A DNA stretch of 64,000 bases, from the NCBI RefSeq assembly GCF_007644045.2, contig NZ_VMDW02000099.1:248001-312000 (forward strand), read 5' to 3'. Position numbers and translations under genes: made by a program. A model generated the notes under the pieces. The model ran no database searches, was not told where the DNA came from, and was given only the letters and a program-made list of their open reading frames with translations. Positions 1-64,000 of the stretch are shown piece after piece. Position 1 is the first letter of the stretch. Each line of letters begins with the position of its first letter. This stretch comes from Vogesella urethralis. GTDB lineage: Bacteria; Pseudomonadota; Gammaproteobacteria; Burkholderiales; Chromobacteriaceae.

Positions 1-983
1 GGGAGCTGTACCAGGCCGAGCAGCGTCTGGTGCGCGTGTTCGACGCCGCCGGGGTGAAGATGCGCCTGTTCCACGGCCGGGGCGGTTCGGTTGGCCGCGG
101 CGGTGGCCCATCGTACGAAGCGATCATGGCGCAGCCGGCCGGCACCGTGGTGGGCCGCATCCGCATTACCGAGCAGGGCGAGATCATCACCGCCAAGTTT
201 GCCGACCCTGACAACGCCACCCGCAACCTGGAAGCACTGGTGGCCGCCACGCTGGAAGCCACCCTCAGCCAGGGCAGCCAGCAGGACACCGACGAGAGCG
301 TGCTGGCTGAGCTGTCCGGCCACGCCTACCGTACCTATCGTGCGCTGGTGGAATCGGACGGCTTCATGCAGTACTTCATGGAAGCCACGCCGATCAGCGC
401 CATCGCCAAACTCAACATCGGCAGCCGCCCGGCCTCGCGCAAGGCGCTGGCTAGCATCAAGGACCTGCGCGCCATTCCGTGGGTGTTCTCGTGGTCGCAA
501 TCGCGGGTGATGCTACCGGGCTGGTACGGCTTTGGCAGCGCGGTGTCGGCCTTCCTGGCCGCGCACGGTAACGACGCCGGCCTGGCCCAATTGCAGGCGC
601 TGTACCGCCAGTCGCCGTTCTTCCAGGTGATGCTGTCCAATATGGAACAGGTACTGGCCAAGGCCGACCTGCAGATCGCGCGTCGCTACGCCGCGCTGGT
701 GGGCGACGCGGCGCTGGCCGACCGCCTGTTCGGCGGCCTGCAGGCCGAGTTCGACAAGACGCTGGCCGCGTTCTTCGCCATCACCGGCCAGGACAAGCTG
801 CTGCAGGGCAACCCCACGCTGGCGCGCAGCCTGGATACCCGCCTGCCCTACCTGGACGCGCTGAACCTGCTGCAGGTGAAACTGCTGCAGCGCCTGCGCC
901 AGGAGCCGGACGACGAGGCCGCGCTGTACGCCATCCACCTCACCATCAACGGCATCTCCGCCGGCCTGCGCAACAGCGGCTAA
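1..983 (+). CDS. ppc: Phosphoenolpyruvate carboxylase, C-terminal part
   Basis: PEP carboxylase makes oxaloacetate from PEP and bicarbonate to refill the TCA cycle. The gene is cut by the window edge; reading frame 3 is open from the first bases to the TAA at 981-983. The glycine-rich catalytic loop FHGRGGSVGRGGGPSYEA lies at about bases 69-122 and is diagnostic of the family. The protein ends NGISAGLRNSG; the family C-terminus is usually close to QNTG, so this tail is slightly divergent but in the right place. A terminator follows 20 bases after the stop, and the stop codon overlaps a copy of the 13-bp repeat word of this genome. Confidence 0.97.
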   Translation, partial: ELYQAEQRLVRVFDAAGVKMRLFHGRGGSVGRGGGPSYEAIMAQPAGTVVGRIRITEQGEIITAKFADPDNATRNLEALVAATLEATLSQGSQQDTDESVLAELSGHAYRTYRALVESDGFMQYFMEATPISAIAKLNIGSRPASRKALASIKDLRAIPWVFSWSQSRVMLPGWYGFGSAVSAFLAAHGNDAGLAQLQALYRQSPFFQVMLSNMEQVLAKADLQIARRYAALVGDAALADRLFGGLQAEFDKTLAAFFAITGQDKLLQGNPTLARSLDTRLPYLDALNLLQVKLLQRLRQEPDDEAALYAIHLTINGISAGLRNSG

Positions 984-994
984 GGTTGGCCGCA
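982..994 (+). repeat. AAGGTTGGCCGCA repeat, exact copy
   Basis: Exact copy of the 13-bp word. Its first two bases are the last two of the ppc stop codon, and it precedes the ppc terminator. Confidence 0.85.
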
Positions 995-1004
995 GGGCAA
1001 GAGC

Positions 1005-1036
1005 AAGCCGGTCCGCGTGTGCGGGCCGGCTTTTTT
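1005..1036 (+). terminator. Rho-independent terminator after ppc
   Basis: The arms AAGCCGGTCCGC and GCGGGCCGGCTT (one G-T pair) enclose a GTGT loop and run into six T residues. It lies just downstream of the ppc stop. Confidence 0.85.
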
Positions 1037-1144
1037 GTTGTGCAGGTGGCAGGCTACGGCGCGTTACACGGCGTCACATTTGGCGCCTGTTGGCGGCTGG
1101 CCGGGCTGCGGATAATCGTTGCTTACACAGTGGAGGGCGCAGCG

Positions 1145-1735
1145 ATGAGCGATCACGGCAAGGACATCCAATACCTGGCAGAACACCTGCTGCATACCGG
1201 CGTGGACGGGCTGGCCAACCGCGAATTGCAAGCCTTGATGCGCATCTCGCGCAAGCTGCAGTCGGTGCGGCCGGAGCACGCGCTGCCCGATACCGGCCCG
1301 ACGCTGGGCGAGCGGCTGGCCGACCGCGTGGCCGAGTTCGGCGGCTCGTGGACCTTCATCATGATCTTCGCCGGTTTCCTGTTCTGCTGGGCGTTCATCA
1401 ACAGCGAACTGCTGGGCACCAAGGCGTTCGACCCCTACCCGTACATCTTCCTGAACCTGATGCTGTCGATGCTGGCCGCCATCCAGGCGCCGATCATCAT
1501 GATGTCGCAGAACCGCCAGGCCGCGCGCGACCGCATGACGATGATCCGCGACTTCGAAGTCAACCTGAAGGCCGAGGCGGCGATCGACAGCCTGCACAAG
1601 CGCATGGATCACCTGACCTGGGAAGTGCTGTCCGACCTGGACCTGATCAAGCAGGCGCAGCGCGAGCAATTGCGCCAGGCCAATGGTGCGGTGCCGGACA
1701 GCACGCCAGACCGCCCCGACGCTGGCGCCAGTTAG
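1145..1735 (+). CDS. DUF1003 family membrane protein
   Basis: Small inner-membrane protein of the DUF1003 family, function unknown. The start at 1145 has a GGAGG ribosome site at 1132-1136; a longer upstream open frame lacks one. The 196-residue product has a soluble N-terminus, then FGGSWTFIMIFAGFLFCWAF and a second hydrophobic segment around YIFLNLMLSMLAAIQAPIIM. It continues with the family hallmark MMSQNRQAARDR and a charged C-terminal helix. The stop overlaps by four bases the stop of the convergent DOPA-dioxygenase-like gene. Confidence 0.88.
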   Translation: MSDHGKDIQYLAEHLLHTGVDGLANRELQALMRISRKLQSVRPEHALPDTGPTLGERLADRVAEFGGSWTFIMIFAGFLFCWAFINSELLGTKAFDPYPYIFLNLMLSMLAAIQAPIIMMSQNRQAARDRMTMIRDFEVNLKAEAAIDSLHKRMDHLTWEVLSDLDLIKQAQREQLRQANGAVPDSTPDRPDAGAS

Positions 1736-2067
1736 GCGCCGCGCAGCGTGTGCAGCTTCAGCGGCAGCGGCTCGCCCAGCCAGCGCGCGGCGCTGGTGTG
1801 ACCCACCACTTCGTTGTCCAGCTCCGGGTGCAGCAGCACCGGCAGGCCGTCGCGGTATTGTTCCAGCAAGGCGGTCACCGCCGGCAGCAGCGGCTCGGCA
1901 AAGTCGATCTCGAACATCGGCCGCGTGTGCGGGCCCACTTCGCGCTCGATCAGCCGGCCCAGCCAGCAGCCGGCGGGCAGGCGCGGCACCAGCGTGGCGT
2001 GCAGGGTGGCCGCTTGCGCGGTCTGTTCGGGCAGAAAATAAACGTGGGCGTGGTAAATGGTAGTCAT
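1732..2067 (-). CDS. DOPA 4,5-dioxygenase family protein
   Basis: A 111-residue protein of the compact DOPA 4,5-dioxygenase family, extradiol-type enzymes first known from fungi and plants. The N-terminal YHAHVYF and the central VGPHTRPMFEIDF carry conserved histidines expected to hold metal, and the late HPELDNEVVGHTSAARWLG segment is also typical. The length matches bacterial members. The bacterial substrate is generally unknown, so the name describes the family, not a demonstrated reaction. The start ATG at 2067 has no strong ribosome site. The gene is convergent with the DUF1003 gene. Confidence 0.8.
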   Translation of the reverse strand: MTTIYHAHVYFLPEQTAQAATLHATLVPRLPAGCWLGRLIEREVGPHTRPMFEIDFAEPLLPAVTALLEQYRDGLPVLLHPELDNEVVGHTSAARWLGEPLPLKLHTLRGA

Positions 2068-2119
2068 TGTGTGCGTGTGATGTGAGTTTGGCGCGATGTT
2101 ATCGCACCTTGGCCGGCTT

Positions 2120-2260
2120 TTATAGCAGTGTGCGGCGCACGCGTTCGCGCGCGTCGTCCAGCAGGCGTTGCTGGCGGCAGCCCAGGCTGTCGCCGTGGCA
2201 GCACAGCGTGCGATAGACCGGGGTAAAGCAATAGGCGAATAGGCGGCGTAGCAGTTTCAT
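2120..2260 (-). CDS. Small cysteine-containing hypothetical protein
   Basis: A 46-codon open frame begins MKLLRRLFAYCFTPVYRTLC and ends with TAA at 2120-2122. It has four cysteines (11, 20, 21, 28), a basic amphipathic N-terminus and an Arg/Asp-rich tail. It is too short for most gene finders. It fills the gap between the DOPA-dioxygenase-like gene and the LysR gene, and its third-position GC looks like that of neighbouring genes. No clear ribosome site precedes it and no family is recognised, so coding status is tentative. Confidence 0.4.
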   Translation of the reverse strand: MKLLRRLFAYCFTPVYRTLCCHGDSLGCRQQRLLDDARERVRRTLL

Positions 2261-2354
2261 GGCATGCTCATTGTTGAGTGATTGGCGATGAAGTCAGCTT
2301 AATCAGCCACTTGCTGCCGATAAACCCGTTAACGCTCACCATATTGTCAAGCCA

Positions 2355-3257
2355 ATGAAAACAATGCCGCTGCCGGACGACGTGCTGGTGTTCGAGGCCA
2401 TTGCCCGCCTGGGTAGCCTGACGGCCGCCGCCGAGGCGCTGGGCTGTACCCGCAGCCTGGTCAGCCTGCGGCTGAAGGCACTGGAAAAACAGCTGGGCGC
2501 AGTGCTGGTATTGCGCACCACGCGGCGGCTGGCGCTGACCGAGGCCGGCCAGCAGCTGCTGCCGCACGCCCGCGCCATGCGCGAGGCGCTGGAGCGCATG
2601 CAGCACGCGGTCGATAGCGCCCAGTGTGCGGTGGAAGGCCCGCTGGCGTTGTCCACCTCGGTATCGATGGCGCCGATGCTGGCGCCGTTGCTGGCCGAGC
2701 TGGGGCGGCAACAGCCCGGCTTGCAGCTGCGGCTGGACGTGACCAACCGGGTGCAGGACCCGATCGCCGACGTGCTGGATTTCTGCCTGCGCGCGCGCAA
2801 GGTGCACGACGACTCGCTGGTGGCGCGCCCCGCAGGCTGGGTGGAGGAGGGGCTGTACGCCAGCCCGGCCTTTCTGCAGCAGCAAGGTTGGCCGCAACAC
2901 CCGGACGAGTTGCTGCGCTTTGGCCTGCTGAGCCACGACGATGGCGAGCAGCTGACGCTGGTGCGTGGCGACGACACCTGGGTACTGCAACCGGGCGCGG
3001 CGCGTATCCGCTCCAGTGCCTTCATCGCTTGCCTCAGCATGTGCGTGGCCGGCTACGGTATCAGCGTGCTGCCGCATTACATGGCGGCGCCGGCCTGCCG
3101 TCGTGGCGAGCTGCTGCGGGTGTTGCCGGACTGGCGCGGCGAGCGCTGGCCGGTGTTTCTGGTCTACCCCTACCGCCAGCCGATGCCGCGCAAGTACACG
3201 GTACTGATCGACTTCCTGCTGCCGCGCATCGCCGCCGCGCTGGCCGACCAGGCCTGA
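2355..3257 (+). CDS. LysR family transcriptional regulator
   Basis: A 300-residue LysR-type regulator. Residues 8-65 form the winged helix-turn-helix (FEAIARLGSLTAAAEALGC then SLVSLRLKALEKQLGAVLVL). The rest is a periplasmic-binding-like effector domain, with no obvious clue to the ligand. Start choice is uncertain: ATG at 2355 or 2364 would both keep the DNA-binding domain and neither has a good ribosome site. The downstream RarD-like exporter gene is 83 bases away on the same strand and may be its target. An exact copy of the 13-bp repeat word lies inside the coding sequence at 2884-2896, encoding GlnGlyTrpProGln. Confidence 0.9.
   Translation: MKTMPLPDDVLVFEAIARLGSLTAAAEALGCTRSLVSLRLKALEKQLGAVLVLRTTRRLALTEAGQQLLPHARAMREALERMQHAVDSAQCAVEGPLALSTSVSMAPMLAPLLAELGRQQPGLQLRLDVTNRVQDPIADVLDFCLRARKVHDDSLVARPAGWVEEGLYASPAFLQQQGWPQHPDELLRFGLLSHDDGEQLTLVRGDDTWVLQPGAARIRSSAFIACLSMCVAGYGISVLPHYMAAPACRRGELLRVLPDWRGERWPVFLVYPYRQPMPRKYTVLIDFLLPRIAAALADQA
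2884..2896 (+). repeat. AAGGTTGGCCGCA repeat, exact copy (coding)
   Basis: Exact copy of the 13-bp word within the effector domain of the LysR gene. Confidence 0.8.
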
Positions 3258-3340
3258 ACCGGCGGCGCTGATGGTGGGCGGTGGCTGGCCGCAGGCTGCC
3301 ATTTGCGGCACTATCACCGGGTATTCACTCGGGATTCGAT

Positions 3341-4261
3341 ATGACCACCCCTCAGGCGCCGTCCGGGCGCGGTATTGCGCTGTCGATCAGCGCGTCGCTG
3401 CTGTTTTCGCTGTTGCCGGCTTACGTTACCCAGCTGCGGCCGCTGGATGGCCTGGGCATCTTTGCCTGGCGCATCCTGTGCACGCTGCCGGGGGTGTTGC
3501 TGATCGTGCTGCTTACCGGCAAGCGCCAGGCGTTTGCCGACAGCTGGCAGCGCATGTGGCGGCAGCCGTCGTTGCTGGCCGCGGTGGCCGGCATGGCCGC
3601 GCTGATGGGCGTGCAGCTGTGGCTGTTCCTGTGGGCGCCGCTGCACGGTCAGGTGATGGCGGTGTCGATGGGTTACTTCCTGTCGCCGCTGGTGATGGTG
3701 CTGGTGGGCCGCCTGCTGTACGGCGAACGGCTGTACCGGCTGCAGGCCATTGCCGTCGCCCTCGCCATGCTGGGGGTGCTGCACGAGCTGTGGCTGACGC
3801 GGGCCATCGCCTGGCCCACGCTGCTGGTGGTGTTGGGTTACCCGCCGTACTTCGTGCTGCGGCGCAAGAGCGGGCTGGACCCGGTGTGCGGCTTTGCGCT
3901 GGAAATGGCGCTGATGTTCCCGGTGGCGCTGGCCATGCTGTTGTGGCTGGGGCCGGCCGGCTGGGGCGTACTGGACGAGGCGCGCTTCTGGTGGCTGCTG
4001 CCTGGCCTGGGCCTGCTCAGCTCGGTGGCGCTGCTGTGCAATATTGCCGCCAGCCATCTGCTGCCGATGGGGCTGTGGGGCTTGCTGGGCTATGTGGAGC
4101 CGGCGCTGCTGTTCGTGCTGGCCATCACCGTGCTGGGCGAGCCGCTGGGCGCGGACGGGCTGCTCACCTACGGGCCGATCTGGGGCGCCATCGTACTGAT
4201 CGGCATCCATACCCTGCGCCAGCAACGCAAGCTGGCGCTGTCTGCCAGGAGTGAAGTATGA
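3341..4261 (+). CDS. RarD-like EamA/DMT family transporter
   Basis: Inner-membrane protein of the drug/metabolite transporter superfamily, RarD-like branch, 306 residues. It has about ten hydrophobic segments in two repeated halves, starting with GIALSISASLLFSLLPAYV and ending with a short basic tail. RarD proteins are putative exporters; the substrate is unknown. Start 3341 follows the purine-rich CGGGA and removes an unlikely 20-residue upstream extension. The stop overlaps the start of the next gene in an ATGA arrangement at 4258-4261, so the two are co-translated. Confidence 0.88.
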   Translation: MTTPQAPSGRGIALSISASLLFSLLPAYVTQLRPLDGLGIFAWRILCTLPGVLLIVLLTGKRQAFADSWQRMWRQPSLLAAVAGMAALMGVQLWLFLWAPLHGQVMAVSMGYFLSPLVMVLVGRLLYGERLYRLQAIAVALAMLGVLHELWLTRAIAWPTLLVVLGYPPYFVLRRKSGLDPVCGFALEMALMFPVALAMLLWLGPAGWGVLDEARFWWLLPGLGLLSSVALLCNIAASHLLPMGLWGLLGYVEPALLFVLAITVLGEPLGADGLLTYGPIWGAIVLIGIHTLRQQRKLALSARSEV

Positions 4262-4776
4262 AACGGATTTTGCTGGCGCTGGCCACGGTGGCCACGACGT
4301 TGGCCGCCACCGCGCAAACCACGATGTCGGTACCGGTGCGCCAGGGCTGGTTTGACGGCCAGCCGGTGTGGTACCTCACCACCGACGCTTCGCGCGCCGA
4401 CGCCGCCATCGACAACGCGGCCAACCTGGTGCCCCGCTTGGCCAATGCGCTGCCCTTGAGCCGGCAGGCGCCCAACCCTCGCTCGGTGCTGGACCGCATC
4501 TACAAGTTTGCCGCCCAGCCCAGCGTGTTGCCGTCGGTGCCGCAGCCTGTGGGTGCGGCCAACCGTGACCGCGCCTATTCGCCGCTGTGGGACGTGATCA
4601 TGGTGCACTGGCAGCCGGGCCGTACCGTGCGCGAGTTGCGCTCGGTAGATGAGGTGCTGGCGGCAGAGGACGCTGGCGACGTGCGGCTGCAGCCGCTGGA
4701 CCTGGTGGTGAACTGCCCGGTGCTGCAGGTTGGCCGCCAGGCGCTGCCGGGGGTGACGCCGCTGCCGTTGCCATGA
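4258..4776 (+). CDS. Hypothetical exported protein
   Basis: A 172-residue protein with an N-terminal signal peptide (MKRILLALATVATTLAATAQ, cleavage near residue 19). The mature part holds RQGWFDGQPVWYLTTDASRA near its start and YSPLWDVIMVHW in the middle. Similar short exported proteins are scattered in proteobacteria, but I cannot name a function. It is translationally coupled to the RarD-like transporter by a four-base overlap, which suggests a shared physiological role in the envelope. The inverted repeat at 4776-4800 follows the stop directly. Confidence 0.75.
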   Translation: MKRILLALATVATTLAATAQTTMSVPVRQGWFDGQPVWYLTTDASRADAAIDNAANLVPRLANALPLSRQAPNPRSVLDRIYKFAAQPSVLPSVPQPVGAANRDRAYSPLWDVIMVHWQPGRTVRELRSVDEVLAAEDAGDVRLQPLDLVVNCPVLQVGRQALPGVTPLPLP

Positions 4777-4800
4777 AAAAAGCCCGGCACAAGGCCGGGC
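4776..4800 (-). terminator. Terminator for the TonB receptor gene
   Basis: GCCCGGC and GCCGGGC arms around a five-base loop are followed, read on the minus strand, by a run of six T. It ends the minus-strand TonB receptor transcript. Read on the plus strand there is no T run. Confidence 0.75.
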
Positions 4801-4825
4801 GGGTGTTGTCGGCTGGCCGCTGCGG

Positions 4826-7000
4826 CTAGAAGCGGTGCCCTACGCTGAGCTTGAGGTTGCGCCCCGGTGCGTACACCGCTTCGCTCATATACGGCTGGTA
4901 GCTGCGGTTGAACACGTTGTCGATGCTGAGGTCGGCAAAGTTGTCTTTCAAAGCGCCTTGCCCCTGCCAGCGCGCAAACACGCTGTGCACGCTGTAACCC
5001 AGCGAGGTGGGCAGGGCGTAGCTGGCGACCTGGTCGTTCGGCTCGCGGTCCTGCTTGCGCACGAACTTGCCCTGCCAGCCGATGGCCAGCCCCAGCGCCG
5101 GCAGCTTGCCGCCGACGGTCAGTACCGCCTTGCGCGGGCTGACGTCGCTGACCGGCTGGTTCTGGCCCCACGGGTTGCGCACCGAGCCGGTGTGCTGGCC
5201 GCGCATCCAGCTGAGCGCGGCGCTGGCAAACAGGCTGCGGCTGTCGTAATGCAGTTCCAGCTCCAGCCCTTCGGTACGGTAGCCGGGCAGGTTGCGGTAG
5301 AACGATTGCTTGCCGGGGTTGGCGGTGCCGGGTTCGTACATGACGCCAAAGCGCTTGTGGATATTGTCGTGCACGATGTTGCGGTAGGCGGTAACGGTGC
5401 CGACCAGGCTGTCGTCACGGCTGAACAGGCCTTGTTCTTCCAGTTTCAGGCCGCCACGCAGGGCGGTCAGCCGCTCTTTGCGTAGCCCGCGGCTGCTCTT
5501 CGGCGCACTGCTGGCGGCGCTTTGCACTTCGTACTGCTCGTCGATGACCGGGGCGCGCCAGGTATGGCCGGCGTCGGCAAACAGGCTGAGGTTGCGTAGC
5601 GCTTGCAGGCTCAGCGCCAGGTGCTTGCTCCAGCCGCTGTAGCTGACGGCACGGTAATCGTGGCCGGCTTGCGGGTCGTTGTAGCGCGGTGCCAGGTTGG
5701 GCACGCCTTCGTTGTCTACCTTGTCGTAGCGCAGGCCGGGGGTGACGCTAAGCGGGCCGTACTGCAGCTGGTATTCGGCGTAACCGCCCAGTGTGTCCTG
5801 GAAGCCGGACGGCATGTAGTAGGGCTGCATCCAGCCGTAGTTGTAGCTGGCGTCGGTGCTGCGGTTGCGCAGGTACATCAGCGTGTCGCGGCGCTGGCGG
5901 TGGCTTTGCACGCCGACGGCCAGTTGCTGCGGCATCGTGTCGCTGCCCAGCTGCGCGGTATTGCTCAGCTCGAACTGCTCGTCGCGGTAGGCGGTGTGGC
6001 TCTGGTGGCCCAGGCTGGCGGCAAAGTCGCTGCTGACGCTATCGGGGCGGCGGTCGTCCTGCCGGCTGGCCGAACGGCTATAGCGCAGGTTCAGCGCCAG
6101 CCACGGCAGCTCGGCCGGCGCGTACTGCCATTGTGCCACCCGCGTTTCGTCGCGCTGCTCGCGCCACAGCACCTTGCGGCGCCAGGCTTCTTCCAGGCCG
6201 TAGCGATTGATGTCGGCCTGCGTCGGCGCCGGGATGTCGTCGCGCTTGGCGGCAAACGGCGACCATTCGGCGCTGTTGCTGTCTATCATCGACAGCGTCA
6301 GCCGGCTTTCGCCCAGCGGCAGCGCCAGCTTCAGCAGCGTGGATTCGCTGTTGGTGGCGGAAAACGGGTAGGCGGTGCCGTCGGCGCGGCGCTGGTTGTT
6401 GCCGTCGCGGCGTGTCAGCGAGGCCAGCAGCTCGACCGGCAGCGCTGCTTGGCCGCGGGCAAACACGGTAGCGCTGCCCACGTGCTGGCCGTCGTTGTTG
6501 TGGCGGCCGAACTTCAGCAGGCCGCCAACGTGTTCGCCGGGGCGCAGCAGGTCGCGTGCGTCCTTGCTCTCGACGCGGATGGTGCCGCCAAAGCCGCCGT
6601 TACCGTAGCGCACCGAGTGCGCGCCCTTGTCCACGTTGATCTGTTTGATCAGCTCCGGTTCGATGAACAGCGAGCCCTGCCGGTATTTCTCGAAGCCCTT
6701 GTTGGCGCCATCCAGCTGCACCCGTACGTCTTCGGTATCGCCAAAGCCCCAGATGTTCAGCGACTGCCCGCCGGGGCGCGAATTGCCGTTCAGGTCCACG
6801 CCGGGCAGGTTGTCCAGCAGGTGCGGCACGCTGATGGCCTGCTGGCTGTCGATTTCGTCCGGGGTGATGCTGGTTTTGCCCGGCGACAGCGGCCGCACGG
6901 CGGTAACGGTGACGGTAGGGAGTGTCGTGGTCTGGCTATCTGCCAGCGAGGAAGTGGCGTGAACTGCCAGCAGGATGGGCAGGGTGTAGCGCGTGTACAT
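4826..7000 (-). CDS. TonB-dependent receptor, heme/hemoglobin type
   Basis: Outer-membrane receptor of 724 residues. Order of parts: a signal peptide (residues 1-20), a TonB-box-like TLPTVTVTA just after it, a plug domain (about 45-160, with LDNLPGVDLNG and GNGGFGGTIRVESKDA), then a 22-strand barrel ending in aromatic F (LKLSVGHRF). LFADAGHTWRAPVIDEQYE is the conserved segment seen in hemoglobin/transferrin/lactoferrin-type receptors, so heme or heme-protein uptake is the best guess. A strong Fur-box match and a TATAAT lie immediately upstream, which supports iron regulation. No TonB/ExbBD or heme ABC genes are in this window. Confidence 0.92.
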   Translation of the reverse strand: MYTRYTLPILLAVHATSSLADSQTTTLPTVTVTAVRPLSPGKTSITPDEIDSQQAISVPHLLDNLPGVDLNGNSRPGGQSLNIWGFGDTEDVRVQLDGANKGFEKYRQGSLFIEPELIKQINVDKGAHSVRYGNGGFGGTIRVESKDARDLLRPGEHVGGLLKFGRHNNDGQHVGSATVFARGQAALPVELLASLTRRDGNNQRRADGTAYPFSATNSESTLLKLALPLGESRLTLSMIDSNSAEWSPFAAKRDDIPAPTQADINRYGLEEAWRRKVLWREQRDETRVAQWQYAPAELPWLALNLRYSRSASRQDDRRPDSVSSDFAASLGHQSHTAYRDEQFELSNTAQLGSDTMPQQLAVGVQSHRQRRDTLMYLRNRSTDASYNYGWMQPYYMPSGFQDTLGGYAEYQLQYGPLSVTPGLRYDKVDNEGVPNLAPRYNDPQAGHDYRAVSYSGWSKHLALSLQALRNLSLFADAGHTWRAPVIDEQYEVQSAASSAPKSSRGLRKERLTALRGGLKLEEQGLFSRDDSLVGTVTAYRNIVHDNIHKRFGVMYEPGTANPGKQSFYRNLPGYRTEGLELELHYDSRSLFASAALSWMRGQHTGSVRNPWGQNQPVSDVSPRKAVLTVGGKLPALGLAIGWQGKFVRKQDREPNDQVASYALPTSLGYSVHSVFARWQGQGALKDNFADLSIDNVFNRSYQPYMSEAVYAPGRNLKLSVGHRF

Positions 7001-7019
7001 GATTTGTTGTGTTTGTTTT

Positions 7020-7044
7020 GCAATTGATAATCATTTTTATTATA
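7020..7044 (-). promoter_or_regulatory. Fur box and -10 element for the TonB receptor
   Basis: Bases 7020-7038 match the 19-bp Fur consensus GATAATGATAATCATTATC at 14 positions, with the core TGATAATCAT intact. On the minus strand a perfect TATAAT (7039-7044) abuts it, so bound Fur would block the promoter. The receptor ATG is 20 bases downstream of the box. Confidence 0.8.
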
Positions 7045-7106
7045 AAAGCAAAACAATCGCTTGATCAAACCATGATGCGGCCGGCATGGGCGCCAGGCAC
7101 CAGGCG

Positions 7107-7131
7107 CAAAAAAACCCGGCACAGGGCCGGG
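7107..7131 (-). terminator. Terminator for the small exported protein gene
   Basis: CCCGGC/GCCGGG stem with a five-base loop, followed on the minus strand by seven T. It lies about 30 bases past the stop of the 7163-7366 gene. Confidence 0.75.
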
Positions 7132-7162
7132 CGGGAAGTAGAGACGAGTTGTCTACACAGGA

Positions 7163-7366
7163 TTACTTGGCAGCGGACGCCGCTTTTTTGGCAGCGTGCT
7201 TGTGATGTTCTTGCTTGTGGGCGGCCTTTTTGGCGTGCTCGGCGTGTTTGGCCGGGGCAGATTTGGCGGCCGGGGCGCTGGCCGGGGCTTTGGCGTCGGC
7301 GGCAAAGCCGGCAGCGGAAGTGAGGGCCAGGGCGGCGGCAACGGTGATGGCAGTCAGCTTTTTCAT
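7163..7366 (-). CDS. Small exported Ala/Lys/His-rich protein A
   Basis: A 67-residue protein with a clean signal peptide (MKKLTAITVAAALALTSAAG, cleavage near FAA at 23) and a low-complexity mature part of about 44 residues. The mature part is built from Ala, Lys, Pro and His: APASAPAAKSAPAKHAEHAK, then a KQEHHKHAAKK cluster. Start 7366 follows a good AAAGGA site. It is a paralogue of the gene immediately upstream (7413-7604). The pattern recalls acid-shock/Asr-like or other cationic periplasmic proteins; function is not established. The extra histidines relative to its twin suggest possible metal or proton binding (inference). Confidence 0.8.
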   Translation of the reverse strand: MKKLTAITVAAALALTSAAGFAADAKAPASAPAAKSAPAKHAEHAKKAAHKQEHHKHAAKKAASAAK

Positions 7367-7412
7367 GGTCGGTATCCTTTGCTTGCGAAGACGGTAGCGG
7401 TATCAGGCGGGC

Positions 7413-7604
7413 TTACTTGGCGGCAGAAGCGGCTTTTTTGCTGCTGTGCTGCTTGTGTACGGCTTTCTTGGCGTGCTCGGCCTTTTTGGCCGGAGCCGCT
7501 TTGGCAGCCGGGGCGCTGGCCGGGGTCTTGGCGTCGGCGGCAAAGCCGGCAACGGAGGTCAGGGCCAGGGTGGCAGCGACGGCCAGGGTGGTCAGTTTTT
7601 TCAT
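7413..7604 (-). CDS. Small exported Ala/Lys-rich protein B
   Basis: A 63-residue twin of the next gene, with the same signal peptide design (MKKLTTLAVAATLALTSVAG) and the same cationic tail ending KKAASAAK. It has fewer histidines: VHKQHSS replaces AHKQEHHKHA. I chose 7604 because AAGGA sits seven bases before it; an ATG three bases earlier is also possible. A longer in-frame extension to 7766 has no signal-peptide logic. The 46-base gap to protein A has no terminator, so both may share a transcript. Tandem duplication followed by divergence of the His-rich segment is the simplest history. Confidence 0.78.
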   Translation of the reverse strand: MKKLTTLAVAATLALTSVAGFAADAKTPASAPAAKAAPAKKAEHAKKAVHKQHSSKKAASAAK

Positions 7605-7814
7605 CATCCATTCCTTTGCGTGGAGAGGAAGCCACACCATGCGGCGTTTCCATGAGCTGCATGGTAGGCCCGACCGCACCGGCCGTCTGTTAGCCTGCTG
7701 TTGCGTGATGTATCGGGCTGCAAGCAGACGGATACACCCTGTTACCTGCCGCGGCGTGTTTGTCATCGATAGCGGTGATGGCGGGCGGCTGCCGCAGGAA
7801 AACCGTGTAAGTTG

Positions 7815-9014
7815 TTACACAAGCCAGCCGTCCGGTACCCGGCCAAAGCGCAATTGCGGCGTGCCGTGCCAGTCGGCGCACTGTTGCAAGGCCTTGCCGA
7901 TGTCTTGCTGCAGGCGCTTGCCCGGCTTGATGCCCGGCTCCAGGTACAGCGCCTTCACCTCGAACACGCCCTGGGCACGGTGCGCCTTGGCGTCCAGCCG
8001 CCCCACCAGTTGGCCGCGTACCAACAGCGGCAGCACGAAGTAGCCGTACTGGCGCTTGGGCGCCGGGGTATAGCACTCGATGCGGTAGTCGAAGCCGAAC
8101 AGCTGGCTGGCGCGCGCGCGGTGCCACACCACCGGGTCGAACGGCGACAGCACGCTGCAGGCGCTGGCTTTCAGCTGGCCGTCTGCGGCCAACCTTAGCG
8201 CGTCTTGCAGGCTGTGGTGCACGTAGCTGTCGCCCTTCAGCCCTTCTACCTGTACCGGCAGCAGCTCGCCGCTGTCGATCAGCGGCGCCAGCTCGGCGGC
8301 GCTGACCTTGCCGCGCAAGCGGTAGTAGTCGCCCACCCAGCCCGCTTGTACCAGGCCCAGTGCACGGCAGCTGGCGCGGATCATGTCGTGGCGGGCGGCA
8401 GCCGGCGTGGGCAGATGCTGCGCGTCGTCCCAGTGCGGCAGCACGCGCTCGGCCAGGTCGTACACGCGCTGGAAGTTTTCACGTTCACGCACCATCAGCT
8501 GGCCGCTGGTGAACAGTACCTCCAGGTGACGTTTTTCCGGTTTCCAGTCCCACCAGCCATTGCCCTTGCTGCCCTGGCGCGCAAAGTCGCGCGAGCGCAC
8601 CGGGCCGTGCTGGCGGATGTGCGCCAGCATCCGTTCTATCTCGGCGTGGTGCTGCTGCATCCAGCGTACCGAGTACTTCCAGCTCATGGCCGCCGGGTCC
8701 AGCATGCGGTGGCGCAGCAGGCGGTAGTCTTCCACCGGTACGAAACAGGCTTCGTGCGCCCAGTATTCGAACAGCGCGCCGTCGGCCAGCAGGCCGTCCA
8801 GCCAGGCCGGGTCGTAGTGGCCCAGGCGGCTGTACAGCACCAGGTAAGGGCTGCGTGCCACCACGCTGATGGTGTCGATCTGCAGCAGCGCCATGCGGCG
8901 GATGGCGGCCAGTACGTCGTCGCGGGTGGCCTTGCGGCGTGGCGGGGTGAGCAGGCCCTGCGCGGCGAGGTGCAGCGCGCGGGCGTCGGCAAGCGACAGG
9001 TGGGGAATGGTCAT
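7815..9014 (-). CDS. Winged-helix DNA glycosylase, YcaQ/AlkX family
   Basis: A 399-residue protein of the HTH_42 family, whose E. coli member YcaQ (AlkX) unhooks interstrand crosslinks and removes N7-alkyl purines. Catalytic family members carry a QxD motif in the first winged helix; here it is Gln45-Ile-Asp47 in LLQIDTISVV. This is followed by the conserved ARSPYLVLYSRLG and FEYWAHEACFVP segments. The start at 9014 matches the family N-terminus (LSLADARALHLAAQGL); an extension to 9140 is open but atypical. No strong ribosome site is visible. The gene stands alone. Confidence 0.88.
   Translation of the reverse strand: MTIPHLSLADARALHLAAQGLLTPPRRKATRDDVLAAIRRMALLQIDTISVVARSPYLVLYSRLGHYDPAWLDGLLADGALFEYWAHEACFVPVEDYRLLRHRMLDPAAMSWKYSVRWMQQHHAEIERMLAHIRQHGPVRSRDFARQGSKGNGWWDWKPEKRHLEVLFTSGQLMVRERENFQRVYDLAERVLPHWDDAQHLPTPAAARHDMIRASCRALGLVQAGWVGDYYRLRGKVSAAELAPLIDSGELLPVQVEGLKGDSYVHHSLQDALRLAADGQLKASACSVLSPFDPVVWHRARASQLFGFDYRIECYTPAPKRQYGYFVLPLLVRGQLVGRLDAKAHRAQGVFEVKALYLEPGIKPGKRLQQDIGKALQQCADWHGTPQLRFGRVPDGWLV
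8184..8196 (-). repeat. AAGGTTGGCCGCA repeat, exact copy (coding)
   Basis: Exact 13-bp word in the minus-strand sense, inside the YcaQ-like gene. Confidence 0.8.
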
Positions 9015-9291
9015 GGCAATAAAATGACAGCGTGAACAGTGTGTACAGCATAGCCGTTCGCCAGCCGGCGCGGGCTGCGGGTAGAATGCCGGCGGCCCTG
9101 TCTTCACGGGCAGTTTCCCGCATGGCATGCTTTGTGTCATGGTGCGGATGCGGCAGCTGCGTGGCTGTCGTGTCTTTGTTCTTTAGGCGACGCGGTGCCG
9201 GCGAAGGATGTCGGCGCGTGACGCAATGTGGGCCTGTGGCCCGTAAACCTGAACCGTAGCGGCCACCCCGCAACGGCAAGGAGCGATCTTT

Positions 9292-11157
9292 ATGTTGTTT
9301 TCCTGGTTTGAACGCCGGGTAGATGCCTACCCGGATACCCCGCCCCCGCAACCCCCGAAGGGGTTTTTCCCGTTTGTCTGGTCGGCCACCGCCGGCATGC
9401 GCGGCCTGATCCTGGCCATGGCGCTGCTGACGGCGGCGATCGGTGCCTTTGAAGCGCTGCTGTTTTCCATGCTGGGCTCCATCGTGGACTGGCTCAGTCA
9501 CGTGCCGCCGGCGCAGCTGTGGGACAAGGAGCGCGACAACCTGCTGCTCTTGGGCGCCATCCTGCTGGCCAGCCCGCTGCTGATCGCGCTGCAGGCCATG
9601 GCCAAGTACCAGGGCCTGTTCGGCAACTTCCCGATGCGCCTGCGCTGGCATTTTCACCGCCACCTGCTGAACCAGAGCATGGCGTTTTATCAGGACGAGT
9701 TTGCCGGCCGCGTGTCGGCCAAGGTGATGCAGACCGCGCTGGCGGTGCGCGACACGGTGCTGATCATCACCGACATCATGGTGTTCGTGGTGATCTACTT
9801 CATCACCATGGTGGCGGTGGTGGGCAGCTTCGACGCGGTGCTGCTGTGGCCGTTCCTGGCCTGGCTGGCGCTGTACGTGCTGACGCTGCGCTTCTTCGTG
9901 CCGCGCCTGGGCAAGGCTGCCAGCGAGCAGGCCGACGCGCGCAGCCTGATGACCGGGCGTATCACCGACGCCTACACCAATATCGCCACCGTCAAACTGT
10001 TCTCGCAGGGTAACCACGAGGCACGCTTTGCCAAGGGCGCGATGCAGGAGTTCATGCACACCGCCTATCGCCAGATGCGGCTGGTGAGCGGCTTCGAGAT
10101 CGTCAACCACATCCTCAGCATGGGCCTGATTGCCAGTACCGCCGGCGCCACGCTGTGGCTGTGGAGCCGCGGCGAAGTGGGCGTAGGGGCAGTCGCCGCC
10201 GCCACCGCCATGGCGCTGCGCCTGAACGGCGTGTCGCACTGGATCATGTGGGAGATGTCCAGCCTGTTCGAGAATATCGGCACCGTGCAGGACGGCATTA
10301 CCACGCTGTCGCGCCCGATTGCCATCCACGACGCGCCGGACGCGCGCCCGCTGCAGGTTGGCCGCGGCGAGCTGCGTTTCGACAACGTGCGCTTCAGCTA
10401 CGGCGGCGAAAAAGTGGTGATCGACGGCCTGAACCTCACCATCCGCCCTGGCGAGAAAATCGGCCTGGTTGGCCGCAGCGGCGCCGGCAAGTCCACCATC
10501 GTCAACCTGCTGCTGCGGTTTTACGAGCTGGAAAGCGGCCGCATCCTGATTGATGGTCAGGACATCCGCCAGGTGACGCAGGACAGCCTGCGCGCGCAGG
10601 TGGGCATGGTGACGCAGGACACCTCGCTGCTGCACCGCTCGGTGCGCGACAACCTGTGTTACGGCCGCATGGACGCCAGCGACGCCGACATGATCGCGGC
10701 AGCGCAGAAGGCCGAGGCGCACGAGTTCATCCTGCAGCTGACCGACCCCAAGGGCCGCACCGGCTACGACGCCCACGTCGGCGAGCGCGGCGTCAAGCTG
10801 TCCGGCGGCCAGCGCCAGCGCGTGGCCATCGCCCGCGTGATGCTGAAGGACGCGCCTATCCTGCTGCTGGACGAAGCCACCAGTGCGCTGGACTCGGAAG
10901 TAGAAGCCGCCATCCAGAGCAGCCTGTACCGGCTGATGGAAGGCAAGACCGTGGTGGCCATCGCCCACCGCCTGTCCACCATCGCTGCGATGGACCGGCT
11001 GATCGTGCTGGACAAGGGCCGGGTGGTGGAAGAGGGTAGCCACGAGCAGCTGCTGGCCAGGGGCGGCCTGTACGCCCGGCTGTGGGCGCACCAGAGCGGT
11101 GGTTTCCTGGGCGAGGAGATCGACCCCGACGAAGAGGCCGCGCTGGCGGCCGGCTAA
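9292..11157 (+). CDS. ABC exporter, fused permease and ATPase
   Basis: A 621-residue half-transporter of the MsbA/ATM type that works as a homodimer in the inner membrane. An unusual Pro-rich N-terminus (PDTPPPQPPKGF) precedes about six transmembrane helices (residues 35-320). The nucleotide-binding domain has Walker A GRSGAGKST, the signature LSGGQRQRVAIAR, Walker B ILLLDEATSALD and the H-loop IAHRLST. AAGGAG at 9279-9284 sits eight bases before the ATG. Substrate cannot be told from sequence; lipid or drug export is usual for this class. A repeat word and a strong terminator follow the stop, so it is likely monocistronic. Confidence 0.93.
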   Translation: MLFSWFERRVDAYPDTPPPQPPKGFFPFVWSATAGMRGLILAMALLTAAIGAFEALLFSMLGSIVDWLSHVPPAQLWDKERDNLLLLGAILLASPLLIALQAMAKYQGLFGNFPMRLRWHFHRHLLNQSMAFYQDEFAGRVSAKVMQTALAVRDTVLIITDIMVFVVIYFITMVAVVGSFDAVLLWPFLAWLALYVLTLRFFVPRLGKAASEQADARSLMTGRITDAYTNIATVKLFSQGNHEARFAKGAMQEFMHTAYRQMRLVSGFEIVNHILSMGLIASTAGATLWLWSRGEVGVGAVAAATAMALRLNGVSHWIMWEMSSLFENIGTVQDGITTLSRPIAIHDAPDARPLQVGRGELRFDNVRFSYGGEKVVIDGLNLTIRPGEKIGLVGRSGAGKSTIVNLLLRFYELESGRILIDGQDIRQVTQDSLRAQVGMVTQDTSLLHRSVRDNLCYGRMDASDADMIAAAQKAEAHEFILQLTDPKGRTGYDAHVGERGVKLSGGQRQRVAIARVMLKDAPILLLDEATSALDSEVEAAIQSSLYRLMEGKTVVAIAHRLSTIAAMDRLIVLDKGRVVEEGSHEQLLARGGLYARLWAHQSGGFLGEEIDPDEEAALAAG

Positions 11158-11168
11158 GGTTGGCCGCA
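11156..11168 (+). repeat. AAGGTTGGCCGCA repeat, exact copy
   Basis: Exact copy; its first two bases are the end of the ABC exporter stop codon, as with ppc. The terminator follows ten bases later. Confidence 0.85.
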
Positions 11169-11178
11169 GGCTGACGAC

Positions 11179-11206
11179 AGCCCCCTTCTACGGAAGGGGG
11201 CTTTTT
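11179..11206 (+). terminator. Terminator after the ABC exporter
   Basis: Perfect nine-base arms AGCCCCCTT and AAGGGGGCT around a six-base loop, followed by a T-rich stretch. Confidence 0.88.
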
Positions 11207-11475
11207 CTTGCGGCGGGTGTGGCGCAATAAAGTAGTGATAGCACTACGCCTTGCTATCGATCAGCCAGCCGTTTGCGATCTTTACGCAACAAAAAGGCGT
11301 GACGCATCCCTAAATTGTGATGGTGTTTGCGTTAAAACAGACAGGGTTGTACCTCATTGACTACAGCTGCGCGATAATGCCGCAGCCCCCTCAGGGCGGC
11401 CTACCAGACCCGCCCGGCCTTCGGGAAGGGGGCGGGTTTTGTCGGCTGCTCTGCCCAACTCATGACGAGGTAGAC
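11207..11475 (+). promoter_or_regulatory. pckG upstream region with structured leader
   Basis: This non-coding stretch precedes pckG. At 11232-11247 there is an inverted repeat GTAGTG-ATAG-CACTAC that could be an operator. At 11408-11437 an 8-bp stem (ACCCGCCC with GGGCGGGT) is followed by TTTTG, which resembles an intrinsic terminator 35 bases before the ATG. An upstream GCCCCCT (11385-11391) can pair instead with AGGGGGC (11427-11433), which would break that stem. This is the layout of an attenuator, but no experiment is implied. GACGAGG before the ATG is the ribosome site. Confidence 0.5.
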
Positions 11476-13299
11476 ATGACCCTGCAAGCCCCAAGCTTTG
11501 TTCGCCACCAGAAACTGATCGACTGGGTAGCCGAAGTGGCCGCCCTCACCAAACCGGCTGCCATCCACTGGGTAGACGGCTCCGAAGCGGAAAACCAGCA
11601 GCTGCTGGCCAAGATGGTGGCCGCCGGCACCCTGACCGCGCTGAACCCGGAAAAACGCCCCAACTCCTACGCCGCCTTCTCCGACCCGTCCGACGTGGCC
11701 CGGGTGGAAGACCGCACCTTTGTGTGCAGCGCCCGCCGCGAAGACGCCGGCCCCAACAACAACTGGATGGACCCGGCCGAAATGCGCAGCACGCTGCACG
11801 GCCTGTTCGACGGCTGCATGGCCGGCCGCACCCTGTACGTGATTCCGTTCAGCATGGGCCCGCTGGGCTCGCCGATTGCGCATGTGGGCATCGAGCTGAC
11901 CGACTCGCCGTACGTGGTGGCCTCGATGCGCATCATGACCCGCATGGGCCGCAATGTGTACGAAGTGTTGGGCGAAGACGGCCCGTTCGTGCCCTGCGTG
12001 CACTCGGTGGGTGCACCGTTGGCCGCAGGCGAGGCCGACAAGCCGTGGCCGTGCAACCCGGACACCAAGTACATCGTGCATTACCCGGAAACCCGCGAGA
12101 TCTGGTCGTATGGTTCCGGTTACGGCGGCAACGCGCTGCTGGGCAAAAAGTGCTTCGCGCTGCGCATTGCCTCCACCATGGGCCGCGACCAGGGCTGGCT
12201 GGCCGAACACATGCTGATCCTGGGTGTGGAAAGCCCGCAAGGCGACAAGCGCTACGTGGCCGCCGCCTTCCCCAGCGCCTGTGGCAAGACCAACTTCGCG
12301 ATGCTGATTCCGCCGAAAACCTACGACGGCTGGAAAGTCACCACCGTGGGCGACGACATCGCCTGGATCAAGCCGGGTGCCGATGGCCAGCTGTACGCCA
12401 TCAACCCGGAAAACGGCTACTTCGGCGTGGCGCCGGGGACCTCGGTGAAATCCAACCCCAACGCCATGGCGATGCTGAACGAAGGCGTGATCTTCACCAA
12501 TGTGGCGCTGACCGACGATGGCGACGTGTGGTGGGAAGGCATGAGCAAGGACGTCCCGGCGCACCTGACCGACTGGCAGGGCAAGGACTGGACGCCGGAG
12601 ATTGCCAAGGAAACCGGCCGCAAGGCCGCGCACCCGAACGCGCGCTTTACCGTGCCGGCGGCCAAGTGCCCGTCGCTGGACCCGGCGTGGAACGACCCGG
12701 CCGGCGTGCCGATCTCGGCCTTCATCTTCGGTGGCCGTCGCTCGTCCACCGTGCCGCTGGTGTTTGAAGCCGCCAGCTGGGAAGACGGCGTGTACATGGC
12801 TGCCACCATGGGTTCGGAAACCACCGCGGCGGCGTTTGGCGCGCAGGGCGTGGTACGCCGCGACCCGTTCGCCATGCTGCCGTTCTGCGGCTACCACATG
12901 GGCGACTACTTCCAGCACTGGCTGGGCATGGCCGACAAGGTGAGCAAGCTGCCGCGCATCTTCTGCGTCAACTGGTTCCGTACCGACGCCGACGGCAAGT
13001 TCATCTGGCCGGGTTTTGGCGACAACATGCGCGTGCTGGAATGGATTGTTGGCCGCGTACAGGGCACCGCCCAGGCCGAAGACAGCCCGCTGGGCAAGGT
13101 GCCGGCCTATGCGCACCTGAACTGGACCGGTCTGGACAGCTTTACCGAGCAGCACTTCCAGCAGCTGATGGTGCTGGACGAGGCCGCCTGGCGTCAGGAA
13201 CTGGCCGCCCACGACGAGTGGTTTGCCAAACTGGCCGACGCCCTGCCGGCCAGCCTGGCCGCCCGCCGCAGCAAGCTGGCGGAGGCGCTGGGGGTGTAA
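11476..13299 (+). CDS. pckG: Phosphoenolpyruvate carboxykinase (GTP)
   Basis: GTP-dependent PEPCK, 607 residues, the usual length of the family. It converts oxaloacetate to PEP for gluconeogenesis. The kinase P-loop is FPSACGKTN with the reactive Cys269, and [13 protein letters not shown] and the N-terminal [18 protein letters not shown] segment are also typical. The start at 11476 has GACGAGG six bases upstream; an in-frame extension to 11317 is not supported. With ppc in the same window the cell can run the PEP-oxaloacetate node both ways, which fits growth on amino acids or acids between chitin meals. Confidence 0.96.
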
Positions 13300-13320
13300 A
13301 CCCGGTATGTGAGTAAGACA

Positions 13321-13346
13321 AAGCCTGCCGCATGGCAGGCTTTTTT
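13321..13346 (+). terminator. Terminator after pckG
   Basis: AAGCCTGCC-GCA-GGCAGGCTT style stem (13321-13341) followed by a T run. Confidence 0.85.
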
Positions 13347-13355
13347 CATGCTGCT

Positions 13356-13368
13356 TGCGGCCAACCTT
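13356..13368 (-). repeat. AAGGTTGGCCGCA repeat, exact copy
   Basis: Exact copy on the minus strand, between the pckG terminator and the stop of the convergent qor gene. A second, weaker copy (CTTGGCCGCA) follows in the opposite sense at about 13373-13382. Confidence 0.85.
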
Positions 13369-13388
13369 GCCGGCTTGGCCGCATCTTA

Positions 13389-14363
13389 TTACGGCAGCAG
13401 GATCAGCGAGCCGGTAGTGCGGCGCGCTTCCAGGTCGCGGTGCGCTTGCGCGGCGTCGGCCAGCGCGTAGCGCGCCGACGGCTGCACCTTCACCGTGCCG
13501 TTGGTCACTTGCTCGAACACCGCGCCGGCCAGCGCTTCCAGCTCGGCGCGGGTGGCAATGTAGTCGTGCAGGCGCGGGCGGGTGAAGAACAGCGAGCCTT
13601 TCTGCGCCAGCAGCAGCGGCGAAAAGTCCGGCACCGCCCCGCTGGCGTTGCCGAAGCTGACCAGCATGCCGCGCGGCGCCAGGCTGTTCAGCGACATCTC
13701 GAAGGTATCCTTGCCGACACTGTCGTACACCACCGGCACGCCAGCGCCGCCGGTCAGTTCGCGCACGCGTGCCGGCACGTCTTCTTCGCGGTAGTTGATG
13801 ACGTGGGCGCAGCCCAGTGCGCGCGCCAGCACGGCTTTGTCAGCGCTGCCAACGGTGCCGATCACCGTCACACCCAGCGCCGACAGCCATTGCACGGCAA
13901 TCTGGCCCACGCCGCCGGCAGCAGCGTGCCACAGCACGGTCTGGCCCGGTTGTACACGGTAGGTATGCAGGATCAGGTAGGCCACGGTCATGCCCTGCAG
14001 CATCAGGCAGGCGGCGGTGTCGTCGCTGACGCTGTCCGGCAGTTTCACCAGGTGTTGCGCCGGTATCACGCGCTGCTGGCTGTAGGCACCCAGCGGGCCA
14101 CCAGCGTAGGCGACGCGGTCGCCCACGGCTACGTGGCCGACGCCTTCGCCCACCGCCAGCACCACGCCGGCGGCTTCGCTACCCAGGCCGGATGGCAGCG
14201 GTAGCGGGTACAGGCCGCTACGATGATAGGTGTCGATGAAGTTGACGCCGATGGCAGTGTGTCGCAACAGCACCTCGCCGGAGCCCGGCTGGCCCGGTTC
14301 GACATGCTCGGTTTGCAATACGTCCGGGCCGCCGCTAATGTCAAAACGTACGCGCAGGCTCAT
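13389..14363 (-). CDS. qorA: NADPH:quinone oxidoreductase
   Basis: A 324-residue zinc-independent medium-chain dehydrogenase/reductase of the QOR type. The N-terminal GroES-like domain carries GVNFIDTYHRSGLYP and GSEAAGVV. The Rossmann NADP-binding domain carries AAAGGVGQIAVQWLSALG. Structural-zinc cysteines of the alcohol dehydrogenases are absent, as expected. Predicted to reduce quinones in the cytoplasm by one electron. The gene is convergent with pckG and divergent from the H-NOX operon. Confidence 0.92.
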   Translation of the reverse strand: MSLRVRFDISGGPDVLQTEHVEPGQPGSGEVLLRHTAIGVNFIDTYHRSGLYPLPLPSGLGSEAAGVVLAVGEGVGHVAVGDRVAYAGGPLGAYSQQRVIPAQHLVKLPDSVSDDTAACLMLQGMTVAYLILHTYRVQPGQTVLWHAAAGGVGQIAVQWLSALGVTVIGTVGSADKAVLARALGCAHVINYREEDVPARVRELTGGAGVPVVYDSVGKDTFEMSLNSLAPRGMLVSFGNASGAVPDFSPLLLAQKGSLFFTRPRLHDYIATRAELEALAGAVFEQVTNGTVKVQPSARYALADAAQAHRDLEARRTTGSLILLP

Positions 14364-14512
14364 GATCTTCCTTATCGAATGTTTTGGGTTTGAATGCTGG
14401 GCTTTCTATCAAGTTGGCCGCAGGTGGCGTGTACCAACGTGGCGATAGTGCACCAAAGCATCGTCAGGCAGGATAAACAGATTGTTCAGTGCGGCGCCTG
14501 AAAGGGGGGCAT

Positions 14513-15058
14513 ATGAAGGGTGTAGTGTTTACCGAATTTCTTGGCCTGGTGGAGCAGAAGTTTTCTGCCGACATGGTGGACGACATCATCGACGATGCCG
14601 ACCTGCCGCACGGCGGGGCCTATACCGCGGTGGGGACCTATCCGTTTCCGGAGATGGTCAGCCTGATCGTAGCGCTGTCCAAGCGTAGCGGTATCGAGGT
14701 GCCGGTGCTGATCCACGCCTTCGGCCAGTACCTGTTTGGCCGCTTCTTCGTGCTGTACCCCGCTTTCATCAACGCTTGCGACAGCACTATCCAGCTGGTC
14801 AGCCACATCGAGCAGGTTATCCATACCGAAGTGCGCAAGCTGTACCCGGACGCCGAGTTGCCGTCGTTCGACGTCGAGGCGCATACCGCGCAGCGCCTGG
14901 TGGTGGTGTACCGTTCGCCGCGTTGCCTGGCCGACCTGGCGGTGGGGCTGATCGATGGCGCCATTGCGCATTATGGCGAGCAAGGGCGTGTCAGCCTGCT
15001 GCGCGAGCCACTGGACGCCGATGGCAAGGTGGTGCGTTTTGTGCTGGAAAAAACATGA
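14513..15058 (+). CDS. H-NOX heme nitric-oxide sensor
   Basis: A 181-residue stand-alone H-NOX (heme NO/O2 binding) domain. The proximal heme ligand aligns to His104 in VIHTEVRKLYP, and the heme-propionate motif Y-x-S-x-R is present as Tyr133-Arg-Ser135-Pro-Arg137. These positions match the family numbering closely. The first residues, MKGVVFTEFLGLVEQKF, are typical of the bacterial NO-binding class. The start at 14513 follows AAGGGGGG. The stop overlaps the start of the hybrid kinase gene (ATGA at 15055-15058), so the sensor and its kinase are made together. Such H-NOX proteins usually inhibit their partner kinase when NO is bound. Confidence 0.95.
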   Translation: MKGVVFTEFLGLVEQKFSADMVDDIIDDADLPHGGAYTAVGTYPFPEMVSLIVALSKRSGIEVPVLIHAFGQYLFGRFFVLYPAFINACDSTIQLVSHIEQVIHTEVRKLYPDAELPSFDVEAHTAQRLVVVYRSPRCLADLAVGLIDGAIAHYGEQGRVSLLREPLDADGKVVRFVLEKT

Positions 15059-16422
15059 GCGACGAAGACATCATCCCGCGTCTGGAAAAGCGGTTGGCGC
15101 GGGAAAAGCTGGCGCGGCAGGAAGCCGAACGCCTGCTGGAAGCCAAAAGCCTGGAACTGTATACCGCCAACTGCGAGCTGGCCGACGCGGCCAGGGTGCT
15201 GGAAGACAAGGTGGCCGAGCGTACGCTGGAGCTGAGCCAGGCGCTGGCATTGGCCGAAGCCGGCGTGCGGGCCAAGACCGAGTTTCTGGCGGTGATGAGT
15301 CACGAGCTGCGCACGCCGATGAACGGGGTGATGGGCATGGCCGAACTGTTGGCCGCCACGCCGTTGTCGGCGGCCCAGCGCGACCTGCTGCACACGCTGC
15401 AGGAAAGTGCCGAAGCGCAGATGGTGCTGATCAAGGACATTCTGGACCTGTCGGCCATCGAGAACGGCAACCTTTCCCTGCGCCACGACGAGGTGGACAT
15501 GCTGGCGCTGCTGGATGGCCTGGCGGCGCAATACCGTACCCGCGCCAATGCCAAGGGGCTTAGCCTGTGGCTGGACCGGCCGGAGGCGCTGCCGTGGCTG
15601 CGTGGTGACGCCGACCGCCTCCGCCAGGTGCTGGGCAACCTGTTGTCCAACGCGCTGAAGTTCACCGAGGAAGGCCAGATCAGCGTGCTGGTGTCGTTGC
15701 AGAAACAGCCGGATGGCCGGGCGAGCTGGCAGATTGCCGTGCGCGACACCGGCATCGGCATGAGCCAGCAACAGCTTGACCGCTTGTTCAAGGCCTTCGA
15801 GATGGCTGACAGCTCGCCCACCCGTCGCCATGGCGGTACCGGCGTGGGGCTGGCCATCAGCCGGCGGCTGGCGCTGGCGATGAACGGCGACATCCTGGTG
15901 GAAAGCCAGCCCGGCGACGGCAGCTGTTTTACCTTCCGCTGGCTGGCCGAGACCGTGGCGCCGCCGGTGCAGCTGCGCAGTGGTGAGCGCGAGATCGAGC
16001 TGCCGGGGCCGGCGCGCGAGTTGCGCGTGCTGGTTGCCGAAGACAACCCCATCAACCAGAAACTGATCGTGAAGATGCTGCAACGCCTGGGTTTGAACAC
16101 CATTGCCGTCGCCGACGATGGCGAACAGGCGCTAGGCGTGATGCAGCAAGGCTGCATCGACTTGGTGCTGATGGACATGCAGATGCCGAACATGAGCGGC
16201 GTGGACGCCACGCTGGCGATACGTGGCCAGGATCTGCCTGCCCAGCCCGACATCGTGGCGCTGACCGCCAACGCTTTCGAGGAAGACCGCCAGACCTGCC
16301 TGGGTGCCGGCATGGACGACTTCCTCACCAAACCGATTCGACTGGACCTGCTGGCCAGCGTGCTGTGCCACGCTGCCCGTGGCGACTACGCCGTGCAGCG
16401 CGACAGCCGGCAGCCGGCCTGA
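15055..16422 (+). CDS. Hybrid histidine kinase partner of H-NOX
   Basis: A 455-residue cytoplasmic hybrid sensor kinase. A long coiled coil (about 5-70, KRLAREKLARQEAERLLEAK) is followed by the dimerisation domain with phospho-acceptor His83 in VMSHELRTPMNG. The ATPase domain (N-box NLLSNALKFTEEG, G-boxes DTGIGMS and GGTGVGLAIS) comes next. The C-terminal receiver domain has the phospho-acceptor Asp374 in LVLMDMQMPNMSG. There are no membrane segments, so input must come from a soluble partner, the H-NOX protein. No phosphotransfer protein or output regulator is adjacent; the relay must continue elsewhere. The architecture matches H-NOX-associated kinases of Vibrio and Shewanella. Confidence 0.93.
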   Translation: MSDEDIIPRLEKRLAREKLARQEAERLLEAKSLELYTANCELADAARVLEDKVAERTLELSQALALAEAGVRAKTEFLAVMSHELRTPMNGVMGMAELLAATPLSAAQRDLLHTLQESAEAQMVLIKDILDLSAIENGNLSLRHDEVDMLALLDGLAAQYRTRANAKGLSLWLDRPEALPWLRGDADRLRQVLGNLLSNALKFTEEGQISVLVSLQKQPDGRASWQIAVRDTGIGMSQQQLDRLFKAFEMADSSPTRRHGGTGVGLAISRRLALAMNGDILVESQPGDGSCFTFRWLAETVAPPVQLRSGEREIELPGPARELRVLVAEDNPINQKLIVKMLQRLGLNTIAVADDGEQALGVMQQGCIDLVLMDMQMPNMSGVDATLAIRGQDLPAQPDIVALTANAFEEDRQTCLGAGMDDFLTKPIRLDLLASVLCHAARGDYAVQRDSRQPA

Positions 16423-16427
16423 GCCAT

Positions 16428-17009
16428 TCAGGGCCGGGCCGGAACCTGGCCTGTGATCGCCAGCAGGCCGGGCAGGCATTGCGGCCAACCTTGCAGCCGG
16501 TGATCGTCGCCGTTCAATACCGTGGTGGCCGCGCCGCGGTAGTAGCGTACCGCCTGGCGCCAGTCCAGCACTTCGTCTGCCGTTCCCAGCACCAGCCAGT
16601 AGTTGGCCGCCGTCAGCCGCGGCGGCCGCAGCGCCAGCAGTTCGTCCATGTGGTGCCAGCCCAGCGTGTAGTGCTCGCCGGTGTACGGGTTGTGCAGCGG
16701 GCCGATGAAGCGCGCCAGGTCGTCTTCCGGGCGGATGGCGGGGTTGATCAGCACCGCCGGCAGGGCAAAGCGTTCTGCCAACCAGGTGGCGTAATAGCCG
16801 CCCAGCGAGCTGCCGATCAGCACCACCGGCCGCTGGAAGCCGGTCAGATACTGCGTCATCTGCGCCATGGCCTGCGCCGGGTAGGGCGATAGCTGCGGGC
16901 TGTCGAAGGTGGCCTCTGGTGCGATGGCGTGCAGGTAGGCGCGGGTTTCCTGCGCTTTCAGCGATTGCGGGCCGGACTGGAAGCCGTGCAGGTACAGGTA
17001 GTGGGTCAT
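16428..17009 (-). CDS. YqiA/YcfP family alpha/beta hydrolase
   Basis: A 193-residue single-domain alpha/beta hydrolase of the UPF0227 type, putative esterase. The oxyanion-hole region is YLYLHGFQSGPQS, and the nucleophile elbow is GSSLGGYYA, with the catalytic Ser in VLIGSSLGG. The late GTADEVLDW Asp and the GDDHRLQG His complete the likely triad. Start 17009 gives the family N-terminus MTHYLYLHGF; the eight-residue extension to 17033 is unlikely. The stop lies six bases from the stop of the convergent hybrid kinase gene. An exact repeat word lies in its 3' end. Confidence 0.88.
   Translation of the reverse strand: MTHYLYLHGFQSGPQSLKAQETRAYLHAIAPEATFDSPQLSPYPAQAMAQMTQYLTGFQRPVVLIGSSLGGYYATWLAERFALPAVLINPAIRPEDDLARFIGPLHNPYTGEHYTLGWHHMDELLALRPPRLTAANYWLVLGTADEVLDWRQAVRYYRGAATTVLNGDDHRLQGWPQCLPGLLAITGQVPARP
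16480..16492 (-). repeat. AAGGTTGGCCGCA repeat, exact copy (coding)
   Basis: Exact copy in the minus-strand sense within the last 70 bases of the YqiA-like gene. Confidence 0.8.
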
Positions 17010-17090
17010 GGCGATGGCCTTCAAATGAAACACGCCGTCAGCATAGCGGTGCCGGACGGCGCGTCAAGGCGGGCGGGGCGGTGGCGGGGG

Positions 17091-17846
17091 CTAGCGGCTT
17101 TTCCAGCGGTAGCGTTGCAGGATGCGCTGGATATCGCCCTGCTTTTCCAGCCGGGCAATGGCCTGATCGAGCGCGGCAACGCTGTATTGCCCGCCCGGCG
17201 CCACGGCGCATTGGGTCTGCAGGGTGGAGACCACCCACGGCTGCATGCGCAGTGGCTTGCCGGCTTGCGGGTTCAGCTTGACCCAGGCCGCCAGCTCCAG
17301 CTCGGAGCTGATCACCGCATCCACCATGCCCAGCCCTAATGCCTTCAGGCTGGAATCCAGATGTGGATGGTTGGCCCGCTCGGCACGGTGGCTTTGCCAC
17401 AACGGCTCCAGCACCGGGTAGTGATAGCCGCGGATCACGCCCAGGCGCAGGGCGGCCAGATCGTCGCTGCTGCGGATGGTGCGCGGGTGGTTTTGCAGCG
17501 TGACCACCCGTTCGATCTGCGGGTAGAAGTCGCGGGTCCAGCCGTAACGCTGGCTGTTGGCAAACCAGGCCGGGTTGGAGTTACAGACCAGGTCCACCTT
17601 GCCGGCCTGCAAAGCCGGCTCTACCCGGTTGCGCGACAGCACCACGAATTCGGCACGGGTACCCAGCGTGCGCGCCAGCCCTTCGCCCAGCTCTTTGGAC
17701 AGGCCGCTGGCCAGTTCGCGTTTGGCATTCAGTACCACGATGGGGGCGGCGTCCGATTCCGAAACGCCCACCCGTAGCACCGGCGCCGCCAGCAGCGCAG
17801 GGCTGGCCAATAGCAGCAGACAGGGAATGTATCGTGTTGTGAACAT
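17091..17846 (-). CDS. Periplasmic amino-acid-type solute-binding protein
   Basis: A 251-residue SBP_bac_3-like periplasmic protein with a signal peptide (MFTTRYIPCLLLLASPALLA). The mature part starts VLRVGVSESDAAPIV and contains LRLGVIRGYHYPVLEPLW and the hinge-side VDAVISSELELAAWV typical of the fold. Start 17846 has GGGGAG eight bases upstream. There are no permease or ATPase genes nearby, so it may be an orphan binding protein or a sensing partner rather than a transporter component. It is divergent from metH. A second orphan of the same broad class is at 50893-51600. Confidence 0.85.
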   Translation of the reverse strand: MFTTRYIPCLLLLASPALLAAPVLRVGVSESDAAPIVVLNAKRELASGLSKELGEGLARTLGTRAEFVVLSRNRVEPALQAGKVDLVCNSNPAWFANSQRYGWTRDFYPQIERVVTLQNHPRTIRSSDDLAALRLGVIRGYHYPVLEPLWQSHRAERANHPHLDSSLKALGLGMVDAVISSELELAAWVKLNPQAGKPLRMQPWVVSTLQTQCAVAPGGQYSVAALDQAIARLEKQGDIQRILQRYRWKSR

Positions 17847-17971
17847 ATGCAGCTCCCCGGGCAATGTTATGCCCTCTTGTTCTATAGGATGCGCCGTTGA
17901 GACCGGAAGGCGATGATAAGATGGCGTTTTGCCTTCATTGCCATTCTGTTTACAGAAAAGCCACACCCACC

Positions 17972-21700
<3,729 letters not shown>

Positions 21701-21704
21701 AGCC

Positions 21705-21724
21705 TGCGGCCAACGTTGGCCGCA
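21705..21724. repeat. Inverted double copy of the repeat word
   Basis: A perfect 20-bp palindrome made of two overlapping repeat words in opposite sense (TGCGGCCAACGTTGGCCGCA), with G for the first A/T pair at the junction. It sits between the metH stop and the terminator. Confidence 0.8.
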
Positions 21725-21730
21725 ACCGGT

Positions 21731-21768
21731 AAAAATCCCCTCTGTCGCTGGCGGCAGAGGGGATTTTT
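21731..21768. terminator. Strong bidirectional terminator after metH
   Basis: Perfect 14-base arms AAAAATCCCCTCTG and CAGAGGGGATTTTT around a ten-base loop, with A and T runs on both sides. Confidence 0.92.
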
Positions 21769-21850
21769 ACTGTCAGGCTGTTTGGGCATGCAGCATGGTT
21801 TGCATTATCGAATGTGCCGCTAGCCTGATTGGTAGGCCACGATATGCAGC

Positions 21851-21863
21851 AAGGTTGGCCGCC
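21851..21863 (+). repeat. Repeat word, 12 of 13 match
   Basis: AAGGTTGGCCGCC in the leader of the GH75-like gene, one mismatch at the last base. Confidence 0.65.
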
Positions 21864-21943
21864 TGTGCTGTATAGAAACCTGCCCGTCGTGCCATCCCGA
21901 ATACAGCAGCTCCGCCGGGGCTGCCTGTTCACGGGAGCGCATC

Positions 21944-22579
21944 ATGGACGAATTACTGGGGGTGATTTCGGCAGAAGGCTATGTCTGCAAGATCTGGCAG
22001 GACGCCAGCGACCGCGTGTACTTCATGGCCGACGCCGATATCGATGCCGATGGCGCCAACGGCCAGCACGGGTCGCTGGCGGCCTACCGTGCCGACGATC
22101 AGGGCCTGGAGTCGCTGGCCAACGGCGGCATGCGCCGCGTCAACGGCAAAGTGATCTGCCTGCACGAGTGGGCGCGCGATATCGTGATTCTGGATAACGA
22201 CAACGAACCGCGGGTGTTGCCCGACGGCACCATCCCGTCGATGACCTGGTACCGCCACCCCGGCATGGCGGCGGACGACCCGGCGGCGTATGTCGATGCC
22301 GCCACCGAGCCTTACATTGTGGTGCCGCCGCTGGTGATCCAGCGCACCAAGGGCGTGGTGCGCGGTTGTCTGGCGCGGGTAACCTGGCAGGGCAAGAGCG
22401 TGGACTGCGTGGTGGCAGACCGCGGCCCGAGCAACCGGGTGGGCGAGCTGAGCGTGGCGGCGGCGATGATGCTGGGCATTCCGGCCAGCCCGCGCCACGG
22501 CGGCCTCACCAAGCCGCAGGTGCTATACGAGCTGTGGCCGGGCATTCCGGCGCCGGGCTACGTGCTGCAACCAGCGTGA
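21944..22579 (+). CDS. GH75 chitosanase-like protein
   Basis: A 211-residue protein resembling glycoside hydrolase family 75 (fungal-type endo-chitosanases). Family-like landmarks are FMADADIDADGANG (aspartates), EPYIVVPPLV, and the tail VVADRGPSNRVGELSVAAA, where the Glu in GEL matches the expected catalytic region. I see no signal peptide, although GH75 enzymes are normally secreted. Start 21944 follows CGGGAG; no upstream in-frame start offers a signal sequence. It may be cytoplasmic, exported by a leaderless route, or not catalytic. It fits the aminosugar theme of the window but is not in the nag operon. Confidence 0.65.
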   Translation: MDELLGVISAEGYVCKIWQDASDRVYFMADADIDADGANGQHGSLAAYRADDQGLESLANGGMRRVNGKVICLHEWARDIVILDNDNEPRVLPDGTIPSMTWYRHPGMAADDPAAYVDAATEPYIVVPPLVIQRTKGVVRGCLARVTWQGKSVDCVVADRGPSNRVGELSVAAAMMLGIPASPRHGGLTKPQVLYELWPGIPAPGYVLQPA

Positions 22580-22660
22580 GCCCTGACCGCCAGGTCAGGC
22601 AGGGCTGCCGTTTGCCGCATGATTGCGGCATGATGGCCGGCCCGACCAAGGAGCCGACCC

Positions 22661-23053
22661 ATGCCCGACTATACGCAGCTGGCTTACCTGCATCTGGCCA
22701 CCGTGCTGCCCGCTTTCCTGATTGCCACCGCTTTGCTGTTGTCGCCGCACAAAGGATCGCTGTCGCACCGGCGCTGGGGGCGTGTGTTCATGGTACTGAT
22801 GTTGCTGACCGCGCTGTTGTCGCTGGCCATGCCGGCCCAGGTGGGGCCGGCCTTGTTCGGCCATCTGGGCGGCGTGCATGTGCTCAGCCTGCTGGTACTG
22901 TACAGCGTACCGCAAGCGTGGCAGGCGGCACGGCAGGGCCGTGTCGCCGCCCATCGCGCCATCATGCGCCGTTTGTACGCAGGGGGGCTGCTGTTGGCCG
23001 GCAGCCTGGCCTTGCTACCCGGGCGCATGCTGCACGGCTGGCTGTTCGGCTGA
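22661..23053 (+). CDS. DUF2306-type membrane protein
   Basis: A 130-residue membrane protein with four predicted helices and conserved histidines at HLATVLPAFLIATALLL, the HRRWGR loop and AAHRAIMRRLYAGG. This is the pattern of DUF2306, small haem-free or haem-associated membrane proteins of unknown role. GGAG lies nine bases before the ATG. It is on the same strand as the GH75-like gene (81-base gap) and the EamA gene (75-base gap), so a loose operon is possible. Confidence 0.75.
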   Translation: MPDYTQLAYLHLATVLPAFLIATALLLSPHKGSLSHRRWGRVFMVLMLLTALLSLAMPAQVGPALFGHLGGVHVLSLLVLYSVPQAWQAARQGRVAAHRAIMRRLYAGGLLLAGSLALLPGRMLHGWLFG

Positions 23054-23128
23054 ACAGGCTTTTCTGCGACTGGCCCTTGTGTTCGTCATGCGCTGCAGGC
23101 ATGTTCAGGGGCCGAACAGGAACCTGCC

Positions 23129-24010
23129 ATGACCGACCCTTCCTACCGCTTCAAGCTGCTTGCCGCCTTTTTCGCCCTGTACGTGATCTGGGGCTCCACC
23201 TACTTTGCCATCCGTATCGGCGTCGAATACTGGCCGCCGTTCATGATGGCCGGTGTGCGCTTTCTGGCCGCCGGCAGCCTGATGTACGCCTGGCTGCGCT
23301 GGCGTGGCGAGGCCAACCCCACCTGGCAGGAGCTGCGCGGCGGCGCCATCCTCGGCGTGCTGATGCCGGCCATCGGCAACGGTTTTGTCACGCTGGCCGA
23401 AAAGGACGTGTCGTCCGGCGTGGCGGCACTGGTGGTGGCCACCGTGCCACTGTTCGCCACCCTGTTTGCCCGCTTCTTCGGCCACGTACCGCGCAAGATG
23501 GAAGTGGCCGGCATCCTGCTGGGCATTGTCGGTATGGTGGTATTGAACATGGGGGCCAACCTGCAGGCGTCGCCGGCTGGCGCCGCCGCACTGCTGTTTG
23601 CCTCAGCCGGCTGGGCGTTCGGCTCGGCGTGGAGCAAGCAGCTGGTGCAACCCAAGGGCCTGATGTCCAGCGCGGTGATGATGATTTCCGGTGGCGTGGC
23701 CTTGCTGCTGGGCAGCGCCGCCACCGGCGAACAGCTGGCGGCCAACCCGCCGCTGGCCGGCTGGCTGGCGGTGGCCTACCTGGCGTTTTTCGGTTCCATG
23801 GTGGCGTATACCGCCTACTTGTTCTTGCTGAAGAACGTCAGCGCCGCAGCCGCCACCAGCTACGCCTACGTCAACCCGGTGATCGCCGTCCTGCTGGGTG
23901 TCTGGCTGCTGGACGAGCACGTCGGCCTGCACGAAATGGGGGCGATGGCCATCATTATCCTGGCGGTAGTGCTGATCGGCTGGCGCCCGAAAGCCCGTCG
24001 CGACGGCTGA
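23129..24010 (+). CDS. EamA/DMT family exporter, YedA-like
   Basis: A 293-residue inner-membrane transporter of the EamA family with ten hydrophobic segments in two repeats. It starts FALYVIWGSTYFAIRIGVEY, the motif seen in YedA and related putative metabolite exporters. A basic C-terminus WRPKARRDG is cytoplasmic. AGGA lies before the ATG and a terminator follows 20 bases after the stop. Substrate unknown. It is one of three DMT-superfamily exporters in this window (3341-4261, here, and 47714-48604). Confidence 0.9.
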   Translation: MTDPSYRFKLLAAFFALYVIWGSTYFAIRIGVEYWPPFMMAGVRFLAAGSLMYAWLRWRGEANPTWQELRGGAILGVLMPAIGNGFVTLAEKDVSSGVAALVVATVPLFATLFARFFGHVPRKMEVAGILLGIVGMVVLNMGANLQASPAGAAALLFASAGWAFGSAWSKQLVQPKGLMSSAVMMISGGVALLLGSAATGEQLAANPPLAGWLAVAYLAFFGSMVAYTAYLFLLKNVSAAAATSYAYVNPVIAVLLGVWLLDEHVGLHEMGAMAIIILAVVLIGWRPKARRDG

Positions 24011-24030
24011 TACCTGTCGCGCTTATGCCA

Positions 24031-24057
24031 AAGCCCGCTTGTTGCGGGCTTTTTTTG
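24031..24057 (+). terminator. Terminator after the YedA-like gene
   Basis: AAGCCCGC and GCGGGCTT arms around TTGTT, followed by seven T. Confidence 0.88.
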
Positions 24058-24342
24058 TGGCCGAATTTGCAAGCCAGATTAATACCACTTTCAGGTCATA
24101 AAAATGCCACCAACTGGCATTTGCATGGCATTTTGCACTGCAACGTGAGCGCTGTTGCGTGAAAGCACGGCATATCAAGGTGTTGCATTTCTTGCATTAC
24201 ACCCCGTAAAGGCTAGATTGGTATTGACGTGGTGTTTTAGTGGTATTACTTTTGCGGCTGTGCAAGGCCGTGTTCCGCATCGGCAGCAAATGGGCGGGGT
24301 TCTACAATGGCGCCTTTGAATCACCATTTGCAGGGTAGCCCT
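24058..24342 (+). promoter_or_regulatory. nag operon promoter region with triple operator
   Basis: Non-coding and clearly more AT-rich than the surroundings. Three direct repeats, TGGTATT (24219), TGGTGTT (24230) and TGGTATT (24241), are spaced exactly 11 bp apart, about one helical turn. A single AATACCA in the opposite sense lies at 24081-24087. A TGCCACC-AACTGGCA stem lies near 24105-24120. The same triple array precedes the ABC aminosugar locus at 59731-59759, so this is a likely binding site for NagR. The exact promoter elements were not assigned. Confidence 0.7.
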
Positions 24343-25077
24343 ATGGATAGCCGCTGGGATGCATTGAAACCGGAAGAGACTTCCACCACCCCGCTGTACT
24401 TGCAGTTTGCACGCAAGCTGGCCGAGGCGATTCACGCCGGCTGGTGGCAGGCCGACGAGGCGCTGCCTTCGGAGCGTACCTTTTCCGAAGAGCTGGGCAT
24501 TTCGCGCGTTACCGCGCGCAAGGCACTGGATGTACTGCTGGAGCAAGGCCTGATTCGCCGCCGTCATGGCTCGGGAACCTTCATTACCCCGCGCCTGGAA
24601 CAGCCGCTGTCGCGCCTGACCAGTTTTACCGAAATGTTGAAGATGAAGGGCTTCGAGCCGTCATCGGTATGGCTGTCGCGCACTGTGGCGGCGCCAACGC
24701 ACGAAGAAGTGATCAAGCTGGGCCTGTCGCCCAATGCGCAAGTGGCGCGCCTGAAGCGCCAGCGCCTGGCCGACGGGGTGGTGATGGCTATCGAGCAGAG
24801 TTCGCTGCCGCTGGCCTACCTGCCCGACCCGCAAGCGGTAGGCGCTTCGCTGTACGCCTACCTGGACAAGGCCGGTCACCCCATCGTGCGGGCGCTGCAA
24901 CACATCCGCGCCGTGAACGCCGGGCCCGAGCTGGCCGCCATTGCCGGCATCAAGCCGGGCGAGGCGATGCTGCTGATTACCCGTATCGGCTACACGGCAG
25001 AAAACGTGGCCATCGAGCTGACCGACACCTGGTGTCGCAACGATTACTACGACTTTGTCGCTGAACTGAGACGATGA
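24343..25077 (+). CDS. nagR: GntR-family aminosugar regulator NagR
   Basis: A 244-residue regulator of the GntR/HutC subfamily. The N-terminal winged helix has LPSERTFSEELGISRVTARKALDVLLEQGLIRRRHGSGTF in two stretches. The C-terminal UTRA domain (about 95-240) binds phosphosugars in NagR/DasR relatives. Start 24343 follows AGGG and fits the family better than the ATG at 24307. Its stop overlaps the nagA start (ATGA at 25074-25077). It heads the GlcNAc operon, so GlcNAc-6-phosphate or glucosamine-6-phosphate is the likely effector. Confidence 0.9.
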   Translation: MDSRWDALKPEETSTTPLYLQFARKLAEAIHAGWWQADEALPSERTFSEELGISRVTARKALDVLLEQGLIRRRHGSGTFITPRLEQPLSRLTSFTEMLKMKGFEPSSVWLSRTVAAPTHEEVIKLGLSPNAQVARLKRQRLADGVVMAIEQSSLPLAYLPDPQAVGASLYAYLDKAGHPIVRALQHIRAVNAGPELAAIAGIKPGEAMLLITRIGYTAENVAIELTDTWCRNDYYDFVAELRR

Positions 25078-26195
25078 ACGCAACACGAGTTTTGCAAGGC
25101 CGCATGCTGACCACCGCCGGCTGGATGGACGGTGAGCTGCAGCTGGGTGACGACGGCAGGATCGCTGCCATCAGCGGCAGGTTGGCCGCCGCCGGCGACG
25201 CCGAGCGCTACATCCTGCCGGGTTTCATCGACCTGCACGTCCACGGTGGCGGCGGTGTCGACATCATGGAGGCGGGCCGCGCGGCCCAGCACGTGGCCAG
25301 TACCCACGCCCGCTTCGGTACCACCTCGCTGCTGGCCACCACCATGACGGCCCCGCGCGAGGCGCTGGAAACGGTACTGACTGCGCTGGGCGACGCCAGC
25401 CGCAGCCGGCAGCCGGGTAGCGCACGCATTCTTGGCGTGCATCTGGAAGGCCCGTACATCAACAAGGGCAAGCTGGGTGCGCAGCCGGACAACGCGGTGG
25501 AAGCCGCGATGGCAGAAATCAACCACTACCGGTCGCTCGCCCCGATCAGCCTGGTTACCCTCGCGCCCGAAGTGGCCGGTCACATGGAAGTGATCCGCGA
25601 GTTGAGCCGGCAGGGCGTACGCGTACAGCTGGGCCATACGCTGGGCAGCTACGAAGACGGTGTGACGGCGCTGGAAAACGGCGCCAGCGGGTTTACCCAT
25701 TTGTTTAACGCGATGACCGGCTTGCACCACCGCGAGCCGGGCATGGTAGGGGCGGCACTGGCACACGCCGAGTACGCCGAGCTGATACCGGACCTGCTGC
25801 ATGTCCACCCGGGGGCTATCCGCGCCGCGATGCGCGCCATCCCCCGCCTGTTCTGCGTCACCGACTCCACGGCTGCGGCCGGCATGCCGGACGGCCAGTA
25901 CAAGCTGGGCTCGCAGACGGTCACCAAGTGCCTGGGCGGTGTGCGCCTGGCCGACGGTACGCTGGCAGGCAGCACCCTTACCATGGATCAGGCCCTGCGC
26001 AACCTAGTGCAGATCGGTGTGCCGCTGGCCACCGCCAGCAACCGCTTGTCGCTGTACCCCGCCGATTACCTGGGCGTACACGACCGCGGCCGGCTGCAGG
26101 AAGGCGCGTGGGCTGACATCGTGGTGATGGATTCAAACCTGCAGTTGCAACGCGTATTCGTAGAAGGAGAGTGTCTTGAGCTCGTTAATGCTTGA
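25074..26195 (+). CDS. nagA: N-acetylglucosamine-6-phosphate deacetylase
   Basis: A 373-residue amidohydrolase-superfamily enzyme that removes acetate from GlcNAc-6-phosphate. The first metal motif is His55-Val-His57 in GFIDLHVHGGGGVD; LEGPYINKGKLGAQ supplies the metal-binding Glu; later HLFNAMTGLHHREPG and the catalytic Asp in FCVTDSTAAAGMPDG are all in family order. It overlaps nagR by four bases and the following SIS gene by 20 bases, so translation is coupled through the three genes. Confidence 0.96.
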   Translation: MNATRVLQGRMLTTAGWMDGELQLGDDGRIAAISGRLAAAGDAERYILPGFIDLHVHGGGGVDIMEAGRAAQHVASTHARFGTTSLLATTMTAPREALETVLTALGDASRSRQPGSARILGVHLEGPYINKGKLGAQPDNAVEAAMAEINHYRSLAPISLVTLAPEVAGHMEVIRELSRQGVRVQLGHTLGSYEDGVTALENGASGFTHLFNAMTGLHHREPGMVGAALAHAEYAELIPDLLHVHPGAIRAAMRAIPRLFCVTDSTAAAGMPDGQYKLGSQTVTKCLGGVRLADGTLAGSTLTMDQALRNLVQIGVPLATASNRLSLYPADYLGVHDRGRLQEGAWADIVVMDSNLQLQRVFVEGECLELVNA

Positions 26196-27198
26196 TGAAG
26201 CCCTGTTTGCCGCCCAGGCGGTGTCTGCCCAGCATATGTATGCCGATGAAGGGCTGGCCGTTCTGGCGCGCGAACTGGCGAAAGCGCCGCCGCAGTTGGC
26301 TTTGACTGTGGCGCGCGGCAGCTCGGATCATGCGGCCAACTATTTCGCCTACCTGGCGATGCAGCGCACCGGCACGCCGGTGGTATCGCTGCCGATGTCG
26401 CTGCTGACGCTGCATCAAGCACCGCTCAACGTGAAGGGGCAACTGGCCGTGGCGCTGTCGCAGTCCGGCCGCAGCCCCGACCTGATCGACACCATGGCCG
26501 CCCTGGGCCAGGCCGGCGCCCGCACCGTGGCGCTGGTCAACAAACCCGACTCCCCGCTGGCAGCTGCCTGCGAATGGTCGGTACCGCTGTGTGCCGGCGA
26601 AGAAAAAAGCGTCGCCGCCACCAAGAGCTATATCGCCACCCTGTCTGCCGTAGCACGCCTGGTGGCGCACTGGCAGAACGACACCGCCCTGCTGGGCGCG
26701 CTGAACGACCTGCCCGATCACCTCACCGACGCCACCCGTCAGGACTGGAGCAGCGCGCTGGACGTGCTGGTGCCGGCCGAGCGCATCATGGTGGTGGGCC
26801 GCGGCCTCGGCTTTGCCGTAGCGCTGGAAGCGGCACTGAAATTCAAGGAAACCTGCGTCATCCAGGCCGAAGCGTTCTCCGGCGCCGAAATCAAGCACGG
26901 CCCGATGGCGCTGGTGGACGATGGCTACCCGCTGCTGATTTTTGCCCCGCGTGGCCCGGAACAAGCCGGCCTGGTGGCACTGGCCGACGAAATGCGCGGC
27001 CGCGGTGCCAACGTGCTGCTGGCAGCGCCGGCCGACGTGGCCAGCCGTAACCTCACCCTTGCTACTGCCGGCGACGAAGCGCTGGACCCGCTGCTGGCGA
27101 TCCAGAGCTTCTACCTGATGGCGGCGCGCCTGTCCGAGGCGCGCGGACTCAACCCGGACACCCCGCGTCACCTGAAAAAAGAAACCCTGACTGTCTAA
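26176..27198 (+). CDS. SIS-domain glucosamine-6-phosphate deaminase
   Basis: A 340-residue protein with two sugar isomerase (SIS) domains like the isomerase half of GlmS and without its glutaminase half. Key segments are ARGSSDHAANYFAYL, ALSQSGRSPDLIDT, SVAATKSYIATL and GRGLGFAVALEAALKFKETC. In nag operons this type replaces the classical NagB and turns glucosamine-6-phosphate into fructose-6-phosphate and ammonia (often called NagB-II). The start is probably TTG at 26176, because AAGGAG at 26164-26169 is six bases upstream; the first ATG, at 26188, is too far from it. That start gives a 20-base overlap with nagA. Confidence 0.9.
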   Translation: MSSLMLDEALFAAQAVSAQHMYADEGLAVLARELAKAPPQLALTVARGSSDHAANYFAYLAMQRTGTPVVSLPMSLLTLHQAPLNVKGQLAVALSQSGRSPDLIDTMAALGQAGARTVALVNKPDSPLAAACEWSVPLCAGEEKSVAATKSYIATLSAVARLVAHWQNDTALLGALNDLPDHLTDATRQDWSSALDVLVPAERIMVVGRGLGFAVALEAALKFKETCVIQAEAFSGAEIKHGPMALVDDGYPLLIFAPRGPEQAGLVALADEMRGRGANVLLAAPADVASRNLTLATAGDEALDPLLAIQSFYLMAARLSEARGLNPDTPRHLKKETLTV

Positions 27199-27338
27199 GT
27201 CGACCGGCCGGCGGCCACGGCTGCCGGCAGCAGACCGACCACAAAGCGATGCCGCGGCCAAGACCGACGGCACTGAAACCAGCATGACTTGAGCGCATCG
27301 CTGCGGGGCAGCGTGCGCGCTTCAGAGAAGGAAACCCG

Positions 27339-29852
27339 ATGTCTGCAACCGTTACCCTGCACGCGCCGCTGGCCGGCGTGGTCCTGCCGCTGAGCGCGGT
27401 GCCCGACCCGGTATTTGCCGGTGGCCTGATGGGCCAGGGCCTCGCCATCGAGCCGCTGTCTTCCACCCTGCTGGCGCCGTGCGACGGCGAGATCAGCCAG
27501 GTGTCCACCACCGGCCACGCCGTCACCGTGCGTGCGGCCAACGGTGCCGAAATCCTGCTGCACATCGGTATCGACACCGTGAAGCTGGGCGGCCACGGCT
27601 TTGCCACCCGCGTACAGAAGGGCGACCGCGTGCAGCGCGGCCAACCTTTGGTGGATATCGACATCGACAGCGTGGCGCGTCGCGCGCCGTCCCTCATTAC
27701 CGTCGTGGTGGTCACCAACAGCGACGACATGGCTCTCTCCCTCGACGCGTCCGGCCTTGTGGAAGCCGGCGCGCCGGGTTTTCTGACCGTGACGGCCCAG
27801 GGTGCCATCTCCCACCCTGGCGCCGTCCACGGCGCAGAATCCTCCGCCCTCACCGCCAGTGCGGTGGTGGCACACGAAGGCGGCCTGCACGCTCGGCCGT
27901 GTGCGCTGCTGCAATCGGTGGCGCGCCGCTACCCCTGCCAGATCGACATCCACTTTGCCGGCCAGCACGCCAACGCACGTAGCGTGGTGGCGGTGATGGG
28001 CCTGGGCGTCGGTGAAGGCGATAGTGTCAGCGTGCACGCCAGCGGCGAGCAGGCCGCCGAGGCACTGGCCGCCGTGGTGGCCGCGCTGCAAACCGCCAGC
28101 CACGCCGGCCACGCTGCCGTGGCCGCACCCGCGCCGGTGCAGGCCCGTGACGACGGCAAGTTGGGCGGCGTCTGCGCCGCGCCGGGCCTGGCTGTCGGCA
28201 CCCTGGTCTTGCTGGCCGAACAGGAACGCGCGGTGCCGGAACGCGGCCACGGCGTAGAGCCGGAGTTGGCCGCGCTGAACGGCGCGTTGCAAAAAGTGCG
28301 CGACCGCGTGGCGGCCGACGTGGCGCAGGCCGACAAGCGCGGCGCCCACGCCGAAAGCGAAATCTTCGGCGCCCATCTGGCGCTGCTGGAAGACCCGGAG
28401 CTGGCGCAAGCCGCCGAACGTTACATCCTGGATGGCCGCAGCGCCGCCTACGCCTACCGTAGCGCCATCCGCGCGCAGAGCGAGGTGCTGTTGGGGCTGG
28501 GCAATGCGCTGCTGGCCGAGCGTGTGGCCGACCTGAAAGACCTGGAGCGCCGCGTGCTGGACGTACTGCTGGGCGGCGAAGAAGCCGCACCGCAGCTGCC
28601 GGCGCAGGCCATTGTGGTAGCCGACGACCTGACCCCGTCGCAGCTGACCCGCCTGCCGCGCGAACAGCTGGCCGGCGTGGTGCTGGCGCGCGGCGGCGCC
28701 ACCAACCACGTGGCCATCCTGTGCCGTGCGCTGGCCATCCCGGCGCTGGTGGCGTGCGGCCCGGCTGCGCTGGCGCTGGCTGCCGGCGGCGAGGCACTGC
28801 TGAACGCCGGCGAAGGCTGGCTGGATGCGCACGCCGACGCCGCCACGCTGGATGCGGCCCGCCAGGACATTGCCCAGCGCGAACAGCGCCGCCGCACGCT
28901 GCGCGAGCAGTCTGCCGGCCAGGCGCGTACCCGCGACGGCGTGGCCATCGAGGTGGCGGCCAACATCGCCAACGCAGCCGAAGCGCGTGACGCGGTGCTG
29001 AACGGCGCCGACGGCGTGGGCCTGCTGCGCACCGAATTCCTGTTTATCGACCGTCACGACGCTCCTACCGAAGACGAGCAGCGCGCCGCCTGCCAGGACG
29101 TGCTGGACGCGCTGGAAGGCCGCACCGCCATCATCCGTACGCTGGACGCCGGCGGCGACAAGGACGTGCCGTACCTGTCGCTGCCGCCGGAAGACAACCC
29201 GGCGCTGGGCCTGCGCGGCATCCGCACCGGCTTTGCCATGCCGGCGGTGCTGGACGCGCAGCTGCGCGCGTTGCTGCAGCTGAAGCCGCTGTCGCGCCTG
29301 CGCATCCTGCTGCCGATGGTGGCCGACGTGGCCGACCTGCAGCGCGTGCGCCAGCGCCTGGACGAGCTGGCCGCCGAGCTGGGCGTGAGCGAACGCCCGC
29401 AGCTGGGGGTGATGATCGAGGTACCGTCCGCCGCCTTGCTGGCCGACCAGCTGGCCGAGCACGCCGACTTCCTGTCCATCGGCACCAACGACCTCACCCA
29501 GTACACGCTGGCGATGGACCGCTGCCACCCGGCGCTGGCGGCCAACCTTGACGCGCTGCACCCGTCGCTGTTGCGCCTGATCGCGCTGACCGTGCACGGC
29601 GCCGCCAAGCACGGCAAGTGGGTAGGGGTGTGCGGCGCGCTGGCGTCCGACCCGCAGGCTACGCCGGTACTGCTGGGCCTGGGTGTTACCGAGCTGTCGG
29701 TCAGCCCGCAGCTTGTGCCGGAAATCAAGGACACCGTCCGCCGTCTGGACAGCAGTGCCTGCCAGCAACTGGCGCTGGACCTGCAGTCGCTGAATTCGGC
29801 GCAACAAGTGCGGGCGCGGTTACAAGCCGACGCCGCGGCCCTGCTGCGCTGA
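27339..29852 (+). CDS. Fused PTS EIIA(Glc)-HPr-enzyme I
   Basis: An 837-residue multi-phosphoryl transfer protein holding three PTS modules. Residues 1-150 are glucose-type EIIA with phospho-site His75 in LLHIGIDTV. Residues 172-255 are HPr with His184 in GGLHARP. Residues 275-837 are enzyme I with His457 in GGATNHVAI, followed by the PEP-binding barrel (LLRTEFLF, IEVPSAALLADQL, CGALASDP). It can carry phosphate from PEP to the IIB domain of the adjacent NagE, which lacks its own IIA, so the operon encodes a complete PTS. AAGGAAA lies before the ATG. Names used for such fusions include NagF and PtsP-like; I leave the symbol open. Confidence 0.94.
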   Translation: MSATVTLHAPLAGVVLPLSAVPDPVFAGGLMGQGLAIEPLSSTLLAPCDGEISQVSTTGHAVTVRAANGAEILLHIGIDTVKLGGHGFATRVQKGDRVQRGQPLVDIDIDSVARRAPSLITVVVVTNSDDMALSLDASGLVEAGAPGFLTVTAQGAISHPGAVHGAESSALTASAVVAHEGGLHARPCALLQSVARRYPCQIDIHFAGQHANARSVVAVMGLGVGEGDSVSVHASGEQAAEALAAVVAALQTASHAGHAAVAAPAPVQARDDGKLGGVCAAPGLAVGTLVLLAEQERAVPERGHGVEPELAALNGALQKVRDRVAADVAQADKRGAHAESEIFGAHLALLEDPELAQAAERYILDGRSAAYAYRSAIRAQSEVLLGLGNALLAERVADLKDLERRVLDVLLGGEEAAPQLPAQAIVVADDLTPSQLTRLPREQLAGVVLARGGATNHVAILCRALAIPALVACGPAALALAAGGEALLNAGEGWLDAHADAATLDAARQDIAQREQRRRTLREQSAGQARTRDGVAIEVAANIANAAEARDAVLNGADGVGLLRTEFLFIDRHDAPTEDEQRAACQDVLDALEGRTAIIRTLDAGGDKDVPYLSLPPEDNPALGLRGIRTGFAMPAVLDAQLRALLQLKPLSRLRILLPMVADVADLQRVRQRLDELAAELGVSERPQLGVMIEVPSAALLADQLAEHADFLSIGTNDLTQYTLAMDRCHPALAANLDALHPSLLRLIALTVHGAAKHGKWVGVCGALASDPQATPVLLGLGVTELSVSPQLVPEIKDTVRRLDSSACQQLALDLQSLNSAQQVRARLQADAAALLR

Positions 29853-29915
29853 TCTGGTCAGGCCGTCGCATCCTCCCAACTGGCGGCCTGCATTAAAACG
29901 AAGAGGAGAAACACA

Positions 29916-31553
29916 GTGAGTACTTCAAGCAAGTTCGCCGGCGTACAGCAGCTGGGCCGTGCCCTGATGCTGCCGATCGCCGTCCTGCCGGTGGCAGGCC
30001 TGCTGTTGCGTCTGGGCCAGCCCGACCTGATGGGCATTCCGGTGATGGCGCAAGCCGGGGATGCCATCTTCGGCAACCTGGCGCTGCTGTTCGCCATCGG
30101 CGTGGCCGTGGGGTTTGCCAAGGACAACAACGGTGCGTCCGGCCTGGCCGGCGCCATCGGTTACCTGGTGCTGACCGCAGTACTGAAAGTGATCGACGCC
30201 AAGATCAACATGGGCGTGCTGGCCGGCATTACCGCCGGCATCAGCGCCGGCCTGCTGTACAACCGCTACAAGGACATCGCGCTGCCGTCCTACCTGGCCT
30301 TCTTTGGCGGCCGCCGCTTCGTGCCGATCGCCACCGGCTTTGCCATGCTGCTGGCCGGCGTGGTGCTGGGCTACATCTGGCCGCCCATCCAGCAGGGCAT
30401 CGACGCCGTTGGCCACTGGGTGATCGGCGCCGGCGAGTTCGGCCTGTTCGTGTACGGCGTGCTCAACCGCATCCTGATCGTTACCGGCCTGCACCACATC
30501 ATCAATACCTTTGCCTGGTTCCAGCTGGGTGACTTCACCGACGCCGCCGGCAAGCTGGTACACGGTGACCTCAGCCGCTTCTTTGCCGGCGACAAGAGCG
30601 CGGGCATGTTCATGTCCGGCTTCTTCCCGGTGATGATGTTCGGCCTGCCGGCTGCGTGCCTGGCGATGTACCGTGCCGCGCGTCCGGAAAACAAGGCCGC
30701 GGTAGGCGGTGTGCTGCTGTCGATGGGCCTGACCGCCGCGCTGACCGGCGTCACCGAGCCGGTCGAGTTCGCCTTCATGTTCCTGGCCCCGGCGCTGTAC
30801 GCCATCCACGCGGTGCTGACCGGCATCTCGATGGCGCTGATGCACGCGCTGGGCGTGAAACTGGGCTTCGGTTTCTCTGCTGGCCTGTTCGACTACCTGC
30901 TGAACTTCGGCATTGCGCAAAAGCCGCTGCTGCTGATTCCGGTGGGCCTGGCCTACTTTGCCGTGTACTACGTGCTGTTCACCTTCTTCATCAAGAAATT
31001 CAACCTGATGACCATGGGTCGCGAAGAAGTGGCCGCCGGTAGCAGCGCCGCCGCCTCGCTGGGCAGCAAGGGCAGCGACCGTGCGCGTGGCTTTATCGGC
31101 GCGCTGGGCGGTGCGGCCAACCTGAAGAGCGTGGACGCGTGCACTACCCGCCTGCGCCTGCAAGTGGCTAACAACGACGCGGTAGACGAAGCTGCCCTGA
31201 AGGCACTGGGTTCGCGCGGCATGATCAAGCCGGCGGCCGGTAGCGTGCAGGTAGTACTGGGCCCCGAGGCCGAGCTGATTGCCGACGAAATCCGCGCCGC
31301 GCTGGCCAACCCGCAAGCCGCCGCTGCCGATGGTGGCGCACTGAAAGCCGCGCTGGGCGGTAGCGACAACATCCGCGCTGTGGAAGTAGTGGCCGGTAGC
31401 CGTCTGCGCGTGGAGCTGGCCGACGCCAGCCGCATCAACGAAGGCAATCTGAAAGCACTGGGCGTGAGCGGCGTGATGGCCATGCCCGGCAATCTGGTTC
31501 ACCTGGTGGTGGAAGGCGGCGACCCGTCGCAGTTTGCCAGCCAGCTGAAGTAA
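29916..31553 (+). CDS. nagE: PTS N-acetylglucosamine transporter EIICB
   Basis: A 545-residue GlcNAc permease. Residues 1-365 are the membrane EIIC domain, with the sugar-site region ITGLHHIINTF-like (about 189-199) and GVTEPVEFAFMF (278-289). Residues 393-462 are a IIB domain with phospho-site Cys409 in SVDACTTRLRL. Residues 477-540 look like a second IIB copy in which the CTT site is replaced by AGS (VEVVAGSRLRVEL), so it cannot be phosphorylated there. The start is GTG at 29916, with GAGGAG seven bases upstream. Phosphate should come from the preceding EIIA-HPr-EI protein. Confidence 0.94.
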   Translation: MSTSSKFAGVQQLGRALMLPIAVLPVAGLLLRLGQPDLMGIPVMAQAGDAIFGNLALLFAIGVAVGFAKDNNGASGLAGAIGYLVLTAVLKVIDAKINMGVLAGITAGISAGLLYNRYKDIALPSYLAFFGGRRFVPIATGFAMLLAGVVLGYIWPPIQQGIDAVGHWVIGAGEFGLFVYGVLNRILIVTGLHHIINTFAWFQLGDFTDAAGKLVHGDLSRFFAGDKSAGMFMSGFFPVMMFGLPAACLAMYRAARPENKAAVGGVLLSMGLTAALTGVTEPVEFAFMFLAPALYAIHAVLTGISMALMHALGVKLGFGFSAGLFDYLLNFGIAQKPLLLIPVGLAYFAVYYVLFTFFIKKFNLMTMGREEVAAGSSAAASLGSKGSDRARGFIGALGGAANLKSVDACTTRLRLQVANNDAVDEAALKALGSRGMIKPAAGSVQVVLGPEAELIADEIRAALANPQAAAADGGALKAALGGSDNIRAVEVVAGSRLRVELADASRINEGNLKALGVSGVMAMPGNLVHLVVEGGDPSQFASQLK

Positions 31554-31592
31554 GCGACCGGGTGTTTGCACCCTGAGGCTTTGCTCTCCTTC

Positions 31593-31620
31593 GACCCCGG
31601 CGTATAGCCGGGGTCTTTTT
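31593..31620 (+). terminator. Terminator after nagE
   Basis: Perfect arms GACCCCGGC and GCCGGGGTC around GTATA with a T run. It separates the nag operon from gap. Confidence 0.9.
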
Positions 31621-31627
31621 TCGGCTA

Positions 31628-31644
31628 TATTGGAATCGATACCA
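31628..31644. promoter_or_regulatory. Palindromic operator upstream of gap
   Basis: TATTGGAATCGATACCA. The core TTGGAATCGATACCA is nearly self-complementary, like a LacI-family site. The same 17 bases recur at 59817-59833 upstream of the ABC aminosugar operon. It lies 214 bases before the gap ATG. Confidence 0.6.
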
Positions 31645-31666
31645 CTTTGTGACCACGCGGTAACCC

Positions 31667-31679
31667 AAGGTTGGCCGCA
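31667..31679 (+). repeat. AAGGTTGGCCGCA repeat, exact copy
   Basis: Exact intergenic copy between the nagE terminator and gap. Confidence 0.85.
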
Positions 31680-31857
31680 AGGCAAGGCTGTTTTGCCGGC
31701 GGCGCGCGCGATGGTGGGGATGTTCGCCGGAAAGTGTTGGTAATTTGCACACTACAAAGCTGTAAGGCATTGAGTACAAGCAGGATTGGGAGAACGATGT
31801 TCCCATCGCAAGCGTGCTGCTGGCACGCAAGATTCACCCGAATAAAGGAGACACAAC

Positions 31858-32868
31858 ATGGCACTGAAACTCGCCATCAACGGGTACGGCCGCATCGGCC
31901 GCATGGTATTGCGCGCCTGGCAGGAACGTTTTGCCGACAAGGATATTGAAATCGTTGCCATCAACGATCTGGGCAAGCCGGAACTGCACGAGCACCTGAC
32001 CAAGTACGACTCCATCCACGGCCCGTTCCCGGGTACCGTGGCGCTGGAAGGCGACAAACTGGTGGTTAACGGCAAGCCGATCCAGCTGCTGTCGGTGCGC
32101 AACCCGGCCGAACTGCCGTGGGGCGACATGGGCGTGGACATCGTGCTGGAATGTACCGGCATTTTCACCAAGCGTGATAAGGCGGGCCTGCACCTGCAAG
32201 CCGGTGCCAAGAAAGTGCTGATCTCCGCGCCGGCCGACGACGCCGACGCCACCATCGTGTACGGCGTGAACCACGACATCCTGCGTGCCGACATGAACAT
32301 CGTGTCCAACGCCAGCTGCACCACCAACTGCCTGGCCCCGCTGGTGAAACCGCTGAACGACGCCATCGGCGTGGCGCACGGCCTGATGACCACCGTGCAC
32401 TCCTACACCAACGACCAGGTGCTGCTGGACACCGAGCACAGCGACCTGCGCCGTGCCCGCTCCGCCGCGCTGTCGATGATCCCGACCAAGACCGGCGCTG
32501 CTGCTGCTGTCGGCCTGGTGCTGCCGCAACTGAAAGGCAAGCTGGATGGCTTTGCCGTGCGCGTGCCCACTGCCAACGTGTCGCTGGTTGACCTCACCTT
32601 CACCGCGCAGCGCGATACCACCGTGGCCGAAGTGAACGAGCTGGTCACCGCCGCGGCCAACGGCCCGCTGAAAGGCGTGCTGGCGGTGAACACCCTGCCG
32701 CTGGTATCGATCGACTTCATGCACAACCCGGCGTCCAGCGTGTTTGACGCCACCCTGACCCGCGTCATCGAAGGCCGCCAGGTGAAAGTGCTGTCGTGGT
32801 ACGACAACGAATGGGGCTTCTCCAACCGCATGCTGGATACCGCCCAGGCCTGGATGGCCGCCAAGTAA
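31858..32868 (+). CDS. gap: Glyceraldehyde-3-phosphate dehydrogenase
   Basis: Type I GAPDH of 336 residues, oxidising glyceraldehyde-3-phosphate with NAD. The NAD-binding [12 protein letters not shown] starts at residue 8, and the catalytic Cys154 lies in [25 protein letters not shown] is at the C-terminus. AAAGGAG lies nine bases before the ATG. Placed after the nag operon and sharing an operator-like palindrome with the ABC locus, it may be co-regulated with aminosugar use, since fructose-6-phosphate from GlcNAc enters glycolysis just above this step. A terminator lies 150 bases downstream. Confidence 0.96.
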
Positions 32869-33017
32869 TACCCCGGTGCGCGCGCTGCCATGCTTGGCGG
32901 AGCGCATGTGCCGGTGGCTGCGGCGGGTGTGCCCGCCGTGCTGATTGCCCGGTGCCCGTGTGGAGACGGGCGCCTCGTTCTTTAGGTGTATTCTGTTGCT
33001 TCTTTGTGCATAGTTCA

Positions 33018-33049
33018 GGCCTGCCCATACCCGGGCAGGCCGTTTTTTT
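33018..33049 (+). terminator. Terminator downstream of gap
   Basis: GGCCTGCCC and GGGCAGGCC arms with a six-base loop and seven T. The 150 bases between the gap stop and this stem hold only weaker hairpins (for example GCCCGT/ACGGGC near 32957-32975) and no gene that I can support. Confidence 0.85.
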
Positions 33050-33063
33050 GCCCGTCAGCCAAC

Positions 33064-33076
33064 AGGGTTGGCCGCA
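33064..33076 (+). repeat. Repeat word, 12 of 13 match
   Basis: AGGGTTGGCCGCA just after the gap terminator. Confidence 0.65.
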
Positions 33077-33109
33077 GTCGGGCCGTGTTGATCTGCATCA
33101 GGTAAGGCG

Positions 33110-33138
33110 CGGCTACATCGCGCACGGCGATGTAGCCG
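33110..33138. repeat. Perfect 12-bp inverted repeat
   Basis: CGGCTACATCGC and GCGATGTAGCCG around GCACG, five bases from the stop of the minus-strand esterase gene. It has the shape of a transcript-end hairpin but no T run on either strand. Confidence 0.6.
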
Positions 33139-33143
33139 GCGTA

Positions 33144-34067
33144 CTACAGCGCTGGCAGATGCCGGTTGATGAAGCGGGCCATGATGCCCAGCGCCTCGTC
33201 TGCCGCCTGCAACAGGCCGGGAGTATTGGGGAACACGTGCGGCATGCCGTCCCAGACGTGTAGCGAGACATCCACCCCGGCGTCACTGGCACGCTCGGCA
33301 TAGTGCAGGCTGTCGTCCAGCAGGATCTCGTCGCGGCCAACGTGCAACTGCAGCGGTGGCAGGCCGTGCAAGTCGGCATACAGCGGCGAGGCTCCGCCAT
33401 CTTGCGCGGCGGTCTGGCCCAGATACATGGCGGCGCAGGCATTCACCATGGTATTGCTCAGGTACAGCTCGGCGTCGTGGCGGCTGCGGTGGCTGTCGCC
33501 CTGATTGCTCAGATCGGTCCATGGCGACATGGCGATGGCCGCTACCGGCTGTACGATGTGACCCAGCGTGTGCAGCCGTGACAGTAGCGATAGCGTCAGG
33601 CCGCCACCGGCCGAATCGCCCATCACCAGCAGCCGTTGCCGGCCGCTTGCCTGCAGGCCTTGATAGGCTGCGACCGCATCTTCTAGTGCCGCAGGGTATG
33701 GGTGTTCCGGTGCCAGCCTATAGTCGGCCACAAACACCGCCTGGCCGCTCTGGCGGGCAAAGTGGCCGGCAAAGTGGCAGTAAGCCCGCGCCGAGCCCAT
33801 GACGTAGCCCCCGCCGTGCAGGAACAAGATGGCACGGTCGGTGGCGGCCTGCGCCGGCAAACACCAGTAACCGTTGACGCCGCCAACACAGTCGGCTTGA
33901 TAGTGAATGCCTGCCGGCTCGGCAACGGCGTGCATGATGTCATCGTAAGGTGCTCGGCCGTCGGGGCCGAAAACGGCGCCTTTGAAAGCGGTGGTCTGTG
34001 CCCGCAGCGCCAGCATGGTGCTGGCATCGCTGGCTGATAGCGGGTGGGTTTGGGGAATGAAGGACAT
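33144..34067 (-). CDS. HSL-family alpha/beta hydrolase (esterase)
   Basis: A 307-residue cytoplasmic esterase of the hormone-sensitive-lipase family. The oxyanion motif is HGGGYVMGS, the nucleophile elbow is GDSAGGG, and the catalytic Asp and His are expected in HVGRDEILLDD and HVWDGMPHVFP. YRLAPEHPYPAALEDA is a family hallmark. AGGAG precedes the start at 34067. It stands alone; physiological substrate unknown. Confidence 0.92.
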   Translation of the reverse strand: MSFIPQTHPLSASDASTMLALRAQTTAFKGAVFGPDGRAPYDDIMHAVAEPAGIHYQADCVGGVNGYWCLPAQAATDRAILFLHGGGYVMGSARAYCHFAGHFARQSGQAVFVADYRLAPEHPYPAALEDAVAAYQGLQASGRQRLLVMGDSAGGGLTLSLLSRLHTLGHIVQPVAAIAMSPWTDLSNQGDSHRSRHDAELYLSNTMVNACAAMYLGQTAAQDGGASPLYADLHGLPPLQLHVGRDEILLDDSLHYAERASDAGVDVSLHVWDGMPHVFPNTPGLLQAADEALGIMARFINRHLPAL

Positions 34068-34287
34068 GGCGGGCTCCTGGGCTTGCCACCGGTTTGGTGG
34101 TTGGCCGCAGCTTAGCCAAAGGCCTGGACAAGTAGCGCTCGTGGCTGGCCGGTCATGGTTTTATGTCATCGAATGATGGCGATGATTGGTGCGTTAAAGT
34201 TATCGAACGCGTCGTATTTCTGCGACGGGCGCCGCAGTGTCTTTGCCCGGTGCGGTGTTGCCGAACCGAGGGGCGTTGCACGACGCG

Positions 34288-34731
34288 CTAGTCTTCTTCC
34301 GGCAACGGCGGCAGGCGGTGGCTGATGGGGGTGTCGATCACCATCGAGGTCTTGGTATCGCCGTACTGCATCAGGCGGGCGATCAGCGCCTGCAGCGTGC
34401 CCATGCTGTCCACCGCGACACGGATCATCAGCCCGCTGCTGCCGGTGATGGAGTCGCAGTGCACGATCTCCGGCATGGCTTTGAGTAGCTCCAGTACCGT
34501 GTAGTACTCCTGGTTTTTTACCGTCAGCTCGATCAGGCATTGTATCGGGCAACCCAGCGCTTCCGGGCGGATGATTGCGCGATAACCGGCTATCACGCCC
34601 GATCGTTCCAGCTTTTCCACGCGGTCGGCAACGGCGGGCGCAGACAGGTTTACGCGGCGGGCCAGTTCGGCAAAGCTCAGGCGGCCGTTTTCGTGCAGTG
34701 CAGCGATGATCTTGCGGTCAAACTTGTCCAT
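34288..34731 (-). CDS. Lrp/AsnC family regulator
   Basis: A 147-residue Lrp-type regulator. The start at 34731 gives the classical MDKFDRKIIAALHENGRLSFAEL N-terminus in two stretches, followed by the helix-turn-helix LSAPAVADRVEKLERSGVI. The C-terminal RAM domain senses an amino acid, with the usual GSSGLMIRVAVDSM glycine-rich turn. An extension to 34827 lacks family similarity. Target unknown; its promoter region faces the candidate non-coding RNA at about 34842-35034. Confidence 0.9.
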   Translation of the reverse strand: MDKFDRKIIAALHENGRLSFAELARRVNLSAPAVADRVEKLERSGVIAGYRAIIRPEALGCPIQCLIELTVKNQEYYTVLELLKAMPEIVHCDSITGSSGLMIRVAVDSMGTLQALIARLMQYGDTKTSMVIDTPISHRLPPLPEED

Positions 34732-35050
34732 TTTTCGATTCGAAGGTGAAAGTGGCGTAAATACATTGTATACAAAGTTCAGGCGGCAAATAAGCTTCGA
34801 ATGCCTATTAATAAGCCCTGTTAACATCCGTACAATTCGCCCCGTGTTGAAGCAGCCGGGTCCGCGCCCGACGGCTTCGACTTCTGGATCCGTTATGAGG
34901 GTGCCTGAGCAATCGGCATCTTTGGAACTGTTCTGGTGATCTCTTTGTCCCTGGTCTTAAGTGTTCTTGGCCCCCATGTGCGGCCGGGAGCCGACCCTTA
35001 GTGGCCTGTCCCCAACCGGACAGGCCTTTTTTTTGTCCGTTTTTCGGGCG
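34732..35050 (+). ncRNA. Candidate structured non-coding RNA with terminator
   Basis: This gap holds what looks like an independent plus-strand transcript. TTAATA and TACAAT (34808-34813 and 34831-34836, 17-bp spacing) could be a promoter. Then comes a hairpin GAAGC...GCTTC around CGGGTCCGCGCCCG (about 34850-34880), several smaller stems, a C-rich stretch and an intrinsic terminator at 35003-35034 with eight T. No plus-strand gene follows for 560 bases, so the terminator has no other client. A 14-codon ORF (MRVPEQSASLELFW) lies inside at 34895. I could not match it to 6S, SRP, tmRNA or a riboswitch. Confidence 0.4.
35003..35034 (+). terminator. Terminator of the candidate RNA
   Basis: GGCCTGTCC and GGACAGGCC arms, six-base loop, eight T on the plus strand. 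Read on the minus strand there is no T run, so it does not serve the Lrp gene at 35051. Confidence 0.85.
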
Positions 35051-35491
35051 TCAGGCTTTATAGGTGGACAGCAGCAGGCTGGTTTCGGTGGCGGCAATGC
35101 CGGGAATCAGCCGGATACGGCCCAGCACGCGGTCGAACTGCTCCAGCGAGTCGGCGCGCAATTCGGCCACGATGTCCCAGCGGCCGTTGGTGGAGTGCAG
35201 CGCGTACACGTGCGGCTCGCCGCGTAGCGCCTGCAGTACGGCCGGCGCCCGCGGGCCTTCCACGGCCACGCTCATCCAGGCGCGGATGCGTTGCGCCTCG
35301 GCTTCCGGTTTCAGGCGCACGGTATAGCCGACGATGATGCCGGCCTGCTCCAGCTTGTCGATATGCTTCTGCACCGTGGCGCGCGATACGCGCAGTGTGG
35401 CGGCCAGCTCGGTGACCGGGGTGCGGGCGTTGTCGCGCAGCAGGGCAATCAGCTGCCGATCGGTATCGTTGAGGTGCATATTGCTGGCCAT
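35051..35491 (-). CDS. Lrp/AsnC family regulator next to ctlX
   Basis: An Lrp-type regulator of 146 residues (start 35491, or 35479). The DNA-binding part is LNDTDRQLIALLRDNARTPV then LRVSRATVQKHIDKLEQAGI; the RAM domain follows. Neither start has a clear ribosome site. It is divergent from ctlX, with 107 bases between, which suggests it controls that gene and may respond to citrulline, arginine or ornithine (inference). It differs from the Lrp gene at 34288-34731 in sequence, so the two are not a recent duplication. Confidence 0.88.
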   Translation of the reverse strand: MASNMHLNDTDRQLIALLRDNARTPVTELAATLRVSRATVQKHIDKLEQAGIIVGYTVRLKPEAEAQRIRAWMSVAVEGPRAPAVLQALRGEPHVYALHSTNGRWDIVAELRADSLEQFDRVLGRIRLIPGIAATETSLLLSTYKA

Positions 35492-35598
35492 ATTTATCAA
35501 TATGTACAGCATAACGATAAAAATGCCCAGTGTGCCAACTGCAAAGTGTCAGCCCCGGCCGCCACACTATCCCGGCAAACCACCCACCGGGAGAAACC

Positions 35599-36561
35599 AT
35601 GTCCACCCTTGCCACACAGGTTTTGATGGTGCGGCCCAGCCGCTTCCTTGCCAACCCGCAGACGCTGGGCAGCAACCACTTCCAGCAGCCGGTGCCGGAT
35701 GCCGGCGCCCATCACACGCTGCTGGCGCAGCAGGCGTTTGATGGCTACGTGGCCGCCTTGCGCGCGGCCGGCGTGCGGGTGCAGGTGTTTGCCCAGACGC
35801 GGCCGGATACACCGGACGCCTTGTTCCCCAATAACTGGTTTTCCACCCACGCCGACGGCACGCTGGTGCTGTACCCGATGGCGGCGGCCAACCGCCGGCT
35901 GGAGCGTCGCGACGACATCGTGGCCTGGCTGCAGCAGCAGGGGGTTGGCCGCACGCTGCTGGACCTGAGCGCGCACGAGCAGCATGGGCAGTACCTGGAA
36001 GGCACTGGCGCCATCGTGTTCGATCACGCCGCGCGCCGCGCCTGGTTGTGCCGTTCCGGCCGTAGCCAGCCTGCCTTGCTGCAGCCGCTGGCGGCGCGGC
36101 TGGGCTATCGTTGCGAGGTGTTTGACGCGGTGGATGCGGCAGGCCGTGCCATCTACCACAGCAATGTGATGATGGCGATCGGGCCGGATTTTGCGGTGGT
36201 CTGTCTGCCGGCGATTGCCGACGTGGGCGAGCGCCAGCGCGTGCGCAGCCGCCTGCGCCGCGACGGCAAGACGGTGATCAGCATCAGCCAGGCGCAGATG
36301 GCCAGCTTCTGCGGCAACATCATCGCGCTGCGTGGCGGCGACGGTGGTACGGTGATTGCCATGTCCAGCCGCGCTTGGGCGGCGTTTACCTCGGCGCAGC
36401 AAGCCACGTTGGCCGCGCACGGCCGCATTGTGCACGCGCCGCTGGACATCATCGAAGACCTGGGCGGCGGCGGCGCGCGCTGCATGGTGGCCGAGGTGTT
36501 CAGCCCGGATGCGCCGGCGCACTGCTCAGCAGCTGGCCGTGCTGTTGCCATTGCAGGCTGA
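35599..36561 (+). CDS. ctlX: Citrulline utilization hydrolase CtlX
   Basis: A 320-residue protein of the amidinotransferase/arginine deiminase fold, CtlX type, thought to hydrolyse citrulline or a related ureido/guanidino compound. Landmarks are VLMVRPSRFLANPQT, FPNNWFSTHADG, EGTGAIVFDH, YHSNVMMAIG and the catalytic-Cys region GGGGARCMVAE. GGGAG precedes the start at 35599. The protein runs about 20 residues past the usual family end, and its 3' end overlaps the convergent BCCT transporter gene by 62 bases. The divergent Lrp gene is its likely regulator. Confidence 0.88.
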   Translation: MSTLATQVLMVRPSRFLANPQTLGSNHFQQPVPDAGAHHTLLAQQAFDGYVAALRAAGVRVQVFAQTRPDTPDALFPNNWFSTHADGTLVLYPMAAANRRLERRDDIVAWLQQQGVGRTLLDLSAHEQHGQYLEGTGAIVFDHAARRAWLCRSGRSQPALLQPLAARLGYRCEVFDAVDAAGRAIYHSNVMMAIGPDFAVVCLPAIADVGERQRVRSRLRRDGKTVISISQAQMASFCGNIIALRGGDGGTVIAMSSRAWAAFTSAQQATLAAHGRIVHAPLDIIEDLGGGGARCMVAEVFSPDAPAHCSAAGRAVAIAG

Positions 36562-38497
36562 GGTAGCGTTCGTACTGTTTCAGCACGTCGGCGATGATCT
36601 CGCTGCGGCGCAGGTAGCGGATGTCGTAGCCCTCGCGGCCGTCGGCAAAATCGGTTTGCGCCAGGTACTGGTATACGCCGTCGTCGGCCCGCGCCGGCAG
36701 GAACGCCGGTTGCGGCTGGCCGTGGCAGTACACGCGGTAGACGAAGTCGCGGGCGCCGGGCTGGTCGATGCGCAGCAGCACGCTGCCGTCGTCGCGGCGT
36801 TGTACGCCAGCGCTGACACCGTTGTGGCTGAGCTCGTCGGCCACGGTGCGCAGCGCCGGCTGCACTTCGGTGTCGATGAACTGCTGCACGGTGGCGGCGT
36901 CCGGGCGCTGCACCAGCTGCCGCAGGCGTTGCTGCCAGTGGTGGCCGCTCCAGAACTGTGTGGCCGGCGCCGGTTGCTGCGTCTGGTGGCAATGGTCGGA
37001 CTGCAGACCGCGCCACAGGCTGTAGCACAGCAACAGCATGATGGCGGTAAACGGCAGCGCGCTGACCAGCGTCATCGCCTGCAGCGCCTTCAGGCCGCCT
37101 GCGGTGAGCAGTACGCCGGCGGTGACGCCCAGCAATACCGCCCAGAACAGGCGCTGCCACAACGGTGACGCGGTATCGCCGCCGCTGGCAATGCTGTCCA
37201 GCACCATGGCGCCAGAGTCGGCCGAGGTGACGAAGAACACCGCAATCAGCAGCATGGCCACGCTGCCGCTCAGCAGCGGGAACGGTAGGTAATCGAAGAA
37301 GCGGAACAGCAGGCTGTCCACGTTGGCCGCCGCGCTGCCTAGCGCGCCGGCGGCGACGTGCATATCCAGCCAGATGGCGCTGTTACCGAACACCGTCATC
37401 CACAGGAAGTTGAACAGTGTGGGCACCAGCAGCACGCCGACAATGAATTCACGCAGCGTGCGCCCGCGCGAGATGCGGGCAATGAACAGGCCGACAAACG
37501 GCGACCACGACACCCACCACGCCCAGTACAGCAGCGTCCAGCCGGACAGCCATTGTTGCTGCGCGTCGCTGCCGTAACTGAAGGTGCGGAAGGTGAGGTC
37601 CACCATGCCGGACAAGTAGCTGCCCAGGTTGTCGCTGAACGTCATCAGCAGGTAAACGGTAGGGCCGGCACACAGCACGAACAGCAGCAATAGCAGCGCC
37701 AGGCCGAGGTTGAGTTCGCTCAGGCGGCGCACGCCTTTGTCGAGGCCGGTGGCGGCCGACAGCCCGGCCAGCCCCATCACCACCGCGATTAGCCCCAGCT
37801 TGAAGCCATCGCTGGCGGTGTCGATACCGGCCAGTTGCTGCAGGCCGGCGGCCAACTGCATCACGCCGAAACCGAGCGTGGTGGCGATGCCGAACACGGT
37901 GGAAACCAGCGCGAACACGTCCACCGCGTGGCCCCACGGCCCGTGGATGCGCTCACCCAGAATCGGGTACAAGCCGGCGCGCAGCGTCAGTGGCAGCCGG
38001 TAACGGAAGCCGAAGTAGGCCAGTACCAGCCCCACCACGCCGTAGATGGCCCACGCGTGCAGGCCCCAGTGGTGGAAGGTGAGGTTCATCGCCTGCTGCG
38101 CGGCCGCTTGCGGGTTGGCCGCGGCCAACGGTGGCGCCAGATAATGCTGCAGCGGTTCGCCGACGCCGAAGTACATCAGGCCGATGCCCATGCCGGCGGC
38201 AAACAACATGGCCAGCCACGATGGCAGGCTGAACGCCGGCGTGGCGTCATCCGGCCCCAGTTTGATGTCGCCGTAGCGGCTGACGGCAATGCCCAGCAGC
38301 GTCAGCAGGAACACGGCGACCGCCAGGATGTAAAACCAACCGAATTGCTGGCTGACGGTGCGCTGGGCGGCGCCCAACAAGGCTTCGGCGGAAGTCGGGG
38401 CCAGCGTGGCCCAGGCCAGGATCAGGCCGATCAGCAGCAGGCCGGGCACGAATACCGGCCAGCTGAGGGTAGTGCGGAAGGAACGGACGGAGGCCAT
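36500..38497 (-). CDS. betT: BCCT family transporter, BetT-like
   Basis: A 665-residue secondary transporter of the betaine/choline/carnitine family. There are twelve predicted helices, with the family signature WWVSWSPFVGLFIARISRGRTL in two overlapping parts and the glycine-rich GMGIGLMYFGVGEP. A long C-terminal hydrophilic domain (about 510-665) is the osmosensing tail of BetT-type choline carriers, and the length matches E. coli BetT (677). AAGGGAAAGC precedes the start. No betA/betB genes are near, so choline is a guess; another quaternary amine is possible. Its 3' end overlaps ctlX on the opposite strand. Confidence 0.88.
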   Translation of the reverse strand: MASVRSFRTTLSWPVFVPGLLLIGLILAWATLAPTSAEALLGAAQRTVSQQFGWFYILAVAVFLLTLLGIAVSRYGDIKLGPDDATPAFSLPSWLAMLFAAGMGIGLMYFGVGEPLQHYLAPPLAAANPQAAAQQAMNLTFHHWGLHAWAIYGVVGLVLAYFGFRYRLPLTLRAGLYPILGERIHGPWGHAVDVFALVSTVFGIATTLGFGVMQLAAGLQQLAGIDTASDGFKLGLIAVVMGLAGLSAATGLDKGVRRLSELNLGLALLLLLFVLCAGPTVYLLMTFSDNLGSYLSGMVDLTFRTFSYGSDAQQQWLSGWTLLYWAWWVSWSPFVGLFIARISRGRTLREFIVGVLLVPTLFNFLWMTVFGNSAIWLDMHVAAGALGSAAANVDSLLFRFFDYLPFPLLSGSVAMLLIAVFFVTSADSGAMVLDSIASGGDTASPLWQRLFWAVLLGVTAGVLLTAGGLKALQAMTLVSALPFTAIMLLLCYSLWRGLQSDHCHQTQQPAPATQFWSGHHWQQRLRQLVQRPDAATVQQFIDTEVQPALRTVADELSHNGVSAGVQRRDDGSVLLRIDQPGARDFVYRVYCHGQPQPAFLPARADDGVYQYLAQTDFADGREGYDIRYLRRSEIIADVLKQYERYLSLQWQQHGQLLSSAPAHPG

Positions 38498-38862
38498 GCT
38501 TTCCCTTTCTTGGTCGTCGGGTACTGCCGTCTGACGTGTGGTCGTGCCAGCGCGCTGGCAAAGCCGCCGGCGCGGGCAGGGTCTTGGGCAGCCCTGAAGG
38601 TGGGCAGGGGTTCCGGGTTGGCCGCAGGGGAGGAGGGCGGCGTGCGTTGCGCGGTGGCGGCCAGGCCGGAACGGAAAGCCGCAGTATAACGCAAAATAGT
38701 TTTGTAGAAAAATAAAACCCGTGTGAATATGGCGCAACAAGGCTGCGCCCGCTGGCAAAATGCCGCTATTGGCGTGCATTTATGCCGATTTGGCGGGCAT
38801 AAACTGTCATTGCTGCTACACTGCCGGCAAATTTTGGCAAGTGCTATCGAAAGCAGCGTGAA
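38498..38862. promoter_or_regulatory. Divergent intergenic region betT/phoB
   Basis: About 430 bases separate the two divergent genes. The betT side is GC-rich and holds a partial repeat word (CGGGTTGGCCGCA, 38614-38626). The middle (38690-38720) is AT-rich with a plausible promoter (TAGTTTTGTAGAAAAATAAAA region). Two TGTCAT half-sites occur on the phoB side, at about 38807 and 38864. I see no gene in it. Confidence 0.5.
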
Positions 38863-38880
38863 GTGTCATATTTCTGTAAC
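38863..38880 (+). promoter_or_regulatory. Pho box upstream of phoB
   Basis: GTGTCATATTTCTGTAAC matches the PhoB-binding consensus of two CTGTCAY-like direct repeats 11 bp apart in all but about three positions. A CATAAT at 38900-38905 is placed as a -10. This supports autoregulation of phoBR under phosphate starvation. Confidence 0.75.
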
Positions 38881-38928
38881 CGCTTTTTTCTATCCTTGCC
38901 ATAATCGTAGATGGAAGGATTCCGCCCC

Positions 38929-39618
38929 ATGCCCGCCAATATTCTGCTTGTTGAAGACGAACCCGCCATCCAGGAGCTGATTGCGTTCAATCTGGTCCAG
39001 GCTGGCCACCACGTACTGCGTGCCAGTACCGCCGAGGTGGCATTGACCCTGGTCAAGAACGCGCTGCCGGACCTCATCCTGCTGGACTGGATGCTGCCCG
39101 GCGCTTCCGGCGTTGAAATCGCCCGCAAGCTGCGCGCCGACGAGCGTACCCGCCAGATCCCCATCATCATGCTGACCGCCCGCTCCGAAGAGCAGGACAA
39201 GGTACAAGGCCTGGAAGCCGGTGCCGACGACTACATCACCAAGCCGTTCTCGCCGCGCGAGCTGCTGGCGCGCATCAAGGCCGTGTTGCGCCGCCGTGCG
39301 CCGCAGATGACCGACGACGCGGTGGAAGTGAAAGGCCTGCGCCTGGACCCGGTTACGCACCGCGTACAGGGCAACGGTACCAATGTGGATCTGGGGCCGA
39401 CCGAATTCCGCCTGCTGCATTTCTTCATGACCCACGCCGAACGCGTACATTCGCGCACCCAGCTGCTGGACCAGGTATGGGGCGACCACGTGTTTGTGGA
39501 AGAGCGCACCGTGGACGTGCATATCCGCCGCCTGCGCAGCGCGCTGGAACCCACCGGGCACGACAGCCTGATCCAGACCGTGCGTGGTACCGGCTACCGT
39601 TTCTCTGCCCAGGGGTAG
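38929..39618 (+). CDS. phoB: Phosphate response regulator PhoB
   Basis: A 229-residue OmpR-class response regulator. The receiver domain has ILLVEDEP, phospho-acceptor Asp in LILLDWMLPG, and LTARSEEQDKVQGLEAGADDY; the winged-helix domain has LGPTEFRLLHFFMTHAERVHSRTQLLD and ERTVDVHIRRLR, all typical of PhoB. The start at 38929 has GGAAGGAT upstream; the ATG at 38911 overlaps that site and is rejected. A Pho box lies just upstream. PhoR follows three bases after the stop. Confidence 0.95.
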   Translation: MPANILLVEDEPAIQELIAFNLVQAGHHVLRASTAEVALTLVKNALPDLILLDWMLPGASGVEIARKLRADERTRQIPIIMLTARSEEQDKVQGLEAGADDYITKPFSPRELLARIKAVLRRRAPQMTDDAVEVKGLRLDPVTHRVQGNGTNVDLGPTEFRLLHFFMTHAERVHSRTQLLDQVWGDHVFVEERTVDVHIRRLRSALEPTGHDSLIQTVRGTGYRFSAQG

Positions 39619-39621
39619 GTT

Positions 39622-40926
39622 TTGGCTGAATTCTTCAAGCGCACACTGGGCTGGCTGATCGCCATGACCGTGGTGTCGCTGGCCTTCGGGCTGATTTTCG
39701 GCGACATCGTCGGCCTTGGCCTGCTGCTGGCCATGCTGCTGCTGTGGCTGTCTTTCCACCTGTATCACATCGCCCTGCTGGTACGCTGGCTGAACAACCC
39801 GGTGCCCGGCCGGGTGCCGGACGGTTTTGGCGCCTGGCACGGCATTTTCATGACGCTGTACCGCCAGGCGCGCAAACAGAAGCAAAGCAAGAAACGCCTG
39901 GCCGGTGTGCTGGACCGCTTCGTCAACGCCGGCGAAGCCATGCCGGACGGCGTGGTGGTGCTGGACGAGTACGACCACATCGAGTGGATCAACCCGATGG
40001 CGGTGGAACACCTGGGCCTGAACCGCAAGACCGACATCGGCAGCCAGATCCTGAACCTGGTGCGCCAGCCGGCCTTCCACGACTACATGGCGGCGCAAAG
40101 CTACAGCCAGCCGTTGATCCTGCACGGCGGCAACAGCAAGGAGCTGGTGTTGTCCATCCAGCTGGTGCCGTTCGACACCACGCGCAAGCTGCTGCTATCG
40201 CGCGATATCACCCAGCTGGAACGGGTGCAGACCGTACACCGCGACTTTGTGGCCAACGTCTCGCACGAGCTGCGCACGCCGCTGACCGTGGTGGGCGGCT
40301 TTCTGGAAACGCTGTCCGACATGCCGCAGGTAGAAGACGCCACCCTGCGCCAGTTCCTGCCGATGATGCTGGAGCAGTCGCGCCGCATGCAGAACCTGGT
40401 AGAAGACCTGCTGACGCTGTCGCGCATCGAGAACGGCCCGCGCACCGTGCTGCAAGACCGCGTGGACATGGCCGGGCTGATGGACACGCTGGTGGTGGAA
40501 GCCGAAGGCTTGTCGCAAGGCCGGCACCGCATCGTGGTGAAGAACGCCTGCCCGCACGACCTGTGGGGCAGCGCGCAGGAACTGCACTCGGCGTTCGGCA
40601 ACCTGGTGTCCAACGCCGTGCGCTACACGCCGGAAGGCGGCAGCATCTACCTGCGCTGGACGCAGGAAGACGACGGCCGCGTGGCGTTTACCGTGGCGGA
40701 TACCGGCATCGGCATTCCGCGCGAGCACCTGCCGCGCCTGACCGAGCGCTTCTATCGTGTGGACCGTGGCCGCTCGCGCGGCAACGGCGGCACCGGCCTG
40801 GGCCTCGCCATCGTCAAGCACGTGCTGGCCCGCCATCACGCCAAGCTGGACATCCAGAGCGAACCCGACAAGGGCAGCGTATTCAGCGTGATCTTCAACC
40901 CCGAACAGGTAGCCAGCCGTGATTGA
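39622..40926 (+). CDS. phoR: Phosphate sensor kinase PhoR
   Basis: A 434-residue membrane histidine kinase. Two hydrophobic segments (about 8-60) anchor it. A PAS domain (about 95-190, LDEYDHIEWINPMAVEHLGL), H-box FVANVSHELRTPLTVVGGFL and an ATPase domain (VSNAVRYTPEGG, ADTGIGIPREHL, GGTGLGLAIVKHV) follow. The most likely start is TTG at 39622, three bases after phoB; the first ATG, at 39664, would remove part of the first membrane segment. It pairs with PhoB to sense phosphate. No phoU or pst genes are linked here. Confidence 0.93.
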   Translation: MAEFFKRTLGWLIAMTVVSLAFGLIFGDIVGLGLLLAMLLLWLSFHLYHIALLVRWLNNPVPGRVPDGFGAWHGIFMTLYRQARKQKQSKKRLAGVLDRFVNAGEAMPDGVVVLDEYDHIEWINPMAVEHLGLNRKTDIGSQILNLVRQPAFHDYMAAQSYSQPLILHGGNSKELVLSIQLVPFDTTRKLLLSRDITQLERVQTVHRDFVANVSHELRTPLTVVGGFLETLSDMPQVEDATLRQFLPMMLEQSRRMQNLVEDLLTLSRIENGPRTVLQDRVDMAGLMDTLVVEAEGLSQGRHRIVVKNACPHDLWGSAQELHSAFGNLVSNAVRYTPEGGSIYLRWTQEDDGRVAFTVADTGIGIPREHLPRLTERFYRVDRGRSRGNGGTGLGLAIVKHVLARHHAKLDIQSEPDKGSVFSVIFNPEQVASRD

Positions 40927-41224
40927 GCATATCGTGTTGTTCCGCTTTGCCGGGCACGCCAGCAGCGCCGATACCGACGCTGCGCTGGCGGCTTTTGCGG
41001 CGCTGCCCGCTGCCATTGCCGAGGTGCGCGATTTCCGCGGCGGTACCGACATCAGCCCGGAAAACCTGGCCCAGGGCTATACCCACGGCTGGGTGCTGCG
41101 CTTTGACGATGCCGCCGCGCTGCGCCGCTACCTCGACCACTCGGCCCATCTGGCCTTCGTGGCGCAGGTACAGCCGCTGCTGGTGCAGGCGCTGGTGTTC
41201 GATTTTGACAGCGGCCAGGCCTGA
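40919..41224 (+). CDS. Dabb family stress-responsive barrel protein
   Basis: A 101-residue protein of the Dabb (dimeric alpha/beta barrel, stress-responsive) family, starting MIEHIVLFRF and containing YTHGWVLRFDDAAALRRYLDH. The start is GTG at 40919, which overlaps the end of phoR by eight bases. Members bind small hydrophobic ligands or act in catabolic steps; the role here is unknown. The tight overlap suggests co-expression with phoBR. Confidence 0.85.
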   Translation: MIEHIVLFRFAGHASSADTDAALAAFAALPAAIAEVRDFRGGTDISPENLAQGYTHGWVLRFDDAAALRRYLDHSAHLAFVAQVQPLLVQALVFDFDSGQA

Positions 41225-41469
41225 TTGACGTACATGCGGATGTGCTGTGCTGAGCGTTGCTGTCGGGCAGGCTTGTGCCATTTTTTGCCATCCGGCTACT
41301 GGCTTGTGCCATTACTTTGTTCTTGATGGGTAAATTGTGTCGCGGCTGCCCCGTTTTTGCTGGCCTGTAATGGCTTTGCTACAGACCGCGGGCAAGGTAG
41401 CATGTGACGTACTACATCAGCGGCGCACCAAGCCTGTCGCCGCCCGTCAACATAACGAGCAACACACCC

Positions 41470-42531
41470 ATGAACCGACTACAAGCCATCCGTCCTTTCG
41501 GCCAGCGCATCTGGCTGGACAACCTGTCCCGTGAACTGCTGCAAACCGGCGAGCTGGCCCGCCTGCTGGCCGACGACGGCATTGCCGGCGTCACCTCCAA
41601 CCCGGCCATTTTCCATAAAGCCATCAGCACCGACCCGCGTTACCAGGACGAGTTGGCCGCGCTGAAAACCGACGCCAGCCTCAGCGCCGAGCAGCGCTAC
41701 GAAACGCTGGTGATCGCCGACATCCAGGCCGCCTGCGACCTGACCCTGCCGCAGTACCAGGCCACCGCCGGCGACGACGGCTACGTGTCGCTGGAAGTGT
41801 CGCCGGCACTGTCGCGCGACGAGGCCGGCACTCTGGCCGCCGCCCGCCGCCTGTGGGCCGCCATCGACCGCCCGAACGCCATGATCAAGATTCCGGCCAC
41901 GCCGGAAGGCATTGCCGCCTTTGGCCAGCTGACCGCCGAAGGCATCAACGTCAACATCACGCTGCTGTTCTCGCTGCCGCAAGTAGAAGCGGTGTGGGAC
42001 GCCTACATCGCCGGCCTCACCGCGCGTCACGCTGCTGGCCAGCCGCTGCGCCACGTGAAAGCCGTGGCCAGCTTCTTCCTGTCGCGCGTGGACAGCCTGC
42101 TGGACGCGCAGCTGCCGGCCGAGCTGCAGGGCAAGGTAGCGGTGTCGCTGTCCAAAGTGGCGTACCAGCGCTACCTGGCGCGCTTCCACGGTGAGGAATT
42201 TGCCGTGCTGAAAGCTGCCGGCGCCCGCCCGCAGTTTCTGCTGTGGGCTTCCACCGGCACCAAGAACAAGGCCTACTCCGACGTGCTGTACGTGGAAAGC
42301 CTGATCGGCGACGAAACCGTCAACACCGTACCGGACGCCACGCTGGCGCTGTTCCGCGACCACGGCAACGCCGCCGCCACGCTGAACCAGGGCGCCGACG
42401 AGGCACGTGCCGTGCTGGAAGCAGCGGCTGCCGCGGGGGTGGATTTCAACGCTGCCGGCGAACAGCTGCAGCGCGACGGTCTGGTGCTGTTCGAGAAAGC
42501 CTTTGCCGAACTGCTGGTGCTGACCGCCTGA
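41470..42531 (+). CDS. tal: Transaldolase
   Basis: A 353-residue transaldolase of the non-oxidative pentose phosphate pathway, the longer form typical of Pseudomonas/Neisseria-type Tal. The start gives RLQAIRPFGQRIWLDNLSRE. GVTSNPAIFHKAI is the N-terminal signature. The Schiff-base Lys140 lies in AMIKIPATPEGI, and NVNITLLFSL follows. The ATG at 41470 fits the family; an open extension to 41404 has no support. Ribosome site is weak. The 245 bases upstream hold a small T-rich stem (near 41275-41295) and no gene. A perfect terminator follows. Confidence 0.95.
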   Translation: MNRLQAIRPFGQRIWLDNLSRELLQTGELARLLADDGIAGVTSNPAIFHKAISTDPRYQDELAALKTDASLSAEQRYETLVIADIQAACDLTLPQYQATAGDDGYVSLEVSPALSRDEAGTLAAARRLWAAIDRPNAMIKIPATPEGIAAFGQLTAEGINVNITLLFSLPQVEAVWDAYIAGLTARHAAGQPLRHVKAVASFFLSRVDSLLDAQLPAELQGKVAVSLSKVAYQRYLARFHGEEFAVLKAAGARPQFLLWASTGTKNKAYSDVLYVESLIGDETVNTVPDATLALFRDHGNAAATLNQGADEARAVLEAAAAAGVDFNAAGEQLQRDGLVLFEKAFAELLVLTA

Positions 42532-42550
42532 TCCGTATTACCAGCAGCAA

Positions 42551-42587
42551 CAAGAAAGCGCCCAGCCGGGCGCTTTCTTGCTTTATT
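42551..42587 (+). terminator. Terminator after tal
   Basis: Perfect 13-base arms CAAGAAAGCGCCC and GGGCGCTTTCTTG around AGCC, then CTTTATT. The loop and inner stem are the same as in the terminator at 43211-43236. Confidence 0.92.
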
Positions 42588-42664
42588 AGCCAATTCGGGT
42601 ATTGATTGGCATTAAATATTTTATTAACATGCGCCGCGTTTTAAACAACAACGCTTTTTGTATA

Positions 42665-43192
42665 ATGAAAAAGTTTGCTTTTGCAGCGCTGATTGCTTCC
42701 CTGTCTTCCATCGCTTGTGCCGCTGACGTCTACGTTGGTGCAGGTTTCAACCAGTTGAACATCGATATCGATGGCGGTCAGTCCCTGAACCCGACTGCCA
42801 TCAACCTTATCGTTGGTACCGAAGTCACCCCGAACTTTGCCGTTGAAGCACGCCTGTACACCAGTCTGGCTGACGATAGCATTCGTGTGAGCAATACGAC
42901 TTCTGTCGATATCGGCCTGGATCACGCCGAAGGCGTTTACGCCAAAGGTATTCTGCCGATCAACGAGCAGGTATCGGCATACGGTCTGCTGGGCTACACC
43001 AATGGGGCACTGAAGGCCAGCGTTGGCAATACCAGCGTCACTTCCGACGATGACTCGGATGTCAGCTATGGTGCCGGCATGACCTTCAAAGTGAACAAGC
43101 AGGTTGGCATCAATCTGGAATACACCCGCATGTTCACTGGCTCGGATTACCATATCGACAATATTGGTGCGTCGCTGACTTACCGCTTCTGA
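42665..43192 (+). CDS. Small outer-membrane beta-barrel protein
   Basis: A 175-residue outer-membrane barrel. The signal peptide is MKKFAFAALIASLSSIACAA. The mature protein starts DVYVGAGFNQLNIDIDGG, has alternating strands (YAKGILPINEQVSAYGLLGY, then NLEYTRMF) and ends ASLTYRF with the aromatic C-terminal residue needed for Bam assembly. The size matches eight-strand Opa/OmpW/OmpX-like proteins. No ribosome site precedes the ATG; the bases before it are TTTTTGTATA, and a TATAAT overlaps the start codon. It is less GC-rich than its neighbours. It is bounded by two near-identical terminators. Confidence 0.85.
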   Translation: MKKFAFAALIASLSSIACAADVYVGAGFNQLNIDIDGGQSLNPTAINLIVGTEVTPNFAVEARLYTSLADDSIRVSNTTSVDIGLDHAEGVYAKGILPINEQVSAYGLLGYTNGALKASVGNTSVTSDDDSDVSYGAGMTFKVNKQVGINLEYTRMFTGSDYHIDNIGASLTYRF

Positions 43193-43210
43193 TCGATAGC
43201 AGTGAAAGTA

Positions 43211-43236
43211 AAAGCGCCCAGCCGGGCGCTTTTTTG
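43211..43236 (+). terminator. Terminator after the barrel gene
   Basis: AAAGCGCCC-AGCC-GGGCGCTTT followed by T. It shares loop and inner stem with the tal terminator 650 bases upstream. Confidence 0.9.
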
Positions 43237-43240
43237 TTGT

Positions 43241-43253
43241 TGCGGCCAACCTT
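43241..43253 (-). repeat. AAGGTTGGCCGCA repeat, exact copy
   Basis: Exact minus-strand copy between the barrel-gene terminator and the stop of the SDR gene. Confidence 0.85.
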
Positions 43254-43259
43254 GCCTGC

Positions 43260-43982
43260 TCAGGCCGGCTGGTGGGTGGCGGCCAGCACGATCTCGCGGA
43301 TGCACACGTTTTGCGGCGCCTCGTAGGCGTAGCGGATGGCGTCGGCCACGTCTTCGGCGCGCAGCACCGGGCCCATGGTGCGCTTCCACGCTTCGTAGCC
43401 TTCACGGATGCTGGCGCTGGTGGTGTGGCCCAGCAGCTCGGTTTCCACTGCGCCCGGGGCGATGGTGATCACCCGCACGTTGTGGCTGCTCACCTCCTCG
43501 CGCAGGTTCTCGCTGATGGCGTGCACGGCAAACTTGCTGCCGCAGTAGGCCACGTGGTCGGGGAAGGTTTTGCGGCCGGCGATGGAGCTGACGTTGATGA
43601 TGGTGCCGTGGCGACGCGCCATCATGCCGGCCAGCACGGCGTGGATACCGTTGAGCACGCCACGCACGTTCACGTCCAGCATGCGTTGCCATTCGGCCGG
43701 GTCCTGCTCGTGCATGCGGCCCAGCAGCATCACACCGGCGTTGTTCACCAGCGCGTCGGCGGCGCCGTACTGCGCCTCGGCTTCCGCTACCGCGGCGTGC
43801 AGCGCGGCGGCATCGGTCACGTCTACCTGGCGGCACAAGGTATGCGGCAAGGCCAGCGCTTGCAGGCGTTCGATGCGGCGAGCCAGCAGCAGCAGCGGGT
43901 AGCCCAGGGCCGACAGCTGGCGGGCGGTGGCTTCGCCGATGCCGGAACTGGCACCGGTAATGATGATCAGCGGTTTGCGCAT
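43260..43982 (-). CDS. Short-chain dehydrogenase/reductase
   Basis: A 240-residue classical SDR of the YdfG-like kind. The cofactor motif is TGASSGIGEATARQL (glycine pattern GxxxGxG), with Arg residues after strand 2 (LLARRIERL) that favour NADP. NNAGVM and the catalytic SSIAG Ser with YCGSK Tyr/Lys are present. It is divergent from the LysR gene at 44081, 98 bases apart, so it is probably the target of that regulator. Substrate unknown. Confidence 0.92.
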   Translation of the reverse strand: MRKPLIIITGASSGIGEATARQLSALGYPLLLLARRIERLQALALPHTLCRQVDVTDAAALHAAVAEAEAQYGAADALVNNAGVMLLGRMHEQDPAEWQRMLDVNVRGVLNGIHAVLAGMMARRHGTIINVSSIAGRKTFPDHVAYCGSKFAVHAISENLREEVSSHNVRVITIAPGAVETELLGHTTSASIREGYEAWKRTMGPVLRAEDVADAIRYAYEAPQNVCIREIVLAATHQPA

Positions 43983-44080
43983 GACAGGTCTTTCATGTGT
44001 TTGGTCGATGGCTGGCAGTGTAAGGCGCGCTTAATCGCGTGAAAAATGATAAATTTCGCTGTCTGTCATCGGAAAGTTCT

Positions 44081-44911
44081 ATGGATTCGCGTCAGCTGAA
44101 GGCCTTCATCGCCGTGTTCGAAGAGCGCAACATCACCCGTGCCGCTGCCCGGCTGCATCTGACCCAGCCTACGCTGTCGGTGACCATCCGCCAGCTGGAG
44201 GACGAGCTGGGCACGCCCTTGTTCGGGCGCGAGGCGCGCGGCGTCAGCGTCAGCGATGCGGCCCGCCGCTTGTACCCGCAGGCGCAGCAGTTGCTGGCGC
44301 AGATGACACAGCTGAAAGCACAGTTTGCGGCGCCGCAGGGCTGCCTGCCGTTGGCGCTGGGGGTGGAAGCCGACCTCGGTGTAGCCCAGCGCCAGGCGTT
44401 GCTGGCGCATTGTCGGCAGGCGCTGCCGCAGCTGCTGTTGCAGGTGTTGCCCGGTTGTAGCGGCGAGGTGCGGCTGGCCAGCGAGGAGCTGCGTTGCGAG
44501 GACGAGCTGTTCCTGCCGTTGTGGGAAGAGGCCTTCGTGCTGGCCCTGCCGCACGCCAGCAGCGCAGCGGCCGTGACGCCGCTGCAGGCGATGGCGCTGG
44601 ACTGGGTGGTGTGTCCGTCGCACCCGTCGCACCAGCGTTTGCTGGCGTGGCTGGGCGGCGGCGGGCCGGCGCTGGCCAGCGCGCACCAAGCCGGTAGCCT
44701 GGCGCTGGCGTGCGACATGGTGCAGGCCGGGCTGGGCGTGGCCTTGTTGCCGCCGGCGTTGTTGCGGCCGGGCATGGGCTGGCAGGCGCTGGAAGGGGCG
44801 GCGCCGTCGCGCCGGGTGGGGCTGTGTTATGCGGCCAACGTGGCCAGCCAGCCGGCGGTGGCGGCCTTGCTGCACAGCCTGCACGCTTGGCCGCAAGCCG
44901 GGGCGGTTTAA
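44081..44911 (+). CDS. LysR family regulator, divergent from SDR
   Basis: A 276-residue LysR-type regulator. The N-terminal winged helix is SRQLKAFIAVFEERNITRAA then LTQPTLSVTIRQLEDELGTPLF. The effector domain is short and divergent, consistent with the total length. Start 44081 follows GGAAAG; the ATG at 44039 would add a non-homologous leader. The divergent arrangement with the SDR gene is the classic layout of a LysR regulator and its target. Confidence 0.9.
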   Translation: MDSRQLKAFIAVFEERNITRAAARLHLTQPTLSVTIRQLEDELGTPLFGREARGVSVSDAARRLYPQAQQLLAQMTQLKAQFAAPQGCLPLALGVEADLGVAQRQALLAHCRQALPQLLLQVLPGCSGEVRLASEELRCEDELFLPLWEEAFVLALPHASSAAAVTPLQAMALDWVVCPSHPSHQRLLAWLGGGGPALASAHQAGSLALACDMVQAGLGVALLPPALLRPGMGWQALEGAAPSRRVGLCYAANVASQPAVAALLHSLHAWPQAGAV

Positions 44912-45447
44912 GCGGCGGGCTTCAGGGTGCGGCGTGCTGCCATGCGCCGGCCGGCGTCGGCCAGCTCGCTGTCGTTGATCAGCGCGGCGGCGGTGGGGAA
45001 CAGCCATTGTTCCTCGCGTTGCGCGTGTTCACGGTACAAGCGGGCAAATTCGTGCACTTCGTCGGCGCTGATGTCGTCCAGTGTGGCGGCGTTGTAGGCC
45101 AGCAGGTCATCGCGGATGGCATTCCAGCGCGAATGCAGGTAGCCGTGCTCGCCCAGCAGCTGTTCGATCTTGGGGGCGGCGTCCGGCTGGCGCGCCAGGA
45201 TCAGCGGAAACAGCTCGTCTTCTTCGTCCTGATGGTGCGCCGGGCCGGCCAGGTCGAAGTAACGCACGATGCCGCTAATGGTGTTGATCACCGCCTGGTT
45301 GCGGCCGTGCTCGGCTATGTAGGCCGGCAGCGCGTCCAGCTGGTCGCAGAAGCGGCGTACCTTGTCGTGACAGGCGTACAGCATGTCCAGCGGTTCGTCG
45401 AACGAGGGGGCGGCTGCCGAGGCAGTCAGGGCGTCGAGGCTAAGCAT
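44908..45447 (-). CDS. Hemerythrin-domain protein
   Basis: A 179-residue four-helix hemerythrin-like protein. Candidate diiron ligands are the His in LYACHDKVRRFCDQL, HHQDEEDELFPLI (His and Glu), HGYLHSRW and REHAQREEQWLFP. Such proteins bind O2, NO or iron. CCAGGAG lies six bases before the second ATG (45447), which I take as the start. With the H-NOX system this is a second protein in the window that could handle NO, but they are not linked. Its stop overlaps the end of the convergent LysR gene by four bases. Confidence 0.88.
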   Translation of the reverse strand: MLSLDALTASAAAPSFDEPLDMLYACHDKVRRFCDQLDALPAYIAEHGRNQAVINTISGIVRYFDLAGPAHHQDEEDELFPLILARQPDAAPKIEQLLGEHGYLHSRWNAIRDDLLAYNAATLDDISADEVHEFARLYREHAQREEQWLFPTAAALINDSELADAGRRMAARRTLKPAA

Positions 45448-45594
45448 GGCCATCTCCTGGCAAAGGTGTCGCTGCAGTATGGTGCGTGATGCTGCGTTTG
45501 CACATGACATGGCTCAAGCAGCGGTCTTTTTGCCGGCTCGCAAGGCGGGCGGGCGATGCGGTAAAGTGATGCACCCCCTGTGCCGGAGTATCCC

Positions 45595-46632
45595 ATGCCT
45601 GAGCCGTTCCGCGTTTCCCCCCTGCCGCACGATGCGGCCAACCTGGCCGCCGCGCTGGCCTTGCACGACGCTGCCCACGCGCTGGAGGTAGCCTGGCTGG
45701 ACGGTTACCGTCTGCCACGGCTGTGGCGTACGGTGGACGATATCGTCAGCAGTCCGCTGCAGATTCTGGCGGCCTGGGACGAGGCGGGGACGCTGTGCGG
45801 TTTGCTGACCCTGGGGCGCTACAAGGATGGCCGCGCCGATATCGCCCGCACGCTGGTACACCCGCAGCGGCTGGGCGAGGGCTGGGCCGGCCGCCTGCTG
45901 ACGGTGGCGTTGCAGCACGAGCAAGCTGCCACGGTGATGACGGCGGCGGCCAACCGTGCGGCCGTGCGTTGCTACCAGAAAGCCGGCTTTGTCGAAAGCA
46001 AGCGCTTTGCCGCGCCGGACGGCCTGCCGCTGTTGCGGCTGGCGTGGACGCGCGACGACAGCCCGCTACCGCTGAGCCTGGGCGACGATGGCTGGGTAAA
46101 CGAGGCACAGCACGTGCCGTCGCCCAACTGCGACGACTACCCGGCGCCGGCCGCCACCCCGTTGCTGGTGGTGCACAATATCAGCCTGCCGCCGTACCGT
46201 TACGGTGGCAGCGGCGTGGCCGAGCTGTTCACCAATACGCTGGACCCCGCCGCGCACCCGTTTTACGCCGAGATCGCGCACCTGCGCGTGTCCTGCCACT
46301 TTTTCATCCGCCGCGACGGTAGCCTGGTTCAGTTTGTGCCGGTGCACCGCCGCGCCTGGCACGCCGGCGCCTCGCAGTGGCAGGGGCGCGAACGCTGCAA
46401 CGATTTTTCGCTGGGGGTGGAGCTGGAAGGCTGCGATTTCGAGCCGTTCGCCCACGCCCAGTACCGCACCCTCGCCGCGCTGGCGCAACTGCTGCAGGCG
46501 CAGTGCGGCGTGCAGGCCATTACCGGCCACGAGCACATCGCCCCCGGCCGCAAGACCGACCCCGGCCCGTACTTCGACTGGGCACGGTTGTCGGCCACGC
46601 TGGGGCGGCCGTTGCCGGAAAATGCAGCCTGA
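45595..46632 (+). CDS. GNAT acetyltransferase-AmpD amidase fusion
   Basis: A 345-residue two-domain protein. Residues 1-155 resemble a GNAT N-acetyltransferase, with an acetyl-CoA loop like QRLGEGWAGRLL and the C-terminal AANRAAVRCYQKAGF. Residues 163-340 are a complete AmpD, the cytoplasmic amidase that cleaves 1,6-anhydro-muropeptides during peptidoglycan recycling. GWVNEAQHVPSPNCDDYP is the normal AmpD N-terminus. Zinc ligands are His194, His312 and Asp322, with the catalytic Glu in LGVELEG and Lys320 in RKTDPG. CGGAG precedes ATG 45595. AmpD normally stands alone, so the fused GNAT domain is unusual. Confidence 0.88.
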   Translation: MPEPFRVSPLPHDAANLAAALALHDAAHALEVAWLDGYRLPRLWRTVDDIVSSPLQILAAWDEAGTLCGLLTLGRYKDGRADIARTLVHPQRLGEGWAGRLLTVALQHEQAATVMTAAANRAAVRCYQKAGFVESKRFAAPDGLPLLRLAWTRDDSPLPLSLGDDGWVNEAQHVPSPNCDDYPAPAATPLLVVHNISLPPYRYGGSGVAELFTNTLDPAAHPFYAEIAHLRVSCHFFIRRDGSLVQFVPVHRRAWHAGASQWQGRERCNDFSLGVELEGCDFEPFAHAQYRTLAALAQLLQAQCGVQAITGHEHIAPGRKTDPGPYFDWARLSATLGRPLPENAA

Positions 46633-46720
46633 TGCTGGCGGCCGGGCCGGCCCGCATTGCCAGTGGCGGGCGGCCTTCTTATGATGGTGGCCCTGCCCAT
46701 CCCGCCTGGCTGTTTTCCCC

Positions 46721-47632
46721 ATGATCGTTTTACCCCGCTACAACTGGCTGCGCCTGCTGTTTGTCTGGCACGGCTCGGTCCTGCCGCGCATTGTGTCGCG
46801 GCTGGCCATCGTGTTTTCGCTGTCGCTGCTGTCGGCGCTGTTGGATGGCTGGTGGCTGAGCCAGCACGCCGATTCGGCGCTGAACGTCAGCATTTTTACG
46901 CTGATGGGCGTGTCGCTGGCCATCTTCCTCGGCTTTCGCAACTCGGCCAGCTACGAGCGCTTCTGGGAAGCGCGCAAACTGTGGGGCGGTCTGCTGATCG
47001 TCAGCCGTTCGCTCACCGGCAAGCTGCAGCCTGTGGCGGCGCCGCAGGTGCGGCCGATGCTGTACGCCGTCTGTGCGCTGACCTACGCGCTGAAAGGCCA
47101 GCTGCGCGACGACGACACCCACCCGCACCTGGTGCGCCTGTTGCCGGCCGAGCTGGCTGAACAGCTGCGCAGCGGCCGCAATATCCCGGCGCGGCTGCTG
47201 GCCTGGCTGCACGCGCAGAATCACCAGCTGCTGCGCGACGGCCACCTCACCGAACAGCAGTGGCTGTCGGTAGACCGCAACCTGGACACGCTGGGCGAGG
47301 TAGTGGGCGGCTGTGAACGCATCCGCAATACGCCGATTCCGTTTACCTACCGCGTGCTGCTGAACCGTACCGTTACCGGCTATTGCCTGCTGCTGCCGCT
47401 GGGCCTGGTCACCACCATTGGCTGGCTGACACCCATCATTGCCGTATTCATCGCCTATACCTACCTGGCGCTGGACAGCCTGGGCGACGAGCTGGAAGAA
47501 CCATTCGGCAAGGAAGGCAACGACCTGCCGTTGTCGGCGCTGTGCTACGGCATCGAGCAGTCGGTGCGCGACATGCTGGGCGAGCCGATGCCGGTCGAGC
47601 CGCCGCCGCGGCAAGGCATTTACCAGTTCTAA
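46721..47632 (+). CDS. Bestrophin-family membrane protein
   Basis: A 303-residue member of the bacterial bestrophin (UPF0187/YneE) family, pentameric ion channels of the inner membrane. Landmarks are GVSLAIFLGFRNSASYERFWEARKLWG in two parts, the TPIPFTYRVLLNRT segment, and DELEEPFGKEGNDLPL, the calcium-clasp-like acidic stretch. Ion selectivity cannot be read from sequence. No clear ribosome site; the gene starts 88 bases after the GNAT-AmpD stop. Confidence 0.9.
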   Translation: MIVLPRYNWLRLLFVWHGSVLPRIVSRLAIVFSLSLLSALLDGWWLSQHADSALNVSIFTLMGVSLAIFLGFRNSASYERFWEARKLWGGLLIVSRSLTGKLQPVAAPQVRPMLYAVCALTYALKGQLRDDDTHPHLVRLLPAELAEQLRSGRNIPARLLAWLHAQNHQLLRDGHLTEQQWLSVDRNLDTLGEVVGGCERIRNTPIPFTYRVLLNRTVTGYCLLLPLGLVTTIGWLTPIIAVFIAYTYLALDSLGDELEEPFGKEGNDLPLSALCYGIEQSVRDMLGEPMPVEPPPRQGIYQF

Positions 47633-47713
47633 GCGCCTGCTGGCGCAACAATCGGGTTGCCGCGCCCGCGGCCAAGCCGCATGCTGGAGGTCTCGTCCAC
47701 ACTGGGGCCTGCC

Positions 47714-48604
47714 ATGGCACTGCCTTCCCTTCTCCGTTTGATCCTGCTGGCTGCCATCTGGGGCAGCAGCTTCCTGTTCATGCGCGTGCTGTCGCCTGTG
47801 ATGGGGGCCTTGTCGGTGGCCGCCGGCCGGGTGGCGTTTGCCAGCCTGGGCCTGTGGCTGCTGCTGCGCTGGTGGCGGCTGGCCATCCCGGGCGGCCCGC
47901 GCTGGCGGGCGGCGCTGTGGCTGGGCGTGATCAGCTCCGCTATCCCTTTCCTGATGTATTCGTTGGCCGCGCACGCCTTGCCCGCCGGCTACAGCGCCAT
48001 GTTCAACGCCACCACGCCGCTGATGGCGGTGGTGGTGGGCGGGCTGGCGTTTGGCGAACGGCTGGCGCCGGCGCGGCTGGGCGGGCTGCTGCTGGGCCTG
48101 GCCGGGGTGGCCGTGCTGCTGCAAACCGGGCCGGTGGCGCTGACGCCGGCGGTGTTGCTGGGCGGTGGCATGTGCCTGCTGGCCACCACCTGTTACGCGC
48201 TGTCCGGCTATTTGACGCGGCGCTGGATAGGCGAGCAGGGCGGCATGGACAGCCGGCTGGTGGCGCTGGGCAGCCAGCTGGGGGCGACCGCCGTATTGCT
48301 GCCGCTGTGGTTGCTTAGTCTGCGGTGGCAGCCGTTGCCGTTCGGCGCACTGGACGCCGGCCACTGGCTGGCCTGGCTGGCGCTGGGCCTGCTGTGTACC
48401 GCCGCCGCCTACGTGCTGTACTTCCGGCTGATCGCTGACGAAGGCCCGCTGAAGGCGATGAGCGTCACCTTTGTCATTCCGGTGTTTGGTGTGCTGTGGG
48501 GCGTGCTGTTCCTGCACGAAGCGTTAAGCGGCGCGCACCTGGCCGGCGGCGTGCTGATTGCGCTGGCGCTATGGCTGGTGGTGCGCCAACCGGCGCCGAA
48601 ATGA
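47714..48604 (+). CDS. EamA/DMT family transporter
   Basis: A 296-residue ten-helix transporter of the EamA family, starting LLRLILLAAIWGSSFLFMRV, with the paired repeats and the late YFRLIADEGPLKAMSVTFVIP signature. Starts at 47714 or 47681 are both possible; 47714 gives the usual short N-terminus. Substrate unknown. Transcription ends in the palindromic repeat-word hairpin immediately after the stop. Confidence 0.9.
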   Translation: MALPSLLRLILLAAIWGSSFLFMRVLSPVMGALSVAAGRVAFASLGLWLLLRWWRLAIPGGPRWRAALWLGVISSAIPFLMYSLAAHALPAGYSAMFNATTPLMAVVVGGLAFGERLAPARLGGLLLGLAGVAVLLQTGPVALTPAVLLGGGMCLLATTCYALSGYLTRRWIGEQGGMDSRLVALGSQLGATAVLLPLWLLSLRWQPLPFGALDAGHWLAWLALGLLCTAAAYVLYFRLIADEGPLKAMSVTFVIPVFGVLWGVLFLHEALSGAHLAGGVLIALALWLVVRQPAPK

Positions 48605-48632
48605 AAAAAGGTTGGCCGCGGCCAACCTTTTT
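48605..48632. terminator. Terminator built from two repeat words
   Basis: A perfect 28-bp palindrome: AAAAAGGTTGGCCG and its complement CGGCCAACCTTTTT. It is two inverted repeat words fused at GCCGCGGC, with A and T tracts on either side, one base after the EamA stop and 18 bases from the kup stop. It can serve both convergent genes. Confidence 0.8.
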
Positions 48633-48650
48633 GCTGACGCGCAGCCGGCT

Positions 48651-50516
48651 TTACAGCTCGACCTGGGCGCCCATTTCCACCACGCGGTTGGACGGGATTT
48701 GGAAGAAGTCGGTGGCGCGCAGCGCGTTGCGGCTCATCCACACGAACAGCTTTTCGCGCCACGGCGCCAAGCCTTCGCGTTCGGTCTGGATCAGCGTCTC
48801 GCGCGACAGGAAGAACGAGGTGTCCATCAGCTCGAACTGCATGCCCTGCGCCTCGCACAGGTCCAGCACCTCCTGCACGCTCGGCGTTTCCTTGAAGCCG
48901 TAGTAGGCCATCACGCGCCAGAAGCTGTTGGACAACTGCTGGATCTCGATGCGCTGCTCGGCTTCGATGAACGGTACTTCCTCGGTACGGATGGTCATCA
49001 GCACGATGCGCTCGTGCAGCACCTTGTTGTGCTTCAGGTTATGCAGCAGCGCGTGCGGCACGCCGTGGGTGGAGTTGGTCAGGAACACGGCGGTACCCTG
49101 CACGCGGTCGGGCGAGTAGGTTTCCATGTTCTCGATAAAACCATCCAGCGGGATGGCCATTTCGTTCAGGCGGCTCATCAGCAGCGAGCGGCCCTGCTTC
49201 CAGGTGCTCATCAGGATGAAGGCCAGTACGCCGATCAGCAGCGGCAGCCAGCCGCCGGCAAAGATTTTGACCACGTTGGCCGCAAACAGCGGAATGTCTA
49301 CCGCCAGCAGCGCAACCAGCAGCGGGGCCACCAGCATCGCCGACCATTTCCACTGCTTCAGCGCCACCGTGCACGCCAGAATGGAAGTAATCACCATGGT
49401 GCCGGTCACGGCAATGCCGTAGGCGCCAGCCAGCGCGCTGGAGCTCTGGAACATCACTACCACCGCAATCACGGCAAACAGCAGCCCCCAGTTCACCAGC
49501 GGGATGTAGATCTGGCCGATTTCTTTCTCGGAGGTGTGGGTGATTTCCATACGCGGCAGGAAGCCCAGTTGTACAGCCTGGCGGGTCAGCGAGAACACGC
49601 CGGAGATCACCGCTTGCGAGGCGATAACGGTAGCGGCTGTCGACAGGATCACCATCGGCAGCAGCGCCCATTGCGGCGCCAGGTGGAAGAAGGGGTTGGC
49701 GCGGGCCGCCGGGTCGGCCAGGATTTCGGCGCCCTGGCCGAAGTAGTTCAGCATCAGCGCCGGCAGCACATAGAAAAACCAGGCCAGGCGGATCGGTTTG
49801 CGGCCGAAGTGACCCATGTCGGCGTACAGCGCCTCGGCGCCGGTCAGTGCCAGCACCACCGAACCCAGTGCCAGGAAACCGACACCGCGGTGCTCCAGCA
49901 TGAAGTTCAGGCCCCAGGCCGGGTTCAGCGCGGCCAGCACCGCCGGGTTACCGATAATGCCATGAATGCCCAGCGCGGCCAGCGCACCGAACCACAGCAT
50001 CATCACCGGGCCGAACAGCTTGCCCACGCTGGCAGTACCGTGCTTCTGGATGACAAACAGCCCCACCAGCACCGCGATGGCAATCGGCAGCACGTACGGT
50101 TTGAAGCTGGGGGTAATCACCTCCAGGCCTTCCAGCGCCGACAGCACCGACACGGCCGGCGTAATCACCACCTCGCCGTAGAAAAAGCCGCCGCCCATCA
50201 GCCCCAGTGCCGCCAGGATGCGGCCCTTGGGGCCCACCGCACGGCGCGCCAGCGCCATCAGCGTCAGGATGCCGCCTTCACCACGGTTGTCGGCACGCAG
50301 CACGAAGGACAGGTATTTCAGCGATACCACCAGGATCAGCCCCCACACGATCAGGGACAGGATGCCCAGCACGTTGGCCTGGTTGGCGGCCAGGCCCAGG
50401 TGCGGGCTGAAGCATTCTTTCAGGGTGTAGAGCGGGCTGGTGCCGATGTCACCGTAAACCACGCCCAAGGCCGCCAGGGTCAGGCCGGCCAGTGCTTGCT
50501 TGTTATGCGCTTGCAT
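48651..50516 (-). CDS. kup: Low-affinity potassium transporter Kup
   Basis: A 621-residue Kup/HAK-family potassium-proton symporter. It starts [20 protein letters not shown] then TSPLYTLKE, the family hallmark, followed by about twelve helices (with GGEGGI-like [15 protein letters not shown]) and a cytoplasmic C-terminal domain. The length agrees with E. coli Kup (622). The start at 50516 fits the family; the ORF is open to 50678 but the extra part is not homologous. Ribosome site is weak. Confidence 0.95.
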
Positions 50517-50892
50517 GATGTTTGTCTTGTTGTTCGAGGGGTTTGCATGACAGTTTTGCTGCGCTGCAAAAGGTAAACCACAGGTGAGCGCGCAGATTAC
50601 TCTCCTGCCCGGTAAATGACCATGCGGCCAACCCGGTATGTGCTGCTTTATGCATAGCGTGTAGATGGTTTGCCACAAAGTGTTCCGATGTGGTTTTCCT
50701 GCCAGTTGCAGGGGGCCCGGGCGGGGGGAAAAGCGATGGTTTACTACGCATTTCTATAAATTCTTATCTGCAATTCATGCAAATTCGATAACCTGCATGC
50801 ATGAATAAGCGCAGGGCAACGCTCTAATGGTCAAGACTGCCATAGTCGGCACGGTGCTGCGAGTGCGCGATGGCGCAGACGGGGAGGCTTGC
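50517..50892. other. Intergenic region kup / solute-binding protein
   Basis: About 376 bases between two divergent genes. The kup side is GC-mixed with a weak repeat-word match (TGCGGCCAACCCGG near 50624). An AT-rich core at 50740-50790 (TTTCTATAAATTCTTATCTGC) is the best place for promoters. I see no gene or strong hairpin in it. Confidence 0.5.
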
Positions 50893-51600
50893 ATGCGTGG
50901 GTACGGCAAACGATGGGGATGGCTGGTGCTGTGGCTGGCAGGCGCGGCGCAGGCGTTGCCGGTCAGCCTGCTGACGCAGCAGCAGGTGCCGTATGCGATG
51001 CAGCAGGCAGATGGCCGGCAGGAGGGGTTGGCCGTGGCGGTGGTGCAGTGCGCGTTCACCCGGCTAGGGCTAGGCAGCCGCATCCGCTTCATTGCCTGGC
51101 GCCGTGCCCAGCAGCGGGTGGCGGCCGGCGAGGCCGACGGCTACTTCCCGGCATCGCGCAATGCGCAGCGCGACGTCACAGAGCAGTGGTTCGGCCCGGT
51201 GGCGCCGCAGCAGTGGCGCTGGTACCTGCGCCGTGACAGCCGGGTAGACCCGCAAGCCAGCGGCTTTCGCGAACATGCCCGTGTGGGTGCCTACGCCGGC
51301 TCCAATATGCTGGCCTGGCTGCAGACACAGCACTATCAGGTAACGGTGTCGCCGCCCGAGCACGACCAGATGCTGGATGTCTTGCTGGCCGGCCGCGCCG
51401 ATGCGGTGCTGGCGGCCAACCTGGCGATGGACAGTCTGATCGCGCAGCGCGGCGCCGCCAGCCGGGTGCGCTCGACGCTGGCGCAAGACAAACCGCTGGG
51501 CTTGTACCTGTCTCGTGCTTATCTGGCGCGGCAGGCGCCGGGCTTTGCCTTGCAGCTGCAACAGGCGCTGCAACAGTGCCGGCCGCTCAACCCGCGCTAG
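50893..51600 (+). CDS. Periplasmic solute-binding-like protein
   Basis: A 235-residue exported protein of the SBP_bac_3-like fold. The signal peptide runs RGYGKRWGWLVLWLAGAAQA. The mature part has YAMQQADGRQEGLAVAVVQC, RFIAWRRAQQRVAAGEADGY and LLAGRADAVLAANLAMDSLI, the pattern of orphan amino-acid-binding proteins. GGGGAGG precedes ATG 50893; a longer open frame to 50827 is unlikely. No transporter partners are adjacent. Its 3' end overlaps the convergent nagK gene by 14 bases. Confidence 0.82.
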   Translation: MRGYGKRWGWLVLWLAGAAQALPVSLLTQQQVPYAMQQADGRQEGLAVAVVQCAFTRLGLGSRIRFIAWRRAQQRVAAGEADGYFPASRNAQRDVTEQWFGPVAPQQWRWYLRRDSRVDPQASGFREHARVGAYAGSNMLAWLQTQHYQVTVSPPEHDQMLDVLLAGRADAVLAANLAMDSLIAQRGAASRVRSTLAQDKPLGLYLSRAYLARQAPGFALQLQQALQQCRPLNPR

Positions 51601-52513
51601 CGGCTGCCACGCTCAGCGGCAGGAAGGCGGCACCGCGTACGCCGCCGGCGTCACCGTGGCGGGCTTTTTCGATACGCGGCACGCGGGCGAACTTCAGCAT
51701 GTAGCGCGGCAAGCGTTTGGGCAGCTCGCGGTACAGCTCGTCAAAGTTGGACAAGCCGCCACCCAGCACGATCAGCGCCGGGTCGAGGATGGCCAGGTAG
51801 CCGGCAAAACAGCAGGCCATCAGCTCGAAAAACTGCTCGACGAACACCACGGTAGCCGGGTGGCCTTCGCGGTAGCGCTGGATGATGTCCACTGCCGCCA
51901 GCCGTTCGCTGAAACGGTGGAAAAACAACTGCTCGAACCCGCGGCCGGACAGGTAGTTGTCGATGCAGCCACGTTGGCCGCAACCGCAGGCAAACACCGG
52001 CAGGTCGCCGCCAAAGGCCTGCAGTGCGTCGATCGGCAGCCGCATGTGGCCCAGTTCGCCGGCCACGTGGTTCAGGCCGTTGTGGATCTGGCCGCGGAAG
52101 ATCATGCCGGCGCCGACGCCGGTGCCCAGGATCACGCCCAGTACCGAGGCCACGCCGTGGTTGGCCGCGTCCATTGCCTCGGACAGCGCAAAGCAGTTGG
52201 CGTCGTTATCGATGAACACCGGGCGGCCCAGGCGTTCTTGCAGGTCTTCCTGCAGGCGGCGGCCGTTGGCGGCGGGGACGTTGGCCGCCAGCAGGCTGCC
52301 GCTGATGCTGTCGATGATGCCGGGAATGCCCAGGCCGATGCTGCCCTGGCAGCCCAGCTCGGCATCGGCCTGCCCGATGCAGCGGCACAGCGCATCCAGC
52401 AGGGTGGGGTAATCGTTGGGGGTGGGAAAGCGCTGCTGGCGCACGCACTGCAGCGTGGCGTCAAAGGCGCCGAATGCCACTTTGGTACCGCCGATGTCGA
52501 ATCCGTAATGCAT
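51587..52513 (-). CDS. nagK: N-acetylglucosamine kinase (ROK family)
   Basis: A 308-residue ROK-family sugar kinase. The ATP motif is FDIGGTKVAFGAFD, the catalytic base Asp104 lies in FIDNDANCFAL, and the zinc motif has His156 with Cys176, Cys178 and Cys183 (CGCGQRGC). GELGHMRLPID is typical of NagK. It phosphorylates free GlcNAc with ATP, which is needed for sugar delivered by the ABC importer and released by the GH3 enzyme; sugar brought in by NagE is already phosphorylated. It is last in the minus-strand aminosugar cluster, after the porin. Confidence 0.92.
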   Translation of the reverse strand: MHYGFDIGGTKVAFGAFDATLQCVRQQRFPTPNDYPTLLDALCRCIGQADAELGCQGSIGLGIPGIIDSISGSLLAANVPAANGRRLQEDLQERLGRPVFIDNDANCFALSEAMDAANHGVASVLGVILGTGVGAGMIFRGQIHNGLNHVAGELGHMRLPIDALQAFGGDLPVFACGCGQRGCIDNYLSGRGFEQLFFHRFSERLAAVDIIQRYREGHPATVVFVEQFFELMACCFAGYLAILDPALIVLGGGLSNFDELYRELPKRLPRYMLKFARVPRIEKARHGDAGGVRGAAFLPLSVAAASAG

Positions 52514-52566
52514 GGTGAAGTCTGTCTAGAAGGCAGGCTTGGCTGCGGTGTTTATCAAGATGTCTG

Positions 52567-52599
52567 CAAAAAAGTGCCGTTGCCGGTGAAGGCAACGGC
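52567..52599 (-). terminator. Terminator between porin and nagK
   Basis: GCCGTTGCC and GGCAACGGC arms, six-base loop, followed on the minus strand by seven T. It would end most porin transcripts before nagK, so nagK may depend on read-through or its own promoter. Confidence 0.8.
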
Positions 52600-52702
52600 C
52601 AAGCTCTGCATGACCTCTCCAGAGGTCGGCAAGGCGATGATACTACCTTGCCCTCCCTGAAAACCGGGCTGGCGCCCGGGTACTACAAAAACACCTTGCT
52701 GC

Positions 52703-53731
52703 TTAGAAGCCGATCCACACGCCAGTCAGGAACTGGTTGGTGTCTTTCGAACCGCTGGCTTTCGGGGCCACTTTGGTCAGGCGGGCGTACCACTCGGCGC
52801 CGCCACCGATATCGCGGCCGTACTGCACCGCGTAGCGGCTGTAGTCGTCAGCCACGCCGGTGTTGTTCTGGTTCATGTAGGCGGCCTTGATGTAGCCGGC
52901 CTTGCCCATGGTGTAGGTCAGGCCCAGCGAGGTTTCGCTGCCCTTGTTGGTTTGCTTGCCGGCTTTTTCCTGCTTGTACGACTGCACCATGGCACGCAGG
53001 GTCAGGTCGTCGGTCACGCCTACCGAAGCGGCCAGGTATTGCTGGCTGTTTTCGATATCGTTGGTGACGGTGGTGGTTTCGCTTACCACGCCGGTGGTCA
53101 GGTTAGCCTTGGTTTCCTTGGTCTTGGTGGACGGCTTGCCGCCCAGCACGCCAGCGTACAGCGTGGCTTTGCCCACGGTCAGGGTAGCGGCCAGGTCGTA
53201 CACGCTGTCCTTGTTGTGTTTCTCGTTGCCCCAGCCGTGCTGCGCGCTGAAGCTGAAGTTGCCGATGGCCGGCGACTGGTAGCTCAGGGTGTTCGGCAGG
53301 TACACCTTGCTGGTGACCTTGCCGGCGCCGCCTTCGGCCACCGGCCAGAAGCCTACTTGGCCAAACGGCCAGTCCAGGGTGAGGTAGCTGTTGATGAAGG
53401 CGCGGCCGGCTTTCACGGTACCAAAGTCGCCGGACAGGGTGACGTAGGCTTCACGGCTGCCGATGCCTACCTTGTTTTCCACGGTTTCACCGGTGGCGAT
53501 CTTCTGCGAGATGCGGGCGCCCAGCTTGTTGCCGCCGGCGATGTCCTTGCTGGCGTCAATGTTCAGCAGCAGCGCACGGTCCAGCTCGCTGGTGGTGGTT
53601 TTGCCGTTGTCGGTGACGATGTAGTTGGCCTCGGCCGAGCCGCTCAGTTTGAAGATGTCGGTCCAGCTATCGGCAAAGGCCGGGGTGGAAACCAGGGCGG
53701 CAATGATCATGGCCAGGGTTTTGCGTTGCAT
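52703..53731 (-). CDS. Outer-membrane porin in the aminosugar locus
   Basis: A 342-residue general-porin-type protein. The signal peptide is MQRKTLAMIIAALVSTPAFA. A 16-strand barrel follows, with a Gram-negative porin-like GIGSREAYVTLSGDFGTVKA eyelet region, ending FLTGVWIGF in aromatic F. It is Thr/Lys-rich and lower in GC than its neighbours. Start 53731 has GGAG nine bases upstream; 53746 is less likely. Location between the ABC ATPase and nagK suggests it is a chitooligosaccharide porin (chitoporin role), by context only. A tandem 14-bp repeat lies in its leader. Confidence 0.85.
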   Translation of the reverse strand: MQRKTLAMIIAALVSTPAFADSWTDIFKLSGSAEANYIVTDNGKTTTSELDRALLLNIDASKDIAGGNKLGARISQKIATGETVENKVGIGSREAYVTLSGDFGTVKAGRAFINSYLTLDWPFGQVGFWPVAEGGAGKVTSKVYLPNTLSYQSPAIGNFSFSAQHGWGNEKHNKDSVYDLAATLTVGKATLYAGVLGGKPSTKTKETKANLTTGVVSETTTVTNDIENSQQYLAASVGVTDDLTLRAMVQSYKQEKAGKQTNKGSETSLGLTYTMGKAGYIKAAYMNQNNTGVADDYSRYAVQYGRDIGGGAEWYARLTKVAPKASGSKDTNQFLTGVWIGF

Positions 53732-53746
53732 GTTGGTGTTCTCCAT

Positions 53747-53774
53747 GTGTCGTGGTGACGGTGTCGTGGTGACG
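53747..53774. repeat. Tandem 14-bp repeat in the porin leader
   Basis: GTGTCGTGGTGACG twice in direct succession (53747-53760 and 53761-53774), 16 bases upstream of the porin start codon. It could be a slippage-prone unit or a paired regulator site. Confidence 0.75.
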
Positions 53775-53854
53775 TTGCAGCTCTATGCCTATGTCATTTT
53801 GTGAGGGCGTGACACGGCACTTCTCTGGTGAGCGTGGTTTTTCGCCCGTGAAAA

Positions 53855-54934
<1,080 letters not shown>

Positions 54935-54954
54935 GTTTCTTTCCTTGCGACGGC

Positions 54955-56439
54955 TCAGGCCAGTCGGGCCGGCATGCGGCCATGGGCGTCCAGGGTGCCT
55001 TGCAGCCAGTCGCTGACGGCGTGCAGGGCGGCGTCGGCAAAGCCGTAGGTCAGCAATGCCGGGGCGTTCAGGTCGGCGGCGGCGTAGGGGTTCCACAGCG
55101 CCAGGTGCAGGTCGGGCTGCCAGCTGGCGGCCTCGCGCGCGCCGTAGCGTTCGCGGGTGGTGGAGGCCAGTACGGTGTAGCGGCCATCCTGTGGCAGCGT
55201 CGCCCAGTCCAGCGCCTCGCGGCGGGCAAAGGTGACCACGTCCAGCTCGAAGGCTTCACCCAGCACGGCGATCAGCCGTTCGGCCGACAGGCCGGCTTCC
55301 GATACGCCGTCGGACGGCGCCTGTTGTTGCACCACCAGGCGCAGCTGGCGCGAGGTTGGCCGCAACGGCTGGCCATGGGCGGTGAGGGCGCGGCGCCAGG
55401 CGTCGGCAAACAGCGCCTCGTCGGCCGCGCGTTGGCTGGCGGGGTAGTCGCGGGTGCGGCTGGGGTGACGGGCCACCAGGGCGTTGACGCGCTGCTCGGC
55501 CTCGGCCAGCCGTGCGCTGCCCAGGCTGCCGTCGCGGACGGCGTCTTCCAGCGCCTGGCGGCTGGCGAGCATTTCGTCGCGGAACTGCAGCACCAGCGAC
55601 AGGTCGGCGCCGGCGCGCAGCGCCTGTGCCGTACCGGCGGCCTGGCCCCAGCGCTCGCGGATGGCTTTCATGTTCATGCCGTCGGTGATGGCCACGCCCT
55701 GGTAGCCCCATTGCTGGCGCAGCAGGGTGCCGAGGATGGCCGGCGACAGCGTGGCCGGCCACGCTTCGTCCAGCTGCGGAAACAGGATGTGCGCGCTCAT
55801 CAGCGACGCGCTGTGCGGCAGCAGGGCGCGGAACGGCGCCAGCTCGTAGTCGTCCAGCGCGGCGCGCGGTTTGTCCACCACCGGCAGGTCGAGATGCGAG
55901 TCGGTATGGGTGTCGCCGTGGCCGGGGAAGTGCTTGACGCAGCAGGCGATGTTTTCCTGCTGGTGGCCCTGCATCCAGGCGGCGGCCAACCTCACCGCGC
56001 TTTCCGGGTGCTCGCCAAAGCTGCGCTCGCCGATCACCGGGTTTTGCGGGTTGTTGTTCAGGTCCAGCACCGGGCCGTAGTTGAGGTTGATGCCAAGCGA
56101 CGCCAGGCCGCGCGCCAGCGCAGCGCCCACGTTGCGCGCCAGCGCCTCGTCGCCCACCGCGCCCAGCGCCATGGCCGACGGCGCTTGCGGCAGGAACAGC
56201 GTGCGCATCACGGCGCCGCCTTCCTGATCGATGCCGATCAGCACGTCGTCGCCACAGGCGGCGCGCAGCTGCTCTACCAGCGCACGGGTCTGGGCCGCGT
56301 CCTGCACGTTGCGGCGGAACAGGCAGATGGCGCGGATATGGTTGTCGCGCAGGAAGGCTTGGTCGTCGGCGTCCAGCGTGGTGCCGGGCACATCCACCAT
56401 CAGGGCACGGCCGGCGAGGCGGCGCAGGTCTTGGCTCAT
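54955..56439 (-). CDS. GH3 beta-N-acetylhexosaminidase
   Basis: A 494-residue cytoplasmic glycoside hydrolase family 3 enzyme, NagZ-like but longer than the usual 340 residues. The acid/base loop is KHFPGHGDTHTDSHLDLPVV (169-188), with the His174/Asp176 dyad of the N-acetylglucosaminidase subgroup. The nucleophile is Asp253 in ITDGMNMKAI. An extra C-terminal domain (about 340-494) follows. No signal peptide. Its start overlaps the permease stop (56436-56439), so it is part of the ABC operon. Expected role is to release GlcNAc from imported chitooligosaccharides; muropeptide recycling is the alternative. Confidence 0.9.
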   Translation of the reverse strand: MSQDLRRLAGRALMVDVPGTTLDADDQAFLRDNHIRAICLFRRNVQDAAQTRALVEQLRAACGDDVLIGIDQEGGAVMRTLFLPQAPSAMALGAVGDEALARNVGAALARGLASLGINLNYGPVLDLNNNPQNPVIGERSFGEHPESAVRLAAAWMQGHQQENIACCVKHFPGHGDTHTDSHLDLPVVDKPRAALDDYELAPFRALLPHSASLMSAHILFPQLDEAWPATLSPAILGTLLRQQWGYQGVAITDGMNMKAIRERWGQAAGTAQALRAGADLSLVLQFRDEMLASRQALEDAVRDGSLGSARLAEAEQRVNALVARHPSRTRDYPASQRAADEALFADAWRRALTAHGQPLRPTSRQLRLVVQQQAPSDGVSEAGLSAERLIAVLGEAFELDVVTFARREALDWATLPQDGRYTVLASTTRERYGAREAASWQPDLHLALWNPYAAADLNAPALLTYGFADAALHAVSDWLQGTLDAHGRMPARLA

Positions 56440-57314
56440 TTCACAGCTCCGTCAAAGCCGCGCAGGAAGTAGCGCTGGGTAAACAGGAAGACGATCAGGA
56501 TGGGCAGCACGGTCAGCACCGCGCCGGCGGCCACCACGCGAATCTTGAAACTGAAGGCGCCGGACAGGTACAGCACGCCCACCGACAGCGGGAACTTGTC
56601 CGGGCTGGCCATCACGATGGACGGCCAGATGTACTGGTTCCACGCCGCCACCATGGTGAGGATGGTGAGCGCTGCCAGCGCCGGGCGCGCCAGCGGCAGC
56701 ATGATGTGCCAGAAGATCTGCCATTCGGTGGCGCCGTCCACGCGAGCGGCGTCTACCAGGTCGTTCGGTACCGCCTCGAAAGCCTGCTTCATCAGGAAGA
56801 TGCCCACCGCGCCGGCCAGACCGGGCAGCACCACGCCGCTGTAGGTATCGCCCATGCCCAGCTTGGACACGGTGATGAAGTTCACCAGGAAGTTCACCTC
56901 CGACGGCAGGATCATGGTGGCCAGGATGGCGCCGAACACGATATTGCGGCCCGGAAACTGCATGCGCGCCAGCGGGTAGGCCGCCATGCTGCACACGATC
57001 AGCGTGCCGGCCACGGTCAGCGCCGAGATGATGATGGAGTTCTTGTAGAAGGCCAGTACGTCGATGGTGTTGAACACCTCGATGAAGTTGTCCAGGCCCG
57101 GGTTTTCCGGCCACATGCGCGGCGGGTAGGTAAACACGTCGCCGCTGGTGGACAGCGCGGTCACCAGCGTCCACCAGAACGGGTACACGGTAATCACCGC
57201 CAGCAGCACCAGCACCAGGTAGTGCAGGCTGCGGTTGGCCAGCTTGGCCACATTGAGCTGGCGACGGTGCGCCGCCAGCGGCAGGGTCAGGGTCTTTTCC
57301 ACGGCGGGCCTCAT
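56436..57314 (-). CDS. ABC sugar permease, MalG type
   Basis: A 292-residue inner-membrane permease with six helices. It has the EAA loop typical of the family (EAVPNDLVDAARVDGATEWQ, which contacts the ATPase) and ends in FTQRYFLRGFDGAVK as MalG-type subunits do. The start at 57314 overlaps the stop of the other permease gene (57311-57314). An extension to 57350 is not needed. Confidence 0.93.
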   Translation of the reverse strand: MRPAVEKTLTLPLAAHRRQLNVAKLANRSLHYLVLVLLAVITVYPFWWTLVTALSTSGDVFTYPPRMWPENPGLDNFIEVFNTIDVLAFYKNSIIISALTVAGTLIVCSMAAYPLARMQFPGRNIVFGAILATMILPSEVNFLVNFITVSKLGMGDTYSGVVLPGLAGAVGIFLMKQAFEAVPNDLVDAARVDGATEWQIFWHIMLPLARPALAALTILTMVAAWNQYIWPSIVMASPDKFPLSVGVLYLSGAFSFKIRVVAAGAVLTVLPILIVFLFTQRYFLRGFDGAVK

Positions 57315-58180
57315 TTGGAACGCGGTTGCAGGTAGCGGAAGTTCAGCCACGCCAGCGCCACGCAGAACACCGACATCACCAGGCTGGCCGCCAGCGCGCG
57401 GCCGAAGTTCAGCGACTTGATGCCGAACTCGTAGGCGTAGAACAGCGCGGTGTAGGTGGACTGCATCGGGCCGCCCTTGGTCATGATCTGCACTTCTTCA
57501 AAGCACTTCACCGCCGCCAGCATCGACATCACCGAGCACAGCAGGATGGTGGGCATCAGCAGCGGCACGGTGATCTTCCAGAAGCGCTGCCAGGCGTTGG
57601 CGCCGTCCAGTACCGCCGCTTCGTACACGTCTTGCGGCACGCTTTGCAGGCCGGCCAGGTACAGCACCATGTACCAGCCCAGGCCGCGCCAGATGGTGAC
57701 GAACATCACCGCAAACAGCGCGATGCGGTCGTCGCTGAGCCAGCCGATCGGTTCGTTGATCACGTGCAGCCAGCGCAGCATGGCGTTCAGCGCGCCGTCG
57801 TCGGTGTACATGAAGTTCCAGATCACGCCGATCACCGACACCGTGGTCACCACCGGCAGGTAGTAGGCGGCGCGGAACAGCTTGATGCCCGGCAGCTGGT
57901 TGTTCACCAGCACCGCCAGCAGGATGGCCAGCACCTGGATGGCAGGCACCACCAGCAGGTACAGCGCCGAGTTCTTCAGCGACGCGATGAACAGCTCGTC
58001 GGCGAACAGCTCGCGGAAGTTATCCAGACCGACCCACACCGGGGCGTCGATCAGGTTGTATTGGGTAAACGCCAGGTAGGAACCGAAGCCCACCGGCCAG
58101 AAAGAAAACGCCATCAACAACAGCAGCGCTGGCGCCAGGAACAGCCAGGCCTGCAGTGTGTTTTTCTTGGAAGCACTCAT
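57311..58180 (-). CDS. ABC sugar permease, MalF type
   Basis: A 289-residue six-helix permease. It begins KKNTLQAWLFLAPALLLLMA, and the EAA loop is QSVPQDVYEAAVLDGANAWQ. FYAYEFGIKSLNFGRALAAS near the end is typical of UgpA/LacF-type subunits. The start at 58180 follows the binding-protein gene by 139 bases that hold two strong hairpins. It forms the membrane channel with the MalG-type subunit. Confidence 0.93.
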   Translation of the reverse strand: MSASKKNTLQAWLFLAPALLLLMAFSFWPVGFGSYLAFTQYNLIDAPVWVGLDNFRELFADELFIASLKNSALYLLVVPAIQVLAILLAVLVNNQLPGIKLFRAAYYLPVVTTVSVIGVIWNFMYTDDGALNAMLRWLHVINEPIGWLSDDRIALFAVMFVTIWRGLGWYMVLYLAGLQSVPQDVYEAAVLDGANAWQRFWKITVPLLMPTILLCSVMSMLAAVKCFEEVQIMTKGGPMQSTYTALFYAYEFGIKSLNFGRALAASLVMSVFCVALAWLNFRYLQPRSK

Positions 58181-58240
58181 ACTCACCGCACTTTGCAAAC
58201 TTGATCCGATACCCGTTGGCCGCAGGCAAAGCCTGGCCAC

Positions 58241-58300
58241 CCCTGCCTGCGCCAGGGCACAGGCAGGGCGGGGGCGTGGTGCTGCTACCGGGGTAGCAGC
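58241..58300. other. Paired intercistronic hairpins after the binding-protein gene
   Basis: Two perfect stems lie between the binding-protein and permease genes: CCCTGCCTG/CAGGCAGGG (58241-58268) and GCTGCTACC/GGTAGCAGC (58281-58300). Neither has a T run. Such stems commonly protect the binding-protein mRNA and lower permease output, as between malE and malF. A repeat-word relative (GTTGGCCGCA) lies next to them at 58215-58224. Confidence 0.7.
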
Positions 58301-58318
58301 CCGACGGTCACACGGGCA

Positions 58319-59572
58319 TTACAGCTTGCTGTTCCAGAAGGCTGCGGCTTCGTCCAGCGCGGCTTTCGGGTCCTTGCGGCCGGTAACGGCTTGCTCGACA
58401 GCTGCGGCCAGCTTGTTGGACAGCACTTCCGGGTCCTTCACGCCGGACAGGAAGATGGTGCGGGTGCTATCCAGGCTGGACGCAGCCACCGCTACCGCCT
58501 GTTCCACCGCGCCGCCTGGGGCCGCTACGGTCTGGAAGTGCGGGTCTTTGGCCGCTTTGCCGCTGGTCGGCAGGGTGCCGGCCAGTTTGGAGAACGCCAG
58601 CTGGTTGGCGTCGTTGGTCAGGTAGTTGGCAAACTTGCCCACTTCCGGCAGCAGCGCCTTGTCCACGTTCTTCGCTACCGCGAAGTTGAACATCCAGCCG
58701 CCGGAGGCAATGCCGGTCGGGCCCACCGGGGCAGCCGCCACGGCGGTGGACTTGTACAGCACCGGCGCTTCGTCACGGATGCGGGTCAGCGAGGTGGGGG
58801 TGGAAACCAGCATCGCCATCTTGCCGGCGTTGTAGGCCTGCATCTGCACCTGGAAGTTGTCCTGGGCGAACAGGTTGTCTTTCAGCAGCGCGCCGGCTTT
58901 GTAGGCGTCGGCCAGCTTTTTCATCATCGCCACGTGCGCCGGGCTGTTGAATACCGCCTTGCCGCCTTTCACCACGTCCAGGCCGTTCTGGATCAGGAAG
59001 CCTTCGATCTTGGTGGGGCCCAGGGTGGGTGCAAAGCCGGCCACGCCGGTTTTGGCCTTGATGGCTTTGGAGAACGACAGCTGCTCGTCAAACGTCTTCG
59101 GCGCGGCTTTCAGGCCGGCGCGGGCGAACAGGTCCTTGTTGTAGGCAATCACGTTGGCGCCGTTGTAGTGCGGGAAGGCGTAGGTCTTGCCTTCGAAGGT
59201 CACGTCAGCCAGCGCGCCTTTCACGAACTGCGACTTGTTGATGATGGCGTCTACCGGCTGGATCAGGCCGTCCTGCTTGTAGTCGTACGCCCAAGGCACG
59301 TTCAGGTTCACCAGTGCCGGCGGTTTGCCCGCGCCCACGGCGGCGGTGAACTTGGCCTGGATCACGTCCCACGGGTAATCGGTCCACTTCACTTCCACGC
59401 CCGGGTTCTGCGCGTTGTACTTGCTCACCAGGTCCTTGAAGTAGCCGTCAAATTTGGGCGACAGGCTCATGGTCCACACTTCGATCACCGGCTTGTCGGC
59501 GGCAAAGGCACCAAAAGAGGCAGTCAGGCCAACGGCCAGCAGCGTGGCGCTGGCGATAGATTTCAGTTTCAT
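58319..59572 (-). CDS. ABC importer solute-binding protein (aminosugar)
   Basis: A 417-residue periplasmic binding protein of the MalE/UgpB class. The signal peptide is KLKSIASATLLAVGLTASFG followed by AFA. The mature protein starts KPVIEVWTMSLSPKFDGYF; VNLNVPWAYDYKQDGLIQPV, FPHYNGANVIAYNKDLF and SGGWMFNFAVAKNVDKALLP line the usual binding cleft. The start at 59572 is set by the signal peptide. The operon context (GH3 hexosaminidase, porin, NagK) and the shared operator array with nagR indicate chitobiose or a related aminosugar as ligand. Confidence 0.92.
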   Translation of the reverse strand: MKLKSIASATLLAVGLTASFGAFAADKPVIEVWTMSLSPKFDGYFKDLVSKYNAQNPGVEVKWTDYPWDVIQAKFTAAVGAGKPPALVNLNVPWAYDYKQDGLIQPVDAIINKSQFVKGALADVTFEGKTYAFPHYNGANVIAYNKDLFARAGLKAAPKTFDEQLSFSKAIKAKTGVAGFAPTLGPTKIEGFLIQNGLDVVKGGKAVFNSPAHVAMMKKLADAYKAGALLKDNLFAQDNFQVQMQAYNAGKMAMLVSTPTSLTRIRDEAPVLYKSTAVAAAPVGPTGIASGGWMFNFAVAKNVDKALLPEVGKFANYLTNDANQLAFSKLAGTLPTSGKAAKDPHFQTVAAPGGAVEQAVAVAASSLDSTRTIFLSGVKDPEVLSNKLAAAVEQAVTGRKDPKAALDEAAAFWNSKL

Positions 59573-60164
59573 GCTGGGACTCTCGCGTAGGTTGTGTTGT
59601 GCTGGCGTGGGCGGCCGCGGCAGGGCCGGCTTGCGCCTGTGTGCTACCGGTTGGCAGCACACGCTTTCCGTGTTTGGCCGTGGCGTTGGCGGGTTGTTGT
59701 AATGCCTTGTGACCGCGGCGAAGCCAATCTAATACCAGCGAAATACCAGAGCAATACCAATGTGAAACCTTTTGCCAATGTTGCAGTGCGACTACATCAA
59801 AAATGCAACAGAAGCTTATTGGAATCGATACCAAACTGCTAAAAATCAGCATTTTAGTAACGGGCGTTATTATTTTGCCGTTTCCGATTTTCAAGCATTA
59901 TTCTGGCGTTTTTTCAGTATTTTTGCGCACGTATATGCCATAAAGGCGAATGGCTAACACGTGCTCAGCTTGTGCTGCGCTGCGAAAGAAAAAGCAGGAA
60001 ATGCCCGTCAGTACTGGTCTGTATTGGTATGCCAGCTGGTGTTGCACTGGTATGGCCAGCAGGCTGGCTGACGGGCAAAGGTTGGCCGCACGGCTAGCGT
60101 GGGCAGGCGAGAGTAGAGATCACGCCCATGGCATACTGGGCGCCTGCCCGATAGGTAAAACGCC
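59573..60164. promoter_or_regulatory. Divergent regulatory region, ABC operon / KAP gene
   Basis: About 590 bases without a gene. On the minus strand (toward the binding-protein gene) three TGGTATT direct repeats lie at 59731-59737, 59742-59748 and 59753-59759, exactly 11 bp apart and in the same orientation to their gene as in the nagR promoter. Further out is the 17-bp near-palindrome 59817-59833 shared with gap. The segment 59720-59960 is AT-rich. Toward the KAP gene an exact repeat word lies at 60078-60090. Small ORFs here lack ribosome sites. Confidence 0.7.
60078..60090 (+). repeat. AAGGTTGGCCGCA repeat, exact copy
   Basis: Exact intergenic copy 75 bases before the KAP NTPase gene. A second exact copy, in the opposite sense, lies just beyond the other end of that gene. 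Confidence 0.85.
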
Positions 60165-62228
60165 ATGACCGATACTGCTACTGATTTGCCCAAGCTACTA
60201 ACTGACGCGCCAGCCAAAGCCGAAGAGGACCTGCTGGGCTTCCAGCCGCACGCTGACAGGTTGGCTGATCTGATCCTGAAACAGATTCCGAACAAAGCCA
60301 GCTTTGTCATCGGCATCGAAGGCGAATGGGGCGAGGGCAAGTCCAGCTTCATTAACCTGCTGAAAGACGCCTTTCCTACTGACGATACGCGGCCAACCAT
60401 CGTCGATTTCAACCCGTGGTGGTTTGAAGGCTCGGACCAGTTGCTGCGGCATTTCTTTGATGAGCTATTGGGGCAGATCGACCGCTCCGGTCGCTGGACG
60501 GCACCCGCCCGCAAGTTCATGCGCGGGCTTGCCGGCCTACTGGATGGAGGGGGTAAAGCGGCTCAACTAGTATCAGATCCTGGCGTGATAGCCGCAGGTA
60601 AGACGGCCGAAAAGGCTGGAGGACTTCTGAAGAAGTTGGGCGGTGAAAAGACCAGGTCGGCCCAAGTATTGAAAGCCAGCTCTAAGCACGTGCTGGAAGC
60701 GCAACGCTTTAAAACCGTCGTCTTCATCGATGACCTCGACCGCTTGCCAGCGAGAGAGATTGTCGAGCTGTTCCGCGTCATCAAGGCGGTGGCCGACCTG
60801 CCCAATATCGTCTACGTCATCGCCTACGACCGCGCCATCGTGGCGTCGGCGCTCGATGAGATTCATCCCGGAAGAGGTGGCGAGGCATATCTGGAGAAAA
60901 TCGTGCAGCTGCCGTACCGCTTGCCGAAGCCGACCGAAGAGAAACTGGAGAGTTACAACAAAAATGCCTTGTTTGGCAGTGGTGCAGTGTCTGCTGTCGT
61001 GCCAGAGAAGCTTGAAGCTGAAATGTCGTTCCGCTACATCAGCCAAGCTTTTTTGAAGCTACCGAGAGATGTAAAGCGCTTGCAGGGTAGCCTGTGCGCG
61101 TTTGGCCTTGTTCCCGAAACCATTCGCATGGATCCGCTGGATTTCATGTTTCTGGAAGCTCTAAGGATCAAAGAGCATGTGCTGTGGCTGCAATTGACAA
61201 GTGCAATGCTGGAAGCACATTCGTATATGAACGTTGCGGAGGGTACCGAGAAGCGGGATGTTGCGCGCAAGGATTGGTTGCGGAAAAGATTGCCAGCCCT
61301 TATTGGGGCCGAAGTGCCAGTTGCGGATGCAATCAGATTTTTCACGGGATGGGTACTGGACGGTAATGCTGATATCTGTCGGGATCAGTCGGCACAAAGG
61401 CTCAGTAGGTTGAGTACTACCGTGCATCTTGTTCAAGGTTCACATGATTGGCAGGTAGAAATTGATGTGCTGCTGGATATGGTTCGTGCCTATTTACAGC
61501 AACAGCAAGATAAAAAGCAGTTTAGCAATGAAAAAATCAGACGCTACTTAATGGCAGGATCTGTATCTGAGCTTGCCATGGCCCAGCCAGGTCATCTATC
61601 AGGGCGATTCCTTTATGGGGCTGAAAACTTTCTGAATCATGGACAGCTTGCTGAGTTTGATTATGAACGCCATTTACGGGTTGTGGCGATGGCCCTGGAG
61701 CAGGAAATTCATGTCAATCACCAGATGGAGCCCAGCTATTGGCTAAGGTTGCTTTACCGTCATGTGAGTTTGACGAGACACCTACCAGAAATTCAACAAT
61801 TCCAACCTTTGGCATTCATCGAAAAATTGCTTGCCGGTGGTGCTCCGTTATTGATTACGTGGCTAACCTTTAGCAGTTATACAGACTGGCATGTGTACAG
61901 GGAGCGAGTGATTGCTCATCATCTGATGCATGGATTGGCAGATTTACTGATTTTGCCAGACCCAGTGGTTGTCGCTTCTGTTCTGAAAGGCATGGGTGAT
62001 ACAGATCAGGAAGAGCAGCAGCTGTGGAATGCGCGATTACCTTCTTGTCTTGATGAGGATGCATCCAGCGCATTGCAGAGAATATTTGAAGTGCAGGGCA
62101 GTAGAGCCATGCTAGAGAGTTGTTGGCTGACTGCTTGCCCGCCCTTTGTTGCCTTGGTCCGCCAACTCCCACGTCCTGAAAGTGGCCCGGTGCCCTGGGA
62201 CGCTTTCCTGCAAAAAGCCACCGTCTAA
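60165..62228 (+). CDS. KAP family P-loop NTPase
   Basis: A 687-residue KAP-family NTPase. Walker A is GEWGEGKSS (53-61), followed by the KAP hallmark [12 protein letters not shown] (82-93) and Walker [11 protein letters not shown] (185-194). Beyond about residue 330 the C-terminal half is unrecognised. No obvious membrane helices interrupt the NTPase domain, unlike many KAP proteins. The 5' third is GC-rich like the neighbours, but the rest is clearly AT-richer (61501-61560 has 21 G/C in 60). KAP NTPases occur in several phage-defence loci, so a defence role is possible, but no partner genes are present. Confidence 0.88.
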
Positions 62229-62238
62229 ACTGCACCAA

Positions 62239-62259
62239 GGGGCGGTCGCCGGCCGCCCC
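62239..62259. other. GC-rich hairpin after the KAP gene
   Basis: GGGGCGG and CCGCCCC arms ten bases after the stop, without a T run. It may stabilise or end the transcript. Confidence 0.45.
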
Positions 62260-62261
62260 GT

Positions 62262-62274
62262 TGCGGCCAACCTT
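62262..62274 (-). repeat. AAGGTTGGCCGCA repeat, exact copy
   Basis: Exact minus-strand copy between the KAP gene and proS. Confidence 0.85.
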
Positions 62275-62338
62275 CCCCCCGCCCGCTGCTACCCGCTACA
62301 ATCAACGCCATTTCGCAGAATTTCCAAGGAACCCGCTC

Positions 62339-64000
62339 ATGCGTGCCTCGCAGTTTTTCATCTCTACCCAGAAAGAAGCCCCCGCCGACGCGGACATCGT
62401 CAGCCAGAAGCTGATGCTGCGTGCCGGCTTTATCCGCAAGGTTGCCGCCGGTGTGTACAACTGGATGCCGATGGGCCTGCGCAGCCTGAAGAAGGTGGAA
62501 AACATCGTGCGCGAAGAGATGAACCGCGCGGGTGCCATCGAGCTGGTGATGCCGGTGGTGCAGCCGGCCGGCCTGTGGCAGGAAACCGGCCGTTTCGACG
62601 GCATGGGCGCCGAGCTGCTGCGCTTTAAAGACCGCCACGACCGCGACTTCGTCATTCAGCCCACTTCCGAAGAAGTGGTGACCGACATCGCCCGCGCCGA
62701 GCTGCGCAGCTACCGCGCGCTGCCGAAAAACTTCTACCAGATCCAGACCAAGTTCCGCGACGAGCGCCGCCCGCGCTTTGGCGTGATGCGTGGCCGCGAA
62801 TTCACCATGAAGGACGCGTACTCGTTTGACCGCACCGCCGAAGACGCCGGCAAGAGCTACGACAACATGTTCGCCGCCTACTGCCGCATCTTCGACCGTC
62901 TGGGCCTGACTTACCGTGCGGTGGCGGCCGATACCGGCGCCATCGGTGGCGACCGCTCGCACGAATTCCAGGTGATTGCCGAAACTGGCGAAGACGCCAT
63001 CGTGTACTGCCCGGACAGCGATTACGCGGCCAACATCGAGCTGGCCGAAGCGCTGGCCCCGGCCGGCGAGCGCGCTGCTCCCGCTGCCGAGCTGGCCAAG
63101 GTACACACTCCGGGCGTGAAGACCATTGCCGACCTGGTGAGCTTCCTGAACGTGGACATCACCCGCACTGTGAAGGCGGTGGTGGTGGAAGGCGAAGAAG
63201 GCGACGCCGTGCTGATGCTGGTACGTGGCGACCACGAGCTGAACGAAGTGAAGGCCGAAAAAGTGGCCGGCATCAAGAAGCCGTTGACCATGGCCAGCCC
63301 AGCGCTGATCAAGGACGCCTTTGGCGCCAACCCGGGCTCGCTGGGCCCGGTGGGCTTCAAGGGCCGCGTGGTAGCCGACCGTACCGTGGCCAAGATGGCC
63401 GACTTCGTGATCGGCGCCAACGAAGACCACTACCACTACACCGGTGCCAACTTCGTGCGCGATTGCGCCGAGCCGGAAGTGGCCGACATCCGCAACGTGG
63501 TGGTGGGTGACCCGTCGCCGTGCGGCAAGGGCGTGCTGGCCATCCAGCGCGGTATCGAGGTGGGCCACGTGTTCTACCTGGGCACCAAGTACTCCAAGGC
63601 CATGGACGCCACCTTCCTGGACGAAGACGGCAAGCCGAAGCACTTCGAGATGGGCTGCTACGGTATCGGCGTCAGCCGCATCCTGGGCGCCGCCATCGAG
63701 CAGAACTTCGACGACAAGGGCATGATCTGGCCGGACGCCATCGCGCCGTTTACCGTGGTGGTGTGCCCGGTGGGCTACGACCGCTCCGAAGGCGTGAAAG
63801 CGGCGGCCGACGCGCTGTACGCCGGCCTGCAGGCCAAGGGCGTGGACGTGATCATCGACGACCGTGGCGAGCGCCCGGGCGCGATGTTTGCCGACTGGGA
63901 GCTGATCGGCGCGCCGCACCGCATCACCATCGGCGACCGTGGCCTGAAAGAAGGCAAGGTGGAGTACCAGCACCGTCGCGATAGCGAAGCCACTGCGGTG
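62339..64000 (+). CDS. proS: Prolyl-tRNA synthetase, N-terminal part
   Basis: Class II prolyl-tRNA synthetase of the bacterial type, cut by the window end after 554 codons. Motif 1 lies near [25 protein letters not shown] (in two parts). Motif 2 is [25 protein letters not shown]. An editing (INS) domain fills about residues 225-380 with [15 protein letters not shown]. Motif 3 is [16 protein letters not shown]. The anticodon-binding domain starts at about 470 ([14 protein letters not shown]). AAGGA lies eight bases before the ATG. The start of a conserved housekeeping gene right after the KAP gene makes the latter look like an insertion. Confidence 0.97.

What the first reader, a model, noticed from the sequence alone, without database searches (positions are those of the whole stretch)
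982..62274. A 13-bp word, AAGGTTGGCCGCA, is scattered through the window like a DNA uptake sequence
Exact copies at 982, 2884, 8184(-), 11156, 13356(-), 16480(-), 31667, 43241(-), 60078 and 62262(-). Seven of the ten are intergenic although most of the DNA is coding, and many more copies have one mismatch (4736, 10354, 21851, 27636, 29537, 33064, 55352). A given 13-mer is expected about 0.002 times in 64 kb on both strands with uniform bases. It often starts on a stop codon and sits next to terminators. Neisseriaceae uptake sequences behave this way, but the dialects I know (GCCGTCTGAA and relatives) differ from this word. It may be a new uptake dialect in a related family, or a chromosome-architecture or methylation site.
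Basis: partly seen in the sequence, partly recalled or inferred. Interest (0 to 1): 0.8.

Follow-up and report, generated by a model that had tools for sequence, protein, structure and literature searches.

The report
New DNA uptake words outside Neisseriaceae
Water bacteria of the genus Vogesella and some related genera carry hundreds of copies of a short DNA word that looks like the password Neisseria uses to recognise DNA from its own kind, together with a relative of the protein that reads it; this suggests that such passwords are more widespread and more variable than recorded.

Summary
In detail: 10 exact 13-mers in the window, against 0.10 in a codon-aware null. The genome has 379 copies, 186/193 by strand, with none of the reversed control. 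The genus is Vogesella. The 12-mer AGGTTGGCCGCA occurs 680-1095 times in 13 of 13 Vogesella genomes, but at most 15 times in 48 other genomes of the family.

Ten of those 48 carry sister words: AGGTTGGCCGAA in eight (68-610 copies), AGGTTGGCCGAG in two (428, 731). The other 38 have 0-6 copies of each.

The word behaves like a DNA uptake sequence: no significant replichore bias, intergenic enrichment, a rigid core GTTGGCCGC, and inverted pairs far more often than tandem ones (65 to 4). All 13 Vogesella genomes encode a pilin related to ComP, the Neisseria uptake-sequence receptor, beside a pilQ-type secretin gene and aroB in the two loci annotated.

Two defining features fail: the CTG core is CCG, and ComP's two-disulfide plan is missing. 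I therefore file it not as a Neisseriaceae DUS dialect but as a DUS-type variant in Chromobacteriaceae. Uptake and binding are untested.

The parts
982..994 (+). exact word AAGGTTGGCCGCA, overlapping the stop of the upstream gene
2884..2896 (+). exact word, inside predicted gene 2364-3257
4554..4566 (-). one-mismatch copy (ACGGTTGGCCGCA)
8184..8196 (-). exact word, inside predicted gene 7815-9014
11156..11168 (+). exact word, overlapping the stop of gene 9292-11157
13356..13368 (-). exact word, intergenic
16480..16492 (-). exact word, inside predicted gene 16428-17009
18579..18591 (-). one-mismatch copy (ACGGTTGGCCGCA)
21705..21724 (.). perfect 20-bp dyad TGCGGCCAACGTTGGCCGCA: two overlapping divergent copies
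21851..21863 (+). one-mismatch copy
27636..27648 (-). one-mismatch copy in a gene; one relative (L177) has the full 12-mer here by a single substitution
29537..29549 (-). one-mismatch copy
31112..31124 (-). one-mismatch copy of the 13-mer (exact 12-mer), shared with five other Vogesella genomes (L177-L181)
31667..31679 (+). exact word, intergenic
33064..33076 (+). one-mismatch copy
38114..38129 (.). overlapping convergent core pair GTTGGCCGCGGCCAAC
43241..43253 (-). exact word, intergenic
45633..45645 (-). one-mismatch copy
48608..48629 (.). palindromic pair AAGGTTGGCCGCGGCCAACCTT with A/T runs: terminator-like on both strands
55352..55364 (+). one-mismatch copy
60078..60090 (+). exact word, upstream of gene 60165-62228
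62262..62274 (-). exact word, downstream of gene 60165-62228; inside ORF 62225-63973, which has no Pfam match

Best explanation
The word is a DNA uptake sequence of the Neisseria DUS type in Vogesella. Its rigid core is GTTGGCCGC, with a preferred AG before it and A after it. A surface pilin orthologous to ComP, encoded beside a pilQ-type secretin gene in the loci examined, binds double-stranded DNA carrying the word. The type IV pilus pulls that DNA through PilQ and ComEC passes it inward. Because DNA with the word is taken up and recombined preferentially, copies accumulate by point substitution on both strands, wherever protein sequence allows and most of all between genes. Inverted pairs are kept partly because some also work as transcription terminators. 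Sister genera use re-spelled words ending GAA or GAG in place of GCA, each with its own ComP relative. SHOWN: abundance, distribution, core rigidity, pairing, sister words, the ComP-type gene and its predicted fold; substitution origin in a small sample. INFERRED: binding, uptake bias, the drive that maintains the copies, and the one-to-one match of word and pilin.
Confidence: 0.83

Rival explanations
1. Chromosome architecture, segregation or recombination-stimulating site (KOPS-, matS- or Chi-like).
For: High copy number and presence along the whole chromosome.
Against: No significant strand or replichore bias in 20 stretches of a single-contig genome; half of the 12-mers lie in the 19% intergenic DNA; the word is re-spelled between sister genera, and no chromosome protein was found to follow it (none was sought).
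Confidence: 0.04
2. Methylation or restriction site, or a cyanobacterial HIP1-like over-represented word of unknown selection (HIP1 recalled). The word contains GGCC.
For: It contains a palindromic GGCC centre; some copies form perfect dyads.
Against: The rigid part is an asymmetric 9-mer with a preferred 12-13-mer context, longer than usual methylase sites (recalled); inverted pairing and intergenic bias are not expected; sister genera vary the last two bases.
Confidence: 0.05
3. A dispersed mobile or structural element (REP/MITE type) or simply a terminator family.
For: Inverted pairs, some with T-runs. Six of 28 ortholog rows have a gap in the aligned word.
Against: Single copies dominate (690 singles against 59 pairs within 40 bp); 39 of 82 12-mers are in genes in several frames; aligned intragenic sites differ mainly by substitutions and none shows an inserted segment (small sample); no conserved flank in the 67 window contexts beyond about 13 bp.
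Confidence: 0.03
4. An uptake word that is recognised by another pilin (a PilE-, FimT/GspH- or PpdA/ComN-type protein) and not by the ComP relative; possibly related to the Pasteurellaceae USS. This rival overlaps with the best explanation except for the reader protein.
For: The reverse complement of the Vogesella 13-mer matches the extended Hin-USS at 10 of 13 positions, reached by 0.24% of random window 13-mers, a rarer match than its 8 positions to the DUS, reached by 12%. A GspH-type pilin gene precedes comP in G001.
Against: The USS core GCGG is present only in the Vogesella spelling, not in the GAA or GAG sister words. In the family a ComP relative tracks the word: by the Vogesella profile all 23 word-bearing genomes score above all 38 others (91.7 against 88.7 bits at the boundary), though the margin is small and partly phylogenetic.
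Confidence: 0.12

Closest known systems
DNA uptake sequence (DUS) dialects of Neisseriaceae
   Same: A 12-mer with two looser 5' bases and a rigid core; hundreds to thousands of copies on both strands; inverted pairs, some with terminator features; dialects that follow genera; ComP-type receptor gene. AGGTTGGCCGAA matches AG-mucDUS and AG-simDUS at 9 of 12 positions in register. The A/C switch at +9 (GAA/GCA) is one of the two changes that separate king3DUS from kingDUS (text).
   Different: CCG in place of the invariant CTG; outside Neisseriaceae; 680-1095 copies in 3.3-4.1 Mb, at or below the low end of the 943-5918 quoted.
ComP, minor pilin and DUS receptor of Neisseria
   Same: PF16732 and N-methyl domains; N-terminal helix and five strands in the model; best PDB match 5hz7; the LLxNAxFxExFY...G.(Y/F)K.(T/S)....WP.LP stretch is visible in the PDB alignments.
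   Different: Usually two cysteines in the globular part, eight or nine residues apart in A2, in place of the two disulfides and DD-region described for ComP; pI not uniformly high.
Uptake signal sequence (USS) of Pasteurellaceae
   Same: Same kind of genomic signature; 10 of 13 positions match the extended Hin-USS on the reverse strand.
   Different: The core GCGG is not kept in the sister words; a different class of bacteria (recalled); different proposed receptor (PpdA/ComN, PMC12616744, passages).

Membership tests
Neisseriaceae DUS | Over-represented 10-12-mer on both strands across the genome | tested here: met
   13 of 13 Vogesella genomes, even strands, reversed control 0
Neisseriaceae DUS | CTG at positions +6 to +8 in every dialect | tested here: not met
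   the word has CCG there; no single variant at those positions exceeds 1 copy against 229 exact; definition from PMC3630211, section read
Neisseriaceae DUS | A at position +10 | tested here: met
   met in AGGTTGGCCGCA and AGGTTGGCCGAA; not met in the GAG word of genus g4
Neisseriaceae DUS | Inverted pairs, often terminator-associated | tested here: met
   65 inverted, 4 tandem; T-run flanks in 6 of 24 convergent and 5 of 35 divergent pairs, 35 of 690 singles
Neisseriaceae DUS | Raises uptake and transformation of DNA that carries it | not testable with these tools
   needs experiment
Neisseriaceae DUS | Host in family Neisseriaceae | tested here: not met
   genus Vogesella by contigs of matching length; Chromobacteriaceae in NCBI
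ComP receptor | Pfam ComP_DUS plus N-terminal methylation motif | tested here: met
   8 of the 8 scanned, out of 13
ComP receptor | Pilin fold with five strands, ComP as nearest solved fold | tested here: met
ComP receptor | Two disulfide bridges, one stapling the DD-region | tested here: not met
   two cysteines in the globular part in 7 of 8 Vogesella rows of A2, three in one; definition from PMC12061091, passages
ComP receptor | Electropositive DNA-binding stripe | tested here: inconclusive
   globular pI 5.6-9.4 in the 8 Vogesella rows of A2; surface potential not computed
ComP receptor | Sequence-specific binding to the genome's own word | not testable with these tools
   needs EMSA or similar
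Pasteurellaceae USS | GCGG inner core | tested here: not met
   present in the reverse complement of the Vogesella word only; absent from the GAA and GAG sister words (words; core)
KOPS/Chi-type polar sites | Strong orientation bias by replichore | tested here: not met
   34 and 48 by local GC skew

The most novel reading that the evidence does not exclude
The DUS-ComP password system is older than Neisseriaceae. The common ancestor with Chromobacteriaceae already had a 12-mer of the form AGGnnGnCnGAA read by a ComP pilin; its supposedly indispensable CTG core was re-spelled between CTG and CCG as the receptor lost or gained a disulfide-stapled loop; and Chromobacterium and other genera lost the word while keeping a decayed ComP.
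Probability: 0.42. Interest if true: 0.87.

Novelty: new variant of a known kind. Interest (0 to 1): 0.78.

Why it matters
Self-recognising DNA uptake by genomic words is described for Neisseriaceae and Pasteurellaceae. PMC3630211 places the origin of DUS after the split from Chromobacterium and names CTG as a strict core. If the present reading is right, both statements need revision: sister genera use a CCG word, and ComP relatives exist in Chromobacteriaceae, including genomes without any word. That gives a natural series of three word spellings with their pilins, and word-less relatives, in which the co-evolution of a password and its reader, and its loss, can be tested in water bacteria. 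It also makes Vogesella a candidate for natural transformation with word-tagged DNA.

Tried and rejected
Replication and segregation polarity was rejected. Insertion of a mobile element is disfavoured by ortholog alignments, a small sample: one region of the window against 9 relatives, giving 28 rows: 10 shared, 12 with substitutions only, 6 with a gap in the aligned word (four at 28839 with offsetting one-base gaps, two at 31668). Two of the 12 substitution rows are also at the intergenic site 31668, which cannot be aligned reliably.

PF16732 alone does not identify the receptor: it also hits PilE-type pilins elsewhere, and in G010 it missed the ComP relative that the profile A1 found. The idea that the word-poor stretches L066 and L067 of G001 are prophages was not supported: the ten proteins scanned gave enzyme, transporter and regulator domains and one DUF. 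Word density does fall from 0.86-0.96 per kb at 63-70% G+C to about 0.3 per kb below 60%, which fits acquired DNA but can also reflect composition.

The ComP-profile score as a predictor of the word was tested beyond the family. The 11 genomes of f44 in the order sample scored 94-122 bits. Of six sampled, five (G187, G344, G103, G424, G224) showed a known DUS dialect as top 12-mer, which is why I take f44 for Neisseriaceae; the sixth, G147, showed none in its one readable 20-kb stretch, the other stretch reading N. G254 of f41 (106 bits), the two f16 genomes, G428 and G338 showed no such word in 40-60 kb each. So the score does not by itself predict a word.

Letter similarity was tested for descent. 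The Vogesella word is closer to the USS (10 of 13) than to the DUS (8); the GAA word is 9 to both. Letters do not settle ancestry.

A ComEC tree (20 of the 61 family genomes; G021 left out as its ComEC is split) needs four gains or losses of the word and leaves deep forks open.

Paper searches for the word or for uptake sequences in this family. None of the listings showed a report by title or abstract. Listings were seen for all; for PMC3630211 passages and two sections, for PMC12061091 and PMC12616744 passages only. Supplements were not available, so Table S1D of PMC3630211 was not seen, nor were subscription papers and preprints.

An absent family in that list is not evidence.
Full report
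OBSERVATION. Chance is excluded by dinucleotide shuffles (mean 0.22 for 0-1 mismatch, largest 2, in 100) and by 300 shuffles that keep every predicted protein, each gene's codon usage and intergenic dinucleotides (exact 13-mer mean 0.10, max 2; core GTTGGCCGC mean 7.2, max 13, observed 67). Pieces of the same word head the lists of over-represented 8-13-mers in the window.

WHOLE GENOME AND GENUS. The window lies in a 4.03-Mb draft (157 contigs) with 186 + and 193 - copies and none of the reversed control. The 12-mer AGGTTGGCCGCA occurs 680-1095 times in 13 of 13 genomes of the genus, and 0-15 times in the other 48 genomes held for the family. The 24 genomes of the order outside the family gave at most 5. 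The genus is Vogesella: contigs named V. margarita, V. alkaliphila, V. fluminis and V. indigofera have the same lengths as contigs of G003, G005, G012 and G006. The species of the window itself is not named.

ANATOMY. In 1.02 Mb of pooled Vogesella DNA (51 loci, some of them orthologous to one another) there are 229 exact 12-mers against 0.39 expected. Each of the 27 single substitutions at positions 3-11 occurs 0-4 times, whereas positions 1, 2 and 12 vary. So the rigid part is GTTGGCCGC, with a looser AG before and A after, much like the 10-mer plus two 5' bases of Neisseria DUS. Neighbouring cores within 60 bp are inverted in 65 of 69 cases. Dyads such as TGCGGCCAACGTTGGCCGCA recur (19 divergent pairs at offset 9). 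T-run flanks accompany 6 of 24 convergent and 5 of 35 divergent pairs within 40 bp, but 35 of 690 single sites. The window pair at 48608-48629 scores as a terminator on both strands, although terminator-like patterns as a whole are not in excess there (21 against 17.4, sd 3.5).

DISTRIBUTION. In a single-contig Vogesella genome (G001) sampled at 20 places (400 kb) the 12-mer shows no significant bias by GC skew (34 and 48; core 139 and 156). Of 82 12-mers, 43 lie in the 19.4% of DNA called intergenic by a simple gene caller of my own. The core is about three times rarer below 60% G+C than at 63-70%. In one aligned region the intragenic sites differ between species by point substitutions at 25179, 27636, 31112 and, in one relative, 28838; at the last site four other relatives show offsetting one-base gaps in the aligned word. 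The site at 31112 is intact in six Vogesella genomes, the window's included, and altered in four others.

SISTER WORDS. An 80-kb survey of one genome for each of nine other genera of the family found GTTGGCCGAA or GTTGGCCGAG as the top 10-mer in five (g2, g3, g4, g5, g10), and no such word in four. Whole-genome counts: AGGTTGGCCGAA 68-610 in eight genomes (three of g2, two of g3, one each of g5 and g10, and G017 of g6); AGGTTGGCCGAG 731 and 428 in the two g4 genomes. That is 23 word-bearing and 38 word-less genomes of 61, the latter with 0-6 copies of each spelling. In an order sample of 399 genomes, 386 of them outside this family, none of the 386 exceeded 9 for AGGTTGGCCGAR. The survey method recovered a known DUS dialect as top 12-mer in five of six f44 genomes sampled; the sixth (G147) had one stretch withheld and no DUS-type word in the other 20 kb. 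One g7 genome (G035) has the length I recall for C. violaceum ATCC 12472; apart from that the other genera are unnamed here.

MECHANISM. Most likely the pilin reads the word on DNA outside the cell, the pilus draws it through PilQ, and ComEC (over cut-off in 11 of 13 Vogesella) passes it on. Biased uptake plus recombination then spreads the word by conversion of near-matches, which would explain the rigid core, the substitution origin, the even strands, the intergenic excess and the low density in low-G+C DNA. Everything from binding onward is inference.

COMPARISON. The word is not a member of the Neisseriaceae DUS as defined: the CTG core, reported as conserved in all dialects and required for transformation (PMC3630211), is CCG, and the pilin lacks ComP's two-disulfide plan (PMC12061091). 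It works like one in the genomic respects tested. AGGTTGGCCGAA matches two DUS dialects at 9 of 12 positions in register; 1.1% of random window 12-mers do as well. The Vogesella spelling matches the extended Hin-USS better (10 of 13, reverse strand, 0.24% by chance), so letters alone do not prove descent from DUS. PMC3630211 found no obvious DUS in Chromobacterium, Pseudogulbenkiania, Lutiella and Laribacter and no ComP by BLAST in C. violaceum; the present word-less g7 genomes, if they are Chromobacterium, agree on the word, while ComP relatives do appear in g7 by profile.

PRIOR REPORTS. The listings show none, by title or abstract, for this word or for an uptake sequence in Chromobacteriaceae; subscription papers, preprints and supplements were not searched.

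Noticed in passing
60165-62228: KAP-family P-loop NTPase gene (PF07693), bracketed by exact word copies at 60078 (+) and 62262 (-).
   Followed up: no
window, CGATATCG: Palindromic 8-mer CGATATCG counted 20 times over both strands (10 places) against 2.4 expected by the same count.
   Followed up: no
L140-L143 (G021): A second repeated word, TGCTTAAGC, 20 copies against 0.3 expected in 80 kb, in the same genome as a GAA uptake-type word.
   Followed up: no
L108-L111 (G022): CATGAGGATTCC occurs 6 times, expected 0.00, in 3 of 4 stretches.
   Followed up: no
L144-L145 (G045): About 26 copies of words such as GATGTGCACTAA and ACTAACCGGAAC in one 20-kb stretch, perhaps a repeat array.
   Followed up: no
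L066, L067 (G001, 3.40 and 3.60 Mb): Two 20-kb stretches of low G+C with 0 and 3 12-mers; the ten proteins scanned gave no phage families.
   Followed up: partly
G254 (f41), C1:674988-676668: Three ComP/PilE-type pilin matches in tandem in a genome without a visible uptake word in 60 kb.
   Followed up: no
L035 8470-9006 (G001); L047 9493-10032 (G011): A pilin gene (GspH-type by Pfam in G001; no family for the shorter reading scanned in G011) lies directly upstream of the ComP relative, possibly a second DNA-binding pilin.
   Followed up: partly
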